From the NCBI GenBank assembly GCA_022565795.1, contig JAIUMA010000007.1:1-64000 (forward strand): DNA of 64,000 bases. The letters run 5' to 3'. Source of the DNA: Balneolia bacterium. GTDB taxonomy: Bacteria; Bacteroidota; Rhodothermia; Balneolales; Cyclonatronaceae. Below are positions 1 through 64,000 of the stretch, piece by piece (within the stretch, counting starts at the first letter, position 1; the number at the start of each line of letters is the position of its first letter). The notes beneath the pieces are model-generated. The model made no database searches. It was not told the origin of the DNA and saw nothing but the letters and a program-made list of their open reading frames with translations. The position numbers were made by a program, and so were the translations under genes.

Positions 1-189
1 CGCCGCTGTAAGGAGATGGGAATACTCGAAACGCATAAGGATTACGAAACCGTTTTCCGCCAGTTTCAGGCTATTAAAAACGAGTATGAGGTGGTTAAAC
101 ACAATATTATAGAGGATGAAAGACCGCCTATGAACACCATTCCCGAGTACCGTGAAAAATTCGGTCTCGACAAGAAAAAGAAAAAATGA
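1..189 (+). CDS. C-terminal end of an unassigned protein (partial)
   Basis: The first reading frame is open from base 1 to the TGA at 187-189 and gives the last 62 residues of a protein that starts outside the window. The tail is charged and probably helical, and it ends in a run of lysines (KKKKK). The segment beginning RRCKEMG faintly recalls the hinge region of 2-isopropylmalate-synthase-like enzymes, but the match is too short to assign. The next gene on the same strand begins 133 bases downstream, after a hairpin, so this is probably the end of a transcript. Reality as coding sequence is likely; function is unknown. Confidence 0.6.
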   Translation, partial: RRCKEMGILETHKDYETVFRQFQAIKNEYEVVKHNIIEDERPPMNTIPEYREKFGLDKKKKK

Positions 190-236
190 TGTCCATTTCC
201 AAACATGGCATCTGAGCAATTAAAATCATTTATTAG

Positions 237-277
237 AGGGTGATGGCGGTCAAACTCGATTCGAAACCCATCACCCT
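237..277 (+). terminator. Hairpin of two inverted GGGTGATG octamers, possible terminator
   Basis: AGGGTGATGG at 237-246 pairs perfectly with CCATCACCCT at 268-277, with a 21-base loop. Only a short T-rich stretch follows. The arms are two inverted copies of the octamer that recurs through the window. The hairpin lies in the gap after the partial gene ending at 189, so it may act as its terminator. The arrangement resembles Haemophilus and Neisseria uptake sequences placed as inverted pairs after genes. Confidence 0.45.
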
Positions 278-322
278 TTATCGTACAATTACTATTTATT
301 CGCATCCAACCGATTTAGCCCG

Positions 323-1243
323 ATGAGCACATCATACTCTTTGAAAACAGAACTTCTCAAGCGCATTATGGAACTATCCGAGCCGCTCGAACCGGTAGAT
401 ACCGGCGAAAAGCCCGTATTAAAAAAACTGGACGACATCAGGGCGGTTGTGTTTGATTTTTACGGCACGCTGTTCATGTCGGGCACGGGTGACACCATGA
501 TCGACGACCCCATGGGCAACGAAGCCCGCGCCTTCGAAGAAGCCTTCAAAACCATATTTCCGAAGCTGAAAAACCAGCCTGATCCCGAAGACGGCGCTGA
601 AATCTACAAAAATGCGATTCTCAGCAAGAAGGCGTCTATCAAGAAAAAAGAGGGCATCGAATATCCGGAGATTGAGATCAAGGAAATCTGGAAAGACGTG
701 TTTCGCGAATATGAAAAGCGCGAGTTCAAAGGGCTGCCGACCGATCCTGATGATGATCTGCTTCAGCGCCTGACCATCGAGTTTGAGATGCGTAATAATC
801 CGACCTGGCCGATGCCCGATCTGGAGGAGACGCTGGAAGACCTCAAGGAGAAAGAGCTGCTTTTAGGTATTTTATCCAACTCACAGTTTTACACCCCTAT
901 GATTTATGAGGCGCACACCGGATCCGAGCCCGGGCAAAACCATTTTGATGTGAACCTCTGTTTCTGGAGCTACCGTGAACGGATGTGCAAGCCGGCTCTA
1001 AGATTTCACGGGGCACTCAAACAGGCGCTGATGGCTCACTTCATGCTAATGCCCGAAGAGGTGCTGTACGTTGGCAACGACATGCTCAAAGATATCTATC
1101 CGGCCCATCACCACGGTTTCAAAACGGCGCTGTTTGCCGGAGACGACCGCTCCCTGAAATGGAGAAAAGACGATCCCCGCGTTAAAGGCGTAAAGCCGGA
1201 TCTGGTAATCGACCGGCTTCATCAGCTTGTGGACTGTGTCTAG
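323..1243 (+). CDS. HAD-superfamily hydrolase
   Basis: A 306-residue cytoplasmic hydrolase of the haloacid-dehalogenase superfamily. Motif I is DFYGT, with the nucleophilic Asp near residue 45. Tyr replaces the second Asp, as in haloacid-dehalogenase-type and some phosphatase members (DxYGT). Motif II is the Ser in ILSNSQ near residue 186, motif III the Lys in CKPALRF near 222, and motif IV is VGNDMLKD near 250. About 40 residues precede the Rossmann core and a long helical cap lies between motifs I and II. The substrate cannot be read from sequence. No Shine-Dalgarno is visible at the ATG. The gene ends in TAG and stands alone, converging on the DUF779 gene. Confidence 0.85.
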   Translation: MSTSYSLKTELLKRIMELSEPLEPVDTGEKPVLKKLDDIRAVVFDFYGTLFMSGTGDTMIDDPMGNEARAFEEAFKTIFPKLKNQPDPEDGAEIYKNAILSKKASIKKKEGIEYPEIEIKEIWKDVFREYEKREFKGLPTDPDDDLLQRLTIEFEMRNNPTWPMPDLEETLEDLKEKELLLGILSNSQFYTPMIYEAHTGSEPGQNHFDVNLCFWSYRERMCKPALRFHGALKQALMAHFMLMPEEVLYVGNDMLKDIYPAHHHGFKTALFAGDDRSLKWRKDDPRVKGVKPDLVIDRLHQLVDCV

Positions 1244-1245
1244 TT

Positions 1246-1290
1246 GCTGAGGCTGACTTAAGGAAATTCGATCAGGCTCAAAGCCTCAGC
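1246..1290. terminator. Weak inverted repeat between convergent genes
   Basis: GCTGAGGCT at 1246-1254 pairs with AGCCTCAGC at 1282-1290 across a 27-base loop and is followed by TTT on the plus strand. It sits in the 48-base gap between the convergent HAD and DUF779 genes. It may end one or both transcripts, but the long loop and short T run make it weak. Confidence 0.35.
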
Positions 1291-1291
1291 T

Positions 1292-1666
1292 TTAGGGCCG
1301 GGCCTCCTCCGCTTCTACGGCTGCCCATTCCTCGTCGGTGAAGAGTCGTGATTTAACAACAAATCGAACGCCGAGCGGAATCTCAAGGGAGAAGCTGGCG
1401 CCGCGGCCTTCAGAAACATCAATGATGAGCTGGGAATACTTCCAGTACTGATACTGATCTTTGGCGATAAAAAAATCACACCCGTAAATGGTGCCGATTT
1501 TCACGTCGCTTTTGCCCGTTATAAAATCACCTTCCTGAAAACACATGGGTGAGGAGCCGTCACAGCATCCGCCGCTCTGATGAAATATCAACGCGCCGAA
1601 CTTCTCCTTAAGCTCATCGACTACGGCTTTAGCATCGTCTGTTATTACGAGTTTTCGGGTGTCCAT
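1292..1666 (-). CDS. DUF779 family protein
   Basis: A 124-residue protein matching the DUF779 family, whose members usually sit beside an acetaldehyde/aldehyde dehydrogenase gene. The hallmark is the Cys-rich segment HQSGGCCDGSSPMC at about residues 29-42, with Cys34, Cys35 and Cys42. This suggests metal or thiol chemistry, but no reaction is established for the family. It has no signal peptide or membrane segment. It lies 200 bases downstream of the aldehyde dehydrogenase gene on the same strand, separated by a terminator-like hairpin, so it may be read by partial read-through or from its own promoter. The neighbour supports a role accessory to aldehyde oxidation. Confidence 0.85.
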   Translation of the reverse strand: MDTRKLVITDDAKAVVDELKEKFGALIFHQSGGCCDGSSPMCFQEGDFITGKSDVKIGTIYGCDFFIAKDQYQYWKYSQLIIDVSEGRGASFSLEIPLGVRFVVKSRLFTDEEWAAVEAEEARP

Positions 1667-1788
1667 GGCGATAATGTTAATTGATCGAAATTCAAAAAGA
1701 CTTACATGTTAGCCTTAGGTTTTGCCTTTTGCTACAAACAGAGCGAGAAAGCGCTAAGCTCTTCTATTTTATCTCAGAGATACCTAAA

Positions 1789-1830
1789 ACAGCCATCCGG
1801 CTCCCGGCATTCGGGACTCCGGACGGCTGT
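1789..1830 (-). terminator. Terminator hairpin after the aldehyde dehydrogenase gene
   Basis: ACAGCCATCCGG at 1789-1800 pairs with CCGGACGGCTGT at 1819-1830 with one mismatch, and an inner CCCG/CGGG extends the stem. On the minus strand the stem is followed by TTTT. It lies 36 bases past the aldehyde dehydrogenase stop codon, so it probably ends or attenuates that transcript before the DUF779 gene. Confidence 0.6.
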
Positions 1831-1866
1831 CGCAGATGGGACCTGTCGTTCTATCAGGATTGAGGT

Positions 1867-3369
1867 TTAGAAAAATCCGAGAGCGGTTTTGTTGTATGAA
1901 ATGAGCAGGTTTTTGGTCTGACGATAATGGCTCAGCATCATCTTGTGATTCTCGCGACCGAAACCTGATTTCTTATATCCGCCGAAGGCAGCGTGCGCTG
2001 GATAGAGGTGATAACAGTTCACCCAAACGCGGCCCGCTTTAATGTGCCGCGGAATCTGGTACGCCTGATGCATGTCACGGGTAAAAACGCCCGCTCCGAG
2101 CCCATAGAGCGTATCGTTGGCGATTTCAAGGGCTTCGGCCTCATCCTTAAAAGTAGTGAGTGATGCTACCGGACCAAAAATCTCCTCCTGGAAGATTCTC
2201 ATTTTGTTATGGCCTTTAAAGATGGTTGGTTCCACATAAAAACCCTCATCAATTCCGTTTCCGGCCGTCTGCCATGCGTTTCCACCGACCAGAACCTCAG
2301 CCTTCTCCTGCTTTCCGATATCGATGTAGTTCATGATTTTCTCAAACTGATCTTTCGAGGCCTGCGCGCCAACCATGGTTTCTGTATCCAGCGGATGTCC
2401 GCGCTTGATACGGTTCACGCGCTCTATGAGGCGCTCCACGAACGCTTCGGCTATATCTTCCTGCACCAGGATTCTGGAAGGACAGGTACACACCTCACCC
2501 TGATTGAGAGCAAATAGTGCAGCGCCTTCGAGGCATTTGTCGAAAAAGGCATCATCAGCATCCATCACGCTGTTAAAGAAAATATTCGGACTTTTACCAC
2601 CCAGCTCGAGCGTGACCGGTATAAGGTTTTCTGAAGCGTACTGCATAATAAGACGGCCTGTAGTGGTTTCGCCGGTAAAGGCTACTTTCGAAATACGCTC
2701 TGACTGCGCCAAAGGTTTGCCCGCTTCAGGACCGAAGCCGTTAACTACATTCAGAACACCGGCAGGAAGAAGGTCGCCGATGAGTTCCATCAGCACCATG
2801 ATGCTAACCGGAGTCTGTTCCGCAGGCTTGATTACCGTACAGTTTCCGGCGGCAAGTGCAGGCGCCAGCTTCCAGGTAGCCATCAGAATGGGGAAGTTCC
2901 AGGGAATAATCTGTCCAACAACGCCAAGCGGCTCAGGGATGAGCATGCTCACAGTGTGCTCGTCGAGCTCAGCCACGCTGCCTTCTTCGGCTCTGATTAC
3001 GCCGGCAAAATAGCGAAAGTGGTCGATAGCCAGCGGAAGGTCGGCATTCATGGTCTCGCGTATGGCCTTGCCGTTATCGATGGTCTCAACCCGGGCAAGA
3101 TACTCCAGATTTTCCTCCATTCGGTCGGCAATTTTGTTCAGGATGATGGCGCGCTCGGTAGGCGACATGCGTCCCCAGGCGTCAGCTGCCTCATGGGCGT
3201 GATCCAGTGCAAGCTCAATATCTTTCTCATTCGAACGGGCAACTTTGGCAAAGGGCTTGCCGTCAACCGGTGAAATGGCGTCGAAATACTCACCGTCTAC
3301 CGGGGCTACAAACTTGCCTCCGATGAAGTTGTCGTACTTTTCTTTAAAATCGGGTCTTTGGTGCAGCAT
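1867..3369 (-). CDS. Aldehyde dehydrogenase (AldB/ExaC type)
   Basis: NAD(P)+-dependent oxidation of an aldehyde, probably acetaldehyde, to the acid in the cytoplasm. The 500-residue chain is the usual family length. The general-base Glu lies in LELGGKSP near residue 254 and the catalytic Cys near 293 in [11 protein letters not shown], the form found in E. coli AldB and Pseudomonas ExaC. The ATG at 3369 is preferred because AAGGAT lies 6 to 11 bases upstream and the family start ([18 protein letters not shown]) follows directly. A longer frame to 3423 exists but adds unlikely residues. The divergent AraC gene and the downstream DUF779 gene form the usual partner set for this enzyme. Confidence 0.95.
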
Positions 3370-3395
3370 AATTAAATCCTTGTTTTGTTTATATG

Positions 3396-3405
3396 AAAGC
3401 GCTTT
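3396..3405. promoter_or_regulatory. Palindrome in the divergent aldehyde dehydrogenase/AraC promoter region
   Basis: The perfect palindrome AAAGCGCTTT lies 27 bases upstream of the aldehyde dehydrogenase ATG, next to an AT-rich TATAAT-like stretch at 3410-3415. The 142-base space between the divergent genes must hold both promoters. The palindrome is a candidate operator, although AraC proteins more often bind direct repeats. Nothing shows binding directly. Confidence 0.3.
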
Positions 3406-3511
3406 TCTATTATAATGTATCATCCGGCTCTGCGCTTATGGTATAATCTCAAGCTGTATCGCAATCTTCTCAAAAACCGGAATCCTTCTGAAATACGTTA
3501 ATCCTGCCGCA

Positions 3512-4423
3512 ATGCCTTCAATGCTTCCTTTCCCGTCCAAACCCCAACAGCTGGTTGAAAACCGCCGCATTTTTGGTGGTAACGATATTGAGTTTTCCAT
3601 TTATGATACCTATCAGACTGCCGAAAGGGTGGAGCTACAGTCGCCAAACCCGCTTTATTGCGGTATGATAACCGGACGGAAAACCATCCATATGCATGAG
3701 GGTAAGCCTTTTGATTTCCTGCCGAACGAGTCACTGGTGATACCATCGGGACGCAAAATCCATATCGATTTTCCGGATGCCAAAATGAAGCAGCCCACGC
3801 AGTGCATCACCATAGAGATTTGCAAGGATAAGGTGAGTCAGATTGTAGACCGGCTGAATGAGCAGTTTCCACGGATGGACAAAGCTGAAAACTGGGAATA
3901 CAGCGATCGTAACCACGTACATTTTGAGAATACTGCCCGCTTCAATCAGAATCTGGACCAGATCATCAACTGCTTTACCGATCAGCAGCCCTACCGGGAT
4001 GTTCTCATCGACCTGAATACATCCCGACTGATTATTCACATGCTGCAGTCGGAGGCCCGAAAGGTGCTGCTGAGCGATGAAGTCGAGAAGTCAGGTTCGG
4101 TGATGGCGCAGATTGTACGGCATATTCGGAGCAATATCAGGCGCAGGATAAGCATCAGCGAGCTGGAGAAAATTGCCTGCGTAAGCAGAGCAACGCTGTT
4201 TCGACGCTTTCAAAACGAAATGGGCTGCTCGCCTGTAGAGTTTGTTAACCGTGAGCGAATGAAGGAGGCTGCCAAGGCGCTGCGCAACGGCCTGAACGTA
4301 ACCGAGGCCTGCTACGAATTCGGATATCAAAGCGTGGCTCACTTTATCGATGTCTTTCGGAAGCACTATGGAACTACCCCAAACCGCTACCGGATGAAGC
4401 ATGTGGACAAGGCTGCGTCCTGA
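3512..4423 (+). CDS. AraC-family transcriptional regulator
   Basis: A 303-residue regulator. The N-terminal ~170 residues form an AraC-type sensing domain. Residues ~205-300 hold the two helix-turn-helix motifs (ISELEKIACVSRATLFRRF and then VTEACYEFGYQSVAHFIDVF), ending in the family signature TPNRYR. It is transcribed divergently from the AldB-like dehydrogenase gene, so it most likely activates that gene in response to an aldehyde or alcohol; this is inferred from gene arrangement. No Shine-Dalgarno marks the start, and the ATG at 3521 is equally possible. The gene is followed directly by a strong terminator. Confidence 0.9.
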   Translation: MPSMLPFPSKPQQLVENRRIFGGNDIEFSIYDTYQTAERVELQSPNPLYCGMITGRKTIHMHEGKPFDFLPNESLVIPSGRKIHIDFPDAKMKQPTQCITIEICKDKVSQIVDRLNEQFPRMDKAENWEYSDRNHVHFENTARFNQNLDQIINCFTDQQPYRDVLIDLNTSRLIIHMLQSEARKVLLSDEVEKSGSVMAQIVRHIRSNIRRRISISELEKIACVSRATLFRRFQNEMGCSPVEFVNRERMKEAAKALRNGLNVTEACYEFGYQSVAHFIDVFRKHYGTTPNRYRMKHVDKAAS

Positions 4424-4444
4424 TCAATTTTTCGCACAAAAACA

Positions 4445-4485
4445 AAAAAGGCTGCCGGCTCATTACTGAGGCCGGCAGCCTTTTT
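4445..4485. terminator. Strong bidirectional intrinsic terminator
   Basis: AAAAAGGCTGCCGGC at 4445-4459 pairs perfectly with GCCGGCAGCCTTTTT at 4471-4485 around an 11-base loop. The A run and T run on either side give a U tract in both directions. It therefore serves both the AraC gene (plus) and the propeller lipoprotein gene (minus). Confidence 0.9.
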
Positions 4486-4523
4486 GTTTAATATTCAGGG
4501 TGATAAATCCGGAAAATGATCGA

Positions 4524-5561
4524 CTAGTTAAGTACGAGTCGACCAACATATCCGGTGTCTGTACCAAACCACAGAGAACTTGTGTTGGAGTCAAACATCA
4601 TATGTCGTATGGACCCGGAAGCCTGATCAATGATCTGATCAGCAATAAACTCTTTGCTGTCTATGTCGAACCCAACGAGCTTGTTCGGGTTAAAGCCGGT
4701 TGTAGACATCCAGAGTCTGTCCTGGTCGTCGAAAAGTACGGCATAAGGTCTGCTTTCCTCACCGTCCGGCATTTCCCACTCCTGAATGTCACCATTTTCG
4801 GGATTATAGCTGCCGATGTACCCGGAGCTGAAATCGCCATACCAAACGGTGCCGTTTGAAGCCACATCGAGGCGTCTAACGCGAATGGTTTCCCGCGGCA
4901 GCTCAACCATTTCAATCTCCATAGTTTCAGGATTTACGGTTGCGAGTGCAGATGTACCCATCATACTAATCCAGGGCTGGGTATTTTCAGGCGACATCCG
5001 AACGCCGTATGGCCGGGCATTTGCAACGGGAACTTCAACACCGCGGACTTCGCCGGTCTCCACATTGAAATGGCCGATGCCATTAGCGCGCTGTGAAGAA
5101 AACCAGATATTGCCGTCAGCATCGAATGCAAAGGTATGCGGATCCTGAAGGAAAGGTTCTTCCATATCGAATCTTGTTATTTCTCCCGTTTCAGGGTCGA
5201 TTTTTCCGATATGGCGATCACGGTTTCCGGCATACCAGAGCATGCCGTCGTCTGCAACAACAACCGTATGCGGACCGGCATTTTCACTCAGTTCGAAATA
5301 TCCCATTTCGCTTGTAGCGGGATTGAGGTATCCGATATAATCGGCACGCTGACCGGCAAAGTAAACCATACCGTTAGGTGATGCAAATGGATCTCTGGAG
5401 CGGCTTGTTTCAAACGGAACGTCCCACATGTCGACCGAAATAATGATGTCGCCATTTTCTGAGCTGGCTTCATCGTAAGAGGAAGATGTGTTTTCCTCGC
5501 CGTTTTGTCCGCAGGCTATGAGAAATGAAAAGGCTAATAAACCGGTAAAAAGTGGTTTCAT
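4524..5561 (-). CDS. Streptogramin-lyase-like beta-propeller lipoprotein
   Basis: A 345-residue lipoprotein. The signal peptide ends in the lipobox LIAC with Cys17, followed by a low-complexity Ser/Glu linker. The rest consists of repeated propeller blades of the Vgb (virginiamycin B lyase)/NHL type, with units such as GNIWFSSQRANGIGHFN and GTVWYGDFSSGYIGSYN. Vgb itself linearises streptogramin B, but most homologues have no demonstrated lyase activity. This one is exported and anchored to a membrane, so antibiotic resistance should not be assumed. It is monocistronic and ends in a bidirectional terminator. A GGGTGATG octamer lies 59 bases upstream of the start. Confidence 0.8.
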   Translation of the reverse strand: MKPLFTGLLAFSFLIACGQNGEENTSSSYDEASSENGDIIISVDMWDVPFETSRSRDPFASPNGMVYFAGQRADYIGYLNPATSEMGYFELSENAGPHTVVVADDGMLWYAGNRDRHIGKIDPETGEITRFDMEEPFLQDPHTFAFDADGNIWFSSQRANGIGHFNVETGEVRGVEVPVANARPYGVRMSPENTQPWISMMGTSALATVNPETMEIEMVELPRETIRVRRLDVASNGTVWYGDFSSGYIGSYNPENGDIQEWEMPDGEESRPYAVLFDDQDRLWMSTTGFNPNKLVGFDIDSKEFIADQIIDQASGSIRHMMFDSNTSSLWFGTDTGYVGRLVLN

Positions 5562-5735
5562 AATTACGGTAGTTATGTTAGTAATAGTGTGGCAGCATGG
5601 CTAAGTATCCGAAACACAAGGGTGATGGTCTGCCTGAGTCAAAATGTACTAATGTGATATGATTAGTACACGCAGAAATAGTTGTTTACACATTAATTTT
5701 TGTAAAGGGGCGGCGTCAATGCGGCAATTTGCAAT

Positions 5736-6851
5736 TCAGGCCTCCTCTTTCGGAAAAACCTCAGGTATGATGCCGTGCTTATTGAGCTCGGTTACTATCA
5801 TCTCGGTTACATCACTCTTGAAGAGAAACTCGTAGCGGATGTCGAGCACATAAGCCTTCACCCTAAGCTTAACCATGTAATGCCGGTTATAGATCTCGTT
5901 CAGCGCTATGATGACTACCGGCTTGTTGAGGTAGAGATAGGGCGAGGAAAAGGCGGCGCGTCTGGCAATGTCTTTGGCGAGCATAACGTCAGCCGTGGCC
6001 GGAATAAATATTTCAGACACAACCTGACAATCCAGCGCGCTGGAGTTGGCGTTGGAAACGGCCCGGTTCATCAGCTCGCCGTTTGGGATGGCAACGGTGT
6101 TATCATCAGGCGTTTCTATGAGACAGCTTCTAATCCCGATGCTTTTTACCTCGCCGTAGTGCTCGCCTACCTGGATTTTGTCTCCGACCTGAAATGGTTT
6201 ATCGAGTATAATCATGATACCGCCAAATATATTCCGGAGTATGTCCTGAGATGCAAAGCCAACGGCAATACCCAGTGAAGCCGTGATAGCAATTACGGTT
6301 TCAATCGGAGGCTCGATTATGCCGGCAATCACTATGTAGATAGCAAAGGACCAAATGGTAATCCGCAAAATCGGCGTGAGTCTTTTGAAGAACAGGCGGT
6401 AGGTCGTGGCTCGCTCGGATAGATTATCCAGGATTTTAATAATAACACGATTTACAATCCAGGTAGCGATTAAAATGATGAGCGCAAGAAAAAGTTTGGG
6501 AAAAGAAATCAGGTTTTGAAGCTCCCGGACTTCTTCATCGAGCTCATTGTCTTCGCCTGCCTCTTCGTCTGATTCGACCTCTTCAGAGTTGGCCTCCCCG
6601 TTAGCATCATCTCCGTTTTCGTTGTTCTCCGGTTCAGGGTTAACAGCAGGTGTGGGTACTTCCAGCGTATCGCTGGAGACAGGTGAGACTGATTGAACAG
6701 GTTGAGTACCGGTTGTCAATTCTGTTTTGCTGTCAGATCCGAACCCCGTGGTGCCCGCGTAGCTCTGCCCGGCAAAAGCTGTTAAGAAGGCCAGAAGCAG
6801 TATGAAGCGGAGAGATGTAAGTGATGGAATACGCATGGTCTGGGCTGGCAT
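5736..6851 (-). CDS. MscS-family mechanosensitive channel
   Basis: A 371-residue small-conductance mechanosensitive channel of the inner membrane. An N-terminal signal-like helix is followed by a periplasmic linker very rich in Asp and Glu (about residues 75-110). Three membrane segments follow, then the conserved pore helix and beta domain (GVGFASQDILRN-like and FQVGDKIQVGEHYGEV). The C-terminal domain is short. Its ATG overlaps the stop of the upstream ATPase gene in a TAATG arrangement, so the two are translationally coupled. The acidic extracytoplasmic stretch is unusual for the family and may respond to ions. Its coupling to the ATPase suggests a dedicated partner rather than a simple osmotic valve; this is inference. 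Confidence 0.9.
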   Translation of the reverse strand: MPAQTMRIPSLTSLRFILLLAFLTAFAGQSYAGTTGFGSDSKTELTTGTQPVQSVSPVSSDTLEVPTPAVNPEPENNENGDDANGEANSEEVESDEEAGEDNELDEEVRELQNLISFPKLFLALIILIATWIVNRVIIKILDNLSERATTYRLFFKRLTPILRITIWSFAIYIVIAGIIEPPIETVIAITASLGIAVGFASQDILRNIFGGIMIILDKPFQVGDKIQVGEHYGEVKSIGIRSCLIETPDDNTVAIPNGELMNRAVSNANSSALDCQVVSEIFIPATADVMLAKDIARRAAFSSPYLYLNKPVVIIALNEIYNRHYMVKLRVKAYVLDIRYEFLFKSDVTEMIVTELNKHGIIPEVFPKEEA

Positions 6852-9800
6852 TAGTGCAATATATTTCGACTTGAAAGCATCTTTGAAACCTGACGGTACA
6901 CGAGATGATTTATCGTGAAACCACGGCTGGTTTCCACAACAAGACCTTTTGCGGAAAGCCGGCCGAGTAAAAGCCTGGCTTCTGCCAAATCGTTGTGCAT
7001 GGCAAAGGAAAGCTCGGCAGCCGTTAAAACATCATGACGAATAAGGGCAGCGAGGGCAAATAGAATATCGCGGGAAGGCGTTTCCAGCGAGTCTATGTCG
7101 GCCAACTCAATCGGGTTCATAACCACGCCGTCATCATCAATCTTCTGAATGGCGTTTACCCAAAAAATCATCGCAATACTAAAATTTCCTTTTGCGGCTT
7201 CTGCAAGTCTGGCGAAGTACTCTTTCTGAAGATATTTCTGTATCTCCTTCTCATTGCCCAAGAGCTTGCGGAATGTCCTTGATCGCTGAATGTCATTAGA
7301 CGGCTTGAAGGTTAGTTCATAGCCTGTAGCGCGATGGCGTAGCAAAATCCCCTTTTCAATCTGCTCGCCTGTAAGGCTGTCGGTACGAAGAACCTGGGAG
7401 AAGAACTGATCGGCACTGAACATTTTCGTGAAGAACTGCCATGCGTTTCCACTGCAGCTTACCACCCAAAACAGTTTGCCGGTAGTCTGGGAGAAGAGCA
7501 CCCAAAACTCTGAAATAGCCTTGTAGCCGTTCACGTTACGTATATACAGATTCTGGAGCCCTTCAAGGATTATCACCCTTTTTTTACGGCTTTTGTGAAT
7601 TTTTTGGATCAAGGCATCGGTATCCTGCGTTTCTGCAAATCCCATCTTTTGGGAGATGATGGCGTTTATTGCTGCAGGATCAAAAAAGGTGTGCTCAAGG
7701 TTGATGTGCACCACGTCCTGCTTCACCGTTTCACTCTGCTTGAAAAAATGAAGCAGAGTGCTTTTCCCGCTGCCTTTCTGACCCGCAATAGCAATGCTCC
7801 AGGGAATCCCCTTATTCCACTGCTCATAGCCTTTATCCAGGTGAAGAAGGTTTCCTGCCGCATCCAGATAGTATTTTTTATCTATCTGGAAAGAGCGCCT
7901 GAATAACCGCTGATAAATAAAAGGCAGCTTTTCATCTGAGGTCTTGTGTTGTAAAAGATATTCTGTTAGCGACAGACGCGCCCGGGCCGAGTCGGTTGCG
8001 CCTTTACCTAATCCCAGATAACGGGATGCGGGCGTATAAACGACGAAAAACTTGCCTCTTGCATATCGCCAGGCAAGCGAGGCTTTATCCTGAGCGACGG
8101 CCGAAAACCGAACAAAGCGTTCTCGCCATCCAAGCGCTCTCTCTTTGGCCTGAAGCGCTTTGTCGCACATTTCAAATTCACTGTAGCGCCGCTCAGAAAT
8201 TAAACGGGAAAGCTTTTGATACGATCTGGGCAGATGCGTCCTGATTTCAGTTTCATACGCGTTTTGTTTCTCGCGAATGCTTTTAATAGACTTTTCAAGC
8301 GTCTGCACCGAGCGTTTGAGTCCGGAAATAGCAATTTCTATGGGTGCGTCTTCTTCTTCTTTTTCGTCAGAGGCCGCAGCTGCCTGCAGGTTGGCATCAA
8401 CAATTTCCGCCGCCTGCTCGATCTCGGCCGCCTGCTCTAAGATGAAGCCGCTGAAATGCTGCGTTTCCGGCCGAACAGGATTAAGCGCCTCGTTTTTGAT
8501 GAAGCGTGAGGCAATGCTTCGCCATTTAAACAGATCGGTTGTGATTTCGGGTAGTGGCATCGCAAAACTTCGCGTCTCAGCCAGCTGAAGCGTCTCGGTA
8601 AAGCTGTTTATTTCCAGCTCCAGATCGGATATGGTTTGCCGGATACTTGTTATGAGCCTTTCCTGAAGCTCTTTGTTCTGCATTCTGGCCAGAGAAGCAT
8701 CCATAAATTCGTTACGAAGCCTGTCTCGGATGGCATCGATTTTCTTAACGCTTTTTACACTGCTTGCGTCCTTTTCGAGCTGTGAGATGAGATCCCGCAA
8801 AAGCTTTACACCACTTTCGGTTGGTATATAGCAGGTGTCACGAAAGAAAACGTGGGTTTCATCCAGAAGGGTTTGAAGCGCACTCTTCAGCTTTGCACCA
8901 AATGATGCGAGCTCGCTGTGGACCTGCAGGTCAGTCAGCTGAGACTGAATATATACATTCCACTTAGAGAGGTTGCGGCGGACATTTTTCCGGGCTGTGG
9001 CCAATAGCTTGTTGAGCTTCGCATCGCTTAGTCGCCCGGAATTAAGCTCTGTGGTGCCTGCTTTTTTTGCTAAACTTATGATGTCATCAAAAGCCTGATT
9101 AAGGGCCGGATTGGTTGAATAATCACCTTCCGTGTATTCTTGAATGCTTTTTATGGCAAGGGTGATGTGCTCAGTAGCGTCATCAAAGAGGGGGCTGGAA
9201 AAAGATGGTTCCGTTTTTGCCGGTTTCTTTTCTTCGCTGCTTTCAGCCGTATCGTCGCTGCTGGCTTCCGGCTTCTTCTTGTCCTGAACGGTTGCGGTTG
9301 CTGCCAATAAGTTGTCCAGAGCTAAAGCAATCCTGGAGTGCTCAAAGCCAAGCGTTTCTGTAGATACGTCCTGCCGGCATAGCAACCCATACTTTAAGAG
9401 AGCTTGAAAGGGAATCTCCTGTGTCCAGAAGTAAGACTTGCCTTTGTCTCTGTGAAGCGCACTGCCTGCCTTGAAAGCCAGGCGCTTGATACTCTTTCGA
9501 AACTTAAGAGTGCGTGAATCCTGAGGCAAACCAGCAAATCGCTCATCACTCTGCAGAGCCAAAAGCTTTTCCGGCTCTTTGGCAATTTCCTCAAGCAGGA
9601 TTTGTTCCCAAACAGCATCCGGCTCACGAAATGAGGGGCTCTTGAGAATAGCTTGCAAGGCCTTTACGGTGTCTTCGAAAAGCTCAGGAATCCGTTCTTC
9701 TGCTCCCTCATGCTCGCGGCGCAATCTGATGATATCGGTGCGAAGCCGGCTTAGCTCTTCCAGCAGCACACCGGCAGTTCTTTGCCGGTACGAGGAAACA

Positions 9801-9877
9801 GCACCGGTGAGGCTTCGCTCAAAAAAATGCGCTATCTGCTCCTGAACCGCCTGGTACGTTACGGGCTTTGCCTTCAT
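6851..9877 (-). CDS. Large P-loop ATPase with coiled coils and winged helix, coupled to MscS
   Basis: A 1008-residue cytoplasmic protein of no family I recognise. The first ~690 residues are helical and charged, with coiled-coil stretches and an acidic low-complexity part near residues 205-225. A P-loop domain follows: Walker A GQKGSGKST near residues 697-705 and Walker B RVIILEGLQNLY near 766. The last ~70 residues (LTAAELSFAMHNDLAEARLL and on) look like a winged helix, as in AAA+/STAND ATPases. The stop overlaps the MscS start by one base, so the products are made together. Thirty-six bases upstream ends the amber-interrupted T9SS gene on the same strand. An ATP-dependent regulator of the channel is plausible but unproven. 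Confidence 0.8.
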   Translation of the reverse strand: MKAKPVTYQAVQEQIAHFFERSLTGAVSSYRQRTAGVLLEELSRLRTDIIRLRREHEGAEERIPELFEDTVKALQAILKSPSFREPDAVWEQILLEEIAKEPEKLLALQSDERFAGLPQDSRTLKFRKSIKRLAFKAGSALHRDKGKSYFWTQEIPFQALLKYGLLCRQDVSTETLGFEHSRIALALDNLLAATATVQDKKKPEASSDDTAESSEEKKPAKTEPSFSSPLFDDATEHITLAIKSIQEYTEGDYSTNPALNQAFDDIISLAKKAGTTELNSGRLSDAKLNKLLATARKNVRRNLSKWNVYIQSQLTDLQVHSELASFGAKLKSALQTLLDETHVFFRDTCYIPTESGVKLLRDLISQLEKDASSVKSVKKIDAIRDRLRNEFMDASLARMQNKELQERLITSIRQTISDLELEINSFTETLQLAETRSFAMPLPEITTDLFKWRSIASRFIKNEALNPVRPETQHFSGFILEQAAEIEQAAEIVDANLQAAAASDEKEEEDAPIEIAISGLKRSVQTLEKSIKSIREKQNAYETEIRTHLPRSYQKLSRLISERRYSEFEMCDKALQAKERALGWRERFVRFSAVAQDKASLAWRYARGKFFVVYTPASRYLGLGKGATDSARARLSLTEYLLQHKTSDEKLPFIYQRLFRRSFQIDKKYYLDAAGNLLHLDKGYEQWNKGIPWSIAIAGQKGSGKSTLLHFFKQSETVKQDVVHINLEHTFFDPAAINAIISQKMGFAETQDTDALIQKIHKSRKKRVIILEGLQNLYIRNVNGYKAISEFWVLFSQTTGKLFWVVSCSGNAWQFFTKMFSADQFFSQVLRTDSLTGEQIEKGILLRHRATGYELTFKPSNDIQRSRTFRKLLGNEKEIQKYLQKEYFARLAEAAKGNFSIAMIFWVNAIQKIDDDGVVMNPIELADIDSLETPSRDILFALAALIRHDVLTAAELSFAMHNDLAEARLLLGRLSAKGLVVETSRGFTINHLVYRQVSKMLSSRNILH

Positions 9878-9913
9878 TCCTGGATTTTTTCTATTGACAC
9901 TGATTTACTGTCT

Positions 9914-12031
9914 CTATTTAATTAACGTCATTTTTCTGGTGAGGACCTGATTTCCGGCTTCAAGGCGGTAGAAGTAAATACCGCTGGATAGCTGTGTTCC
10001 GTCGAAACGGGCGGCATGCTCTCCGGCCGGAAATGATCCGTTTATCACGACCGAAACGCGCTGCCCCATGCTGTTGTAGACCTCGAGTCTTACTGCTGAA
10101 GCCTCGGGAAGCGAGTAGCGAATCAGCGTGGTCGGATTAAAAGGGTTTGGGTAGTTTTGGGCCAGATAAAACTCATCGGGCGTTTCGATAGGATGTGGCG
10201 GCCCCACCGGCCCCCCGTCATCATTATTGAAAAAGACAACAGGAAGAGCGAGATCTTCTTCTGTAAGGGTGATGACACGGTTGCCGTTTTCACCCGGGCC
10301 GACATCATTGTTTTCCCACCCGTTGTTGGGAAGCGTGCGATCATCTCCGGCTTCTATAAAGAATTTGTACTGCGCTTCTTCTCCGTTGTCACCCTCAATG
10401 GAAAGCTGGGTGGTCCAGATTTCAGGGTTTTCCGGATCAGGAGAGAGCCGGCTTCCGTTTTCCTCGGAAACACTCCAGTCGTTAAAGCTGCCTAAAACGT
10501 GAACCAGATCACCATTTTCCGGCTGAAAAATGAGCATAAGCTGGATACTCATATCAACGCTGAAGATTACATCGCGAATTACAGGCTCAGGTTCGGGCTC
10601 ATCTTCACGCTCACCAAGGCTGCCGTCAGCAAACAGGTTTTGGGCCCAGATTTCACTGCTGCCGTTGCGATTATCCTGCCACGACATAAATACCTCATCG
10701 TCAGCGGCTTTCACGGAGTTCAGGCGAAATTTGCCGGACACAAGGGTCGAGATATCTGCGATTTCATCATCCCAGAACGCCTCCCCCGCAGAGTTAAAAC
10801 GCCTTGCGAGTATCTGGCTCTCGTCCATTCCGGAAAACTGCGTATAGACAATTACCGGATCTTCGTCAAAAACGAACGTGGTAAGTCCGCCAATGTCGTT
10901 ACCTGGAGCTACGTCTACAATGGCTATTCCGTCTTGACCCCAGCTGCGGTCATTATTTTCATCGATTCGTTGACCATAGAGCCCGACTTGGTTTTGTGAA
11001 CCATCCGTCTCTCGCCAGAAGGCGTAGATTGCATGGTCTTCCGGATCGTAGACTGCTTCAATAGAAGATCGTAGCCGTGTTGTATTTAGTGAAACAGGAA
11101 AACCTCCGGAACCAAAGCGCATGGTGCCGTTTGTATGAATTTGCTCCACATAGGACTGAAGGGCTGGCACAGACTGGTACCAGGAAATAAGCACTCCGCC
11201 TAAACCGTCTGAAACCATTTCCGGAAAAATACCCATCTGAAGAGAGCCGCTGGCCATAATTTCCAGCCTGTTGTTGAGACCGCCCCACTGGCGTTGCCCT
11301 TCAGCATTGTAGGCCTAAGCTGAAAGCCGGCCCGGCACGGTTGGCGGGCCTAATGTGCGAAATAGTACGGCATAAATAGAATGACCGTCGGCATTAGTAG
11401 AACGTTTAGTGTCTGATATAGCGAGAAAGACATCCGCAGTTTGAATGTCTTGCCATAATACAGAGCCATCGGGGCCGAGTCCTTTAATGACCGATTGTCC
11501 GTCGCCTGTGAAGGCTACGACCGCACCGCCATTGGGCATGGCCGCAATTTTGGGCGCGTTTATAAAGTCGAATCCTTCACTTACGTTAATTCCGTTCGCT
11601 CCCCAGGGAAATTCGCCATCAGGAGTGATTTTGACTGCTGTAATGCTTTCGACTCCGCTTCGGTCATCGCGGAAGGCAAGCAGAGCATTCCCACCTTCAT
11701 CGGTATCCAGGCCGTAGTCTTCGGTGGATGAAAAACCGCGCTGCGCAACTAGAAGTCCGGTTTCGTCCCATAAAATGTTGCCCGCTGCATCGAGACGCTG
11801 AAGACGGACATCGTAACCGGAAGGGGAGCCTGAAAACCAGCTAATGTACGTGCCACCCTGGGGCAAAAGCGCCATTTTAGGCTGGGCTTGGTCATCATCT
11901 CCGGTGGCAATCGGAAGATTCGATTCGGCATCACCACTCTACTGGGCGTGAACATGAGCAGGACTAAAGGTGAGAGTGAGTGCAACTACGGTCAAAAATG
12001 CAGCGAGCGTGATGCAGGATCTGATGAGCAT
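9914..12031 (-). pseudogene. T9SS-exported repeat protein interrupted by two in-frame TAG codons
   Basis: One frame runs from the ATG at 12031 to the stop at 9914, about 705 codons, without a frameshift but with two internal TAG codons. Residues 1-30 form a clean signal peptide ending in HVHAQ. The first TAG (11939-11941) follows directly. The second TAG (11315-11317) falls between segments ending GRLSA and beginning AYNAEGQRQW. The body carries repeats of the form D.AGNILWDETG and WGQDGIAI, suggesting a propeller-like fold. A carbohydrate-binding-like segment (VHVLGSFNDWS) precedes a C-terminal T9SS type A sorting domain with YPNPFNPTT. Each TAG could derive from a CAG Gln codon by one C-to-T change. 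A recent pseudogene is the simplest reading. Confidence 0.75.
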
Positions 12032-12251
12032 AGCAGATTAGATTGTTGTGATAGGATACAGAACCCAATCTATGTAAATAAACGTAATTATGCTATTGAT
12101 GGCAGCATGGAATGAGTTCCGGCTAAATCTAAATTCTGTCAACTGAAGAAACGTGCTGCTGCCAAAAAGCACGTAGATGGGTTTCTGAAAGCTGATTGAT
12201 GATCTTGGAGTCGTATTTCTCATAAGAGATTCGAATGGGCAAACATACGTA

Positions 12252-12283
12252 GTCCTGCCTGCTGTGGAAGGCACAGGCAGGAC
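12252..12283. repeat. 10-bp perfect inverted repeat in a large intergenic region
   Basis: GTCCTGCCTG at 12252-12261 pairs with CAGGCAGGAC at 12274-12283 around a 12-base loop. It lies in the 774-base gap between the interrupted T9SS gene and the DEAD-box gene. Neither side has a U tract, so it is not a standard terminator. It could be a dispersed palindromic element or part of an RNA. Apart from this and the promoter near 12540, I can support no gene in 12032-12540. Confidence 0.4.
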
Positions 12284-12538
12284 CCCGGGAGAAAAATTCT
12301 GTAGTAAGACCCGAGCGAAAGTGTTGTTGTAAAACATAATGAAGCCGAAGGTCGAAATGCAGAACGCATAAAAATACCAAAGGTGCACTACGCGGGCAGC
12401 ATCACAAAGTTGGAAGAATAGCTTTCTTCAAATAAAATAAGTATATTTAAGGCTTGGTAGTTTCAAGTATGTCTCAAATGACGGATAATCATTAAATTAT
12501 CCCTAAGCATACGGTCTGTAACCTGTTATATAGTTAGT

Positions 12539-12546
12539 TAAATTTG
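12539..12546 (+). promoter_or_regulatory. Candidate promoter -7 element and long leader of the DEAD-box gene
   Basis: TAAATTTG matches the Bacteroidota -7 consensus TAnnTTTG; the -33 element upstream is weak (CTG). A start near 12553 would give a leader of about 250 bases before the ATG at 12806. The leader is structured: TTTCCCG and CGGGAAA form a hairpin around 12679-12695. Long leaders are common on cold-inducible DEAD-box helicase mRNAs. The leader has no open frame that I would call a gene. Confidence 0.45.
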
Positions 12547-12805
12547 ATAATTAGCGACGGGCAACATGGGTTTTGGACTGTACTGAGTGTGAGATTGTTA
12601 GGAACAGTATGGTCCGGAATGCGAACCCGTGTTTATAAAAGAAGACGAGCCGCAGCGTCGAATCCCGTTTTTTAAGTTTTTCCCGCCCGGGAAATTTCGA
12701 TAAAAAGCCACGAGCAGATAATGCCGTGCCGTGCTGATGTAGGCCTTTTCATTACATGATATATGCAGGACCACCACGCCCGTCCGATCATATTTAAAAT
12801 ATACT

Positions 12806-14491
12806 ATGTCTTTTTCAACATTTGCTGAGCTTGGCCTCAGCGACGCCGTACTTCAGAGCCTCAGCAATATGGGATTTGAAGAGCCCACCGCCATTCAGGC
12901 GCAAACTATACCGCTTCTTTTAAGCGGGCGCGATGTGCTTGGTCAGGCGCAAACCGGTACCGGTAAAACGGCCGCTTTTGCAATTCCTGCTGTAGAAAAA
13001 ACCGATCCCAAGCAGAACAATGTACAGGTACTAATCCAGTGCCCGACACGTGAGTTGGCAATACAGGTAACCGGTGAAATCCAGAAACTGGGTTCTAATA
13101 TCCGTGGTCTTCAGGTTGTTCCTGTTTACGGCGGTCAGCCTATTTCACATCAGATTAAAGCGATTAGCCGCGGTGCCCAAATTGTTGTTGGCACCCCGGG
13201 CCGTACAATTGATCACTTGAAGCGCGGCACTTTGAAGCTCAATAACCTGAATATGGTTATTTTTGATGAAGCCGATGAGATGCTCAACATGGGCTTTCGT
13301 GAGGATATGGAAGAAATTCTTACCTACAAAAAAGGCGACGTTCAAATGCTGATGTTCTCAGCTACGGTTCCAAAGCCTATCCGTGAAATCATGAAGAAGT
13401 TCATGAACAAGCCGGAAAACATCACCATCGAGCGCACTGCATTAAGCACACCTGATATCAGCCAGTATGTAGTAGAAGTTCGCGATTCTGTTCGTGTTGA
13501 GGCAATTTGCCGCTTTATGGATGTGAAAAACTTTAAGCTGGGGCTCATTTTCTGTAATACCAAACGCCAGACGGAAGCCGTATCAAGTGAGCTTCAGGCG
13601 CGTGGTTACTCTAGTGAAATCCTGAACGGTGATTTGAGCCAGGGACAGCGCGATAAAGTGATGCAAAAATTCCGCACCGGACTTATCGACCTGCTTATCG
13701 CAACCGACGTTGCCGCACGTGGTATCGATGTGGATGATGTAGACGTTGTTTTCAACTTTGATATTCCGCAGGATCCGGAGCACTATGTACACCGAATTGG
13801 CCGTACTGGTCGTGCAGGCAAATCAGGAACGGCAATTACATTTGCTTCAGGCCGTCGCATGAGAAGCATTCGTTTTATTGAGCGTGCCACACACAACGCG
13901 CTTGAAACCATGCGTATGCCGTCTGTGAAAGACGTTGAGGAGTCCAGACTGAGCCAGCATATGACTGAGCTGAACGAGACGCTCGAAAAAGGAAGCCTGA
14001 AGCCGTTTATCGAGCAGATTGAGGCAATGGTTAATGATACCTACAGCACCGTGGAAATCGCTGCTGCACTGCTCAAAATGCGTATGGACGAGATGGAGAA
14101 AAACCGTCCCGGTCTTGATGCCAAAGTTGATAACTACGCGCCAGAGCCATCTTATGGAAACGACTCCTTCGATCGCCGCGGTGGCGGTAAAGGAAAAGGT
14201 AAAGGTGGTAAATTTGCCGGTAAAGGTCGTGGCCGCTCCTCCGATTCGCGCAGTGACGAGAATATGGTAAAACTGCGTTTTAACGTGGGCCGTAAAGATA
14301 AAGTGAGGCCAGGTGATTTGGTTGGTGCTATTGCGGGCGAATCCGGAATTCCGGGATCTGTATTAGGTCATATCGATATTCAGCAGGGTTTCAGCTTTGT
14401 GGATGTGCCTTCTGAACACGTGCCTCAGGTTGTTTCGGTAATGAACCGCGCCAAGGTGAAAAAGAAGTCCGTTAAGGTGAAGCCTGTTTAG
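12806..14491 (+). CDS. deaD: DEAD-box ATP-dependent RNA helicase (DeaD/CsdA-like)
   Basis: ATP-dependent RNA unwinding in ribosome assembly and mRNA turnover, often at low temperature. The 561-residue protein has every family motif: the Q motif (GFEEPTAIQAQ), motif I AQTGTGKT, PTRELA, VGTPGR, DEAD, SAT, RGIDVDDVD and HRIGRTGRAG. A Gly/Lys-rich linker (GGGKGKGKGG) joins the core to a C-terminal DbpA-type RNA-binding domain (residues ~485-555), as in DeaD and DbpA. DeaD is preferred for its length and linker. The gene appears to stand alone behind a long leader. It ends just before an inverted repeat. Confidence 0.95.
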   Translation: MSFSTFAELGLSDAVLQSLSNMGFEEPTAIQAQTIPLLLSGRDVLGQAQTGTGKTAAFAIPAVEKTDPKQNNVQVLIQCPTRELAIQVTGEIQKLGSNIRGLQVVPVYGGQPISHQIKAISRGAQIVVGTPGRTIDHLKRGTLKLNNLNMVIFDEADEMLNMGFREDMEEILTYKKGDVQMLMFSATVPKPIREIMKKFMNKPENITIERTALSTPDISQYVVEVRDSVRVEAICRFMDVKNFKLGLIFCNTKRQTEAVSSELQARGYSSEILNGDLSQGQRDKVMQKFRTGLIDLLIATDVAARGIDVDDVDVVFNFDIPQDPEHYVHRIGRTGRAGKSGTAITFASGRRMRSIRFIERATHNALETMRMPSVKDVEESRLSQHMTELNETLEKGSLKPFIEQIEAMVNDTYSTVEIAAALLKMRMDEMEKNRPGLDAKVDNYAPEPSYGNDSFDRRGGGKGKGKGGKFAGKGRGRSSDSRSDENMVKLRFNVGRKDKVRPGDLVGAIAGESGIPGSVLGHIDIQQGFSFVDVPSEHVPQVVSVMNRAKVKKKSVKVKPV

Positions 14492-14532
14492 GCAGACGAC
14501 ATCACCCTACGATTACTTGATGAAATGACTTT

Positions 14533-14564
14533 CAGGCTGATGGATTTACGAATCTGTCAGCCTG
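14533..14564. terminator. Inverted repeat between convergent deaD and a minus-strand gene
   Basis: CAGGCTGA at 14533-14540 pairs with TCAGCCTG at 14557-14564. It lies just after deaD and runs into the last codons of the minus-strand gene ending at 14546. Only ATTT follows on the plus strand, so it is at best a weak terminator for deaD. Confidence 0.3.
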
Positions 14565-15448
14565 ATTTCGTTTCTGACGGTCTGATGCGCGTCTTCAAGG
14601 ACTTCAATCAGGATATCGTGAAGCGTTGAGGTGTACCAGCGACCGGCATCGGAGCGAAGGTGGTCGTTGTAAGCCTCGAGGTGCGAAATATCAGCATCGC
14701 GAAAAGTGTAGAGCATGCTGATTATGATGTACTGCCCAATCTGCTGATCAAGCTGTGAGCGGATAAGGCCGGAGGTGGCCTCAAATTCGGAATCGCTCAT
14801 GCGGCCGGAAGGTTCATTTTCTGCTGCGTTGGCCGTTAGAAGCAGGTTCGAGTAGAGCGCGTGAAGAATCGCTGTTGTATTTTCCATGGCCTGGGTTTCG
14901 CTCATCATCGTCCGGACAAGCTCAACGCGAACGCTGCTGCTGCTGTCATGAGGATCGAAGCTTGCCGCGAAGTCCTGAAGCTCGGCATCGGTAGCGTTAG
15001 CTTCACGGGTTTCCTTCTCCAGAATATGCTGGCCCGTTTCGGACTGCAGGAAGGTGATGACCCGCGTGGCGTGCGAATTATTGAGATCGCGACTGAGTCT
15101 GTTACGATACTCGGAAACCAGGCGCTCGCCGTAAAAGCCGGCGCGCAGTAGCTGGCGCACTTTAGTGGCTTCACCGGATGCAAGTTCGCGCTCGGCATTG
15201 ATGCTCTCTTCAATACCGTACCAAACGTCGAGCAAAGACAGATCGAAACCCGAGGCCTGCATGAGGGCATCGACCAGCTCTTCATCACTCATGGTATCCG
15301 GGTCGGAGGATTGTGCAAAAGTCTGGCTGAAGGCAGACGAAAGAACTAACAGGCTAAGCAGGCAAAGCTTCATGGCGTTGAAGTACAGCCTGCTGACGGA
15401 TATATCAGATGGGATAGATTTGTAGCGCGTTATGTAGCTGCCGCTCAT
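14546..15448 (-). CDS. Exported protein of unknown function, possibly DUF2059-like
   Basis: A helical exported protein. A hydrophobic signal peptide (MKLCLLSLLVLSSAFSQTFA) begins at an internal Met encoded at 15373. The ATG at 15448 overlaps the stop of the upstream DUF2911 gene as ATGA, which suggests translational coupling and adds 25 polar residues before the signal. If the signal peptide is decisive, the true start is 15373. The mature part starts with SDEELVDALMQASGFD. The overall pattern of paired helices recalls DUF2059 proteins, with low certainty. It is cotranscribed with the DUF2911 gene; no function can be given. Confidence 0.7.
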   Translation of the reverse strand: MSGSYITRYKSIPSDISVSRLYFNAMKLCLLSLLVLSSAFSQTFAQSSDPDTMSDEELVDALMQASGFDLSLLDVWYGIEESINAERELASGEATKVRQLLRAGFYGERLVSEYRNRLSRDLNNSHATRVITFLQSETGQHILEKETREANATDAELQDFAASFDPHDSSSSVRVELVRTMMSETQAMENTTAILHALYSNLLLTANAAENEPSGRMSDSEFEATSGLIRSQLDQQIGQYIIISMLYTFRDADISHLEAYNDHLRSDAGRWYTSTLHDILIEVLEDAHQTVRNEIRLTDS

Positions 15449-15981
15449 TTTGAGAGCGGAATTTCGATTCGTGTTCGCTCCCACTCTATCACCAGATAAC
15501 CGGTAGTATCGTTTGACTTATCGATAGAAATGGTGAACAAATCGTTGTATTCCGAAGAGCGCTGCCGGGGCACATTAAAGCGAACTACATCGTATTCTCG
15601 GTTGTAACCGTACGACCCCCACTGTCCCAGCTGCTGATTAATAATGATGGTCCACTCATCGTCACCAGGGATGGTGAAAAGCGAGTAGGTGCCTGCCTCA
15701 AGACTGTGATCGGCAATAGTAAGTCCGCCGGTGAATGTGATCTCGGTAGCTTCATTGGCGCCTGTTCGCCAGACTTCACCAAAAGGAACCAAAGATCCGA
15801 AAATTTCGCGATCCCGTGCGTACGGGCGTCCGTAAATTACTTTCACATACACATCACCCAACATGGCTCTGGAGAGACCGAGCGGACTTTGCCGTGGTTC
15901 CGGAAGCGACTGACCCTGTGCCGGAGCAGCGAGAAAACCAAAAGTAAGCAGGGAAAGAAAAAATAGTAGACTAAGTTTCAT
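15445..15981 (-). CDS. DUF2911 domain exported protein
   Basis: A 178-residue exported protein with a signal peptide ending AAPAQGQS. The rest matches the DUF2911 family, recognised by SPLGLSRAMLGDVYVKVIYG, GRPYARDREIFGSLVPFGEVW and RTGANEATEITF. The family is common in Bacteroidota and has no known activity. It sits upstream of, and overlaps by four bases (ATGA), another exported protein, so the two are probably made together. A candidate promoter lies about 50 bases upstream. Confidence 0.85.
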   Translation of the reverse strand: MKLSLLFFLSLLTFGFLAAPAQGQSLPEPRQSPLGLSRAMLGDVYVKVIYGRPYARDREIFGSLVPFGEVWRTGANEATEITFTGGLTIADHSLEAGTYSLFTIPGDDEWTIIINQQLGQWGSYGYNREYDVVRFNVPRQRSSEYNDLFTISIDKSNDTTGYLVIEWERTRIEIPLSK

Positions 15982-16029
15982 ATAACAGATTTAGCGTTGA
16001 AGATCCGGGTTCTGTCCCACACAGCACCA

Positions 16030-16037
16030 CAAAGGTA
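16030..16037 (-). promoter_or_regulatory. Candidate -7 element for the DUF2911 operon
   Basis: The minus strand reads TACCTTTG here, a full match to TAnnTTTG, about 50 bases upstream of the DUF2911 ATG. The best upstream TTG lies 24 bases away, slightly too far, so the call rests on the -7 box. The remaining gap to the CoA-transferase stop at 16246 is AT-rich and shows no gene. Confidence 0.4.
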
Positions 16038-16245
16038 ATTTAATAATCGGAAGTTTAGAAACAATCATTTAATCTGATTGGCAAAATGAATCCGTAAACA
16101 GATTAAACCAGCAATCAGAAAAGATTGTTCTCAGTTCTTAAATCAGAAACGCACTAAAAATGTAAACAGGTATTAAATAACCCGCTTTTTTCCCGTCGGG
16201 ACAGTCATAGCACAAAAAAACTAACTTATCGACCTGCTGATACTG

Positions 16246-17520
16246 CTACATCTGCCGAAAGCGCTCATTAGCTACGCGCTCAAGCTCTTCGCGATGGCTC
16301 GGATGAGCGATATCGATGAGCGCCCTCGAGCGCTGGTGCATATTCTTGCCGTACAGGTTGGCGACTCCGTATTCAGTAACTACATAGTGCATGTGGGCGC
16401 GTGTGGTTACAACGCCGGCACCTTCTTTCAGGTACGGCACGATGCGGCTTATTCCCTTGGCCGTTACTGATGGTAGGGCGATAATTGGTTTTCCGCCCTC
16501 AGACAGAGAAGCGCCACGGATGAAGTCCATCTGCCCGCCAACACCGGAAAATTGATACGTACCAATGGAGTCGGCACAAACCTGACCCGTGAGGTCAATC
16601 TCAATGGCGCTGTTGATGGCTGTAACTTTCGGATTTCTGCGAATAACGGCAGTATCGTTCACATAGGCTATGTTGAGCATGGCCACAAGCGGATTATCGT
16701 CCACAAAGTCGTATAGCTTTTGGGTGCCCATCACAAATCCGCTAACAATTTTCCCGGGATGAATCTTCTTCTGGCTGTTGTCAATCACGCCGCTTTCAAC
16801 CAGCGGAATGACGCCATCTGAAAACATTTCGGTGTGTATGCCTAAGTTTTTATGATGAGTGAGGGAGGCGAGAACCGCATTCGGAATAGCGCCAATCCCC
16901 ATTTGAAGTGTAGAGCCGTCTTCAACCAGTTCGGCTACATGCTTACCGATAATCAGCTCCTGCTCGTTGGGTACGCCGGGCTGGTGCAGATGAAGCTGCT
17001 GATCGTTTTCGATGGCAAAATCAATTTGGCTAACGTGAATCTGGCCATCACCATGCGTACGGGGCATTTTTTTGTTAACCTCAGCAATCACATATCGCGC
17101 TGATTTGATTGCTGCAGGAGTAACATCGACTGAAGTGCCCAGGGAACAGAAGCCATGTCTGTCGGGTGGAGAAACGGTAATGAGGGCTACATCAATCGGA
17201 AGGACACCCTTTGTAAACAGGCTCGGAATCTCGCTGAGGAATACAGGCACATAATCACCGCGACCTTCCCGAATGGCGTTGCGAACATTGGCTCCTACAA
17301 AAAGAGCATTAGTGAAAAAGCTTTCTGCATATTCCAGCTTGGTGTAGGGCGCTTCACCTTCTGTATGCAGGTGAACGACTTCCACGTTTCGAAGTTCAGG
17401 AGCCCGGGCGGTCATGGCGTGAATGAGCTTACCGGGTGCTGCCGCTACAGATTGTATAAAAACTCTCTGATTTGATTGTATGATGGATACCGCATCAATC
17501 GGGTTGTCGAATATTTTCAT
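16246..17520 (-). CDS. Acetyl-CoA hydrolase/CoA-transferase family protein
   Basis: A 424-residue cytoplasmic enzyme of the acetyl-CoA hydrolase/transferase family, which includes 4-hydroxybutyrate, butyrate and succinate:acetate CoA-transferases. Visible signatures are MGIGAIPNAVLASL, the catalytic Glu in NSAIEIDLTGQ, and GVGGQMDFIRGA. The length suits 4-hydroxybutyrate/acetate CoA-transferases better than the ~500-residue succinyl-CoA:acetate type. The acyl substrate cannot be decided from sequence. It has no operon partner, and the flanking 243-264 base gaps hold no gene. Confidence 0.88.
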   Translation of the reverse strand: MKIFDNPIDAVSIIQSNQRVFIQSVAAAPGKLIHAMTARAPELRNVEVVHLHTEGEAPYTKLEYAESFFTNALFVGANVRNAIREGRGDYVPVFLSEIPSLFTKGVLPIDVALITVSPPDRHGFCSLGTSVDVTPAAIKSARYVIAEVNKKMPRTHGDGQIHVSQIDFAIENDQQLHLHQPGVPNEQELIIGKHVAELVEDGSTLQMGIGAIPNAVLASLTHHKNLGIHTEMFSDGVIPLVESGVIDNSQKKIHPGKIVSGFVMGTQKLYDFVDDNPLVAMLNIAYVNDTAVIRRNPKVTAINSAIEIDLTGQVCADSIGTYQFSGVGGQMDFIRGASLSEGGKPIIALPSVTAKGISRIVPYLKEGAGVVTTRAHMHYVVTEYGVANLYGKNMHQRSRALIDIAHPSHREELERVANERFRQM

Positions 17521-17686
17521 AAATAAAGATTAACGTCTTATTTGTGAGGTTTTGACCTCATGGCAGTTCAGTTCCATAGGTGTGATGAACGTTCAATTAT
17601 AAATCTAATATACGTATTAAAATATATTTAGTTCAATATGTTTGGGCTGTTTGAAAAATATCAAAACCTTCTTATTACCAAAAAAT

Positions 17687-17714
17687 AAGCCCGCCATGAA
17701 ATCATGACGGGCTT
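17687..17714 (-). terminator. Intrinsic terminator of the first FAS1 gene
   Basis: A 13-base stem with one mismatch (AAGCCCGCCATGA at 17687-17699 with TCATGACGGGCTT at 17702-17714) is followed on the minus strand by ATTTTTT. It lies 50 bases past the FAS1 stop. It is nearly identical to the terminator of the neighbouring FAS1 paralogue. Confidence 0.85.
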
Positions 17715-17763
17715 AATAGGAACGTGAGATTCAGCCGAAATTCAACATTCCGTTAATTCATAC

Positions 17764-18669
17764 TTACTCGAAACTTGGAATAAGAACAGCATCAATTATA
17801 TGGATTACGCCGTTTGCACCGTCGTTGTCAGCAGAAGTTACAACAGCTGAGCCGTTGATGGTCACAACGCCGTTAGCGATACCGACGGTAAGATCCTGAC
17901 CACCCAAGGTCGTAATGGTCTGTCCATCCTGCAGATTACCGGAAAGGGCGCGGCTATCAACTACGTGATACAGCAGAACTTCGGTTAACTCTTCGATACT
18001 TAGGCCGGCAACAACGTCTTCAATAGCATTGAACGCTTCGTTCGTAGGTGCAAAGACGGTAAATTCAGTGTCAGGATCAGACAGCGCATCTGCTAAGTCA
18101 GCTGCGATAACGGCATCGACTAAGGATGACAGGAAGTAACGTTTCTGCGCGTTTTCTACCACGTTTCCGAAGGCATCAGGAAGTAATACTGTATCGATGA
18201 TGTGAATAATGCCATTTGAAGCGAGTACATCGGCTCCTGTTACGGATGAGCTGCCGTTTATGGTAACACTTGTAGCAGATGCTTCGATAAATAGTTCGCC
18301 GCCGTTTATGGTCGGAACGCTCTGCTGAGGCTGTAGCGAAGCGGCTCCAACTTCAAAATCAAGCACATGATAGGTAAGAATCTCACCGAGCTGCTCGATT
18401 GTCAGGCTTTCCAGAAGTCCTTCCGGCAGCGCATCGAATGCGTTATTTGTTGGTGCAAATACCGTAAAAGGACCTGAACCACTTAGAGCACCGGCCAGAT
18501 TTGCATCAACCAGCGCTGCTGAAAGGGTAGAGAGCGTTTGACTATTTCCCGCAATATCAACAATTGTTGGGTCATCAGGGTTTACAGCAGAGGTAGAGGA
18601 ACTGCTGTCGCAAGAACTTACAAGAAATGTCAGCGAAATCAGGACTAAGAGATAATGGTAAATTTTCAT
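17764..18669 (-). CDS. Lipoprotein with two fasciclin (FAS1) domains
   Basis: A 301-residue lipoprotein with lipobox LVSSC (Cys20) and a Ser-rich linker. Two FAS1 adhesion domains follow, each showing the H1/H2 signatures (FTVFAPTNNAFDALP and EFTVFAPTNEAFNAIE; LTYHVLD and LLYHVVD). FAS1 domains mediate adhesion or matrix binding, and the lipobox places the protein on a membrane or the cell surface. It is a close paralogue of the gene just upstream: the second FAS1 domains and lipoprotein headers are nearly identical, but this copy lacks the C-terminal copper domain. Each copy has its own terminator, so this looks like a tandem duplication. Confidence 0.92.
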   Translation of the reverse strand: MKIYHYLLVLISLTFLVSSCDSSSSTSAVNPDDPTIVDIAGNSQTLSTLSAALVDANLAGALSGSGPFTVFAPTNNAFDALPEGLLESLTIEQLGEILTYHVLDFEVGAASLQPQQSVPTINGGELFIEASATSVTINGSSSVTGADVLASNGIIHIIDTVLLPDAFGNVVENAQKRYFLSSLVDAVIAADLADALSDPDTEFTVFAPTNEAFNAIEDVVAGLSIEELTEVLLYHVVDSRALSGNLQDGQTITTLGGQDLTVGIANGVVTINGSAVVTSADNDGANGVIHIIDAVLIPSFE

Positions 18670-18858
18670 GATTGAGGTATCAGTTTATGTTTTGAAGTAA
18701 TTGAGCAAGCAACACTGCAAAGATCCACGGCTATTATGAAGTTCTTTGAAAAGTAGCATTGATTGCATTGTGAAACAGTTTTGAGGCAATTAAAAGCCCG
18801 TAACTCATTATTTCCGAATTAGCGATATTTAAATGCCCCAATAGTGTCAAAAAAATAA

Positions 18859-18884
18859 AGCCCGTCATGAAATCATGACGGGCT
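18859..18884 (-). terminator. Intrinsic terminator of the FAS1-cupredoxin gene
   Basis: AGCCCGTCATGA at 18859-18870 pairs perfectly with TCATGACGGGCT at 18873-18884. On the minus strand TTTATTTTTTT follows. It lies just past the FAS1-cupredoxin stop and is nearly the same sequence as the terminator at 17687-17714. Confidence 0.88.
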
Positions 18885-18906
18885 CAAAATTAGACAAAAG
18901 TGATGC

Positions 18907-20199
18907 CTAAAGTATAGCAGATGTTACAACTATATCGCCTTCCATTGAAGCATGCGGGGCGCAGTTGTAGGTAGCTACCCAATCTGCGAGGTTTCCCGTG
19001 AGGGTAAAGGTGATGATACCATTCTCTTCATCAACCACTACGTTGGCAGGCTCGTAGTCTTGCAGACTTCCGTTTCCTGCTTCAGCAACAAGGACTTCGG
19101 CAGAACCGTCGCGAAACTGAAAAGGGTGATTTCCGGAGCCAAGGTTAATTATCTCGTAACGAAGGCCTTCCTGGAGGGTGATGGTAGTATTTTCTACACC
19201 AATTTCCGCGGAGATACCTTCGCCTTCGAATGATTCCACTACCCATGCGGATGCACCAACATTATTAATCGTGATGGTCCCGTCCACAGCCGTTTCTTCT
19301 CCGCCGGGAATAAGCACAGCATCAATAACATGAATTACGCCGTTAGTACCGTCATTATCAGCAGAAGTTACAACAGCTGAACCGTTAATGGTTACGACGC
19401 CGTCGGCGATTCCTACAGTCAGATCCTGGCCGCCAAGGGTTGTGATAGTCTGGCCATCCTGAAGATCACCCGAAAGTGCGCGTGCATCGACAACGTGGTA
19501 AAGTAAAACTTCAGTTAGTTCCTCTATGCTAAGACCAGCAACAACGTCTTCGATTGCTGCAAACGCTTCGTTTGTCGGAGCAAAAACAGTGAACTCAGCA
19601 TCAGGATCAGACAATGCTCCGGCTAAATCTGCAGTAACCACTGCGTCTACAAGAGCACTAAGAAAATATCTCTTCTGTGCATTTTCAACAACGTTGCCAA
19701 ACGCATCCGGCAGAAGCACAGTGTCGATTACGTGAATGACACCATTTGCAGCAAGAACATCAGCAGTAGTAACTGATGAGTTGCCGTTTAGCGTAACGTT
19801 CATACCTTCGGCCTGAATGAATAGGTCATCGCCATTAAGCGTGGCAACTATTTGCTCAGGTTGAAGGGCACCGGAGCCCACTTCTGCTTCCAGCACGTGG
19901 TAGGTAAGAATTTCGCTAAGCTGCTCGGTAGTCAGACTTGCGAGAAGGCCTTCAGGAAGTGCTTCAAATGCATCATTGGTTGGAGCAAAAACGGTAAAAG
20001 GACCTGAACCGTCGAGTGCACCGTCCAGATTGGTATCAACGAGTGCGCCAACAAGTATTGAAAGATTATCGTCAGCTACGGCAATATCCACGATGGTTGG
20101 TTCATCGGGGTCAACCGCGCTGGTTGAAGAACTGCTGTCGCAGGCACTTACGAGAAATGCCAGCGAAATCATAGCTAAGAGGTAATGATAGAGTCTCAT
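18907..20199 (-). CDS. Lipoprotein with two FAS1 domains fused to a blue-copper (cupredoxin) domain
   Basis: A 430-residue lipoprotein starting at the ATG at 20199; a longer frame to 20259 adds a non-signal leader and is rejected. The lipobox is LVSAC. Two FAS1 domains occupy about residues 30-310. The last ~110 residues are a plastocyanin/azurin-like cupredoxin with a full type 1 copper ligand set: His in GNHPFQF, then Cys, His and Met in NCAPHASM. The FAS1 part would bind a surface or partner and the copper site would carry electrons outside the cell membrane; this is inference. The fusion is uncommon. No membrane oxidase or other redox gene lies nearby. Confidence 0.92.
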   Translation of the reverse strand: MRLYHYLLAMISLAFLVSACDSSSSTSAVDPDEPTIVDIAVADDNLSILVGALVDTNLDGALDGSGPFTVFAPTNDAFEALPEGLLASLTTEQLSEILTYHVLEAEVGSGALQPEQIVATLNGDDLFIQAEGMNVTLNGNSSVTTADVLAANGVIHVIDTVLLPDAFGNVVENAQKRYFLSALVDAVVTADLAGALSDPDAEFTVFAPTNEAFAAIEDVVAGLSIEELTEVLLYHVVDARALSGDLQDGQTITTLGGQDLTVGIADGVVTINGSAVVTSADNDGTNGVIHVIDAVLIPGGEETAVDGTITINNVGASAWVVESFEGEGISAEIGVENTTITLQEGLRYEIINLGSGNHPFQFRDGSAEVLVAEAGNGSLQDYEPANVVVDEENGIITFTLTGNLADWVATYNCAPHASMEGDIVVTSAIL

Positions 20200-20473
20200 G
20201 TCAGTAGTATTGTTTTGGTGTGTTGGTTGTTTAAATGTTGCTGAAAGACACCCTCCCAAAGTCTGATGACTAGCGTGTAGTTCCTTGTTTTATCACTATT
20301 ACACGCTGTTACAAATAAGAATTCTGAGCGTAAGGAAAGCGTTAGCAAGGCTTGCTGTCCGTTGACGACCATTAGGTTAGGTCATAAAACAGATATATGA
20401 TCTGACGTTTATAACAGAACTCTGATTTACAACATTTTATGAAGCCTGAAGTCGTAAAAGTTAACAGACGCGG

Positions 20474-21085
20474 TTAATCCCGATAGAAAACGGCTTTGAA
20501 ATCGCTCCAGGTAAACGAAGAGCCGGTTCCGTTGTCGGTCCATGAGGCAATTGACCAAAGGCCGCTTTCATCCTGTACTAAATCGATGATAAAATTACCG
20601 GTAGCTACATTGGGCACGTTTGTAGACGTGCGGTTGTGGAACACACTAAGCGAATAGGAGGCGGTAATACGCTCACCGCCGTCTGGAAGGGTGGTGCGCT
20701 GCTCATTGGAGAGCTGCAGAACGTGTCCGCTTTGGTTCTGTGCGGAAGCTCTTAAATTGTTGAAATAGGTTTCTTCATCAATCACGGACCAGCCCTGCCA
20801 CAACTGCGGATCGTCGTCCAGCGCAGCGGATGAAGGCGTGAACTCAAACATATCCGCATTGAGCGAACGGATGTAGTTTACCGTATTAAGATTGGCAACT
20901 GCAGACTGCAGATTACTGATTACCAGCTCAGGCCTGTCGGGCTGCTGAAATCCGGAACCTGTTCCGGCTCCGGGCTCCTCTGCGCTTCGGGTTTCAAAAA
21001 TACCGCAGCCCGCAAGCGTAAAGCTTGCTGTCGCAATTATAAGCAGGGTGATGCGGGCCGATATGTGAAGATTAAAGGTTTTCAT
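20474..21085 (-). CDS. Lipoprotein of unknown function, possibly NTF2-like fold
   Basis: A 203-residue lipoprotein. The ATG at 21085 gives a good signal peptide with lipobox LAGC; the longer frame to 21229 lies inside the neighbouring gene and is rejected. After a Gly/Pro-rich linker, a helix-rich part is followed by strands ending in GNFIIDLVQDESGLWSIAS. This layout is typical of NTF2/SnoaL-like domains, suggesting a small binding domain. The start overlaps the end of the pseudouridine synthase gene by 14 bases, so it may be translated from the same message. No function is known. Confidence 0.65.
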   Translation of the reverse strand: MKTFNLHISARITLLIIATASFTLAGCGIFETRSAEEPGAGTGSGFQQPDRPELVISNLQSAVANLNTVNYIRSLNADMFEFTPSSAALDDDPQLWQGWSVIDEETYFNNLRASAQNQSGHVLQLSNEQRTTLPDGGERITASYSLSVFHNRTSTNVPNVATGNFIIDLVQDESGLWSIASWTDNGTGSSFTWSDFKAVFYRD

Positions 21086-22010
21086 GCCATTCTGAAGGTA
21101 CATCAATGGAGCAATTAACATCAAGTTCAGGAATTCGCAGCGTGGAGCTTTGCAGACTGATGCCCGAGTTTTGAAGCAGTGCGCTGCCCTCCGGCTTGTA
21201 GACTTCATCATCCCAAATTGGAAAGCCAAGAGCGGAAAGGTGAAGCCTTAACTGGTGTGTGCGGCCGGTAACGGGCTCGCAGCTAATTACAGAACGCTTT
21301 GTTCCCCGCTTTATCGTGTGGAAACGGGTGAAGGCCTGTTTGCCATCATCTGCGCAGGTGAACCGGTAGCCCTTCTCGCGCCGGATGCCAAAATCACAAG
21401 TGAAGCCATCATCTTCTGGAACGCCATCACAAAGTGCAAAGTAGTTTTTCTCAACATCACCCTGCTTGAAAGCAAGCGACGCTTTATGGCTAAACTCGGG
21501 ATTGCGGCCAATGAGCATAAGCCCGGAAGTCACCGAGTCGAGACGATGGATGATGTGAAGCGGGCCCTCTGTCATTTCGCCCAGTATTTCAATCAGGGTA
21601 TTCTTCTGATAGCGTCCCCCGGCGTGGACGGGCATAGGTGCCGGTTTGTAGGCCACAAGAAAATCGCTGGTCTTCTGCAGTATCTCCACCGAATCCGGTA
21701 CCGATGGCTCCGTTACAGCCGGATTGTGATGCGAAATCAAGTCACCTTCACGGAGAAGGGTATCCGGGAATGCTGCGTTTTCATTGCGAAGAATGCGTCC
21801 GTCTGCAATACGTCGGGTCCATGCATCAGCGCTTCGAAATGGGAATCGCTTCAGCAGAAACTTCAGCAAAGGCATTCCGGTCTCGGGCTGCTTCACCCTG
21901 AATGTATAGGTATACGCGTAGGGAGCCACAATCCGGACCGGGCACGACCCGGGCTGCAGGAGGTCAGCCGGGCTGGGCCTAACTACTGACTTCCCGCTCC
22001 TTGAACTCAT
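21072..22010 (-). CDS. RluA-family pseudouridine synthase
   Basis: A 312-residue RNA-modifying enzyme converting uridine to pseudouridine in rRNA or tRNA. The N-terminal part resembles an S4 RNA-binding domain (LLKFLLKRFPFRSADAW). The RluA signature is HRLDSVTSGLML near residue 153, with the catalytic Asp, followed by the GRTHQLRLHL motif. The frame is open to 22316, but the extra residues overlap trhO and look non-coding, so the ATG at 22010 is chosen. It still overlaps the 3' end of trhO by 32 bases, suggesting coupled translation of two RNA-modification enzymes. The target position cannot be read from sequence. Confidence 0.88.
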   Translation of the reverse strand: MSSRSGKSVVRPSPADLLQPGSCPVRIVAPYAYTYTFRVKQPETGMPLLKFLLKRFPFRSADAWTRRIADGRILRNENAAFPDTLLREGDLISHHNPAVTEPSVPDSVEILQKTSDFLVAYKPAPMPVHAGGRYQKNTLIEILGEMTEGPLHIIHRLDSVTSGLMLIGRNPEFSHKASLAFKQGDVEKNYFALCDGVPEDDGFTCDFGIRREKGYRFTCADDGKQAFTRFHTIKRGTKRSVISCEPVTGRTHQLRLHLSALGFPIWDDEVYKPEGSALLQNSGISLQSSTLRIPELDVNCSIDVPSEWHENL

Positions 22011-22941
22011 TTCCAAAATAGTTATACCACTTTCTGAAGGGCGCAAAAGCATTCTCCGGATTAAAAGGACGCTTAAACGGATGGTTTTTGCACTCCTCGC
22101 TGCATGCTCCCTCCATAAGGCGGGCGCCTTCCTCCGAGCAGATGAAAAGCCTGTTGCACTCCATATTGGCGCAGTTGAGGTAGGTGTCGGCCGGCTGTCC
22201 GGTAATTTCGCAGTGCGAAATGGGCTCCTCATGTTCCGGATTGACCGGAACAACGAGCCTGTCGTCGAATACAAAGCACTTTCCGAGAAAGTGTGCGCCG
22301 CCGGTTTCTTTGGCATAATTTAGTATCCCGCCGTGCAGCTGATTCACATCCTGCCACCCTTTTTTCTTCATAAGCACGGAGAATTTCTCGCAGCGAATCC
22401 CGCCGGTGCAGTACATCAGTACTTTTTTATCTTTGGGGATTTCGTCTTCAACTTCATCGAGCCACTGCGGGAAATCGTAGAAATTCTTCAAATCCGGCTT
22501 TATGGCGCCTTCAAAATGACCAACTTTGCTCTCATAATTGTTCCGGGCGTCGATTACGACAAAATCCTGGCCTGATTCCATGATCGCTTTCCACTCGTGC
22601 GGACGAAGACGGCGGCCGCCCTCGGTATTCGGATCGAGGTCAATCGGGCTTTTAAGGGTTACGATTTCCGGTCGAATCTTTACGGCCAGTTTCGCAAACG
22701 GAATACGTTCGGCGAGATCTTCCTTAAACTCGGTGTCTTCAAAACCTGGTTTGGAGCAGAGTTCTTTTTTGTAAGCTTCGGTGGCTTCAGCCGTGCCGGA
22801 AACCGTTCCGTTGATGCCCTCTTCGGACAGATAAATACGGCCTTTGAGGCCATGAGAATTGCAAAATGCTTTGTGCTCGGCGAGAAACTCCTGAGGGTTT
22901 TCAATCGAGCTGAATTTATAATACAGTAATACCGGGAACAT
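21979..22941 (-). CDS. trhO: tRNA uridine(34) hydroxylase TrhO
   Basis: A rhodanese-like enzyme that hydroxylates U34 of certain tRNAs, the first step to 5-methoxyuridine-type modifications. The 320-residue protein shows the YceA/TrhO features: an N-terminal acylphosphatase-like domain (GRIYLSEEGINGTVSG), a central rhodanese domain with the active-site Cys near residue 178 in CTGGIRCEK, and a C-terminal Cys-rich part (NCANMECNRLFICSEEGAR). It heads a minus-strand unit with the RluA-type synthase and a lipoprotein. No Shine-Dalgarno precedes the ATG. It is divergent from the T9SS metalloprotease-like gene. Confidence 0.93.
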   Translation of the reverse strand: MFPVLLYYKFSSIENPQEFLAEHKAFCNSHGLKGRIYLSEEGINGTVSGTAEATEAYKKELCSKPGFEDTEFKEDLAERIPFAKLAVKIRPEIVTLKSPIDLDPNTEGGRRLRPHEWKAIMESGQDFVVIDARNNYESKVGHFEGAIKPDLKNFYDFPQWLDEVEDEIPKDKKVLMYCTGGIRCEKFSVLMKKKGWQDVNQLHGGILNYAKETGGAHFLGKCFVFDDRLVVPVNPEHEEPISHCEITGQPADTYLNCANMECNRLFICSEEGARLMEGACSEECKNHPFKRPFNPENAFAPFRKWYNYFGNEFKEREVSS

Positions 22942-23121
22942 ATTGGTCGTTTTTCGAATAGTACTAATATCCCTTCCGGAAAAGAAACTGCGTTTAGAGC
23001 CGAAAAGATTCGTTTGAGGCAGGCGGAAGGGACAGTTGTTCAGAACAAATTAAAATACAAAAAAAGCGTCTTAAAACGTAACTTAGACAACTACGAATAC
23101 CCTCACCCGTTATTGTGGGCC

Positions 23122-25602
23122 ATGCATTACCGCCTTTTTCTATTAGCAAAGCAAGCCGCAAAAAACAGCGCGTTTAGTGTCTGTTTGATGATGGCGTCTT
23201 TAATTCTGGTGATGGCATCGGGCCCTCATCAACCCCTGATGGCGCAACAGCACCCTGCACTGCCCGAGACGCCGTGGACAAACTGGCTTCAGCAGCAGTC
23301 GCAGCACCGCGCCGCTGATGGCGGGTCCCACCAGTTTCCACGCTGCCTTACTACCCAAATCTCAGAGCAGCATAGGTCCGGACATCGCCCTGACGCCGAT
23401 TTCGAGCTGTTGTTCATGAGTCCGCATGTGTTCGATATGGAAAACAGTTATCAATCGCCGAATGGCGGATATATCATCTGGTATGATCTGGAAGGTGAAC
23501 ACTCCATAGACCCCACAGATGAAAGCGGAAGCGGTATTCCGGACTGGATCGAAATGGTGGCGGCGGCAGCGGACTCATCCCGCGCTTTTTATGTTGACAG
23601 CCTTGGGTTCAAGGATCCGGTCGACGGGTTGTCGCCCTACAATATCTATATCCGCAATCTTGGGATTTACGGATTTACCGGCCTCAGCAACGGAGCGCCT
23701 TACAGCGTGATTGATTCTGGCTTCGACTGGGTTCCGGGCAACGATGCTGAGGATGAGGCCGAAGGCGCTGCCCGGGCAACAATCGCCCACGAAATTTACC
23801 ACAGCATTCAGTTTGCCTATAACGAATGGGACGGCCCGACCGGCTCAACTGCCTGGCTCGAAATGGACGCCCTGATGGCCGAAAATCAGGTCTTCCCGGA
23901 TGTGAAGGAATATCTAAACTTCATCGGTGAGGCGTCAATATTCCGGACTCCTGCGCAAAGCACGCCCGTAGCTTACGAGCACGCCACCTGGCTGATGTAC
24001 TTCACCGAATCGGTTTCCTCCGACTTTATGCGGCACGTTTGGGAGCGTGTTGAAACAGACCCTGAAGAATCTATGGAGCAAATCATCCGGCAGGAATTGA
24101 ATTCCCGGGGGCTTGATTACGACGAGGAGATTGTAAGGCTTCATCTTTGGCATATTGCCTCGGGCAGCTGGAGCAGAGAAGGATTTGGTTTTGCGGATGC
24201 GCACCGGTATCCGACCTCGTTTAAGCGCTCGCAGCGCATCACCTTGCCGACGGCGCCCTATCAGCTTTCGTCGGTTTCCCCGAATGCGGCGAACTACTAC
24301 GCCATCATCCCGCAGTCTCCTTTCGACGGAAACGTGCTTGCCGCATTTTTCGGCTCAGCACCCGAAACCGGCTGGGGCGTGATTGCCTACACCAGCGATG
24401 GTAATGTGCTAACGGCGCTTCCTGATCGTGCCGCAGGTCAAACTCCCGCACTATTTGCGTCTGAATGGGAGTGGAGCGATGTGGAGCAGCTGGGCGTGGT
24501 GGTTGTAAACAGCAGCGAGCTTATGTCTAATATTCATCAATTAGTGCTTGGGAATCAGAATACCATCGAGCAGATTCGCTATGGCGATGTGAACAACGAC
24601 GGCCAGATACGTGAAGCAGACGCTGGCTTAGCGCTCAACCGGGCCGTTGGTCAGTCCGAACAGCAGGGCGAGCTCGTCTTTGGTCGTCACTATGCTGCGG
24701 ATGTATCGAGCGATGGTCGGGTTACGGCATTTGATGCCGGTCTGATTTACCGGGCCTCATCAGGTTTTACGCTCAGCTTTCCGGCGGATTTAAACGAAAC
24801 CGGTTTCGGTCCTGACCTTCCGCGATTCAACCTCAACGGAGAAAGTTCGCACGGAGATGTGCTGTTCAGCTCCGGAGGGCATCACCCTGAAAACACAACT
24901 ATTGTGGTTGAGCTTCAGGCGGAGTCGCTTTTCAGAGGTGAAGAGGCATTGGTGGATGTCGTAGTAAGCGGTCTGCCTGAGCAGGCGCTATCCGTAGAGT
25001 TGACGCTCTTTTTTCCGGGATCAATTCTCGGGTTTCAGGAGGTGTTGAGCGGATTTTCGAACTTTGGGGAAATCATTCAGGCGCACAAAGAGGAAGAGCC
25101 CGGCAAAGTCAAAGTGGTCTGGGCCTCCAATCAGTTTGCGGGCGACGGACTGCTGGGCACGCTCGTCTTCCAGATGCTTGATGAGGGCACCCCCGAAGTT
25201 GTGATAGCTGAGGCGCTCATTAACGAAATTGAGGCTGATTACGAGCTGGTTTCTGTCACTTTTGAAACCGAGCCCGGCGAGCCGGTAAGTAATGAGCCCG
25301 TAGAAGAAGTACCGTTTAGAACATCGCTTGGCAACGCCTATCCGAACCCGTTCAATCCGGTAACGAATCTCCCCTACTCTCTGTCGGAGCCCGCTCGTGT
25401 GAGTATTCAGGTTTATGATATGACGGGCAGACTTGTCGCAAATCTGGCTAACGCAACCGTGCAGAATGCGGGCGATTATCATCTGCAGTGGGATGCCTCC
25501 CGACTGGCCAGCGGAATCTACCGCGTGGTAATGCAGGCTAACAGCGCCGCAACCGGAACCCTGCTTACCCGGGAAAGCATAAGCGTAACGCTGGTGAAGT
25601 AG
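23122..25602 (+). CDS. T9SS-exported metalloprotease-like protein with dockerin- and cohesin-like domains
   Basis: An 826-residue secreted protein, started at 23122 where a signal peptide (MHYRLFLLAKQAAK and a hydrophobic core ending LMAQQ) begins; the frame to 23014 is rejected. The N-terminal half carries a zinc-protease motif HEIYH near residue 223, as in MXAN_6640-type putative metalloproteases. The next region has two Ca-binding dockerin-like repeats (DVNNDGQIREADAGLALN and DVSSDGRVTAFDAGLIY), followed by a cohesin-like beta domain. The last ~80 residues are a T9SS type A sorting domain with YPNPFNP. It would be exported by T9SS and attached to, or released from, the surface. Peptide substrates are unknown. 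Confidence 0.88.
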   Translation: MHYRLFLLAKQAAKNSAFSVCLMMASLILVMASGPHQPLMAQQHPALPETPWTNWLQQQSQHRAADGGSHQFPRCLTTQISEQHRSGHRPDADFELLFMSPHVFDMENSYQSPNGGYIIWYDLEGEHSIDPTDESGSGIPDWIEMVAAAADSSRAFYVDSLGFKDPVDGLSPYNIYIRNLGIYGFTGLSNGAPYSVIDSGFDWVPGNDAEDEAEGAARATIAHEIYHSIQFAYNEWDGPTGSTAWLEMDALMAENQVFPDVKEYLNFIGEASIFRTPAQSTPVAYEHATWLMYFTESVSSDFMRHVWERVETDPEESMEQIIRQELNSRGLDYDEEIVRLHLWHIASGSWSREGFGFADAHRYPTSFKRSQRITLPTAPYQLSSVSPNAANYYAIIPQSPFDGNVLAAFFGSAPETGWGVIAYTSDGNVLTALPDRAAGQTPALFASEWEWSDVEQLGVVVVNSSELMSNIHQLVLGNQNTIEQIRYGDVNNDGQIREADAGLALNRAVGQSEQQGELVFGRHYAADVSSDGRVTAFDAGLIYRASSGFTLSFPADLNETGFGPDLPRFNLNGESSHGDVLFSSGGHHPENTTIVVELQAESLFRGEEALVDVVVSGLPEQALSVELTLFFPGSILGFQEVLSGFSNFGEIIQAHKEEEPGKVKVVWASNQFAGDGLLGTLVFQMLDEGTPEVVIAEALINEIEADYELVSVTFETEPGEPVSNEPVEEVPFRTSLGNAYPNPFNPVTNLPYSLSEPARVSIQVYDMTGRLVANLANATVQNAGDYHLQWDASRLASGIYRVVMQANSAATGTLLTRESISVTLVK

Positions 25603-25804
25603 GAAGCCTGAAGCAGCTTCGGCTCCCCGATGGGTTAAATGGCTTCAAAACAAGGTGCGCAAGGCTTGTTACGATTCGGGTTCATCTGATCTTAATGCAC
25701 CCGCTTCCATAACAAATTGGTATTTTTCGTATTATGATGAAACACGGGCGAGGAGCTGCATATCGCCCGCTGATATTCATTTTACGTTAACGGAAATCCC
25801 GCTT

Positions 25805-27571
25805 TTGAGTTCAACAACTGAAAAAAAGCCATCAGCTGCAGCAGATCCGGATCTTGATAACAGGCTGGTGCAGGATGATGAATACATCGAAGAGCTGAAG
25901 AAGCAGGCGCAGATGCATCGGGAGGGCAGGAAAAAGTCGCCCTACAAGATCGATCCGCTCGCGCCTTATAAGGGTGTTTTCCGTCGTTTTTTCCTGATTA
26001 ACCGACATGTAATCGGGCTCCTGCTGGGCGGTCTTATTGCTTTCCGGAACGCCATGCCCCGTGACCGGAAAAAAGGCCTGAGGTCTTTCTGGGTCAGGTT
26101 TTTATCACTTCTGTTTACGCCCTTTGTAAAGAAGGAGCTGCGCAATTCACCCTTCCCGGTTCAGCTCAGAAAGCGGCTTGAGATGCTTGGACCTACCTAC
26201 ATCAAGCTGGGGCAAATCCTTTCGCTTCGTGAAGACATCCTACCCCGTGGAATCACCGATGAGCTGAAAAATCTTCTCGACCGTCTTCCTGAAGTGCCGT
26301 TTGAGGTGATGGAAGAGTTGATTCGCTACAATCTGGATCAGAAGCTGGAGGAAGTTTTCACCTATATCGATCCCGAGCCTTTGGGCTCTGCTTCCATTGG
26401 CCAGACGCACGTAGCCGGATTGTTCACGGGCGAAAAAGTTGTACTCAAGGTTGTGAAGCCCGGCATTCGAGATACTATTCTGACCGACATCAACCTGCTG
26501 AAGCTGCTTGGGTACTTTCTGGAAATAATCATTCCGCAGTATCAGCCTAACCGACTGATTGATGAGTTTTGCAGTTTTACGGCCAAAGAAGTTGACCTGG
26601 TGAATGAAGCGGATAACGCCGAGACCTTTCAGGTTAACTTTACCGATTATCCGGGCGTTGTATTTCCCAGGATTTACCGCGAGTTCAGCAATGAAAATAT
26701 GCTGGTGATGGAGCTTCTCGAAGGCTTCAAGCCCGGTGACTCCAAAATGGAGTATCTGACGGAAAAAGAGAAGCAGGATCTGCTTTATAACGGCGCTGCA
26801 GGCATTATACGAATGCTGTACAAGGACGGATTTTTCCATGCCGATCTTCATCCCGGCAATCTTTTTATTATGAAGGGCGGTAAGGTTGGCTTTATCGATC
26901 TGGGTATGGTTGGCCGTTTTGAGGAGCAAACCCGTAGACAGATGCTTTACTATTTCCATGCCCTGGTAAACGGGGATATTGAAGGCGCGGCACGCTATCT
27001 CACGGCAATGGCCAGCGTGGGCAAAGGCGGAAACCTGCAGCAGTTCAGAAGGGGGGTAACCGATTTGCTCAGAAGATATTTTCAGCAGGCTAAAACCGGT
27101 CGCTTTAGCATGGGCAAGATGATTGTGGAATCTCTTGGTATAGGCGCCCGCCACCGCGTGTTTTTTCCCGTGGAGATGACGCTTATGGTGAAAGCGCTCA
27201 TCACCTTTGAGTCGGTCGGACAGATGGTCGATCCGAAGCTGGATGTGCCGGAACTGTCGCGCGTTCATATCGCGAAAATCTTTGAGGAGCAGTTCAGCAT
27301 CAGGGCTCTGAGCAAAGAGTTGATCCGGGGAGGGCCTGAATTCATTGATATGGCGGTCCGACTGCCCAAAATCTTTGCTGACGGCATGCGGCAGCTCGAT
27401 GAGAATATGAACAATCGCCAGAACGAAAACCCGCTTGAAGGCCTCAAAAGCGCGGTTCTGGCTGGTGCTTGTATTGTTGGTGGTGTGATTGCGGTAGTCC
27501 TTAACGGTCCATGGCTACTTTGGCTCATATTATTCACCATAGGTCTTCTGCTTTATCTGTTTGGCGAATAG
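25805..27571 (+). CDS. ABC1/UbiB-family kinase-like protein
   Basis: A membrane-associated atypical kinase of the UbiB/ADCK family, linked in other organisms to ubiquinone or other quinone metabolism. Family motifs are KLGQILSLREDILP, the Ala-rich loop LGSASIGQTHVA, the lysine in VVLKVVKPG, HADLHPGNLF and IDLGMVGRF. Two membrane helices end the protein (VLAGACIVGGVIAVVL and LLWLILFTIGLLLYLF). The start is uncertain: the frame is open from a GTG at 25655, but the first ~50 residues look non-coding. The TTG at 25805 and the ATG at 25913 are both possible, and 25805 is given here. No quinone biosynthesis genes are nearby. Confidence 0.85.
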   Translation: MSSTTEKKPSAAADPDLDNRLVQDDEYIEELKKQAQMHREGRKKSPYKIDPLAPYKGVFRRFFLINRHVIGLLLGGLIAFRNAMPRDRKKGLRSFWVRFLSLLFTPFVKKELRNSPFPVQLRKRLEMLGPTYIKLGQILSLREDILPRGITDELKNLLDRLPEVPFEVMEELIRYNLDQKLEEVFTYIDPEPLGSASIGQTHVAGLFTGEKVVLKVVKPGIRDTILTDINLLKLLGYFLEIIIPQYQPNRLIDEFCSFTAKEVDLVNEADNAETFQVNFTDYPGVVFPRIYREFSNENMLVMELLEGFKPGDSKMEYLTEKEKQDLLYNGAAGIIRMLYKDGFFHADLHPGNLFIMKGGKVGFIDLGMVGRFEEQTRRQMLYYFHALVNGDIEGAARYLTAMASVGKGGNLQQFRRGVTDLLRRYFQQAKTGRFSMGKMIVESLGIGARHRVFFPVEMTLMVKALITFESVGQMVDPKLDVPELSRVHIAKIFEEQFSIRALSKELIRGGPEFIDMAVRLPKIFADGMRQLDENMNNRQNENPLEGLKSAVLAGACIVGGVIAVVLNGPWLLWLILFTIGLLLYLFGE

Positions 27572-27648
27572 GCTTGTATTTCGTGTTAAATCAGCTTTTA
27601 TTCATCATTCGCTGAAAAGAATTCCATGATAAAAATGTGTACGCTTTC

Positions 27649-28293
27649 ATGAATTTCCTGATCTGCTGCAACGGCAGGCCACCTTCGAAAAAACTTCTGG
27701 ACAAGCTGACCGCTGAGGCGAATGTCATTATCGCGGCCGATGGCGGAGCAGCAACATTGCTAAACGCCGGGATCAGGCCCGACTTCATAACCGGAGACAT
27801 GGACAGTTTTACGGGCTTAAAGGGTGATGCCCTCCCGGATGACATCACCCTTGTATCAGACCCTGATCAAGAGACCAACGATCTCGAAAAAGCCCTCAAA
27901 CTCGCTAAAAAACATGGTGCCGGGCGCGTAGTTATTTGCGGAGCAACCGGCTTCAGAATTGACCATACGCTCAAAAATCTCTCTGTTCTTCAGCAGTTTG
28001 CCGACGCATTTGATTCTATAATTATTGTTGATGATTACACAGCCTGCATGATACTCCCGAAAGAGTTCAGTATGGATGCCAAACCCGGGACGCCAGTTTC
28101 TCTGTTTCCAATCTCAGGGCGGGTAGAGGGCATCACCACAGCCGGACTGAAGTACAGTCTGACCGACGAATTTATAGAGAACGGTATTCGTGACGGGTCA
28201 TCGAATGAAGCCATTTCGGAGCGCATCACCATAATATACAAGAGCGGTTCATTGCTGCTAATAATCCCGCTGGAATGGCCTTTACCCTTTTAG
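27649..28293 (+). CDS. thiN: Thiamine pyrophosphokinase
   Basis: ATP-dependent conversion of thiamine to thiamine pyrophosphate in the cytoplasm. The 214-residue protein shows the family motifs AADGGAATLL, FITGDMDSF, SDPDQETNDLEKAL and GATGFRIDHTLKN. The ATG at 27649 is preferred over an in-frame GTG at 27637. The 3' end overlaps the start of a sodium-solute symporter gene by 19 bases, which links the kinase to that transporter. I see no TPP riboswitch signature in the 77 bases after the UbiB-like gene. Confidence 0.92.
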   Translation: MNFLICCNGRPPSKKLLDKLTAEANVIIAADGGAATLLNAGIRPDFITGDMDSFTGLKGDALPDDITLVSDPDQETNDLEKALKLAKKHGAGRVVICGATGFRIDHTLKNLSVLQQFADAFDSIIIVDDYTACMILPKEFSMDAKPGTPVSLFPISGRVEGITTAGLKYSLTDEFIENGIRDGSSNEAISERITIIYKSGSLLLIIPLEWPLPF

Positions 28294-29672
28294 ACTGGAT
28301 TCCGCTGATTCTCTATTTCGGGATGCTGGGATGGTTTACGCTACGCCGCAAGTACATCGACCACGGCTCGGATGAAACCGCCTATCTGCTTTCCGGCCGA
28401 CGCCTCACGCTACCCGCTTTTGTGGCTACGCTGGTCGCAACCTGGTACGGCGGTATTCTCGGAGTGGGAGAGTACACCTACATGGTCGGGGCCTCCCAAT
28501 GGCTGTTATTTGCCTTTCCGTACTATGTATTCGCCATCGTTTATGCATTCCTATTGGCGGGAAAAATACGAAGTGGCAAAGCCCTGACGATTCCGGAAGC
28601 TCTCGGCGAAACCTATGGTCAAAAAACCGGAATCCTTGGGGCAGCCGGGGTTTTTGTTCTGGTAAGTCCCGCGCCCTATATACTGATGCTTGGCGTTATC
28701 GCACAAATGCTGACTGGAAGCGACGAGTGGCTGATTTATGCGGTGCTTGTGGCCCTCTTCTCGGTTATTTATATCGGAACCGGTGGCTTTGCGGCCGTTG
28801 TGCGAACCGACTGGCTTCAGGGTGCGCTTATGTACGGCGGCTTTATCATGATGCTCGGTTTCGCATGGCAGCATACCGGATCTCCGGCCGAAATGTGGTC
28901 GCAGCTTCCGGAAGGACACCGTGATTTTACCGGCGGATATAACCTCAGTTATATTTTCGTTTGGTTTTTCATTGCGATGTGGACGTTTGTAGATCCTGGC
29001 TTTCATCAGCGTTCTGCTGCTGCAGAGAGTCCCGAAACGGCGAAAAAAGGCATTTTATACTCAGTACTATTCTGGTCATTCTTTGATGCGCTCACCCTTT
29101 TGGCAGGTCTCTATGCACTCGTAATTCTCGGGCCGGAGCTGGCCAATCCGATTTCAGCATTTCCTGATCTGGCCGTAGAGCTTCTCCCGGCAGGGCTGCT
29201 CGGTTTGTTTATTACGGCCTTGATTGCAATCATCATGTCCACGCTGGATAGCTTCCTTTTTCTGTCGGGTCAGACGCTGGGCAGGGATGTGCTTAAGCAG
29301 TACAACAAAGGCGTAAACCCGGTGCGGCTTACTCAAATCGGTATCGTTATCGCGGCGGTTCTGGCGGTCGGAATGATAACGATTTTCCCAAGCGTGATCG
29401 AGCTTTGGTACGTAATCGGCAGTCTCATCATTCCGGCTATGCTGTTTCCGGTGCTGGGGATTTATCTGCCGTTTTTCAGGTATAGAAAAAACTACGCGGC
29501 CATATCGGTAGTCGGTTCATTTATGACGGCGTTTGCGTGGCTGGCAATGGGTGTACAAACCTCACAGGAACTGTACTCGTACGCGTGGCTTGAAATTGAG
29601 CCTTTTTATCCGGGACTTGCCGTTTCTGCTATTGTGCTGTTTTTAAGCAGACTGTCCGAAAAAGAGGACTGA
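28275..29672 (+). CDS. Sodium:solute symporter family transporter
   Basis: A 465-residue inner-membrane Na+-coupled symporter of the SSS family, with about 12-13 membrane helices. Typical stretches are ATWYGGILGVGEYTYMVGA and IIMSTLDSFLFLSGQTLGRD; the latter matches the family's conserved SxxDS-type Na+ site in TM8. The start ATG at 28275 lies inside the last codons of the thiamine pyrophosphokinase gene, so both are read from one message and probably coupled. Substrate cannot be predicted from the sequence. The coupling makes thiamine or a thiamine precursor a fair candidate. Confidence 0.88.
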   Translation: MAFTLLDWIPLILYFGMLGWFTLRRKYIDHGSDETAYLLSGRRLTLPAFVATLVATWYGGILGVGEYTYMVGASQWLLFAFPYYVFAIVYAFLLAGKIRSGKALTIPEALGETYGQKTGILGAAGVFVLVSPAPYILMLGVIAQMLTGSDEWLIYAVLVALFSVIYIGTGGFAAVVRTDWLQGALMYGGFIMMLGFAWQHTGSPAEMWSQLPEGHRDFTGGYNLSYIFVWFFIAMWTFVDPGFHQRSAAAESPETAKKGILYSVLFWSFFDALTLLAGLYALVILGPELANPISAFPDLAVELLPAGLLGLFITALIAIIMSTLDSFLFLSGQTLGRDVLKQYNKGVNPVRLTQIGIVIAAVLAVGMITIFPSVIELWYVIGSLIIPAMLFPVLGIYLPFFRYRKNYAAISVVGSFMTAFAWLAMGVQTSQELYSYAWLEIEPFYPGLAVSAIVLFLSRLSEKED

Positions 29673-29684
29673 ATGGGATTCTGC

Positions 29685-29963
29685 TCAGGACTCAGTGAGC
29701 AGGTGAGACAGATTAAGCTTGTGGATGGGAATGAGGTAGCTGAGTTCGAAGGCGTCTTTATGAATATCGAGTGCGCCGGTGCCGCGAAAGTCCACAATGC
29801 AGAACGTGTCGATAATGTTGAGGACTTCGCCTATGCCGTAATATTCCGGCGACGGACCGTAGTACACCAAATCGCCCACCGAAATGCTGTTCTTAGCCCG
29901 GTAGTGATAGGGATAGATGACCGGCAGGCGGTCGAAGCGGTATGAAAGCTTTTTAGTAGCCAT
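29685..29963 (-). CDS. Small protein with SH3/KOW-like barrel, unknown function
   Basis: A 92-residue protein downstream of tsaE on the same strand, 25 bases apart. The middle segment (VGDLVYYGPSPEYYGIGEVL and the strands IIDTFCIVDFRG) resembles SH3-like barrels of the KOW/DUF3553 type, which often bind nucleic acids or proteins. It has no signal peptide or membrane segment. No family can be named with confidence. Its position after tsaE suggests cotranscription; it converges on the symporter gene. Confidence 0.6.
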   Translation of the reverse strand: MATKKLSYRFDRLPVIYPYHYRAKNSISVGDLVYYGPSPEYYGIGEVLNIIDTFCIVDFRGTGALDIHKDAFELSYLIPIHKLNLSHLLTES

Positions 29964-29988
29964 AGAAGGTTGCCAAAATACAAATAAA

Positions 29989-30420
29989 TCAGCTTCTGTA
30001 AACTACTCTGAAGCGTCTTTGTTGTGCGCCGCTCTGCTCAATATGAATATCTATGCGCTGTTCGGGCAGGAGTCCTGCTATCTTTTCGGGCCATTCTATC
30101 ACGCTGATGCCTTCACCATACAGGTAATCTTCCGTGCCAATTCCGCGAGCTTCATCAAGGGACTCAATGCGATAGGCATCGAAGTGGTAGATGGGTATGG
30201 TGCCATTGTATTCCTGGATAAGAACAAAGGTAGGGGAGTCGACCTCGTTCGGATCGATACCAAAGGCAGTGGCAAAGCCTTTCACAAAATGTGTTTTGCC
30301 AGCGCCCAGCGTGCCATACAGGCAAATAACATCACCCGGTTCGCAGGATGATGCCAGCTCCCGTGCAAACGCTAAGGTCTCTTCAACCGATGATGTTTCT
30401 CTTGTTATATCGTTGCTCAT
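29989..30420 (-). CDS. tsaE: tRNA threonylcarbamoyladenosine biosynthesis ATPase TsaE
   Basis: The ATPase partner of TsaB and TsaD in making the t6A37 modification on ANN-reading tRNAs. The 143-residue protein has Walker A GTLGAGKTHF near residues 36-45, the family signature VDSPTFVLIQEY, and IYHFDAYRI followed by VIEWPEKI. These are all typical TsaE blocks. It is followed after 25 bases by a small protein of unknown function. Upstream lies a 440-base intergenic region with a structured candidate leader for the divergent mrp operon. Confidence 0.95.
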   Translation of the reverse strand: MSNDITRETSSVEETLAFARELASSCEPGDVICLYGTLGAGKTHFVKGFATAFGIDPNEVDSPTFVLIQEYNGTIPIYHFDAYRIESLDEARGIGTEDYLYGEGISVIEWPEKIAGLLPEQRIDIHIEQSGAQQRRFRVVYRS

Positions 30421-30528
30421 TAGTGGATTTGTAATTCAAATAAATCTTGCGAGAGTTGAATAAACTCAAGCGCAAGGAGTTGTAAAAAATTAAAATAAAA
30501 CGTTTTTCACACATTCTTAAATACTTCC

Positions 30529-30585
30529 GATTAAGCCTCTCCTATGAAAACAGATTAACAATGTTATGATTGAAGAGGCTTAATC
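30529..30585 (+). ncRNA. Candidate structured leader or small RNA before the mrp operon
   Basis: GATTAAGCCTCT at 30529-30540 pairs perfectly with AGAGGCTTAATC at 30574-30585. The loop contains CAGATTAA (30551-30558), which pairs perfectly with TTAATCTG at 30580-30587. The two stems share one arm and cannot coexist, the layout of a switch. An intrinsic terminator follows 58 bases later, before mrpF. The element could be an attenuator for mrp or an independent small RNA. No known riboswitch class is recognised. Confidence 0.45.
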
Positions 30586-30642
30586 TGCAAAGAATGGAGA
30601 TTAAATTAGAATAAGTAAGTTAGAAATTTGAAGATGTTTTTT

Positions 30643-30675
30643 AAGCCGAAGAGCCCATGCTTCTTCGGCTTTTTT
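30643..30675 (+). terminator. Intrinsic terminator upstream of the mrp operon
   Basis: AAGCCGAAGA at 30643-30652 pairs perfectly with TCTTCGGCTT at 30662-30671, followed by a run of six T. It points rightward on the plus strand with no protein gene before it, since tsaE is divergent. It must therefore end a short RNA or control read-through into mrpF, 186 bases downstream. The rest of 30676-30860 is AT-rich with no gene. Confidence 0.8.
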
Positions 30676-30860
30676 GTGCCATAAAGCGAATAAACCGAAA
30701 TAATTTTGAAGCGGTTGCGAAATAATTTATTTTATGCGCTCATTAAAAATGAGCCAAAACAGATGCGTAACCTATTGTAGTGCAGTTATTATTCAATCGC
30801 ATTCCTGTTTAATTCAATATCGTAGTTCACTACTAAACAGATATTTATAGGAGCCTGACC

Positions 30861-31166
30861 GTGTTAAACGGAGATACCATTTTCCTTGATACAGTGCTCA
30901 TCATAACCTTTGCCGCGCTTAGTATTTCGCTGGTCGGAGGTGTGATTCGATTGCTTAAAGGTCCGAGTCTTCCCGACCGTGTTGTTGCTCTCGACCTTAT
31001 AGCTTACATCGTGATTGCGTTTATAGCAACATATTCCATCTTTACCGGTACATCCGACTTTATAGATGCCGCAATCGTAGTAGCGCTCATCGCATTCCTT
31101 GGAACAGCTGCCTTTGCACGCTATGTGTTTAAAGCCGGCCACGAATCAACGGACGACAGAATATGA
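30861..31166 (+). CDS. mrpF: Mrp antiporter subunit F
   Basis: A small inner-membrane subunit (101 residues, three helices) of the multi-subunit Mrp Na+/H+ antiporter. The family signature GPSLPDRVVALDLIA is present, followed by FIDAAIVVALIAFLGTAAFAR. It starts with GTG at 30861, preceded seven bases upstream by AGGAG, one of the few clear Shine-Dalgarno sites in the window. It is the first gene of an operon ordered F-G-A-B-C-D-E, and its stop overlaps the mrpG start. Confidence 0.93.
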   Translation: MLNGDTIFLDTVLIITFAALSISLVGGVIRLLKGPSLPDRVVALDLIAYIVIAFIATYSIFTGTSDFIDAAIVVALIAFLGTAAFARYVFKAGHESTDDRI

Positions 31167-31546
31167 TAAGCGAAATTATAATTGCCATTCTGCTTCTTAG
31201 CGGAAGTTTCTTTGTGTTAGTGGCAGCCATCGGTGTTCTGCGTCTCCCTGATCTGATGATGAAAATGCACGCCTCAACCAAAGCGGGTACACTCGGTGCC
31301 GGCTTAATTCTGGTTAGCGTGGGCGTTGCATTCGATGAGATTTCGGTCCTTACCCGCGTGATTGCAACTATAATCTTTCTATTGCTTACTGCGCCGGTTG
31401 CCGCTCACCTGATTGGCCGTGCGGCCTATTATGTGGGAATGGATTTTTGGGAAGGAACTATCACAGATGAGTTGAAAAAAGATCGGGAGGATACCGCTGC
31501 CAAAGCGCCCTCAGCAAAGGTGAACCGAAACGTTTCTGAATCCTGA
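31163..31546 (+). CDS. mrpG: Mrp antiporter subunit G
   Basis: A 127-residue inner-membrane subunit with three helices and the MnhG signature FVLVAAIGVLRLPDLMMKMH. The C-terminal tail after YVGMDFW is longer and more charged than in many homologues. It starts within the mrpF stop (ATGA) and ends within the mrpA start (TGATG), showing tight coupling of the operon. Confidence 0.93.
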   Translation: MISEIIIAILLLSGSFFVLVAAIGVLRLPDLMMKMHASTKAGTLGAGLILVSVGVAFDEISVLTRVIATIIFLLLTAPVAAHLIGRAAYYVGMDFWEGTITDELKKDREDTAAKAPSAKVNRNVSES

Positions 31547-33879
31547 TGACCATTTTATTCTCTGTATTGCTCATCTTCGCGGTCGCTTTTGTCGGCCCGA
31601 TGGCAGCAAAATACCTCAAAAACTACTCCGGGTGGGCGCTTTCTCTGGTTCCGCTAACCGTATTTCTTTGGTTTACGGGCTTTATACCTGAAATTTCCGG
31701 CGGCAGCGTAATTAACGAGTCCTACGTCTGGGTATCGTATCTCGGCATCAACATGTCGTTCTACCTGGATGGTCTCAGCCTGATGTTTGCCCTTATCGTT
31801 ACCGGTGTGGGTACATTTATCATGATCTACGGCGGGGGCTATTTGGGCTCCGATCCGAATCTGGGCCGGTTCTACTTCAGCGTATTGCTCTTTATGGGAT
31901 CGATGCTGGGAGTTGTACTGGCCGATAACATCATTGCGCTCTTTATCTTCTGGGAGCTGACCAGTATTAGCTCTTATCTCCTTATTGGTTATAAACACAA
32001 TAAGGAAGATTCACGGAAATCAGCCCTTCAGGCTTTGCTTGTTACGGGCTCCGGTGGTCTTGCGATGCTGGCAGGTTTCATTCTGCTCGCTATCATGACC
32101 GGCACCATGGAGATTTCGGAAATGTTTACACAGTCCGGAATCGTTAGTGAGCATCCGTGGTATCTGGGAATGCTTATTCTGGTGCTTATTGGTGCCTTCA
32201 CCAAGTCTGCACAGTTCCCGTTTCATTTCTGGCTTCCGGGCGCGATGGCTGCTCCGACACCGGTTTCGGCCTATCTCCACTCTGCCACGATGGTTAAAGC
32301 CGGTGTTTACCTGCTTGCCCGTTTGAGCCCGGTACTTAGCGGAACAATTGAGTGGACCTATATCGTGACTCTCTTTGGCGCCGTGACCATGCTCATTGGT
32401 GCATGGCTCGCTCTGGCGCACACGGATCTCAAAAAGATACTCGCCTACTCTACGGTTATGGCACTCGGTACGCTTACCATGCTTCTGGGTATGGGCCATG
32501 AGTACGCGGTTAAAGCGGTTGCCGTTTTTATTCTGGGCCACTCGCTTTACAAGGGTGCATTGTTCATGGTTGCCGGAACCGTGGATCACGAGGCCGGCAC
32601 CCGCGACGTACGCTTCATCAGCGGTCTTCGCAAAACTATGCCGTTTACGGCTACATTCGGTTGTATCGCCGCACTCTCCATGGCCGGACTTGCACCGCTG
32701 CTTGGTTTCATCGGTAAAGAGCTGGTCTACGAAGCCGCGCTTTCGGCTTCTGTGTTCCCGTTGTTTTTGATTACAGCCGCTGTGGTATCTAACATTGCGG
32801 TTGTAGCTTCCAGCGGTATTGTGGCTATTCGTCCGTTCTTTGGCGAATACAAAGAGCACGGCAAGCAGGTTCATGAAGCGCCGGTAAGCATGTGGATTGG
32901 CCCGGCATTTCTTTCTGTATTAAGCATTGTGTTTGGGGTGTTGCCGTTCCTGATTGATGGCTCCATCATTTCAAAAGCAGCAGCCTCCATTGCCGGAACG
33001 CCTGAGCTCGTCGTCTCGCTTTCTCTCTGGCACGGAATTAATGCTGCGCTTATTCTCTCTGTGGTTACTTTCGCGAGTGGCGTGGCGGTTTACATGGTTT
33101 GGAACAAGTTCCGTGATTCGAAAGGGTTCCAGGGCTATGATCGCTGGATGGGTGAAGGGCCTAAAAACGGCTACGAAAATATTCTGGCCGGAGTACTCAA
33201 CTTCGCGTCGGTTCAGACCCGTTTTTTCCAGAATGGCTACCTAAGATACTATCTGCTTACGGTGCTGAGCTTCTTTGTGCTAATCGTTGGCTTCACGCTT
33301 TTCACAAAAACGGATGTGTCGCTGATGGCCGACTTTTCAGATATCAGTTTTTACGAGTGGACAATTGCACTTGTAATTGTGGTTGCTGCCTTTGCAGCCG
33401 TAATGGCCGGCTCCGGTCTCGTCGCAATAGCGGCACTTGGAGTGGCAGGGTACAGCATATCCCTTCTGTATGTGCTTTTCAGCGCGCCTGACCTTGCCAT
33501 CACCCAGGTTCTTGTTGAGACCCTGACGGTAATTCTAGTTGCTCTCGTACTTATTCACATTCCGAAGTTTACAGCAACAACGTCCACCTCATCGAAAGTA
33601 CGCGACGGAATCATTGCCGGTGCAGCCGGAACATTGGTAACGCTTATAGTGCTGGCCGTGCTTACTGTCGACTTCGATCCGTTCATGACCGACTACTTTG
33701 CTGAAAATAGCTATGTAGTCGCCTACGGCCGTAACATCGTAAACGTAATCCTGGTCGATTTCCGTGCTCTTGATACCTTCGGGGAGATCGTGGTAATCGG
33801 CGTAGCCGGTGTGGGCGTGTACGGACTTATCAAGCTTGGAAAATCATTATTCCGCAAAGAGGAGGGTAAAACCGTATGA
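31546..33879 (+). CDS. mrpA: Mrp antiporter subunit A
   Basis: The largest Mrp subunit, 777 residues with about 20 membrane helices. The N-terminal part is related to the NuoL proton-pumping subunit of complex I and keeps [15 protein letters not shown] and [15 protein letters not shown]. The C-terminal part carries the DUF4040/MbhD-like block [20 protein letters not shown]. It exchanges Na+ for H+ together with the other six subunits, supporting pH and sodium homeostasis. Length is normal for a complete MrpA. It overlaps the neighbouring genes at both ends. Confidence 0.95.
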
Positions 33880-34292
33880 AATCAGTAATTCTGCAAACCG
33901 CAACCCGGTTGCTCTTTCCTCTGCTGCTCATATTTTCGGTATTTCTGTTCTTCCGTGGCCATAATGAGCCTGGTGGAGGATTTATTGGAGGATTGGTTGG
34001 CGCTGCCGCATTTGTTCTCTTTGCCGTTGCTTTCGGCACGGAGATAACCCGCAAACTGCTACGCATGGATCCCCGTGTGATGGTAGGCTGGGGCCTGTTC
34101 TTTGCCCTGTTGAGCGGAATCATGTCGATGATGGCAGGTGATTCATTTTTTACAGGTCAGTGGGTATTTCCGATTCTGTTCGGAAGTGAACTGCACGTAG
34201 GCACTCCGCTAATATTCGATATTGGAGTTTACCTGGTGGTAGTTGGCTTTACGCTGGCCGTTATCTTTGCACTTGAAGAAGAAGACAACTGA
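33876..34292 (+). CDS. mrpB: Mrp antiporter subunit B
   Basis: A 138-residue inner-membrane subunit with four helices and the MnhB signature [19 protein letters not shown]. It overlaps the mrpA stop as ATGA and is followed after two bases by mrpC. The order and spacing show that it is translated with the complex. Confidence 0.95.
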
Positions 34293-34294
34293 AC

Positions 34295-34699
34295 ATGGAA
34301 CCATTATTAGCTATAGTTATCGGAATACTGGTTGCCCTGAGCATCTACCTGATACTTCGTAAAAATCTGGTTCGGATCGTAATCGGCATCGTAATATTAA
34401 GTAACGCCGTGAACCTCCTCATTTTTACGCTGGGTCGTCTGGACCGCGGTATGCCACCGCTTATTCCGGCCGGCGAGTCCGTGCCGGTAGAGGCATTTGC
34501 AAACCCGCTTCCTCAGGCATTGGTGCTTACAGCCATCGTAATTGGCTTTGGACTTTTTGCTTTCGCACTGGTATTAACCTACCGAGCCTACACAGAACTC
34601 GGCTCTGTAAACGTAGACGATATGAGAGTAGCCGAACCGGCTTACAAAGGAGAAGAACTGCCGGAAACGGCTATAACGCAGGAGGAAGATAAGTCGTGA
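34295..34699 (+). CDS. mrpC: Mrp antiporter subunit C
   Basis: A 134-residue, three-helix subunit related to NuoK of complex I. The middle part reads GIVILSNAVNLLIFTLGR and then PLPQALVLTAIVIGF, the typical MnhC blocks. It has a polar tail of about 30 residues. Its stop overlaps the mrpD start (GTG at 34696). Confidence 0.95.
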   Translation: MEPLLAIVIGILVALSIYLILRKNLVRIVIGIVILSNAVNLLIFTLGRLDRGMPPLIPAGESVPVEAFANPLPQALVLTAIVIGFGLFAFALVLTYRAYTELGSVNVDDMRVAEPAYKGEELPETAITQEEDKS

Positions 34700-36204
34700 A
34701 CGATCTCTTAATCTATCCGCTGCTGATTCCGGTAATGACCGCAGCCCTGGCTCTGATTTTTTTCAAAAACAGAGATTTCCAGCGCTGGATTAACGTAATT
34801 GGCTCTGCTGCGCTTGTGGGCGCATCGGCTCTGCTTCTCTATTCGGTAAACAACGACGGCATTCAGGTGCTGCAGCCGGGTAACTGGGAAGCTCCGTTTG
34901 GTATTTCGCTGGTAGCTGACCTTTTCAGCGCGCTGATGGTAATGATTACCGGTATCAAAGCGCTGGCGGTGAGCATCTATTCGCTCGGAGATATGGACGA
35001 AAGGCGCGAGTCATTTGGATTCCACTCGCTTTTTCAGATTCTGATCTTCGGTGTGAACGGTGCATTCCTTACCGGTGACCTTTTTAACCTTTATGTATGG
35101 TTTGAGGTGATGCTCATCACCTCATTTGTTCTCCTCTCTTTGGGTAACGACAAGTCCCAGCTCGACGGAGCCGTGAAGTACGTGGTCATCAACCTGTTTT
35201 CTTCACTTGTATTCCTGTCGGGCGTCGGGATTATGTACGGTATCACGGGTACGCTGAACCTTGCCGCTATGGCAGATGCGCTGCAGGATACCGAGCACAC
35301 CGGTCTGGTTATTACCGCTTCGATGATGTTCCTCGTTTCCTTTGGTATTAAGTCTGCCGTGTTCCCGCTGTTCTTCTGGCTTCCGGCTTCGTACCATACG
35401 CCTCCGATTACGGTAACGGCCATATTCGGTGCCCTGCTGACCAAGGTGGGCGTATACTCTCTGGTGCGGATGTTTACGCTCGTGTTTACCCAGGATATTG
35501 GCTACACGCATACCATTCTGCTCTGGATTTCTGTTCCTACTATGGTTGTCGGGGTACTTGGTGCTGCGTCTCAGTATGATGTACGTAAGATTCTGAGCTT
35601 CCATATTGTGAGCCAGATTGGGTATATGATTATGGGACTTGCATTCTTTACCAAGATTGCGCTTGCCGGTGTTATCTACTACATACTTCACAATATTCTG
35701 GCGAAGACGAACCTCTTCCTGGTTGCCGGAATTGCGCGGAAATATGTTGGATCGTATCATCTGTCGAAGCTTGGCGGGATATACAAAGCCTATCCGCTGC
35801 TCAGCGCTATGTTTGCCATCTCAGCCATTTCGCTGGCCGGTCTCCCACCGCTTACGGGATTCTGGGCGAAGTACACTGTAATCTATGCCGGCCTTGAAAT
35901 TGGCGAATGGGTAGTTATCGGTTTTGCGCTTGCCGTAGGGCTTATGACACTTTTCTCTATGACAAAAATCTGGATGGGTGCCTACTGGAGCCCGCTGCCT
36001 GACGAAGCGCCGGTTGTGGCCGATAAGAACTATAAGGAGCCTACCGAGGGCCAGAAGTTCGCTTTGTTTTTCCCGGTAATACTGATTGCAGGTTTGATTG
36101 TAATCCTTGGTATTTTCGGTGAGCCGTTCTTCTCTATGCTCTTCGATGCTGCCGATCAGCTGCTCGATCCGTCTATGTACATAAACGCCGTATTGAACCC
36201 ATGA
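34696..36204 (+). CDS. mrpD: Mrp antiporter subunit D
   Basis: A 502-residue inner-membrane subunit related to the NuoN/NuoM proton-pumping subunits, with about 14 helices. Conserved blocks include WFEVMLITSFVLLSLG with the key Glu, and KSAVFPLFFWLPASYH followed by the TALLTKVGVY-like segment. It is one of the two subunits with antiporter-type ion channels, alongside MrpA. It starts with GTG inside the mrpC stop and ends overlapping mrpE. Confidence 0.95.
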   Translation: MNDLLIYPLLIPVMTAALALIFFKNRDFQRWINVIGSAALVGASALLLYSVNNDGIQVLQPGNWEAPFGISLVADLFSALMVMITGIKALAVSIYSLGDMDERRESFGFHSLFQILIFGVNGAFLTGDLFNLYVWFEVMLITSFVLLSLGNDKSQLDGAVKYVVINLFSSLVFLSGVGIMYGITGTLNLAAMADALQDTEHTGLVITASMMFLVSFGIKSAVFPLFFWLPASYHTPPITVTAIFGALLTKVGVYSLVRMFTLVFTQDIGYTHTILLWISVPTMVVGVLGAASQYDVRKILSFHIVSQIGYMIMGLAFFTKIALAGVIYYILHNILAKTNLFLVAGIARKYVGSYHLSKLGGIYKAYPLLSAMFAISAISLAGLPPLTGFWAKYTVIYAGLEIGEWVVIGFALAVGLMTLFSMTKIWMGAYWSPLPDEAPVVADKNYKEPTEGQKFALFFPVILIAGLIVILGIFGEPFFSMLFDAADQLLDPSMYINAVLNP

Positions 36205-36701
36205 AACAATTAATAACCAACATTGTACTAGCCGTAATCTGGGCTGCCGTTACCGGGACGATCAGTCTCGGTAATCTTGTGATTGGCTTCATTCTGGGCT
36301 ACATCGTAATGCTTATTGCAGCCCCGGCTATTGACACCGAACAATACACCCGCCGAATCAGGTTGGGAGTTGTATTTGTGTTTTACTTCATCAAGGAGCT
36401 GGTAGTTTCCAGTCTTCGGGTGGCTAAAGACGTAATTAAACCAGGGTTCAGCATGCAGTCTGGTATCGTCGCCATTCCAATGGACTGTGAGTCAGACCTG
36501 GAAAAAACGCTGTTGGCGAACTTCATTTCGCTTACACCGGGCACGCTTAGCGTAGATATTCCGGATGGTGGAAATACACTCTATATCCACGCAATGTATA
36601 TTGATAATGGTGATATCGATGCCGTTGTGAAGGAGATCAAAAATGGAATGGAACGACACATTCTCGAAATAACCCGCCCCGACTACAAGGTTAAGTATTA
36701 G
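36201..36701 (+). CDS. mrpE: Mrp antiporter subunit E
   Basis: A 166-residue subunit with two or three N-terminal helices and a soluble C-terminal domain. Family features are FYFIKELVVSSLRVAKDV and TPGTLSVDIPDGG. It is the last gene of the operon, starting in the mrpD stop as ATGA. A strong terminator follows 30 bases after its stop. Confidence 0.93.
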   Translation: MKQLITNIVLAVIWAAVTGTISLGNLVIGFILGYIVMLIAAPAIDTEQYTRRIRLGVVFVFYFIKELVVSSLRVAKDVIKPGFSMQSGIVAIPMDCESDLEKTLLANFISLTPGTLSVDIPDGGNTLYIHAMYIDNGDIDAVVKEIKNGMERHILEITRPDYKVKY

Positions 36702-36731
36702 CCTGTTCTGAAGTCGAGCGTAGATGTAACT

Positions 36732-36765
36732 AAAGCTGCTGAGTTTTCTCAGCAGCTTTTTTTAT
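36732..36765 (+). terminator. Intrinsic terminator of the mrp operon
   Basis: AAAGCTGCTGAG at 36732-36743 pairs perfectly with CTCAGCAGCTTT at 36748-36759 around a four-base TTTT loop, followed by a T run. It closes the mrp operon. Bases 36766-36949 contain no gene that I can support. Confidence 0.92.
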
Positions 36766-36949
36766 GCCTGTAATGCTGTTATCAGCCGGGGCCTGCCGTC
36801 ATGGCTGCTTTTTATACTCCTGGTCAATCTAAAATTTATAAATCTTCATGGATCATAGTTAGCGGGGAAATGCACAGATAATGCCATTCAGTGGAGGTAG
36901 TGGTTGATTTGTGTATAGTAAGAAAAAAGTTGAATGGCATGAACGAATA

Positions 36950-36980
36950 TTGGATGGTATTGATTTATGCTTTACCTTTG
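36950..36980 (+). promoter_or_regulatory. Bacteroidota-type promoter of the TetR gene
   Basis: TTG at 36950-36952, a 20-base spacer, and TACCTTTG at 36973-36980 match the Bacteroidota -33/-7 consensus in sequence and spacing. Transcription would start near 36987, giving a leader of about 28 bases. This supports the ATG at 37015 over the upstream in-frame start at 36967. Confidence 0.65.
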
Positions 36981-37014
36981 GTCACTAAATGACCCTGAGT
37001 CAGTAAGTCATCTT

Positions 37015-37680
37015 ATGAGTACATCCGAAAGAAAAAAACGAGAGCGCCTGGAGCGCAAAAATTCTATACTCGACGCAGCTGAAAAGCTGATGATCGAACA
37101 AGATTTCGATACCGTAAGAATGGACGAAATCGCCGCTGCTTCCGAAGTGAGTAAAGGCACGCTCTATCTTTATTTCAACAATAAGACAGAGATCGTGCTT
37201 GCACTTCTCAATCGCGGTGTTAGGGATATCCATGAGGATCTGGCGCGGGAGATTACGTCGCCCGGTACCGGGCTCGACATCATACAGCGTATGAACCGGG
37301 TTTTCTTCACCTTTGCAGAACGTCAGCCGCAGTTTTTCAAGTCTATGATGTACACCGAATCCATTGGGCTTAAGGCAATTAAAGACCTGAAAGATACCGA
37401 AACGGTGAAGGAGATTGAGGCCATGAAAGCCAGCTTGTTTAACTTCGTGCAGCGTGCTGTACAGATTGGAATTCAGGATGGCTCAATTGATGGTTCCTTC
37501 AAACCGGATTTTGTAACCATTCAGATTCTATCGGCCACCAGAGGCCTGATGCAGCAGATCATCTATCGTGAGCAGGGAATGTTCATGGGGCCGGGTCCGG
37601 AAATGGAAAGCATCACCCTTGAACAGCTTCTGAATGACTACATGAATATGCTGGTAAGAGCACTCAGGCCACAACACTGA
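37015..37680 (+). CDS. TetR-family regulator of the efflux operon
   Basis: A 221-residue repressor-type regulator. The N-terminal TetR helix-turn-helix reads TVRMDEIAAASEVSKGTLYLYF, preceded by a strongly basic stretch (ERKKRERLERK). The C-terminal ligand-binding domain is helical and diverged. It lies just upstream of, and in line with, the TolC-adaptor-RND genes, so it probably controls them and itself. The inducing compound is unknown. The chosen start fits the promoter at 36950-36980. Confidence 0.92.
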   Translation: MSTSERKKRERLERKNSILDAAEKLMIEQDFDTVRMDEIAAASEVSKGTLYLYFNNKTEIVLALLNRGVRDIHEDLAREITSPGTGLDIIQRMNRVFFTFAERQPQFFKSMMYTESIGLKAIKDLKDTETVKEIEAMKASLFNFVQRAVQIGIQDGSIDGSFKPDFVTIQILSATRGLMQQIIYREQGMFMGPGPEMESITLEQLLNDYMNMLVRALRPQH

Positions 37681-37778
37681 CCCGGATTCAGAAAACGTGA
37701 AACAATGAACGTCTGATGCCGTATCAGACAATTGCTGAATGGACTAATTATTAACTCATATTAAGTAGATAACACGCA

Positions 37779-39395
37779 ATGGCTAAGGCCGCAATAGTAC
37801 TATTAACCCTTTGCATGATGCCGGGATTCGGACTTTTTCAGCTTCATGCGCAATCAAACGCTCCGGACCCATCGACTCTGAACAGTGAAATCCGTGATGA
37901 TATTACCATCACCCTCGACGATGCTATTCAAATTGCGATGATAAACAACTATATGCTTCGACGCGGTCTGCTTGATATTGATCTGGCAGATGCGCAGATA
38001 AGAGAGGCATGGGGAGCCGTTTATCCTCAGATCAGCGCATCGGGGCAATATACCCGGAATATTCAAGTGCCAAACCCTTTTGCCGGATCCGATGCCGGAA
38101 GCTTCTTTCAGTCGTTCGGGGCAATCGAATGGCTGGCCTTCAACGAGGATCGCCGCACTGACGGTAATCCCGCTACCGAGCCGATTACGTTCGAGGAGTT
38201 TCTCGAGCGGCAGGCGCAGGGATATGAGGCAGCTGGACTAACGCCTCCCGGTTTTGATGACGACAATCCGTTTGCAATCGAGAACGAGTTTCAGTTTGGC
38301 GTAAACGTAACCCAAACGCTCTACAACGGTTCTGCTTTTGCGGCAATTCGCGGGGCACGTCAGCTGCGCCAAATTAATCTGGATCAGGTTGAGCGCGACC
38401 GTCAGGTTATTACAAACGAAATTACACAGGCGTTTTACGGTGCACTGCTGGCTAAAGAACAGCTGGATGTGCTTCAGGTCTCGGTCGACCGTCTGAAGGC
38501 AACTGTTGAAGAAACCCGCAAAGCTGTGGAAGCCGGCGTTGCAAATCGCGTCGACCGTCTCAGTGCAGAGGTTGAACTGGTTAACCTGGAAACCGACCTG
38601 ATAGAGCTTGAAAATCAGGTGCAGCTTGCAACCAAGTCGCTTAATCTAATTCTTGGTATTCCGGTACAGACCAACCTCAATCTAAGCGGTAGTCTGGCAT
38701 TCGACGAAAGCATGTCAGAAATCATTCCTGATGTTGATGAATCGTACGTTTTAGCGCTTCAAAAAAGACCGGATGTAAACCAAATAGACAACGTAGTTGA
38801 GCTATTGGACGTACAGCGCAACATCACCCGTTCGCAGTATTTCCCGGTTGTGAATGCGTTCGCCAATTACGCATACATTGGTCAGGTGCCGGATAACCGG
38901 CAGGTTGTAAACCGTGTGCCGGGAACAGATTTTCAGTTTGAAGGCAGCAGCCGTTCGTTTTTTGATGATGCCTACTGGAATCCTGCGTTCAGCGTTGGGG
39001 TGAGCCTCAACTGGACGATTTTTAACGGTTTTCAGACGCGTTCCCGGGTACAGCAAAACCAGATCGAAAAGCGTCAGGCTGAAATCGACCGTGAGCAGCT
39101 TAGAAATGCCATCTACCTTGAAATTGATCAGGCGGTGAGAAATCTGGAAAACTCATTCAGAAGAATAATGAGCCAGAAACGAAACATCGATCAGGCGCAG
39201 CTGAACTATGATATTGCTTCCCAGCGCCTGCGTGAGGGACTTGGAACGTCGTTAGAAGAGCGTCAGGCTTCATCCCTGCTGGACCAGAGTAAGCTTAACT
39301 ATCTGGCTGCAGTATATGATTTCAAAGTTGCGATGAGCACCTACAAAACAGCTATCGGCGAGTCTCCGTCGTGGGAAGCTGAGGAAAGCAGATAA
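37779..39395 (+). CDS. TolC-family outer-membrane efflux protein
   Basis: The outer-membrane channel of a tripartite efflux pump. The 538-residue protein has a signal peptide ending QLHAQS and two outer-membrane-efflux repeats rich in long helices (for example GALLAKEQLDVLQVSVDRLK and AVRNLENSFRRIMSQ). An Asp/Glu-rich insert lies near residues 100-160. It is the first of three same-strand genes forming a complete pump with the adaptor and RND permease. Two GGGTGATG octamers occur inside it, both in reverse complement (37907 and 38823). Confidence 0.93.
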   Translation: MAKAAIVLLTLCMMPGFGLFQLHAQSNAPDPSTLNSEIRDDITITLDDAIQIAMINNYMLRRGLLDIDLADAQIREAWGAVYPQISASGQYTRNIQVPNPFAGSDAGSFFQSFGAIEWLAFNEDRRTDGNPATEPITFEEFLERQAQGYEAAGLTPPGFDDDNPFAIENEFQFGVNVTQTLYNGSAFAAIRGARQLRQINLDQVERDRQVITNEITQAFYGALLAKEQLDVLQVSVDRLKATVEETRKAVEAGVANRVDRLSAEVELVNLETDLIELENQVQLATKSLNLILGIPVQTNLNLSGSLAFDESMSEIIPDVDESYVLALQKRPDVNQIDNVVELLDVQRNITRSQYFPVVNAFANYAYIGQVPDNRQVVNRVPGTDFQFEGSSRSFFDDAYWNPAFSVGVSLNWTIFNGFQTRSRVQQNQIEKRQAEIDREQLRNAIYLEIDQAVRNLENSFRRIMSQKRNIDQAQLNYDIASQRLREGLGTSLEERQASSLLDQSKLNYLAAVYDFKVAMSTYKTAIGESPSWEAEESR

Positions 39396-39437
39396 ACCCC
39401 AACAGAATATTAAACAGCAAGAATCGAAAACATTTCC

Positions 39438-40550
39438 ATGAAACGATATTTCACTTTAACAACCGTAATTCTGGCCGCAGGGCTGTTTTTGTCTGCCTGT
39501 GAAAATGGCGATGAAAATAACAATGAGGAGCGCGTTCGCGAGATTCCGGTTGAAACCATTACCATCACTCCGGATCAGTTTGATGACTTCATTCGCGTTT
39601 CGGGATCGGTTGAAGCCATCAATGATGCCGTCATTTCATCTGAAGCCTCGGGTCAGGTGCGGTTCATCGCCGAGCGGGGTCAGCGCGTAAACAGAGGCGA
39701 TGTCGTAGCAAGGCTGGATGATCGCGTTCTTCGTGCCAATGCAGATGCAGCCCGTGCCAGCTTCGAGTTTGCTCAGGAGACGTTCGACCGCCTTGAGCCG
39801 CTATTCGCTGACTCTATTGTCTCAACGCAGGATTTTCGTGGTGCGCGTACAGAGCGTGATGCCGCAAGAGCTCAGCTCGATCAGGCTGAAAAAGCACTGG
39901 AAGATGCCGAAATCCGCGCTCCGTTCAACGGTCGTATCGAGGAGCGGATGATTCGCACCGGAGAGCTCATTAGCCCGGGAATGCCTGTAGTTCGAATAAC
40001 CAATACAGACAGAATCCGCGTGCGAGCCGGTGTGCCGGAGCGATTCAGCGCCGAAATTCGTGAAGGCAGCGACGTTGTAGTGAGCCTCCGCTCCTACGGC
40101 GGGTCCGAGTACGAAAGCAGCGTGAGCTTTGCGGGTAGCGTGATTGATCCCGACCGTCGCACCTTCCCGATTGAAGTGGAAATGCAAAATCCTGAAGGCC
40201 TCATTAAACCGGAAATGGTTGTGAACCTCAGAGTAAAACGACGCGCGATTCGTGATGCCGTCATTGTGCCAAGAACGGCTATTGTACGTGATGAAGGCTC
40301 CGTCAATCTGTTCGTTGCCCGTGAGGAAAACGGATATAAAGTCTCTGAGCTGATTGAAGTCCGCACCGGAACCGCAACGGGCCCGGTAGTTGAAATTTTA
40401 GAAGGGCTGCAGGAAGGTGATGAAGTGGTCGTGGCAGGAATGAGCAACTTAAGCATTGGCGACCGCCTGAATATCATCCGAAACGAAAGCAGCACTGAGC
40501 GTGCAGCACGGCTTCAGCAAAGCGACAGACCCGTTGTCACTTTCGACTAG
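39438..40550 (+). CDS. RND efflux periplasmic adaptor (membrane fusion lipoprotein)
   Basis: A 370-residue lipoprotein with lipobox LSAC (Cys21). The adaptor links the RND permease to the TolC channel across the periplasm. It shows the usual order: a barrel-sandwich/lipoyl half (EASGQVRFIAERGQRVNRGD), a coiled-coil hairpin, the second lipoyl half (AEIRAPFNGRIEERM) and a beta-barrel. It lies 42 bases after the TolC gene and 73 before the RND gene. The stop is TAG, showing that TAG is a normal stop codon here. Confidence 0.93.
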   Translation: MKRYFTLTTVILAAGLFLSACENGDENNNEERVREIPVETITITPDQFDDFIRVSGSVEAINDAVISSEASGQVRFIAERGQRVNRGDVVARLDDRVLRANADAARASFEFAQETFDRLEPLFADSIVSTQDFRGARTERDAARAQLDQAEKALEDAEIRAPFNGRIEERMIRTGELISPGMPVVRITNTDRIRVRAGVPERFSAEIREGSDVVVSLRSYGGSEYESSVSFAGSVIDPDRRTFPIEVEMQNPEGLIKPEMVVNLRVKRRAIRDAVIVPRTAIVRDEGSVNLFVAREENGYKVSELIEVRTGTATGPVVEILEGLQEGDEVVVAGMSNLSIGDRLNIIRNESSTERAARLQQSDRPVVTFD

Positions 40551-40623
40551 TGAAAATAAGGCAATCCTATAAATACGTATTAAAAGCCCCGCAAACCGGG
40601 CTAAAAGCAGGCCTTTATTATTT

Positions 40624-43600
40624 ATGATACTTAACGACATCACATTAAAAAACCGGACGGTAATCCTCGTGCTTACCGTTATTCTGATTGCCGCCGGTGC
40701 GTTCAGCTATAGCTCGATCCCAAAAGAGTCGAATCCCTCGATTGAAATCCCGATTTTCATTGTAAATACGATTTACCCGGGAATCAGCCCATCGGATATG
40801 GAGTCGCTGGTAACGCAGCCTATTGAGCGTGAGCTTCAGGGAATAAACGGGGTGAAGGATATTCGCTCGACAACTTTGGAGAGCGTGAGCAGCGTGGTTG
40901 TGGAGTTCGAGCTCGACGTTCCATTGGTTGAAGCCAGCCAGAGAGTTCGAGAAAGGGTGGATATCGCCCGTGCTGACCTTCCGGCCGATATCGAAGAGCC
41001 GGTCATCATTGAGATTGATCTGGATGACTTCCCGATTATGACGGTGAACCTGGCGGCAGACTATCCGTTGTCGCGCCTCACAGAGGTTGCTGAGCGTATG
41101 GAAGATATGCTGGAAACCGTGCAGGGCGTTCGCGAAATCGATATGGTTGGTCAGGTTGAACGCGAAGTTCAGGTGAATGTCGACCTCGATGCCCTGAACG
41201 GCTACGGCATTCCGCTAACTGCTTTGGTTCAGGCGATTCAGGGGCAGAATCTAACTATACCCGGCGGTACGATTGATGTAGACCGGTTCAGCTATCTCAT
41301 TCGCGTAAGCGGTGAGTTTCAGGATCCCGAAGAGATTTTAGATCTGGTTATACCAATGCCGGCAGGGGGGGAAGGACCGCCACCCGAGGGGCTGGTTTAC
41401 ATGCGTGATGTAGCAAACGTAATATTCGGCTTCAAAGACCGGGAAAGCTTTGCCCGCCTTCGCTCTTACAAAGTTGATGATAATGGTAAGCTGGTCGAAG
41501 TTCCTGCTGAAGAAATCCAGGATCGTGAAGTTATCTCCCTGAACATCAAAAAGCGTCCGGCTGCCAACATTCTGGAAACCGTGGAAGCGGTGATGGCGGC
41601 TGTTGAAGACTTCCCTTTGCCAGGCGGTACGCAGGTCGTCATTTCCGGTGATCAAAGTGAGCAGGTTCGCACGCTAATCAGCGATCTTGAGAACAGTATC
41701 ATCAGCGGGATGTTGTTTGTGGTTCTGGTGCTGGTATTCTTTCTTGGTATTCGAAACGCGCTGCTTGTGGGTACAGCGGTGCCCTTATCAATTTTGGTTG
41801 GCTTCATCGTGCTTTTTGCGCTGGGATATACGGCCAACTTTGTAATTCTGTTTTCGCTCATTATTGCCCTTGGACTGCTGGTAGATAATTCCATCGTTGT
41901 GGTTGAGAACATCTACCGATACCGGGAGATGGGCTACGAAAAGTTTGAAGCGGCCAAAAAAGGAGCCGATGAGGTTAGCTATGCCCTGATTGCAGCAACG
42001 TCTACGCTGCTGGCGGCTTTTATCCCGATGACCTTCTGGCCTGGTATTATCGGTCAGTTTATGGGTTACCTGCCTTTCACCCTTATCGTGGTACTCTTGT
42101 GCTCGCTGTTTGTAGCGCTTGTGCTGTATCCTGTTCTGACGGCCTATCTGGTGAAAAAGGAGGGTGAAACGTCTCGTCCGATATCAAAAGGATACAAATT
42201 CCTTCTTTACGGACTTGGTGTATTTGCGCTCATTTCTATTGGGGTTGCGAATCCAGTTACGCTGATGGTAACCGTGCTTGTAGCCGTATTTTTTGTGGCA
42301 ACCTACCGGTTTATCATTAAGCCACTATCGGCCAAATTTAACGAAACGACCATGCCGGCCATTCTTCAGTGGTACAGAGGGTTTCTGGAATGGATGCTCC
42401 GTCGTAACTATAAGGCGCGCGCGGCTATGTTTAGAAATACCTTTGCCCTGGGTATGCTCACCGTCGGAGTTTTGATTCTGATTTTCGGAGGGCTTGTGAT
42501 GCTGTTTTCTCAGGCCGGATTTGCGCTGGTGGTACTTGGCGGAATATTCGCTGTAATCGGGATAATTGTAATTATGATTCACTTCTTTGAGATCATGATC
42601 CGAGGTAACAAATACTCTGTTTACGGCGGACTCGTGCTTGGCGTCATTATAGCTGTAATACTGAGTCTGGTTAGTATTGGCACACCCGTAGCTCTGGGCA
42701 CATGGATTCTGCTTATGGGACTGCCCGTTGCACTGATAGTATTCGGAGCTCTGGGCGTGCTTCTCAACATGAAAACAGATAAACCACTGCTGGTAACCGA
42801 TAACCGCTCACTGCTCCTGAATTCCGTTTTAGGGCTTATGATAAGCATTTTTGCGCTGTTCAGCTTTGCGCCAACGGGGGTTGAGTTTTTTCCGGAAACG
42901 GATCCCAGCCGTATTGTTATCGAGCTTGAAGGTCCTATCGGTATGAACGTCCACGCCAGTAACGAGGTCGCCCGTGAGGTGCAGTCGCGTATCTATAATC
43001 TCATTGATGAAGACCCGCTGGTAAAAGCGAACATCGAAAATATTCAGATTAACGTTGGTGTGGCAGGCGATCCGTTTTTCGGAGGGGGCAACCAGAGTCC
43101 GGAGCTTTCCCGACTCACCGTGAATCTGGTCGATTACGGCGACAGACCGGAGCCGTCTGCCCGCACCATGGAGAAAATTCGCGGCGTGGTTCGTGATCTG
43201 CCGGATATCGTTGTAAACATCGAAGGTGAACAGCAAGGACCACCGACCGGGGCTCCGGTAAATATTGAAGTATCCGGTGAAGACTTCGATGAGGTAATTC
43301 GCATAACCCGGGAGATTACCGAGAAGCTTGTTGAAGCATCGTCAACCCGTGAGATTCCGGGCCTTGTGGATATTCGAAATAATGTGAGCGGAGGCTCGCC
43401 CGAATACCGTATTCTGGTTGATTACGAGCGTGCAAACCGCTTCGGACTTACACTTAGCGATATTGCGCAGACCATCCGGATTGCCAACAACGGCCTCGAT
43501 GCCAGCAAGTGGCGTGATGGTGAAGACGAGTACGACATCACCGTTCGACTGCGTGAAGAGGATCGTCAAAGTCTGGAAAGCCTCCGTGAGCTCAACATCG

Positions 43601-44442
43601 GCTCGCCTAACGGGCCTATCCCGCTGGTGGCCGTAGCCGACTTCGAAGAGGGAACAGGCTTGGGTACCATCACCCGTCTGAATCTGCAGCGTACTGCAAC
43701 CGTTGAAGGTCAGGCCGCGAGCGGTTTCTCCGGTCCGGAAGTGCTTGGTGAAGTTCAGGGTCTGCTGGCCGACTACATCGATGATTTGCCTCCGGGCTAC
43801 ACGGTTCGATACACCGGTGAAAGCGAAGATCAGGAGGAGGCGTTCGGCTTCCTTACGACTGCGCTGCTGGTTGGATTCGCTCTCATTTTCCTGGTGATGC
43901 TTGCTAAATTCAACAATATCAAATCGCCGCTTATTATTATGACGGCCGTAGGGCTTAGCCTCATTGGGGTACTGCTTGGACTCGTGCTTACGCGTACACC
44001 GTTTGGCCTCATGACCTTTATCGGAATCATTTCGCTTGCGGGCATTGTGTGCGTGAATAACATTGTACTGCTCGATTATGTGAAGCAGCTCACCGATGGC
44101 GGCATGAAAAAAATGGAAGCCATCATCGAAGCGGGGACCATACGTTTTCGCCCCGTAATCCTTACTGCGCTTACAACCATTCTGGGTCTGGTTCCGCTTA
44201 CTTTTGGAATAAATATTGACTTTGTGGGGCTGTTTGCCTCATTTGATCCAAACTTCCAGTTTGGGTCTGAAAGCACGGCATTCTGGGGTCCTATGGGGAT
44301 TGCGATTATTAGCGGACTCACCTTTGCCACATTCCTTACGCTGGTTGTGGTTCCGGTTCTCTACTCCGCTTTCGATTCCGTTGCAGCCCGTTTATCGAAG
44401 AACTTATATGCCGAAGAGGAAGTCAGTGTAGATGAAATCTAA
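40624..44442 (+). CDS. RND efflux permease with additional membrane helices
   Basis: A proton-driven inner-membrane efflux transporter of the AcrB/MexB superfamily. At 1272 residues it is some 200 longer than usual. Porter domains and TM motifs are typical, including GLLVDNSIVVVENIYRY with the proton-relay Asp. The extra length lies between TM6 and the second porter domain (roughly residues 525-745). There I count six additional hydrophobic segments: two before and four after the normal linker and TM7. An even number keeps the second half in its normal orientation. The C-terminal half resumes at FFPETDPSR. The substrate is unknown. It is the last gene of the TetR-controlled unit. Confidence 0.93.
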   Translation: MILNDITLKNRTVILVLTVILIAAGAFSYSSIPKESNPSIEIPIFIVNTIYPGISPSDMESLVTQPIERELQGINGVKDIRSTTLESVSSVVVEFELDVPLVEASQRVRERVDIARADLPADIEEPVIIEIDLDDFPIMTVNLAADYPLSRLTEVAERMEDMLETVQGVREIDMVGQVEREVQVNVDLDALNGYGIPLTALVQAIQGQNLTIPGGTIDVDRFSYLIRVSGEFQDPEEILDLVIPMPAGGEGPPPEGLVYMRDVANVIFGFKDRESFARLRSYKVDDNGKLVEVPAEEIQDREVISLNIKKRPAANILETVEAVMAAVEDFPLPGGTQVVISGDQSEQVRTLISDLENSIISGMLFVVLVLVFFLGIRNALLVGTAVPLSILVGFIVLFALGYTANFVILFSLIIALGLLVDNSIVVVENIYRYREMGYEKFEAAKKGADEVSYALIAATSTLLAAFIPMTFWPGIIGQFMGYLPFTLIVVLLCSLFVALVLYPVLTAYLVKKEGETSRPISKGYKFLLYGLGVFALISIGVANPVTLMVTVLVAVFFVATYRFIIKPLSAKFNETTMPAILQWYRGFLEWMLRRNYKARAAMFRNTFALGMLTVGVLILIFGGLVMLFSQAGFALVVLGGIFAVIGIIVIMIHFFEIMIRGNKYSVYGGLVLGVIIAVILSLVSIGTPVALGTWILLMGLPVALIVFGALGVLLNMKTDKPLLVTDNRSLLLNSVLGLMISIFALFSFAPTGVEFFPETDPSRIVIELEGPIGMNVHASNEVAREVQSRIYNLIDEDPLVKANIENIQINVGVAGDPFFGGGNQSPELSRLTVNLVDYGDRPEPSARTMEKIRGVVRDLPDIVVNIEGEQQGPPTGAPVNIEVSGEDFDEVIRITREITEKLVEASSTREIPGLVDIRNNVSGGSPEYRILVDYERANRFGLTLSDIAQTIRIANNGLDASKWRDGEDEYDITVRLREEDRQSLESLRELNIGSPNGPIPLVAVADFEEGTGLGTITRLNLQRTATVEGQAASGFSGPEVLGEVQGLLADYIDDLPPGYTVRYTGESEDQEEAFGFLTTALLVGFALIFLVMLAKFNNIKSPLIIMTAVGLSLIGVLLGLVLTRTPFGLMTFIGIISLAGIVCVNNIVLLDYVKQLTDGGMKKMEAIIEAGTIRFRPVILTALTTILGLVPLTFGINIDFVGLFASFDPNFQFGSESTAFWGPMGIAIISGLTFATFLTLVVVPVLYSAFDSVAARLSKNLYAEEEVSVDEI

Positions 44443-44453
44443 TGGCATACTGA

Positions 44454-44482
44454 AGCCCGGGATGTAATCAAAATGCCGGGCT
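44454..44482 (+). terminator. Small hairpin after the RND gene
   Basis: AGCCCGG at 44454-44460 pairs with CCGGGCT at 44476-44482. There is no U tract, so this is probably a stabilising 3' hairpin ahead of the strong terminator 55 bases later. Confidence 0.35.
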
Positions 44483-44536
44483 AACCAACAGAAATTGTAC
44501 GGATGCAATCTGTACAATAATCCCACTATCAAAGCT

Positions 44537-44573
44537 AAGAGGCATCCGGGGAACCGGATGCCTCTTTTTTTAC
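44537..44573 (+). terminator. Strong intrinsic terminator of the efflux operon
   Basis: AAGAGGCATCCGG at 44537-44549 pairs perfectly with CCGGATGCCTCTT at 44554-44566 around a four-base GGAA-type loop, followed by eight T. It closes the TolC-adaptor-RND operon. Confidence 0.95.
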
Positions 44574-44704
44574 AGGGAGTAAACAAGGCTCATTAAAGCT
44601 GCGAATGAGAACGTCATTATCACGTTTTATCCGTTTTTGTAATTATACCTATCTTGGTTTACCGGAAACAACAAACAAATTCAACGAAGACGGAAATCAT
44701 CATC

Positions 44705-45112
44705 ATGAACAAAATCGAGCATATCGGGATAGCCGTAAAAAATCTGGATGAAGCGATCAAAAACTGGGAGACGCTGTTGGGTGCTCCGTGCTATAAAAAG
44801 GAGAGCGTGGCCTCAGAAAAGGTCGACACCGCTTTTTTTCGTACCGGTGAGAGCAAAATTGAACTGCTTGGCGCCAGAGCGCCCGACTCGGTAATCGCGG
44901 GCTTTATTGAAAAGCGGGGCGAAGGTATGCATCACGTTGCGTTTGAAGTCGATGATATACGGGCCGAAATGAAGCGCCTGAGCGAGGCCGGCTACCGCCT
45001 GCTGCAGGAGGAGCCCAAGCGTGGTGCCGACAACAAGCTGGTCGCGTTTCTTCACCCTAAAAACGCAAACGGCGTGCTGGTAGAGCTGTGTCAGTCTATC
45101 GAAGGTGAATGA
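44705..45112 (+). CDS. mce: Methylmalonyl-CoA epimerase
   Basis: Interconverts (R)- and (S)-methylmalonyl-CoA in propionate and odd-chain metabolism. The 135-residue vicinal-oxygen-chelate protein shows the metal ligands in KIEHIGIAV, MHHVAFEV and VLVELCQ. The ATG at 44705 is chosen; the frame to 44654 adds residues before the domain. No methylmalonyl-CoA mutase or propionyl-CoA carboxylase gene is adjacent, so it works with enzymes encoded elsewhere. A VOC protein of other specificity cannot be fully excluded. Confidence 0.9.
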   Translation: MNKIEHIGIAVKNLDEAIKNWETLLGAPCYKKESVASEKVDTAFFRTGESKIELLGARAPDSVIAGFIEKRGEGMHHVAFEVDDIRAEMKRLSEAGYRLLQEEPKRGADNKLVAFLHPKNANGVLVELCQSIEGE

Positions 45113-45380
45113 ATTTGCTCTGGTTCATGAAAAAGCTTCGTGAAACTTCGGGACCTCGTATCCACATGGCATTCCTGAGGTGGATAAATTTTCACCGCGG
45201 AGGCACAAAGAAAGACGAAGTGTACGAATGAATCGAACCGTTTAGTGGGTGATGGCATCAGGGCGAAAACCAGTGTGTTACTATCAGGGCTTTATTATCT
45301 GCTGATTTCGCTTATTTTATCACCAGCTTTTGATATATCAATCACAGCCCTCAGGGTAAAATAACTTTACGACTCATACT

Positions 45381-46982
45381 ATGCTGCACCGCATTCTCGC
45401 ATCCGGAACCTTCCGTAAACAGCTTTCACGTATTGCTGTCTTTATGCTGGCGCTGGCTTTCTCGGCCGGTGCTGTAACCACAGGGCAGGCTCAGGAATCC
45501 GAGCCGGGGCCGCTTCTGCCGCCCGGACTCGACGCTTATATCGAAAACGGAATGGACGACTGGGGCATACCCGGAATGGCGGTTTCCATAGTGAAGGATG
45601 ATTCCCTGATTTACTCGCGGGGCTTTGGATTCAAGAAACTGGGCGAGCTTCAGCCGGTGGATGACAAGACGCTTTTTGGGGTAGCTTCCACTACCAAAGC
45701 GTTCACGGCTACCGCGCTGGCCATGCTGGTTGAGGAGGGTAAACTCGACTGGGATGATCCCATTACAAAATACCTGCCGGATTTCAGGCTGTATGATCCT
45801 TACGTAACGGAGAGCATCACGATTCGTGATGCTCTGTCGCACCGCAGCGGACTCGGCCGAATGACCGGAAACCGTATACAGTATATGCCGTTTCGTGACC
45901 GCGAGGAGCTGCTTTACCGCATGCGCTACATGGAACCGGAAGCCCCGTTCAGGGATCGCTATGTGTACAGCAATATGATGTACATGGTTGCCGGTGAGGT
46001 CGTTCGTGCGGTCAGCGGCATGAGCTGGGATGAGTTTATCGCTGAGCGCATATTTGAGCCTTTGGGCATGTCAGCCAGCAACACCAGCATCACGCAATTT
46101 GCTGAAAACAGCAACGCCGCATGGCCGCATCAGGAGATTGAGGGCGAAATCGTGCCTATTCCGCGCCGCAACTTCGATAACGTAGGTGCCTCGGCTTCGA
46201 TAAACACCAGCGCCTATGAAATGGCACAGTGGATGCGCCTGCATCTCGGCACGGCCGGGGAGTACAACGGAAATCAGATTATCGGGACAAACGTCCTTAA
46301 CGAGATTTACCGACCTGTTACCGCAACTCCGGGCGGGAATCGTGAAAATCCAATTAGCGCGTACGGTCTGGGCTGGACAATTTCGAGCTGGGAGGGAAGA
46401 ACCATCTACCGTCATGGCGGGGCCACCGACGGCATGAACACCAACCTGATTCTGATTCCCGAAGAAAACGTGGGCATATTCATCACCACCAATACCTTCA
46501 ACAGCTTTATGAGCGCGCTGGGTCGCCATCTCAAAGATTTCTACACAGATGTTCCCGAGCGCGACTGGCACAACACCTACCTGAACTCATTCAACAACCG
46601 CTTGGCTGCGGTGCTCCAGCTGAGGCAGGAAATCCACGATGCACGCGTTTCGGGCACGTCTCCCTCACACTCCCTTTTTGCCTACACGGGCGAATACCAC
46701 GATCCCCTTTACGATAATGTTGAGGTAAAGCAGGGTGATAACGGACTTGAGCTCCATTTCTGGAACGACGAGACCCAAATCGCAGACCTCGAACACTGGC
46801 ATTATGATACCTTCCGTGCCGTATGGCGAAACCCTGCCCAGCGCGAGAAGTTCGTTTGGTTTCAGATGGGTGAAGATGGTCAGCCGGAGGTGCTGCACGT
46901 GCGATTTACCCTCAGACCCATGCTGCTTCAGGCCGGAATTTACCCAACGAATTACTATCGGGTGGTAGAATTCCGCAGGTGA
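45381..46982 (+). CDS. Exported serine hydrolase, beta-lactamase class C family
   Basis: A 533-residue exported penicillin-binding-protein-like hydrolase. A long signal peptide ends TTGQAQES. The serine beta-lactamase motifs are ASTTK (SxxK), VYSNMMY (YxN) and YRHGGATDG (HxG). A C-terminal ~110-residue DUF3471-like beta domain follows, as in many Bacteroidota homologues. It may be a D-amino-acid peptidase, esterase or lactonase; resistance to beta-lactams is not implied. The gene stands alone. A GGGTGATG octamer lies 134 bases upstream. Confidence 0.9.
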   Translation: MLHRILASGTFRKQLSRIAVFMLALAFSAGAVTTGQAQESEPGPLLPPGLDAYIENGMDDWGIPGMAVSIVKDDSLIYSRGFGFKKLGELQPVDDKTLFGVASTTKAFTATALAMLVEEGKLDWDDPITKYLPDFRLYDPYVTESITIRDALSHRSGLGRMTGNRIQYMPFRDREELLYRMRYMEPEAPFRDRYVYSNMMYMVAGEVVRAVSGMSWDEFIAERIFEPLGMSASNTSITQFAENSNAAWPHQEIEGEIVPIPRRNFDNVGASASINTSAYEMAQWMRLHLGTAGEYNGNQIIGTNVLNEIYRPVTATPGGNRENPISAYGLGWTISSWEGRTIYRHGGATDGMNTNLILIPEENVGIFITTNTFNSFMSALGRHLKDFYTDVPERDWHNTYLNSFNNRLAAVLQLRQEIHDARVSGTSPSHSLFAYTGEYHDPLYDNVEVKQGDNGLELHFWNDETQIADLEHWHYDTFRAVWRNPAQREKFVWFQMGEDGQPEVLHVRFTLRPMLLQAGIYPTNYYRVVEFRR

Positions 46983-47144
46983 TGAAAGACGAAAGCAGGT
47001 TTTATCCCTTCGGGAATTAGTAACCCGACAGATTACCGCACTTCAACTTTGAAAAACAGCAATCATAAATCAGCTATCAAAAATCTTCACCGCCGGGACT
47101 TTATATAAGCTGAAAGACGCATCTAATCCCGTATCTTTCCGCGC

Positions 47145-48395
47145 ATGAGTTTCTATGCGTTTTTTAAGGATAATGCGCGCCTGCTGCTGTTTGGTGTGCT
47201 GCTGACGTTCTTCTCCGGATTCGGGCAGACGTTTCTGTTCTCGCTGTTTTTGCCGGCTTTTCAGGAAGAGTTTTCTCTGTCGAGCGGTGGCTTTGGCACA
47301 TTTTATTCCGCTGCCACGCTAACATCAGCACTGCTTCTCCCGTGGATTGGCGCATTAATCGACCGGTATAACCTCAGGCGATATACGCTGGCGGCAATTC
47401 TGGTTATGGCGGTGTCTGCGGCCACTATATCGTTTTCCTACGGGCTGGTAATGCTATTTGCGGGCATCCTTGGTGTCCGCCATACGGGTCAGGCGCTGAT
47501 GGGACATATCTCACAGACCACAATGGCTCGTTATTTCGACCATGTTCGGGGTAAGGCACTTAGCATCGCATCGTTGGGACATCCCTTGGGTGAAGCCATC
47601 CTGCCCGTGAGCGTAGCTTTGATTATCGGCTATATTGGATGGAGACACACCTACCTGCTGATAGCTGCATTCGTCTTAGTAGCTGGTTTTCTGCTCATAC
47701 CCTACCTGCTTAAAAATCAGGAAGAGCGCTATGGAGAACAGGTTGCCGCGCGGGAAGAAGAGGAGAAAAAAACAGCAGAAGAAAAAGGCTTGACTTCAAA
47801 GCGCTCATGGACACGCGCTGAAATGCTGCGTGATTCCCGGTTTTATTTCATCATTCCGAACGGGCTTGCTGCACCGATTATGCTGACCGGCTTCTTCTTA
47901 TATCAGGTCCCTTTAGCTGAGTATAAAGGGTGGACCGTGGAATGGCTGGCAACCTGCTTTGTCGGATTCGCGGCAGCAAGGGTTGTTTTCTCACTTGTGT
48001 CCGGACCGCTCATTGATAAGATTACAGCACGCAGAGTCTATCCGTTTATGCTCATACCAATGGCTGTCGGTTTTGTGTTACTTCTGTATGGAGCGCACCC
48101 TGCGTTTGCAATGGCGTATATGATGCTTTTGGGTGTTACCGAAGGCATAGGCGCAAATGCTAAAACGGCTATGTTTGCTGAAGTCTATGGCGTGCTTCAT
48201 CTTGGTGCGATCCGATCTACTTTGGTTTCAATAATGGTATTTTCCACGGCTGCGGCACCCATTGTGATGGGTAATATGCTTGATGCCGGAATCGAGTTCT
48301 CCGCTATTATCATCGGAGCTTTGATTTTTATTGCGGTTTCAATGCTTTTTGCCCTGCGCATACTGCCTGTTTTCGATTCAAAAACAGAGGATTAA
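47145..48395 (+). CDS. Major facilitator superfamily transporter
   Basis: A 416-residue inner-membrane transporter with 12 predicted helices and a charged central loop rich in Glu and Lys (EEEEKKTAEEKG). The N-terminal half has the MFS loop motif GALIDRYNLRRY. It resembles oxalate/formate-antiporter-like or monocarboxylate-type MFS members (GVTEGIGANAKTAMFAEVYG). The substrate is unknown. The gene stands alone. Confidence 0.88.
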   Translation: MSFYAFFKDNARLLLFGVLLTFFSGFGQTFLFSLFLPAFQEEFSLSSGGFGTFYSAATLTSALLLPWIGALIDRYNLRRYTLAAILVMAVSAATISFSYGLVMLFAGILGVRHTGQALMGHISQTTMARYFDHVRGKALSIASLGHPLGEAILPVSVALIIGYIGWRHTYLLIAAFVLVAGFLLIPYLLKNQEERYGEQVAAREEEEKKTAEEKGLTSKRSWTRAEMLRDSRFYFIIPNGLAAPIMLTGFFLYQVPLAEYKGWTVEWLATCFVGFAAARVVFSLVSGPLIDKITARRVYPFMLIPMAVGFVLLLYGAHPAFAMAYMMLLGVTEGIGANAKTAMFAEVYGVLHLGAIRSTLVSIMVFSTAAAPIVMGNMLDAGIEFSAIIIGALIFIAVSMLFALRILPVFDSKTED

Positions 48396-48529
48396 GTAGC
48401 TGTGTTGTATATACGTATAATTCCCTAAGGAAAGGGGATCTCGGGTTATTCAAATTGCCAATATTCTTGTATATTAAATTTTAAATAATTGTAAAGTGGG
48501 TCGTTACAACTACAGAAAAAGCTTTGGTT

Positions 48530-49117
48530 ATGGCTATGGACAATAATGGAGAACACCGCGGCGAGATCACGCGGCAGCTTATCAGTATAAAAGACGGAGA
48601 CAAAGTAGCGTATGAAAAGCTCTACGGGCTTGTTTACGACCACCTTCGTAATATTGCTATTCGCGAACTGAATCGGGAAAGCGGAATGCACACGCTTGGT
48701 AAGACCGATCTGGTACATGAGTCATTTCTGAAGCTTATTGATCAGTCTACCATCGACTGGCAGGATCGGCGTCACTTTTTTGGAATTTCAGCACGTGCTA
48801 TGCGTCAGATACTGATTGACTATGCCCGCAAGAAAATGGCCAAAAAGCGCGGGGGTGATGTTTCGCACATGACTCTCAATGAGGATATCATGAAAAGCAG
48901 CATGCAGGCCGAAGAGTTGATTGAAATCAACGACGGCCTTGAGGAGCTTCGTAAAGTTGATGAGCGCCTGGCAGAAGTGGTTGACCTTCGCTTTTTCGCA
49001 GGTCTGCCTATCGAGGAAATCGCGGAGCTTATGGATTCATCAAGAAGCACCATTCACCGCGACTGGATTAAAGCACGCGCCTGGCTCTATACCTATCTGA
49101 AGGAGCAGCAGAAGTAG
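48530..49117 (+). CDS. ECF-type RNA polymerase sigma factor (TIGR02999 type)
   Basis: A 195-residue sigma factor of the ECF class described as TIGR02999/Sigma70_ECF. Region 2 contains LYGLVYDHLRNIAIREL and GKTDLVHESFLKL. Region 4 contains FAGLPIEEIAELMDSSRSTI. In other bacteria this class is often linked to serine/threonine kinase or TPR genes, but no anti-sigma factor or kinase is adjacent here. The ATG at 48530 is chosen; an ATG six bases later and an upstream TTG are also possible. Its target promoters are unknown. Confidence 0.88.
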   Translation: MAMDNNGEHRGEITRQLISIKDGDKVAYEKLYGLVYDHLRNIAIRELNRESGMHTLGKTDLVHESFLKLIDQSTIDWQDRRHFFGISARAMRQILIDYARKKMAKKRGGDVSHMTLNEDIMKSSMQAEELIEINDGLEELRKVDERLAEVVDLRFFAGLPIEEIAELMDSSRSTIHRDWIKARAWLYTYLKEQQK

Positions 49118-49154
49118 GCTAAGGCTTCGGGATTGATTACCCTGCACGCTGCTT

Positions 49155-50561
49155 TTACTTGTAGAGCTCAGCCTGAAGCTTGTAATGCCTGTTCCGCTCG
49201 CATTGTTGTATCTCCCGAATGACTATCAGACTCGCTACGAGTACAACAAAGAATGCGATTACGAACTGGTTGAGCACCATCAAAAAGCTGATGAGATAGC
49301 AGAAGAGAATAATCACGAAAGAGCTGATACCTGAGGTGTTGTTCCGGAAGGTCGTCATCTGATTAATGGCAATCAGGGCATTAACCTTTCTTGGAAAACG
49401 CAGGCTCGACCAGTAGCTCATGAACATAATAGGTGGAATGAGCAGCAGGTAAATCCACGCATGAAACATCGCAAACTGACCGCTGTACACCAGAGCCGCA
49501 AATGAGCTGGTAGCATCAAGAAGCAGGGGCATCCAGACCGCTCCGAGAAATACCTTCCATTTGATTTTGTTGCCCGCCGGACTGAGGCGAACGGCCAGCC
49601 ATGTCTCGCGGAAAAAACCCCAGAAATTGTTGTGCACGTAGGTGAAAGGCAGGAGGGGGAAGGCGAGCATTAGTGAGAAAACAAACGACATGGTTTCTTC
49701 GGCCAGGAAGTAGATGTACAAACCAATGATCAGGTTAAAGGCCGGAATGAGGAGATACATCGGCTTGGTCGAGTGCTTGCGCGAGTAGGCAAGACGGGTA
49801 GCCGCGCTCACAGTGTTGATGGACTTCGATCCCACAGAATCATTCGAAAAAATGCTGGTTGTGCTGGCCGTTTCAGTAAGCTCGACGGTGTAGGTATAGT
49901 AGATTACGCAGCTAATAGTAAACAACAGCAGGTAGAGCGTGTACACGTACGGATCTGTAAGCATGGTGAAAAAGTACATCACAAAGTAGGTGCCCAAACC
50001 GACAGAGTTTACAATTCCTGCTGCGATTAAAAGCTTGAGCCCGCGAATACCCCTCGTTTGTGCGGATAACACCGTTTGTTTCACGGCAAAATCCAGGGCA
50101 GAAGTTGCAATAATGAGCAGGATGCCGTCGAACAGAAGCCATGGCCCAAGCGAGTAGGTAAGGCTCGATGTAACGCTCAGAAAAATGAGACCGTAAAGCG
50201 TGCCGGGGCGAAAAAGATTGTAGACCAGATTCAAGATCCCGACCTGTTTTCCAGGAATGGGCGCATAGCCCGGAACCACGCTTGATGGTAGTTTCAAAAC
50301 GGGAAATATGCCGCTACTGATTATAATGGCCGGAATACTCGACAAAATCAGGACATAGTAGAATGAGCGGTCGGCATCATCGGAAACGAGCAGAATGGCC
50401 GCTGCGGCAAATGCGTAGAATATGAGGCCGATGACGAGGAAAATGCGCCCAATGTTCAGTGCGGTGTTTTCGGTTCCGGATACAATGAGCCTGAGCCGTG
50501 TCCGGAGGATGAAAACGATGAGCTTCGCCAGCGAGGGCTTATTTCTGACTATCGGCTCCAT
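49155..50561 (-). CDS. ABC transporter permease (ABC-2-like)
   Basis: A 468-residue inner-membrane protein with about 12 hydrophobic segments, encoded four bases after an ABC ATPase. It has the length and helix pattern of permeases paired with exporter-type ATPases, but I recognise no specific subfamily. The substrate is unknown. It is the last gene of a minus-strand run that includes aat and a methyltransferase, and it converges on the sigma-factor gene. Confidence 0.8.
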   Translation of the reverse strand: MEPIVRNKPSLAKLIVFILRTRLRLIVSGTENTALNIGRIFLVIGLIFYAFAAAAILLVSDDADRSFYYVLILSSIPAIIISSGIFPVLKLPSSVVPGYAPIPGKQVGILNLVYNLFRPGTLYGLIFLSVTSSLTYSLGPWLLFDGILLIIATSALDFAVKQTVLSAQTRGIRGLKLLIAAGIVNSVGLGTYFVMYFFTMLTDPYVYTLYLLLFTISCVIYYTYTVELTETASTTSIFSNDSVGSKSINTVSAATRLAYSRKHSTKPMYLLIPAFNLIIGLYIYFLAEETMSFVFSLMLAFPLLPFTYVHNNFWGFFRETWLAVRLSPAGNKIKWKVFLGAVWMPLLLDATSSFAALVYSGQFAMFHAWIYLLLIPPIMFMSYWSSLRFPRKVNALIAINQMTTFRNNTSGISSFVIILFCYLISFLMVLNQFVIAFFVVLVASLIVIREIQQCERNRHYKLQAELYK

Positions 50562-50565
50562 GAGA

Positions 50566-51324
50566 TCAGGCCAGCACGCGCTTCAGTTCATTAGTGTCTT
50601 TCTCGTTCGGCATGATAAGCTCAAACAGCGAGTTCTCCAGCTGATTCTGCCCATCGGCGGTGAAGTCGTCGTGGGTGCCTGAAAAAGGAAAGGTGCCTTC
50701 ATGCAGAACCGCAATATGCGTTGATATCTGCTGCACGTAGCTAAGGTTGTGCGATGAAATAAGAATGGATCGGTCTTCCCGCTTATAGGATTTCAGAAAG
50801 TTGATGACCAGTCTGGCTGATGCCGGATCAAGGCCCGAAAACGGCTCGTCCAGCAGCGCCACGGTTGGCTTGTGCAGAAACGCCAGAATGAGGCCAAGTT
50901 TCTTCCGCATGCCGGTGGAGTAGGTGCCGCAACGACGCGATAAAAGGCTGAGGTCATCGAAAAAGTAGTTGAGCATGGTGTCGAGCTGCTCCCCGATATC
51001 TGAAGGCTTAATACCGTACAGAAGTGCCGCAAACTCAAGCTGCTCTTTACCGCTCAGGTCGGTGTTGAGGAGTCCGGTTTCGGGCAGAACGCCCATTTTG
51101 CTGCGAATCTCCAGCGAGTTGTTTTCAAAGGTTTCCCCGTTGATGATAATCTCCCCGCTGTCCGGCCGGATTAGGTCGCACATAATGTTGATGAGGGTCG
51201 ATTTACCCGCACCGTTGTTGCCTAAAAGGCCCAGAATGCATCCGGAAGGGAAGTCGAACGACAGATTGTCCAGAACCTGTAGCCTTCCGAAAGTTTTGTT
51301 GATATTTCTTGCTGAAAGACTCAT
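50566..51324 (-). CDS. ABC transporter ATP-binding protein
   Basis: A 252-residue ATPase of the ABC-2/exporter type. Motifs are Walker A GNNGAGKST, the signature YSTGMRKK (diverged from LSGGQ, as in many ABC-2 ATPases), Walker B VALLDEPF and the switch His in SSHNL. It powers the permease encoded just downstream. It lies only three bases after aat, so the pair is probably cotranscribed with aat. The transported substrate cannot be deduced. Confidence 0.92.
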   Translation of the reverse strand: MSLSARNINKTFGRLQVLDNLSFDFPSGCILGLLGNNGAGKSTLINIMCDLIRPDSGEIIINGETFENNSLEIRSKMGVLPETGLLNTDLSGKEQLEFAALLYGIKPSDIGEQLDTMLNYFFDDLSLLSRRCGTYSTGMRKKLGLILAFLHKPTVALLDEPFSGLDPASARLVINFLKSYKREDRSILISSHNLSYVQQISTHIAVLHEGTFPFSGTHDDFTADGQNQLENSLFELIMPNEKDTNELKRVLA

Positions 51325-51327
51325 CAG

Positions 51328-52020
51328 CTACGGGTTTACAATTGAATTGGTGTTGGAACCAGCCTGAAACGAGCGCTGGAGACGAATAGCTTCATGGAGC
51401 ATTTTTTTATACTTCTTTGCCGGAACTTCGATGCAACCGAAAGTGGAAAGATGATCAGTTTGGAATTGTACATCCCAAAGCTCGAATTCCCGTTCCTTTA
51501 GGTGCTTATGACAAAAATAGAGCGCAGCCTTATGGGCCTCATCGTGATACTGGAAAACCGACTCGGCGAAAAATGCTCCGCCTAAGGCCAAACCATACAA
51601 TCCGCCAACCAGTTCACCCTCCTTCAAAACTTCTACCGAATGCGCAATCCCAAGCTGATGCAAATACAAAAAAGTATCCCTGATGACGGGGTTTATCCAG
51701 GTGGACTCCCGGTCAGCACAGCCTTCAATAACTTCTTCGAAATGCTGATCCAGCGCCATTTCAAAACCATATTTCCGGAAGTAGCGCCTCGACCGTTTTG
51801 AGATATGGAACCCGTCCATCGGGATGACGCCCCGCATGGGTGCTGTATAAAAAAATATGTCCGAGTCGGCACGGCTGCTCTCAGCCATCGGAAAATATCC
51901 GTCGCTGTAGGCTTTCAGAATATCGGAAGGGGGAATGATTTCACGCCTCTCTTCAAACTGATCGTCGCTATGCTTGCTCCGCTCGTTCACCCTAATGCTT
52001 CCCGTTGTTTCGAGCTTCAT
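51328..52020 (-). CDS. aat: Leucyl/phenylalanyl-tRNA-protein transferase
   Basis: Transfers Leu or Phe from aminoacyl-tRNA to N-terminal Arg/Lys of proteins, marking them for ClpAP degradation (bacterial N-degron pathway). The 230-residue protein shows AYSDGYFPMAE, GGLYGLALGGAFFAESVF and LWDVQFQTDHLSTFG, all typical of Aat. The stretch after ESVF (QYHDEAHKAAL) differs from the usual SRxxxASKxAL but keeps the position. The start overlaps the end of the upstream methyltransferase gene by 29 bases. Confidence 0.93.
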   Translation of the reverse strand: MKLETTGSIRVNERSKHSDDQFEERREIIPPSDILKAYSDGYFPMAESSRADSDIFFYTAPMRGVIPMDGFHISKRSRRYFRKYGFEMALDQHFEEVIEGCADRESTWINPVIRDTFLYLHQLGIAHSVEVLKEGELVGGLYGLALGGAFFAESVFQYHDEAHKAALYFCHKHLKEREFELWDVQFQTDHLSTFGCIEVPAKKYKKMLHEAIRLQRSFQAGSNTNSIVNP

Positions 52021-52552
52021 AGATGGTCATGGGCGGGATGTTGCGAATTTCGAACCCGGTCTGCACATCAGTAAAAAAACGGGCAAGCGGTTCTTTCAGA
52101 TGTCCGGAAGTCTGATAGGCAAGAAAGTAGCCATCATCCTTTAAAAGACTGCTTGAAGCCGAAAGAATGCTGTCTTTGGTTGAATCATCGAGGAAGCTGA
52201 AAGGAATGCCCGACAAAAAGTAATCGACCTCGCTGAAGCCGTGCTGTTTTACGATATCAGCAACCTGCTCGGCCGAGGCCTCGTGAACATGAGCGCGCGG
52301 ATCGTCGATTTGCCTGAGCTTCTTCACAAAGTCGGGATTAAGCTCAATCATGATGAGCGTGGAGCCCGGGCTCATTTTCCCAAGCAGGTAATCGGCAAAA
52401 ACGCCGGTGCCCGGTCCGAACTCCACAATAACAATATCCCTGCTGAAATCAATTTTCTGCGTTGCTTTTTTTACGGTGAAAGAGGAGCTCGGCGTGACCG
52501 ATGCCACGTTTTTGTCTTTTACTAATGATTTCAGATAGGAGATGGTGCTCAT
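51992..52552 (-). CDS. SAM-dependent methyltransferase, PmtA/KsgA-like
   Basis: A 186-residue class I methyltransferase. SAM motif I is VEFGPGTGVFADYL, followed by MIELNPDF and a post-motif SGIPFSFL. This pattern is shared by phospholipid N-methyltransferases (PmtA) and rRNA adenine dimethylases; the small size and SGIPF segment favour PmtA. The acceptor is not certain. The gene lies between uvrB and aat, 65 bases after uvrB, and overlaps aat, so it is probably cotranscribed with the following genes. Confidence 0.8.
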   Translation of the reverse strand: MSTISYLKSLVKDKNVASVTPSSSFTVKKATQKIDFSRDIVIVEFGPGTGVFADYLLGKMSPGSTLIMIELNPDFVKKLRQIDDPRAHVHEASAEQVADIVKQHGFSEVDYFLSGIPFSFLDDSTKDSILSASSSLLKDDGYFLAYQTSGHLKEPLARFFTDVQTGFEIRNIPPMTIYEARNNGKH

Positions 52553-52617
52553 AAACGCAGGTCGTTTGATATAGTTTGATTCAGGATTCGCCGCCGGGGT
52601 TTGGTTGTACTGCTAAT

Positions 52618-54669
52618 CTACATTTCTTTTTTGAGTTGTTCAATCTGGTCGCGTATGCGTGCGGCCTCTTCAAACTCAAGATTACGGGCGGCCGTTTTCA
52701 TCTCTTCCATCAGGTGATCGAGAAACTTGTCCTTATCATCGAAAACGACCTCCTTCATGGCTGGATTCGGTCGGTAGTGAATACCGTCGTCGGCTACTTT
52801 GATTAGCTGGACCTCGTCGTCGGCTTCGTAGGCCTGCTCAAGATCGATGGATTTATTTGAAATGAGCGAAGGATCAACCAACGGCTTGAGCTCTTTGACA
52901 ATGGTGGTCGGATCAATGCCGTGTTTTTCGTTGTACTCGGCCTGTATTTTACGGCGGCGATCCATTTCATCCATCACCTTCTTCATGCTTTTTGTAACCT
53001 TGTCGGCGTACATGATTACGCGACCCTGAACGTTTCGGGCAGCGCGTCCGGCAATCTGGAAGAGCGAGGTATCTGAACGAAGGAAGCCCTCTTTGTCCGC
53101 GTCAAGAATGGCAACCAAGCTGAGCTCCGGAATATCAATTCCCTCCCGAAGCAGGTTAATGCCCACCAAAACGCTGAAATCGCCGCGGCGGAAGCGGTAG
53201 AGAACCTCTATACGCTCCAGCGCATCGAGTTCGCTGTGCATGTAAGCCGCTCTGATGCCCATATTTTTGAGATATTCACTGAGCTCCTCACTCATGCGCT
53301 TGGTCAGCGTTAGCACCAGCACGCGCTCACCCTTGGCAATTACGGTTCTGATTTCATCAATCAGATCATCAATCTGGTTTTTGAGCGGACGCATCTCCAC
53401 TTTGGGCTCCATCAGTCCCGTCGGGCGGATAATCTGTTCCACGAATGCCCCGCCTGACTGTTCCAGCTCGTAATTGGCCGGGGTGGCGCTTACAAAAATG
53501 CACTGGTTCACCATGCTTTCCCACTCCTGGAAGGTGAGGGGACGGTTGTCAAGAGCCGATGGCAGGCGAAATCCGTGATCGACCAGGCTCATTTTACGGG
53601 AGCGGTCACCGCCGTACATGGCGTCAATCTGCGGTACAGACTGATGGCTTTCGTCCATCACGATAAGGTAATCGTCCGGGAAGTAATCCATCAGGCAGAA
53701 GGGGCGCTCGCCCGGCTTTCGTCCGGCCAGATAGCGGGAGTAGTTCTCAATTCCGGGACAGTAGCCGATTTCTTTTATCATCTCTACATCAAAAACCGTT
53801 CGCTGTTCGAGTCTTTGGGCTTCGAGGTACTTTTCTTCCTCGCGAAGCACATCAAGGCGCCAGTTCAGCTCATCCTGAATCTGCCGGATGGTTTCCTCCT
53901 GTCGCCCTTTACTTGTTACATAGTGCGAAGCCGGATAGATGGTGAACTCATCAACCTCCTCCAGGATTTTCCCGGTTTCGGGATCGAAGATGGAGAGCTT
54001 CTCAATTTCATCGGCCCAGAACTCGATGCGCAGCGCGTGCTCGGAATAGGCGGGAATAATATCAACCACATCACCGCGAACGCGAAACGTGGATCGCTTG
54101 AAATCGTAATCGTTGCGGGAGTAGTGAAGCTCAACAAAATCATACAAAAGCTTATTGCGCGGGGTGATGTCGCCCACTTTCAGCGGGATAATCAATTTGG
54201 CGTATTCCGAAGGCGAGCCGATACCATAGATACAGCTGACGGATGCCACAATGATGACATCACGGCGGCCCGAAAGCAATGAGCTGGTGGCACGAAGCCG
54301 GAGCCGCTGGATTTCGTCGTTGATGGAAAGGTCTTTTTCGATGTATTTATCGCTGGAAACGATATATGCTTCCGGCTGATAATAGTCGTAGTAGCTAATG
54401 AAAAACTCCACGCAGTTGTCCGGAAAAAAATCGCTGAACTCGCGATATAACTGAGCGGCAAGCGTCTTGTTGTGGCTCATCACCAGCGTTGGCTTGTTAA
54501 CCTGCTCAATAACGGAGGCAATGGTGCGCGTTTTCCCGGAGCCTGTAATCCCCAAAAGCGTTTGAAACTTCTCTCCGTGATTAAGACCATCCGTCAGTGA
54601 TTTGATGGCCGTAGGCTGATCGCCCGCAGGCTTGAAATTAGACTTTAGCTGAAATTGTGATGATGCCAT
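52618..54669 (-). CDS. uvrB: UvrABC excinuclease subunit B
   Basis: The damage-verification helicase of nucleotide excision repair; it is loaded by UvrA and recruits UvrC. The 683-residue protein is full length, with Walker A GITGSGKTRTIA, the beta-hairpin region SYYDYYQPEAYI, helicase motifs such as FVSATPANYELE and QIAGRAARN, and a C-terminal UVR motif (EFEEAARIRDQIEQLKK). It heads a minus-strand run that includes a methyltransferase, aat and an ABC exporter. Its own stop and start are clear. Confidence 0.98.
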   Translation of the reverse strand: MASSQFQLKSNFKPAGDQPTAIKSLTDGLNHGEKFQTLLGITGSGKTRTIASVIEQVNKPTLVMSHNKTLAAQLYREFSDFFPDNCVEFFISYYDYYQPEAYIVSSDKYIEKDLSINDEIQRLRLRATSSLLSGRRDVIIVASVSCIYGIGSPSEYAKLIIPLKVGDITPRNKLLYDFVELHYSRNDYDFKRSTFRVRGDVVDIIPAYSEHALRIEFWADEIEKLSIFDPETGKILEEVDEFTIYPASHYVTSKGRQEETIRQIQDELNWRLDVLREEEKYLEAQRLEQRTVFDVEMIKEIGYCPGIENYSRYLAGRKPGERPFCLMDYFPDDYLIVMDESHQSVPQIDAMYGGDRSRKMSLVDHGFRLPSALDNRPLTFQEWESMVNQCIFVSATPANYELEQSGGAFVEQIIRPTGLMEPKVEMRPLKNQIDDLIDEIRTVIAKGERVLVLTLTKRMSEELSEYLKNMGIRAAYMHSELDALERIEVLYRFRRGDFSVLVGINLLREGIDIPELSLVAILDADKEGFLRSDTSLFQIAGRAARNVQGRVIMYADKVTKSMKKVMDEMDRRRKIQAEYNEKHGIDPTTIVKELKPLVDPSLISNKSIDLEQAYEADDEVQLIKVADDGIHYRPNPAMKEVVFDDKDKFLDHLMEEMKTAARNLEFEEAARIRDQIEQLKKEM

Positions 54670-54725
54670 TCGGATAGTTACTGCTCCGCTGCTTGTTTAA
54701 GATTTTGTGCCTTCCCTGAGTGAAC

Positions 54726-54733
54726 CAAAGATA
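54726..54733 (-). promoter_or_regulatory. Candidate -7 element for uvrB
   Basis: The minus strand reads TATCTTTG, a full match to TAnnTTTG, about 57 bases upstream of the uvrB ATG. No convincing -33 TTG is found at the usual distance. The plus-strand promoter of the thioredoxin gene must also lie in this 188-base gap; TATATTG at 54813-54819 is a weak candidate for it. Confidence 0.4.
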
Positions 54734-54857
54734 ACGCATTACACGCTAAAATGGTTTGGAGACTAAATTCAGGATCGATACGGTTTTACTGCCTTTTGCA
54801 GAGCGAAGTCCGTATATTGAAAAAGTGCTTATGATTACGTCTTAAAAGACAAATGCT

Positions 54858-55373
54858 ATGAGAAAGAATTGGATAATTGGAACCCTTCTTCTCGCTCTAA
54901 TTGCGGCTGTTCCGGCCGTAAGCCAGAACAACATCCGGTTGAGCGGGGAGAAAATTGCGCAGCTTGAAGCGCATGTTTTTAAGGACTGGCACGGAAATGA
55001 GGTGCCAGTATCATCATTTCATGGAAAAGTCGTCATTATCGACTTCTGGGAAACCTGGTGTTCTCCCTGTGTAAACGCATTTCCTGCATTCCAAAACGTT
55101 CTGGAAAACTACGATGATGAAGTCGTTATTCTTGCTGCAACCTGCGGGTGGCACAACAACCGGAACGACGTAATGCGGTTTAAAAGGGGAAATGAGTACA
55201 ATTTTATTTACGTGGACGGCAGCGAGATGGTGGATCTGCTCGACATCAAAACCATCCCTATGAAAATTATTCTCGACCGGGAGGGGCGCTTCCACAGTAT
55301 TCAGCGCGGATTTTACGGTGAAGAGGATGAGTACGAAAAGCTTAGCAGGGTAATCGAACAGACAAGACCGTAG
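54858..55373 (+). CDS. Exported thioredoxin-like (TlpA-type) protein
   Basis: A 171-residue periplasmic thiol-disulfide protein. The signal peptide ends VPAVSQNN. The thioredoxin-fold active site reads WETWCSPCVN (CxxC). The layout is that of TlpA/ResA-type reductases, with the cis-Pro in KTIPMKII. Such proteins reduce disulfides in exported proteins or haem-ligand Cys pairs. No cytochrome gene is adjacent, so the partner is unknown. A charged loop (GWHNNRNDVMRFKRG) follows the second strand. Confidence 0.88.
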   Translation: MRKNWIIGTLLLALIAAVPAVSQNNIRLSGEKIAQLEAHVFKDWHGNEVPVSSFHGKVVIIDFWETWCSPCVNAFPAFQNVLENYDDEVVILAATCGWHNNRNDVMRFKRGNEYNFIYVDGSEMVDLLDIKTIPMKIILDREGRFHSIQRGFYGEEDEYEKLSRVIEQTRP

Positions 55374-55476
55374 CCGTGTTAACTGTTTGGTGCGGAATGG
55401 ATGATGGGTGAAATCCCGTTGTGATGGGTAAGAAATTTATTCCTGTTCACAAAAATCAAACTCCATCTGTCATCTC

Positions 55477-56799
55477 ATGAGATACCCACTCATATTTACC
55501 GTGCTGGCTTTGTCTGCACTTCTTCTTGTATCCTGCGGGAATGAAACACCGTCAGTAGATAGAACTGTGACTGCCTATACCGGCGCAACCATGATAAACG
55601 GGCTGGATCAGCCTGCAATCGAAAACAGCGTCCTCGTAGTCGAAAACGGAATGATTACCGAAGCCGGTGCGCGCGGTCAGGTTGATATTCCTCAAATTGC
55701 CGATATCGTGGATATTACCGGAAAGTACATCATGCCGGGCCTGATTAACGCGCACGGGCATGTCGGAATGGCTGACGGGCTCGAAACAGGCAGCGATGTC
55801 TTCACCCGTGATAACGTTCGTTCTCAGCTTCTTACATACGCTCAGTATGGCGTAACCACGGTTGTAAGTCTGGGAGACGGGCGGGTTGAAGGTGCCCGTT
55901 TTCGGGATGAAATGCTGTTTGATCAGCACATCAATCTGGCGCGCTATTATCTGGCGGGTCCGGTAATCAGTGTGGATACTCCAGAGGAGGGGCGTGAAGA
56001 GGTGCGCAGATTGCATGAAGCCGGCATGGACTGGATTAAAATCAGAATAGATTCCGGCCTTGGTACACGTGAAAAAATGCAGCCGGATGTCTATCAGGCA
56101 ATTGCTGATGAAGCAAACAGACTGGGCCTGCCATCAGCAGCTCATATCGTGGAGCTGGAAGATGCCATTGGCGCAATTGAGGCGGGATACTCACTCATCG
56201 CGCACAGCATCAGAGATACGGAAGTGAATGATGAGCTCATCTCACTAATGGTTGAAAATGGAATACCCATCACCCCAACGCTCACGCGGGAAGTCTCTAC
56301 CTATATTTACCGCGAGCGTCCGGATTTCTTCGATGATCCGTTTTTCCTGCGAACAGCCGACCCGGAGGTAATCGCACAGCTCGAAAGCCCCGAAAGACAG
56401 CAACAGTTTGCGGACAGTGAGGCCGGTGCATATTTCGAGCAGCAGCTTCCGCTGGCAATGGAAAATATGATGAAGTTGTATGAGGCGGGCGTAATCGTGG
56501 CGATGGGAACCGACAGCGGTCCGCCGGCCCGGTTTCAGGGATATTTTGAGCACATGGAGATGGAAATGATGCAGGATGCGGGAATGAGTCCGCATGCCAT
56601 CATTATGTCCGCTACATCGCTTGCGGCAACGGCAGTAGGATTGGATAACCTCACCGGATCGCTTCAGGAGGGACTGGCTGCCGATTTCATCATTTTGGGC
56701 GATAATCCGATGGATGATATTCAAAATCTGCGGTCTCTTGAAGCTGTATACGTGATGGGAAATGAAGTTCCTATGCCGCTTCAGGATGAGGCGAATTAA
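55477..56799 (+). CDS. Amidohydrolase-family lipoprotein
   Basis: A 440-residue exported metal-dependent hydrolase. The signal peptide carries lipobox LVSC. The amidohydrolase metal site is visible: HxH in NAHGHVGM, the Lys in WIKIRID, His in AAHIVE and IAHSIRD, and Asp in GTDSGPP. Homologues include imidazolonepropionase-like and prolidase-like enzymes, and the true substrate is unknown. The nitrilase gene follows after 17 bases, so the two may act on related C-N bonds. The lipobox places it outside the cytoplasm. Confidence 0.9.
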   Translation: MRYPLIFTVLALSALLLVSCGNETPSVDRTVTAYTGATMINGLDQPAIENSVLVVENGMITEAGARGQVDIPQIADIVDITGKYIMPGLINAHGHVGMADGLETGSDVFTRDNVRSQLLTYAQYGVTTVVSLGDGRVEGARFRDEMLFDQHINLARYYLAGPVISVDTPEEGREEVRRLHEAGMDWIKIRIDSGLGTREKMQPDVYQAIADEANRLGLPSAAHIVELEDAIGAIEAGYSLIAHSIRDTEVNDELISLMVENGIPITPTLTREVSTYIYRERPDFFDDPFFLRTADPEVIAQLESPERQQQFADSEAGAYFEQQLPLAMENMMKLYEAGVIVAMGTDSGPPARFQGYFEHMEMEMMQDAGMSPHAIIMSATSLAATAVGLDNLTGSLQEGLAADFIILGDNPMDDIQNLRSLEAVYVMGNEVPMPLQDEAN

Positions 56800-56816
56800 T
56801 AATCTGAGTTCTTTTT

Positions 56817-57644
56817 ATGAGCAGTAATATCAGCGTAGCAGCGCTCCAGTTGAACAGTCAGCCGGACATCGACCGGAGTTTAAAAGAGTGTGAACAGTGG
56901 ATTCGCCGGGCGTGTGATGCCGGTGCGCAGCTGGCGGCACTGCCAGAAAACTTCGCTTTTCTTGGAAACGAGCGCCTGATGCGGGAGCAGTCTCAGGAAG
57001 TAGCCGATGCCGTTGCAGAAGTGATGCCGTCATGGAGCGCGCGGTTCAAAATGAGCATTCTCGCCGGCGGTTTTCCGGTTCCGGCTGGTGACGGGAAAGT
57101 GTATAACCGGTCAATTCTTACGGGGAAGGACGGGAACATACTGGCGCAGTATGATAAAATCCATCTGTTTGATGTCGAGCTTTCTGCCGACGAACACTAT
57201 CGAGAGTCCGACTACGTGATGCCCGGAAAAGCTGAAATCTCAGCAGTTAGTATTTCGTATGGTCAGTCGGGTGAAAGCATTCGGGCAGGGCTTTCCATTT
57301 GTTACGATATCCGGTTCCCGGAGCTTTACCGTAAGCTGGCCGCTGATGGCGCGGAGCTGCTTTTTGTTCCGGCAGCCTTCACCCGAACCACCGGCAAAAT
57401 GCACTGGGAAATTCTGCTTCGAGCCCGCGCTATTGAAAATACGAGCTGGGTTGTGGCTCCTGCACAAACCGGCGTTCACGGAAAAAAACGAGAAACGTTC
57501 GGCCATGCCATGATTATCCATCCGGACGGCAGGGTGCTCAAAGATGCCGGAACCGAGACCGGATTCATCATGCATGAGCTTAATCGCGAAGAGCTGGCGG
57601 ATATCAGAAAGAAATTGCCTTCGCTCAAGCACCGAAAGCTGTAG
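56817..57644 (+). CDS. Carbon-nitrogen hydrolase, Nit1/Nit2-like amidase
   Basis: A cytoplasmic amidase of the nitrilase superfamily, 275 residues. The Glu-Lys-Cys triad is present: Glu44 in ALPENF, Lys114 in YDKIHLFD and Cys162 in ICYDIRFPELY. The RFPELYR form and length resemble Nit1/Nit2 enzymes, which remove the amide from deaminated glutathione or omega-amides. This suggests metabolite repair. It is encoded 17 bases after the amidohydrolase and ends at a strong bidirectional terminator. Confidence 0.9.
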   Translation: MSSNISVAALQLNSQPDIDRSLKECEQWIRRACDAGAQLAALPENFAFLGNERLMREQSQEVADAVAEVMPSWSARFKMSILAGGFPVPAGDGKVYNRSILTGKDGNILAQYDKIHLFDVELSADEHYRESDYVMPGKAEISAVSISYGQSGESIRAGLSICYDIRFPELYRKLAADGAELLFVPAAFTRTTGKMHWEILLRARAIENTSWVVAPAQTGVHGKKRETFGHAMIIHPDGRVLKDAGTETGFIMHELNREELADIRKKLPSLKHRKL

Positions 57645-57650
57645 CTATAA

Positions 57651-57683
57651 AAAAAGCCGGATCAGAAGCTGATCCGGCTTTTT
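57651..57683. terminator. Strong bidirectional intrinsic terminator
   Basis: AAAAAGCCGGATCAG at 57651-57665 pairs perfectly with CTGATCCGGCTTTTT at 57669-57683, with a three-base loop. A and T runs flank the stem on both sides, so it ends the nitrilase transcript and the convergent carboxypeptidase transcript. Confidence 0.95.
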
Positions 57684-57706
57684 AATTTTAGAAGCGGGAT
57701 TTTATT

Positions 57707-60337
57707 CTATCGCTCTATAGACGCACCGCTAATGGTGCTGCCGAAGAACAGGCTGTTGGCAAACAGCTTGTTTGTGCCGAACCAGAAGGCCCGGAAATTG
57801 GGATTGTCAGCAAACATGATAACACGGCCTGAGCCACGTCCAGAAACCAGTACGGAAGCCGTGCCCGGCAGCATGTCTAGATTCTGCGAAGAGATGTAGC
57901 CGCTGATGAGCGGGTTATCGGTATAGCGAATCGGCGCCGCATACTGATTATTCGGCGGATCCATAAAAATGGTGCTGTTGCGGAATACGCTCAGATGCTC
58001 GTTGCGGTAGCCGTACGTAAGCGGATGGGTGAGATCCATTCTGGTTTCGAAAATGCTTCCTCCAATCACTTGTGCGCCGCGATTGTTGGAAAGGTCGGCA
58101 TAGGGCAGAGGTGAATCATCCTCATCCGAGTCACGGCTTGCAAACGACGCTGATGCCATTCCATTTTGAACCAGCCAGCTTGCCGCACCTTTATAGGCAA
58201 TGACAAGCCCGCCGCCCGAAATCCAGTCGGATAGACGCTCGCGTGCATTCTGGCTGATTCGGTTGTAGTTGCCGTTTGGCATTACAATAGTATTGTAGCG
58301 ACTCAAGTCCAGGCTGTTAAACCGATCGGTTTCCACCATGGTTACCGGCACGTTGTAGCGCTGATCGAGCTGGAACCATGTTTCACCGGCTTCGCTCACG
58401 TTCACGCCGTCTCCGGTAATGAGCAGAACTTCCGGGCGCTGCAGGGTCGTAATATTCGGTGAACCAAGATCGATGCCGCCACGCGCCAGGCCTGTATCAA
58501 CGGCATAAACGCTGATCGCATTCTCCCGGGCCGTTTCGCGAATCATCGCAAAAAGCTCTTCAGGGCTGCACGCATCCTGAATGGCAACCGGAACAATGAT
58601 GGAACCCACGGCAAACTCGCGCTCACCTTCAGTGGTTGGCAGAGCAAAACTACGGTTAGATACCATGGTACGCACATCGTTGTACTGCAAATCGTGAAGC
58701 GCGCGCGGTGCGTAATAGCCATCCCATTCGAAAATGTAGGCTACTCTGGCCTGTCCGCCGATTATCTCACCTTCAGGGAAGCTGAGGTTTTCGAAATCAA
58801 CTGCTTCACCGAGCAGATTTGTGCTGAATGCACGACGTCCCAGCTCTGCATGATCCAGGTTGAAAGCATGCGGAAGTGACCAGGTCGACACATCATAAAA
58901 CAGACTGTCGGTAAATTCGGTGCGCGTTTCAAACAGGCTGCGCACCAAACGGTACTGAGGCTGCTCAGCCGGAATGATAAAGTCACGTCCTGCTTCGAAA
59001 TCAGTATCGTTCGCGCTCAGATTGCGGTTGAGCTGGTAGACGTTAATTTGATGTCTGCCCAGAATGTCGAGCAGATGGTAGATTCTCGCCGGATCGTGAG
59101 GCGCACTGAATACGTAGCCGCGTACATCGTCGTTGCGGGCGTCTTCAATAGCGCGCAGAAAATGCGTACGGGTGAAGTCGAGAAGTTCGGTGCGGAGGGC
59201 ATGCGAACCACTAACGGTCGAGAGTGAAGTCTGAAACTGATTTCTGATGGTTTCAGGGAAGGGAACAAGCCCGTGCTGACTCTCCTGCACGTGACCTCTC
59301 GAGCTCGCCTGCTCAAACAGAATACCAATACTGCCGTTCAGATCCGGATAGGTTGAGCCCTTTCCAACATAAAAATCATCGAATGATTCCTTGGTGTAAT
59401 AAAGCTGCCCGAAGCGGTCCAGATACTCGGCATGATATTCCGCAAGCTTGGCCGTAAGCTCGTAATTGCGCTCAAGCGTAAGCGGGTTGTTACGTGAAGG
59501 AATTCCGGGCTGGAAGAAATAGGTGGCGTTTGTACCCATCTCATGGTGATCAGTAAGCACGTTTGGCTTCCAGTGGTGGAACATCTCGAGTCTGCCGCGG
59601 CTTTCGGGGTGCTGAAGAGGCATCCAGTCACGGTTGAGGTCGAACCAGTAGTGGTTGGTTCTGGAGCGCGGCCAGGGTTCGTTGTACTCGCGGTCACGCG
59701 GATCTGCGGTGAGGCGGTTCAGATTACGATGAGAATTTACCCAGCTTACAAAGCGATCCTGTCCGTCGGGGTTGAAGCTTGGATCAAGCAGAATTACGGT
59801 CTCGCGAAGCAGATCGTCTATGCCCTGAGCCGCGGCGTAGTAGTAAGCCGCAAGAAGCGCTGCATTCGCACCGCTGTGCTCATTCCCGTGAACGCTGTAG
59901 CCAAGCCAGACAACGGCCGGCATGTCGCTGATATCGGCATTCCGGGAAACCTGCGGATCGGCCAGCGATACGTGGCGCTCGCGAATTTCCTCAATATTCT
60001 GCTGGTTATCGGGATGGGTGATGGTGAGCAGAATCAGCGGGCGCAGCCCGTGGGTACGGCCGTATTGATGCAGGGTAACGCGATCGGATGCCTCAGCGAT
60101 GGCTTCAAGGTAGCGAACGCCAAGATCATGGCGCAGGTGCCATTCACCAATGTTAAATCCGAGCACCTCCTGTGGAGTCGGGATCGATTCATCGTAGGCA
60201 ACATCACCGGGAAGAAAGTAGCTTAAGGGCACGCTGGCATCATTCTTGAATTGCTCAGCGAAAGTCTGGGCTTGTGCGATGGCAGGCATCAACAGAAACA
60301 AAACAGCCGCAAAAACAGGCAGTAGCTTCAGCTTCAT
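57707..60337 (-). CDS. Exported M14-family zinc carboxypeptidase
   Basis: An 876-residue secreted peptidase, started at 60337 where the signal peptide MKLKLLPVFAAVLFLLMPAI begins; the frame to 60397 is rejected. The M14 domain has the zinc ligands in VHGNEHSGAN (HxxE) and downstream FDLNRDW and TDHHEMG. The catalytic Glu is probably in GILFEQAS. A C-terminal region (LLITGDGVNVSEAGETW and beyond) resembles a class I glutamine-amidotransferase-like/DUF4350-type fold. It would trim peptides outside the cell. A GGGTGATG octamer lies within it at 60015. Confidence 0.9.
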   Translation of the reverse strand: MKLKLLPVFAAVLFLLMPAIAQAQTFAEQFKNDASVPLSYFLPGDVAYDESIPTPQEVLGFNIGEWHLRHDLGVRYLEAIAEASDRVTLHQYGRTHGLRPLILLTITHPDNQQNIEEIRERHVSLADPQVSRNADISDMPAVVWLGYSVHGNEHSGANAALLAAYYYAAAQGIDDLLRETVILLDPSFNPDGQDRFVSWVNSHRNLNRLTADPRDREYNEPWPRSRTNHYWFDLNRDWMPLQHPESRGRLEMFHHWKPNVLTDHHEMGTNATYFFQPGIPSRNNPLTLERNYELTAKLAEYHAEYLDRFGQLYYTKESFDDFYVGKGSTYPDLNGSIGILFEQASSRGHVQESQHGLVPFPETIRNQFQTSLSTVSGSHALRTELLDFTRTHFLRAIEDARNDDVRGYVFSAPHDPARIYHLLDILGRHQINVYQLNRNLSANDTDFEAGRDFIIPAEQPQYRLVRSLFETRTEFTDSLFYDVSTWSLPHAFNLDHAELGRRAFSTNLLGEAVDFENLSFPEGEIIGGQARVAYIFEWDGYYAPRALHDLQYNDVRTMVSNRSFALPTTEGEREFAVGSIIVPVAIQDACSPEELFAMIRETARENAISVYAVDTGLARGGIDLGSPNITTLQRPEVLLITGDGVNVSEAGETWFQLDQRYNVPVTMVETDRFNSLDLSRYNTIVMPNGNYNRISQNARERLSDWISGGGLVIAYKGAASWLVQNGMASASFASRDSDEDDSPLPYADLSNNRGAQVIGGSIFETRMDLTHPLTYGYRNEHLSVFRNSTIFMDPPNNQYAAPIRYTDNPLISGYISSQNLDMLPGTASVLVSGRGSGRVIMFADNPNFRAFWFGTNKLFANSLFFGSTISGASIER

Positions 60338-60438
60338 AAGAGTAGTTGTTTGGTAAGAGTTAGTTGATTTTGATCTCGCCGGAGCTGGTTTTGACACGGC
60401 GAACTGCCTTATGGTACGGCATCAAAATGAAAAACTCT

Positions 60439-62652
60439 TTAAAAAGCTGAGCTATCTTCCGTTGTCTGTAGCTCTTTCGCACCAACTTCGACGGGAATGC
60501 GGCACACAAACTCTGCACCCTCTTTGTAGTCCTGATTCACAAAGATTTCACCGTTCATCCTTAAGACAGATGTTTTAACAGAGTAGAGTCCGACCCCGGT
60601 TGAGGTCTCATCACCGGTGGGTGTGGCTGAAAGCCGGGAAAACGGTTTGAAAATATTCTCTAAATCATCGGCCGAAAATCCCGGTCCCTGATCACGGATG
60701 ATGATTTCCCAGTTGTTTTCCATCACTCTTGAAATAACGGATACCATGCTGTTGGAAGGAGAATATTTGATGGCGTTTGAGATAAGATTCGAAAGAATAC
60801 CAATCAATGAGTCTTTGTGCGCTGTAAGGTTTTGATCGTCCAGCTCGGTACGTATGGTTATGTGTTTCTGAATCGCCAGCGGCTTGAATTCCGCTACAAC
60901 TTTTTCAACCAATTCCCTGGTGTTCAGATTAGTTAGTTCCGTTTCTATGCTCTTGTTATCCTTTTCGAAAATATTCAAAAGGCTGCCTATAAGCAGGTTC
61001 ATCCGTTTAGAAGCACTGGCGATGATATCCGTAAGCTCGCGCAATTCATTGGGCGTGTCTTTGTTTTCATTCAGCTGTAGAATCTGAGAAGCTCCGTCGA
61101 TAGTCGAAAGCGGATTTCGTAAATCGTGGATAATGACATGAAGAAAGGCGTTTCTTTGCTGACTAAGCTGCTCCAGCTTTTCATTTTTCCTGGCTATATG
61201 ACTATTCTGAACGTCGAGAACTCCGTAGGCCGTTTGAAGCTCCCGCTTGACTTTAAAAAAGTAATAAGCAAAACCAACGGTAATTATAAAAAGCAGGCTC
61301 AGCATCACGATGAATAAGTTCTTCTGCCTGTTTGCCTGCTCCTCGAGAATTAGCTGATTGGCCAAAAACTCATTTTCCGCTCTTGTCGTCTCTACACGGT
61401 GCTGAACCATTAACTCGTCCAGAGCTTGATTTCTGGCAAATTCTTTATACTCATCGTCCAGCTCTTTGAAGCGCTCATGATATACAAGTGCTGTTTCGAA
61501 GTTGCCGGTTGCTTTTTCAATAGCGTAACGTGTGCGGTAGCTATGTGATAAAATAGGCCGGTTATTGATTTGCTGCGCCAGCTCTTCTGAACGGATGACC
61601 ATTGCCCTGGCTTTTTCGAAATTTTCCAATGCTGTGTAGGTACTGGCAAGACCATAGGTGTGGTGCAGCAGGCCGGGTTTGAAATCAATCTCTTCGCTAA
61701 GAGTCAATCCATTCAAAAAATATTCTTTGGCAAGTTCCGGCTGCCCAAGGTTCAGGTAGCCGGTTCCGATATTGTAATCAATTCTGAGGATACTACTGTT
61801 GTTTGAAATTTCTTGGGCAAGCGGTCTTGCGCGCAGCAAATACTGTTGTGCTGTTTCATATTCACCTTTTCGGTCGTAAGCAACGTTGAGGTTGTTCAGG
61901 TGCCGGACAATCTGGGACGTGTCATTAATCTCTGTGCTGATTTCAAGAGCTTTGTACAGCCAGGTGATGGCTTCATCGGTAATTTCCACATTGGCCATTT
62001 CAAGGGCAAGCGAGCCATATGCGTTAGCCAGTCGTATTTGTGTTATCATAGACCGATCAGCTTCGTACTGCTGCTCAAGGTCTTCAATCAAACTGAAGAA
62101 AAGCTCAAAAGAGTCAGCCAGATCACCCTGGTTACTCAGCAAATAGGCACGCGTTATTTTATTATGATAAACAAGATTATGATCCTCAGGGTAGGCAGAT
62201 GAGATCTTTTCAGCCTTGTCCAAATAATAGGCGGCTTCATCAATTCGCCTTCCGAGGAGAAGCGATTGTGCTTTTCGAACACAAACCAGACCTAAAAACC
62301 GGGTAAAACTGGTTTGTTCGGACATGTCGATTAGCTCCTCAAGAATAGCTGTTGATTCAGCATAGCGTTCATTTACTCCGTGAGCTTCGGCTTCCAGAAG
62401 TTGAAGATGTAACCCGGCATAGGATAGTGGGTTTCCGTTGCTGAGTTTTTCCAGTCGGTCGTAGGTGGCTTCAACCTGCCCGGTGTTGTTGTTTCTGTAA
62501 TGAAACTGAAAAAAAGTGCTGAGTAAATCAACCTCTTCGATTACATGTCCAGGCTCGTGCTGGGCCTGAGAAGAAAAAGAGAATGCTGAATCCGGGCCGG
62601 CGAAAAAGCTCGAAATAGCTAAAAGAAGGAATAATTGTTTATGCCCGGACAA
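60439..62652 (-). CDS. TPR-containing sensor histidine kinase
   Basis: A 737-residue membrane sensor kinase. The only start that keeps the signal peptide (SGHKQLFLLLAISSFF) is TTG at 62652; upstream in-frame codons run into a stop without an ATG. About seven TPR repeats fill residues ~40-410 and are extracytoplasmic. One membrane helix (FIVMLSLLFIITVGFAYYFF) follows, then a coiled coil, the HisKA box HDLRNPLSTIDG and the HATPase motifs NAIKYS, DQGPGF and TGVGLYSVK. No response regulator gene is adjacent. The TPR part may bind peptides or a partner protein. Confidence 0.92.
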   Translation of the reverse strand: MSGHKQLFLLLAISSFFAGPDSAFSFSSQAQHEPGHVIEEVDLLSTFFQFHYRNNNTGQVEATYDRLEKLSNGNPLSYAGLHLQLLEAEAHGVNERYAESTAILEELIDMSEQTSFTRFLGLVCVRKAQSLLLGRRIDEAAYYLDKAEKISSAYPEDHNLVYHNKITRAYLLSNQGDLADSFELFFSLIEDLEQQYEADRSMITQIRLANAYGSLALEMANVEITDEAITWLYKALEISTEINDTSQIVRHLNNLNVAYDRKGEYETAQQYLLRARPLAQEISNNSSILRIDYNIGTGYLNLGQPELAKEYFLNGLTLSEEIDFKPGLLHHTYGLASTYTALENFEKARAMVIRSEELAQQINNRPILSHSYRTRYAIEKATGNFETALVYHERFKELDDEYKEFARNQALDELMVQHRVETTRAENEFLANQLILEEQANRQKNLFIVMLSLLFIITVGFAYYFFKVKRELQTAYGVLDVQNSHIARKNEKLEQLSQQRNAFLHVIIHDLRNPLSTIDGASQILQLNENKDTPNELRELTDIIASASKRMNLLIGSLLNIFEKDNKSIETELTNLNTRELVEKVVAEFKPLAIQKHITIRTELDDQNLTAHKDSLIGILSNLISNAIKYSPSNSMVSVISRVMENNWEIIIRDQGPGFSADDLENIFKPFSRLSATPTGDETSTGVGLYSVKTSVLRMNGEIFVNQDYKEGAEFVCRIPVEVGAKELQTTEDSSAF

Positions 62653-62729
62653 CGATTTAGCACTTATGTTAATGGTTAATCACTCTGAATATAATTTTTT
62701 TTAATAAATCATCCTATCTTTTGCAAAAA

Positions 62730-63428
62730 TCAACGGCTTCCAAAAATGGCGCTTCCTACCCGAACCATGGTTGCACCTTCCTCAATGGCTACTTCGAGAT
62801 CGTTCGTCATTCCCATTGAAAGATGATCGAGTGAGGCTCTTTTATATCCTTTGGCCTTTTCCTGCTGGAGCAACTCGCGGAGCTTGCGAAACTGCGGCCG
62901 GACCTTTTCAAGATCTTCCTCCAGCGATGCTATGCCCATAAGTCCGCGTATTCTTACAAAAGGCATGTTTTCTCCGGCTTCGATGAGGGCAGGTAAGTCT
63001 TCCGGTTCACAGCCGAATTTTTGATCTTCATCGCTGATGTTAACCTGAATGAGCACGTTTATCTCCCGGCCGGACTGCTCCGCCCGCTTGTTAATCTCTT
63101 TGAGGGCTTTGAGTTTAGGCACGGAATCGATCCAGTCCACTTCGTCGGTGAGGTATTTTATTTTATTTGACTGAAGGCCGCCTATCATATGCCAGATAAT
63201 TTTATCGTCGCCGCTGAAGTGCTCCATTTTGGGCACAAGCTCCTGCACTTTGTTCTCCCCGAAGTGAATATGCCCTAGCTTGCGAACGGCCTCTATGGCT
63301 TCATTAGGCTTGGTTTTGCTAACGGCAACAAGGGTGATTTCCTCCGGCGATCTGTCGCAGGCCCGGCAGGCATTTTCAATGCGTGCTGCCACTTCGCTGA
63401 GGTTGGATTTAAGGTCGACGTTACTCAT
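62730..63428 (-). CDS. YggS-family pyridoxal-phosphate homeostasis protein
   Basis: A 232-residue cytoplasmic PLP-binding protein (PLPBP/YggS/YlmE family). The PLP lysine is Lys38 in VAVSKTKP. The family blocks [22 protein letters not shown] and [16 protein letters not shown] are all present. It is a barrel without known enzyme activity that buffers PLP and amino-acid balance. The ATG at 63428 is chosen over an in-frame GTG at 63431. It is upstream of, and on the same strand as, the histidine kinase. Confidence 0.95.
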
Positions 63429-63698
63429 CACAAATATAGATTATCGGGATTACAGATTTAAGAATGCGGTTAATTAGTGCTCCACCTGATAACGCCTTAA
63501 CGTGTAGTATCGTTGTTGAGCAAGTCCGGGATAATTCTAAGGATTGTCAGTAACATAAAAAAGCCGTATTTTAATAAATCTGTACAAGAATTAAACGTTT
63601 TATAGTTAATGCTGAAATCCTTGCGGCTTTCAAGCGATCAGATTTATAAGCGAACGAGACGACCGGAAAAGTTCATAAAAATCGGAAAATCTTAGTTC

Positions 63699-64000
63699 AT
63701 GACAGTTCTGACGCGACATATCTCCGACTTTCTCGAGCATTTGGCCCCAAATGCTACAAAAATGGACTACGATAATACGGGTCTCTTAGTTGGAAACTAT
63801 GATCAGCAGATAGAAAATGTGTTAACCTGCCTCGATGTCACTCCTGCCGTAATCGACGAGGCCATTCAAAAAAATGTACAGCTCATCGTCGCGCATCACC
63901 CGCTCATCTTTCCGAAATTAAAGCGCGTAATTTCAACCGATCCGGTCGGAGGAATGGTTCAGAAGCTGATTCGCAACAACATCAGCCTGATTGCCTCCCA
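63699..64000 (+). CDS. Nif3-like dinuclear metal-centre protein (N-terminal part)
   Basis: The frame from the ATG at 63699 is open to the window end and gives 100 residues starting MTVLTRHISDFLEHLAP. It matches the Nif3/YbgI family, with DYDNTGLLVGN and the metal-binding VAHHPLIFPKLKR. The protein is cut off by the window. The 270-base gap before it (63429-63698) is AT-rich with no gene. A GGGTGATG octamer (reverse complement) lies in the HHP codons. Confidence 0.88.
   Translation, partial: MTVLTRHISDFLEHLAPNATKMDYDNTGLLVGNYDQQIENVLTCLDVTPAVIDEAIQKNVQLIVAHHPLIFPKLKRVISTDPVGGMVQKLIRNNISLIAS

Follow-up and report, generated by a model that had tools for sequence, protein, structure and literature searches.

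The octamer GGGTGATG, read as CATCACCC on the opposite strand, recurs throughout a 64-kb stretch of bacterial DNA (the window, analysed over its whole length of 64,000 nucleotides) and throughout the genome that holds it. Judging from genome sequence, we consider it the probable core of a lineage-specific DNA uptake sequence, independently evolved and marking the DNA of one genus as 'self', and we give this reading a probability of about 0.7. The reading is drawn from an unpolarised high density, an asymmetric extended motif, an excess between genes, terminator-like inverted pairs and restriction to a single genus. With somewhat less assurance, we further propose that self-specific uptake sequences originated independently a third time, here for the first time outside Proteobacteria and at the root of a single Balneolota genus, and that a pilus receptor unrelated to ComP or ComN would read them. 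DNA discrimination by such tags is known only from Neisseriaceae and Pasteurellaceae (PMC12616744), and a search of open-licence papers brought up no such motif for Balneolota. The host bacterium is apparently of a soda-lake type, in the genus Cyclonatronum of Balneolales; the relatives of one window protein come from Balneolales and Balneolaceae and are mostly metagenome-assembled.

Enrichment and extent of the motif

The window contains 25 exact copies of the octamer, compared with a mean of 1.45 and a maximum of 5 in 100 dinucleotide shuffles, and GGGTGATG is its top octamer under a third-order Markov model (25 versus 3.0 expected). All 25 copies had been listed in an earlier note on this DNA, whose coordinates stand except for two that were off by one (the copies start at 38822 and 60016, not at 38823 and 60015). 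Its count of 14 copies with an A directly before the core came out the same when repeated; such copies include those at 5620, 9160, 10267, 14500, 19176, 21046, 21455, 24880, 37611 and 37907.

Between genes lie a facing pair at 238..276 (238-245 on the plus strand and 269-276 on the minus strand), which is followed after 46 bp by a HAD-hydrolase-like gene (323-1243), and single copies at 5620..5627 (+), 14500..14507 (−, directly past the DEAD-box helicase gene 12806-14491), 45247..45254 (+) and, according to a simple gene caller, 21046..21053 (+). Six copies fall within minus-strand reading frames, namely 9160..9167 (+) in 6851-9877, 10267..10274 (+) in 9914-11257, 15852..15859 (−) in 15445-15981, 19176..19183 (+) in 18907-20259, 21455..21462 (−) in 21072-22316, and 60016..60023 (+) in the peptidase M14 gene 57707-60397. 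Plus-strand genes or frames hold 24880..24887 (−, in 23014-25602), 33498..33505 (−, in 31546-33879), 43668..43675 (−, in the AcrB-family gene 40624-44442) and 56268..56275 (−, in 55477-56799). A second pair, GGGTGATG-N13-CATCACCC at 27822..27850, has the spacing typical of the genus and lies, exceptionally, within a gene, that of thiamin pyrophosphokinase (27637-28293). The remaining copies are at 30330..30337 (−), 37611..37618 (−), 37907..37914 (−), 38822..38829 (−), 48853..48860 (+), 54162..54169 (+) and 63894..63901 (−). Neither window pair carries a long T tract, and the spacing of the pair at 238-276 is wider. As a separate observation, the product of the gene at 23014-25602 is large and secreted and combines a Por_Secre_tail domain (type IX secretion sorting) with a dockerin-like repeat.

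The genome to which the window belongs (G000; 3.59 Mb in 145 contigs) carries 484 + 492 = 976 copies on the two strands, a density of about 270 per Mb, compared with 20 + 18 = 38 copies of the same octamer read backwards. In an 839-kb sample of G000, GGGTGATG is again the most over-represented octamer, with 220 copies against 36.6 expected (third-order Markov), or about 6-fold. Near-misses at the last base had been described earlier as few, and changes of that base are close to expectation in this sample. The same holds for changes at the 2nd, 4th, 5th and 6th bases, from which the 7th-base variant GGGTGACG/GGGTGAGG stands out. Not all near-misses are few, since GGGTGAAG, TGGTGATG and AGGTGATG are enriched about 2-fold or more. 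The enrichment of some 1st-, 3rd- and 7th-base variants suggests that such changes are partly tolerated. In the same sample, the palindrome CGATATCG is enriched (82 versus 29.7) and, among A/T homopolymers, AAAAAAAA is strongly depleted (71 versus 214).

The excess is found both inside and outside genes. The 188 genic copies compare with a mean of 39.8 and a maximum of 54 in 100 shuffles of synonymous codons within genes, which preserve the proteins and the codon usage gene by gene, and no other octamer departs as far from these shuffles. Between genes, 50 copies were counted against 3.8 expected, about 13-fold; since intergenic DNA is free of codon constraint, this counts against codon bias, which the earlier note had rightly judged insufficient on its own. 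Nor is the enrichment confined to Ile-Thr codon pairs in one frame, as copies occur in all five frames without an in-frame TGA as well as between genes (simple gene caller). The density of copies is about 1.5 times higher between genes than within them, in line with a preference for permissive sites.

Beyond the octamer, sequence preferences extend over a motif of about 22 bp with the consensus TnnAGGGTGATGGCnTYCGnRnY. Flanks were analysed on 44 unpaired intergenic copies, with the first G of the core numbered 0, and each preference was significant at p < 0.001. Upstream, T is preferred at −4 and A at −1 (both 0.68). Downstream, the preferred bases are G at +8 (0.55), C at +9 (0.52), T at +11 (0.73), Y at +12 (0.87), C at +13 (0.48), G at +14 (0.45), R at +16 (0.79) and Y at +18 (0.71). 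Most of these biases persist in coding DNA against frame-matched control octamers.

Inverted pairs and distribution in the genus

Facing pairs of the form GGGTGATG-N4..24-CATCACCC occur 18 times in G000, mostly with a spacer of 12 or 13 nucleotides, where we estimate from the counts that about one would be expected by chance. Among 19 pairs from three genus members, strong hairpins are predicted and 17 lie outside genes, many of them 20-60 bp past gene ends; several sit between convergent genes with A- and T-tracts, for instance aaaaaaGGGTGATG...CATCACCCtttttt. With their near-constant spacing past gene ends, these pairs resemble intrinsic terminators, a function that we predict from their sequence and position. 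Uptake sequences of the DUS and USS types are similarly arranged as inverted terminator pairs (PMC12616744, PMC3630211). Pairs with the flanking A number 15, 13, 5, 2, 1 and 0 in six genus members, and none was found in ten outgroup genomes (16 genomes tested). About 3% of copies sit in inverted pairs; the share in Neisseria or Haemophilus is higher. Just beyond the window, at G000:C7:70765-70786, two genes also flank a long palindrome that is nearly perfect, tttgtataGGGTGATGggctCATCACCCtatacaaa.

A comparison with related Balneolota, as the earlier note had suggested, places the motif in a single genus. In a set of 129 genomes of the order, the six members of the genus have 598, 532, 507, 413, 285 and 180 copies of AGGGTGATG, and no other genome exceeds 102. 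The 15-bp form AGGGTGATGNNNTYC is counted 147, 108, 81, 77, 63 and 17 times in the six and at most 8 times in each of the 123 others. These counts indicate that the motif arose at, or survived only in, one genus, and that its strength varies inside it. Enrichment is weak in the complete genome G005 of the same genus (one contig, 4,294,247 bp), with 59 copies against 25.9 expected in 480 kb; this genome has no inverted pair with the flanking A in the 16-genome comparison. In the G005 stretches, the top octamer is TTTTGGGG (70 versus 23.1) and the top 9-mer AAAGCAAGG (34 versus 5.3), both possibly due to repeats or to another motif.

Conservation of the octamer across species is moderate, with turnover. 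Between G000 and G002 (75% identity over aligned parts) it is retained in 30 of 67 orthologous cases, where octamers of all kinds are kept at 13.5% and those similar to it at 31%, a comparison in which coding constraint is not fully separated. As for a depletion of the motif in foreign DNA, the largest motif-free stretch in the sample carries core genes. This 36.7-kb stretch (G000:C8:33448-70158) had been considered as a mobile island and was rejected as one because SecA, YidC and aconitase are encoded within it.

Strand polarity and competing readings

The strand and flank tests covered stretches totalling 1.29 Mb, about 36% of G000. The earlier note had proposed mapping strand bias, and none was found: in GC-skew-oriented 20-kb pieces, 129 copies were on the leading and 125 on the lagging strand (95% interval 0.44-0.57), and the tally by contig was 119:121. 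The control, the Escherichia coli Chi sequence GCTGGTGG, gave 27:10 when scored in the same way by 20-kb pieces, and 38:19 when copies were assigned to the true replichores. In G005, our own tally of about 35:24 is not significant, and nearly half of those copies are expected by chance.

This lack of polarity would also suit a motif bound inside the cell by a DNA-binding protein that has about a thousand sites, for instance one that organises the nucleoid. The length and partial degeneracy of the motif and the near-even spread of its copies (variance/mean 1.17 in 10-kb bins) speak for such a protein as well. Most sites, however, lie within genes, no candidate protein is known, and the terminator-like pairs at fixed spacing and the confinement to one genus are left unexplained, so that we regard this explanation as unlikely. 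A dyad-symmetric protein site was also considered, since the averaged flanks seemed palindromic at a 21-bp spacing. It was rejected: the positions show no compensatory pairing, and the apparent symmetry was traced to the terminator pairs and the asymmetric downstream flank.

Still less probable is that GGGTGATG is the Chi site of the genus, at which the encoded RecBCD would switch from degradation to recombination. As the earlier note had recommended, gene content was compared, and G000 encodes both candidate readers, namely RecBCD, as a complete recC-recB-recD operon, and the ComEC, DprA and pilus machinery. Like E. coli Chi, GGGTGATG is an octamer, G-rich on one strand, of roughly comparable density and accompanied by RecBCD, and it is the top over-represented octamer. 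Unlike E. coli Chi, which is polarised with replication, it is unpolarised, long-flanked and decoupled from the presence of RecC. Published work counts polarity among the properties that define Chi (PMC8022716), and the 129:125 distribution rejects a 3:1 ratio (p = 1e-16). In genome G004, a member of the same genus rated as 100% complete, no match to RecC was found, yet the octamer is present 951 times, a mismatch that an assembly gap could explain. Conversely, of 60 genomes of the order, 50 have RecC and nearly all of these lack the motif, and the full motif is absent outside the genus. To our knowledge, a conserved flank and terminator pairs are not features of Chi. The earlier note had offered Chi and uptake sequences as analogues without choosing between them; the former is disfavoured by the lack of polarity and of coupling to RecC, and the genomic signature favours the latter. 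Two other sequences in the 1.29-Mb sample are both over-represented and replication-polarised, GAGCAGGG (88 versus 43.8; 47:14) and likewise TGAGCAGG (73:36), and each could possibly be an FtsK-orienting or Chi-type motif.

It is very improbable that the motif is recognised by a restriction or modification system and over-represented for protection: an HphI-type core, GGTGA, is contained in the motif, but restriction sites are usually avoided rather than enriched, and the extended flank and the terminator pairs would be unexplained. Equally improbable is an origin as a side effect of biased codons, dipeptides or oligonucleotides, or as a dispersed repeat family; two favourable reading frames do hold two thirds of the copies, but codon or dipeptide bias was already refuted by the synonymous shuffles and the intergenic excess, a mobile repeat was rejected as no conserved flank or homology extends past about 22 bp, and the full motif is absent from other families of the order.

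Putative uptake route and known parallels

The reading as an uptake sequence calls for machinery by which DNA could be imported, and genes of this kind are present in G000. ComEC is matched above its cut-off, DprA is encoded, and a type IV pilus cluster comprises PilB, a PilT-family ATPase, T2SSF/PilC, a PilO-like protein and a secretin. PilB and PilT are named here by best match and Pfam, since neither reaches the NCBIfam equivalog or subfamily cut-offs. The canonical prepilin domain PF07963 was not found in G000. Next to pilB, several short proteins have N-terminal helices like those of pilins, and these proteins are candidates for the receptor. The pilus cluster lies at about 73.0-88.1 kb of G000:C6, and the pilin-like proteins in it have unusual N-termini that PF07963 misses. 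Between pilB and pilT, the cluster also encodes three larger proteins, paralogous to one another, in which GLIIVQG-type segments recur.

From the motif and these genes we infer sequence-specific binding and uptake and a likely identity of the receptor. When a cell is competent, the motif on free DNA would be bound by a receptor on the cell surface, for which a minor pilin of the type IV pilus is the likeliest candidate. Retraction of the pilus through the secretin would then pull the DNA inside, where ComEC would hand one strand to the cytoplasm and DprA and RecA would recombine it. We propose that, because tagged fragments are preferentially taken up, a new copy of the motif would be spread by recombination as a biased drive, which would let copies build up on either strand wherever genes tolerate them. 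Copies may also accumulate as inverted pairs with a second role in ending transcription.

DUS and USS are characterised by copy numbers in the hundreds to thousands, by inverted pairs acting as terminators and by location at permissive sites (PMC12616744, PMC3630211, PMC2397512). The traits of an uptake sequence found here comprise the copy number, the lack of polarity, the extended motif, the intergenic preference, the terminator-like pairs, and the competence and pilus genes. The motif resembles the USS of Pasteurellaceae (Hin-USS AAGTGCGGT and Apl-USS ACAAGCGGT) in having a short core with a degenerate flank, a high copy number on both strands, inverted pairs as terminators (predicted here), and a type IV pilus with ComEC (Rec2) machinery. 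It differs in its unrelated sequence, its other phylum, its density of about 270 per Mb, its fewer inverted pairs and its role in uptake, which here is predicted from the genomic signature. With the DUS of Neisseriaceae (eight dialects around GCCGTCTGAA) it shares terminator-like pairs, a bias towards permissive sites, lineage-specific dialects and a copy number that varies among species; its sequence is again unrelated, and the Neisseria receptor is ComP, whereas here there are candidates only. The cyanobacterial HIP1 (GCGATCGC) is likewise a highly iterated octamer but, unlike GGGTGATG, it is palindromic and linked to methyltransferases (PMC4390886).

If the uptake reading is true, sequence-specific uptake would have a third instance, in a distant phylum, which would mean that it evolves repeatedly and would offer an independent test of whether it evolves through self-recognition, drive or a mechanical constraint on uptake. 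Natural transformability would then also be expected of bacteria for which genetic tools are at present lacking. As the six genus members range from strong to weak enrichment, the gain and decay of such an uptake language could be traced together with its receptor.

Follow-up and report, generated by a model that had tools for sequence, protein, structure and literature searches.

Gene content and organization of the locus

The window, which is the whole 64,000-nucleotide stretch of a Balneolia bacterium contig that was analysed, contains two genes arranged head to tail, the first encoding an AAA+ regulator and the second an MscS-family channel (Table 1). At the junction (...CAC TAA TG CCA...) the stop codon of the former and the start codon of the latter have one base in common, and the two open reading frames, their sizes and this TAATG coupling are as an earlier sequence-only reading had described them. 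Among relatives, the spacing between the AAA+ gene and MscS lies between -20 and +20 bases in 63 of 77 pairs, 22 of the 77 having an overlap of 1 or 4 bases. Upstream of the AAA+ gene, with 36 bases between its end and the AAA+ start, lies a T9SS-type gene that two in-frame TAG codons interrupt. We rejected it as a member of the unit; upstream genes differ in relatives beyond the nearest one.

Table 1. Positions of the gene pair and its features in the window
Feature	Position	Strand	Evidence
AAA+ regulator gene, 1008 aa	6851..9877	-	ORF; first gene of the pair
MscS-family channel gene, 371 aa	5736..6851	-	MS_channel_2nd, E 2e-20; Foldseek MscS, E 5e-15
TAATG stop/start overlap, AAA+ gene/MscS gene	6849..6853	-	Sequence
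Long-helix arm, residues 8-620, without TM segment	8018..9856	-	AlphaFold; hhalign to fused relatives
ORC/Cdc6-type AAA+ core, residues 640-925	7103..7960	-	AAA_22 over cut-off; Foldseek; profile match to Cdc6/ORC chains
Walker A GQKGSGKST, residues 699-707	7757..7783	-	Sequence
Walker B-like RVIILEG, residues 767-773, single acidic residue E772	7559..7579	-	Sequence and alignment
C-terminal winged helix, residues 930-1008, conserved tail RNILH	6854..7090	-	Model secondary structure; profile match
Signal peptide region (residues 1 to about 32) and acidic disordered extracytoplasmic tail (about 31-100)	6552..6851	-	Hydropathy; low-pLDDT segment 31-100
Subfamily motif in TM1-TM2 cytoplasmic loop: E146, R152, L153, K156, P160	6372..6416	-	Alignment of linked vs unlinked MscS
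Cytoplasmic domain with subfamily-specific residues E234, D250, S303, K310, K332, Y334, D337, R339, E341, T349	5778..6179	-	Linked vs unlinked comparison

Architecture of the AAA+ protein

In the AlphaFold model of the AAA+ protein (pLDDT 88), the first ~620 residues are mostly helical and are followed by an alpha/beta P-loop core and then a winged helix. Foldseek matches this model to ORC/Cdc6 (E 3e-7, over about 400 columns), the winged helix has a profile match to the MarR-type YusO (E 2e-6), and a lid and winged helix follow the modelled core, as in the ORC/Cdc6 type. These fold and profile matches bear out the AAA+ core and winged helix of the AAA+/STAND build suggested earlier. On the STAND side, there are weak NLR and Apaf-1 fold matches, and nSTAND models occur below cut-off and in some relatives only; a C-terminal repeat sensor of the STAND type was not found in the protein, whose helical arm is N-terminal instead. 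A Pfam-type domain search gave no match to a TrkA_N/RCK domain, and the AAA_22 and Zeta_toxin matches were taken as generic P-loop, the latter covering only 39 residues around Walker A. No TM segment is predicted in the AAA+ protein of the window lineage, where it is predicted to be soluble.

The nucleotide-binding motifs are conserved unevenly. GQKGSGKST satisfies the Walker A pattern GxxGxGK[ST], and its lysine is kept in the window lineage, replaced by arginine in most Rhodothermales-type sequences and by A, I, T or N in four further loci (L110-L113). The label ATPase, applied earlier, is itself uncertain, because entire lineages have the lysine replaced. The RVIILEG previously read as Walker B is present but lacks the usual second, catalytic acid: in place of an aspartate and a catalytic glutamate it has one acid, and in the alignment the next position is mostly G, N, S or D in relatives. 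Because of this single acid, we describe the protein as AAA+-like by its modelled fold and make no claim that it belongs to the catalytic class. Loss of the Walker lysine in several lineages, together with the absent catalytic acid of Walker B, leads us to expect a slow nucleotide-binding switch and not a motor.

The MscS-family channel

The channel matches PF00924 at 73 bits (cut-off 20.2) and, by this match and its fold, has the MscS beta domain and pore-lining TM3. Its layout, from the N terminus, is a signal peptide, then at about residues 31-100 an acidic segment that is disordered, followed by three TM helices and the beta domain. The acidic extracytoplasmic stretch had been noticed before and is indeed present, as seen from hydropathy and low pLDDT; we rejected it as a defining feature, and it is kept in the closest relatives only. 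The subfamily is marked in the TM1-TM2 loop, where the motif residues are conserved in 85-99% of 89 MscS proteins linked to the AAA+ gene vs 0-19% of 47 unlinked ones. The cytoplasmic domain with its own subfamily-specific residues is a candidate docking face for the AAA+ protein.

Conservation and co-occurrence of the pair

Homologs of the AAA+ protein were found with strong E-values in 100 of 245 genomes of the window's class and also in other phyla, which were reached by an alignment query of the protein. Far from being rarely found beside channels, the AAA+ gene is adjoined by a same-strand MscS gene at 119 of 125 loci in at least three phyla, weak P-loop-only matches (L109, L124 and L158) having been left out of the locus counts. 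The remaining six loci include one with a weak MscS-like neighbor, two that end at a contig end, and three exceptions: one without MscS (L240), one with MscS about 2 kb off (L235), and one without MscS but beside an antiporter (L123). Because it is repeated at so many loci and across these phyla, the adjacency is far beyond chance.

Across the 245 genomes of the class, 97 contain both the AAA+ gene and the linked MscS subfamily and 142 contain neither; each gene is without the other in three genomes, and all six mismatches are at contig ends. In 25 AAA+-negative genomes the best MscS scores at most 103 bits, vs 294-508 for linked MscS. The MscS partners group by regulator class, and the trees of the two proteins co-vary (r 0.70 vs a maximum of 0.66 in 500 within-class shuffles). 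The two genes are co-inherited, co-lost and co-diverging.

The AAA+ gene precedes MscS in most lineages, and the order is reversed, with the pair intact, in a large second, Rhodothermales-like clade. The pair is stable within clades and usually single copy in the window's class, its neighbors being conserved in one family, while many related genomes are without it. Operon genes can stay together for long, and the two might be unrelated genes that chance or a common promoter has kept in the same operon. We consider such mere co-transcription highly improbable given the order reversal, flanking genes that vary from clade to clade, joint loss, pairwise co-divergence, and the occurrence of paralogous pairs within one genome.

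Fusions to transporters

Elsewhere, this arm and core occur within fusion proteins, joined to CPA2 cation/proton antiporters at 22 loci and to SLC12-type cotransporters at 9 loci. The helical arm is homologous between the free and both fused forms (hhalign E 1e-13 to 1e-27 for most comparisons), and it is not strictly required, because a minimal AAA+ form without it occurs in one genus (g8) and at one further locus (L107). An MscS gene lies alongside in nearly all fused loci, which are often beside TrkH/TrkA and also have CorA neighbors; direct fusions of MscS and AAA+ in a single polypeptide were not noticed among the loci. Co-occurrence, joint loss, order reversal and these fusions together strongly support the suggestion, made when only the window was considered, that MscS has a dedicated partner of this kind.

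Because relatives are fused to transporters, origin binding or helicase loading by the AAA+ protein is unlikely. AAA+ proteins often remodel or assemble complexes, and the modelled long helical arm could act as a scaffold, so the protein might serve to assemble, localise or turn over the channel and the fused transporters and not to regulate gating. We regard this as unlikely, since covalent transporter fusions and a degraded Walker A are more in keeping with a stable, stoichiometric subunit than with a catalytic remodeller. Signal flow could also be reversed, with the MscS cage sensing crowding or tension and the AAA+/winged-helix protein acting as output, for example on DNA or another partner. 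In ORC/Cdc6, which the core resembles, the winged helix binds DNA, and the MscS cytoplasmic domain is able to bind other proteins, FtsZ being the case reported in E. coli (PMC4440785). However, the fusions tether the AAA+ module to transporters in the membrane, which makes ion flux the nearer output and this reversal rather improbable.

The sequence-only reading also offered a defence module as an alternative. In phage defence or abortive infection, a STAND-like sensor would open the channel and depolarise the infected cell, a role that the AAA+/STAND-like core with its winged helix and the weak NLR and Apaf-1 matches could accommodate. This proposal is unsupported and very unlikely: the pair is clade-stable and linked to K+ and Cl- transporters (TrkH/TrkA, antiporters, CorA), no match occurs in the phage or plasmid records searched, and PADLOC gave no system match, only weak P-loop or winged-helix matches.

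Proposed role of the pair

The pair is probably a two-gene osmotic-release module comprising an MscS-family valve and its own cytosolic AAA+ governor, for which we infer the gating mechanism as follows. The AAA+ protein would dock on the heptameric MscS at its cytoplasmic cage and TM1-TM2 loops. Its P-loop core would sense the nucleotide state or some other signal in the cytosol, for example K+ or ionic strength, and the protein would thereby alter the tension needed for MscS opening. At rest it would most likely keep the valve closed against K+ and solute leak and let go under stress. In the fused forms, the same protein may couple transporter to valve such that uptake and release are not simultaneous.

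A broader proposal, to which we give about even weight, is that a single family of AAA+ governors, built on an ORC/Cdc6-like core, plugs into unrelated transporters (MscS, CPA2, SLC12-type and Trk neighbors) and coordinates K+/osmolyte uptake and release by nucleotide or ionic state. Some MscS channels would then be ligand-governed and not purely tension-gated, and the family would constitute a previously unrecognised class of bacterial ion-flux control. The separate and fused forms also suggest that a single regulator family runs uptake, antiport and emergency release in Bacteroidota-type, acidobacterial and myxobacterial lineages.

How cells tune valves of this kind or keep them from leaking is an open question, MscS being the textbook example of tension gating. 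A conserved partner, whether a separate gene or a fusion to antiporters or cation-chloride cotransporters, offers a direct genetic handle on the channel. Neither Pfam nor NCBIfam has a dedicated model for the AAA+ regulator family, and the proposed role, if true, would be its first function. We found no description of the AAA+–MscS pair in Pfam, NCBIfam, PADLOC or the open-access papers searched. The pair and the transporter fusions point to an undescribed control of ion release and uptake.

Comparison with known systems

We know of no dedicated AAA+ partner for the MscS of E. coli. That protein, which is gated by membrane tension (PMC4560390), resembles the window channel in its fold, its three TM helices, its beta domain and its cage, but the window channel is part of a separate subfamily marked by cytoplasmic residues of its own. 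The AAA+ protein has its core fold and winged helix in common with ORC/Cdc6-type AAA+ initiators, from which it differs in its long helical arm, its weakened catalytic motifs, and its genetic and, in relatives, covalent link to ion transporters.

The cyclic-nucleotide-gated members of the MscS superfamily (bCNG) are under ligand control, as we propose for the window pair, but their ligand domain is fused to the channel, whereas in the window the AAA+ protein is distinct and comes from the neighboring gene. Gating of the MscS-family channel MscK of E. coli needs K+ beyond tension; MscK is not known to have an AAA+ partner and, unlike what we propose for the window pair, its regulation lies inside the channel polypeptide.

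The RCK-gated K+ uptake systems TrkH-TrkA and KtrB-KtrA (PMC6987127, PMC5449183) also pair an ion channel with a co-encoded cytosolic protein that binds nucleotide, and gating of a channel by such a partner through ATP/ADP is established for TrkA-TrkH (PMC6987127). Their partner has an RCK domain, whereas here an MscS channel is paired with an AAA+ protein that carries a helical arm and a winged helix; nevertheless, fused relatives of the window's AAA+ protein adjoin TrkH and TrkA themselves.

The gene pair in the window

Both genes of the pair were recovered where the sequence-only reading had placed them, and the junction (CAC TAA TG CCA) bears out its claim of a base (TAATG) common to the ATPase stop and the MscS start.

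Open reading frames of the pair and the gene upstream in the window
Feature	Position	Strand	Length
MscS ORF	5736-6851	-	371 aa
ATPase ORF	6851-9877	-	1008 aa
T9SS-type secreted protein gene	9914-12025	-	

The ATPase structure model (mean pLDDT 88) begins with about 620 residues of long helices, followed by a P-loop alpha/beta core and then a winged helix, confirming the helical N-terminus and C-terminal winged helix of the earlier reading; hydropathy gave no transmembrane (TM) segment in the window ATPase. The core and winged helix matched ORC/Cdc6-type AAA+ proteins in Foldseek (E 3e-7 and weaker, TM-scores on these targets about 0.3-0.5), and the family profile search also matched Cdc6/ORC chains and MarR-type winged helices. 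Neither Pfam nor NCBIfam has a model that spans the N-terminal long-helix region (the arm) or names the ATPase family. The Walker A lysine is present in the window lineage; the Rhodothermales-like clade mostly has arginine at this position (GSGRTS), and loci L110-L113 have A, I, T or N, while Walker B of the window ATPase has one acidic residue; these motif sequences argue against a universal ATP-driven motor role for the family.

The window channel scores 73 bits against MS_channel_2nd (cut-off 20.2), and its predicted model resembles solved MscS structures, with a layout from N- to C-terminus of signal peptide, disordered acidic extracytoplasmic segment, three TM helices, beta domain, and cage. 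Residues kept in MscS proteins encoded beside an ATPase-family gene (linked), and not in unlinked ones, lie in the TM1-TM2 cytoplasmic loop (E146, R152, L153, K156, P160) and the cytoplasmic domain (E234, D250, S303, K310, K332, Y334, D337, R339, E341, T349). Judging from this conservation, they would be natural candidates for a docking surface.

The T9SS-type gene contains two in-frame TAG codons, one after the signal peptide (following ...HVHAQ) and one following ...GRLSA. Apart from these, a single frame is open through to the sorting domain, so the gene is either a young pseudogene or a case of amber read-through.

Conservation of the pair

The MscS channel and the AAA+ protein form an evolutionary unit. 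A whole-protein search with the window ATPase matched 31 of 60 relatives, with MscS directly after the ATPase wherever the contig continued. Profile A1, built on the C-terminal 430 residues, found matches across the class Rhodothermia, across the phylum, in one Blastocatellia MAG, in one Myxococcales MAG, and in Aquimarina; the broader ATPase profile A3 matched 8/199 genomes of the phylum of the Blastocatellia locus and 70/189 of that of the Myxococcales locus (≤3 copies each).

Among all fetched loci, a same-strand MscS gene adjoins the ATPase core at 119 of 125, a set that counts one genome twice (L051 and L105); the contrary outcome raised by the sequence-only reading, ATPase homologues rarely next to channels, was not seen. 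The remaining six comprise one with a weak MscS-like neighbor (L239), two that end with the contig (L044, L126), and three exceptions (L123, L235, L240). Spacing falls between -20 and +20 bases in 63 of 77 measured pairs, with an overlap of 1 or 4 bases in 22. The ATPase comes first in 56 of these pairs and MscS in the other 21, the second arrangement being that of the class's Rhodothermales-like half, and the genes flanking the pair vary from clade to clade.

Profile A2, of the linked MscS subfamily, identified 100 genomes of the class with such an MscS at 294-508 bits; the next locus scores 158 bits and most about 100 or less. In the proposed check of co-occurrence across genomes, with these set against the A1 matches, 97 genomes of the class contain both partners, 142 contain neither, and 3 + 3 contain one only (Fisher p 2e-60, indicative only, the genomes being related). 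All six one-only cases are at contig ends (L212, L214, L215, L216, G090:C37:60, G115:C68:3), and no MscS above 103 bits was found across 25 ATPase-negative genomes. The partner trees co-vary (r 0.70, versus ≤0.66 in 500 within-class partner shuffles), and MscS genes cluster according to regulator class.

Several loci depart from the common arrangement. L123 (genome G302) encodes a weak 808-aa ATPase homologue. Its neighbors are a PF00999 antiporter that stands free and a hydrophobic protein of 231 aa with no match to MscS, an arrangement that perhaps represents fused parts as separate genes. L240 (G785) has an antiporter-AAA+ fusion and no MscS; a short low-complexity repeat region (LTDLVRLW...) in the stretch that follows points to a possible loss of the channel gene. 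The short, strongly diverged ATPase cores (30-50 bits) of L211 (G193) and L217 (G183), which adjoin or overlap MscS genes scoring 166-172 bits, may represent an additional branch of the ATPase family. At the Rhodothermales-like loci L136, L141, L144, L145, and L219, a second, unlinked-type MscS gene is divergent just upstream of the pair.

Fusions to transporters

Members of the AAA+ protein's family also occur in covalent fusion with K+/H+-type and cation-chloride transporters. Longer proteins in other Bacteroidota, Acidobacteriota, and Myxococcota contain the ATPase module at the C-terminus, preceded by a CPA2-type antiporter domain in 22 loci (PF00999, E 1e-18 to 4e-21; TIGR00932) and by an SLC12-type cation-chloride cotransporter in 9 (PF00324, 1e-49; TIGR00930, 3e-116; SLC12, 7e-7); in nearly all fused forms, an MscS gene is next. 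Many antiporter fusions share an operon with TrkH and TrkA and/or a second CPA-like protein, called by a custom-built profile (no Pfam match for the two tested).

The operons at L114-L119, L221, L230, and L258, which encode a CPA antiporter-AAA+ fusion, MscS, TrkH/TrkA, and in some a second CPA-like protein, resemble a complete gene cluster for K+ homeostasis. CorA-type Mg2+ transporter genes adjoin or are near the pair at L110, L111, and L211, and L110 has two more MscS genes downstream.

Free and fused forms share a homologous arm of ~500-600 residues (hhalign E mostly 1e-13 to 1e-27, once 9e-7); helical repeats may inflate these scores, although most of the matches run co-linearly over 430-560 columns. 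When Acidobacteriota and Myxococcota sequences were pooled, hhalign detected no arm homology; in several Myxococcota forms, the part before the core instead carries a signal peptide and TM segments. In genus g8 and at L107 the protein takes a minimal form made up of the core and the winged helix alone.

Proposed role and comparison with known systems

We infer that a cytosolic AAA+ governor may dock on the MscS cage, through which nucleotide or ionic state would shift the channel's opening threshold. At rest it would most likely keep the valve closed, and in fused forms it would coordinate its transporter with the valve. The rivals weighed were an assembly or turnover factor, reverse signalling, a chance operon, and a defence module. 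The last, an option in the sequence-only reading, is disfavored: the pair has no match in the plasmid and phage records searched and no PADLOC system match, its clade-wise presence is stable, and its neighbors include K+ transporters.

We found no description of the ATPase-MscS pair in the open-access full-text papers searched, so earlier notes on fused transporters may exist. An ion channel with a cytosolic nucleotide-binding regulator is a known principle, of which the pair would be a variant; a new class of control is the bolder reading. In TrkA-TrkH, the cytosolic partner responds to ADP by closing the channel and to ATP by opening it (PMC6987127), which provides a precedent for gating by a nucleotide-binding cytosolic partner. 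However, TrkA is an RCK protein, whereas a domain search found no RCK domain at the window pair.
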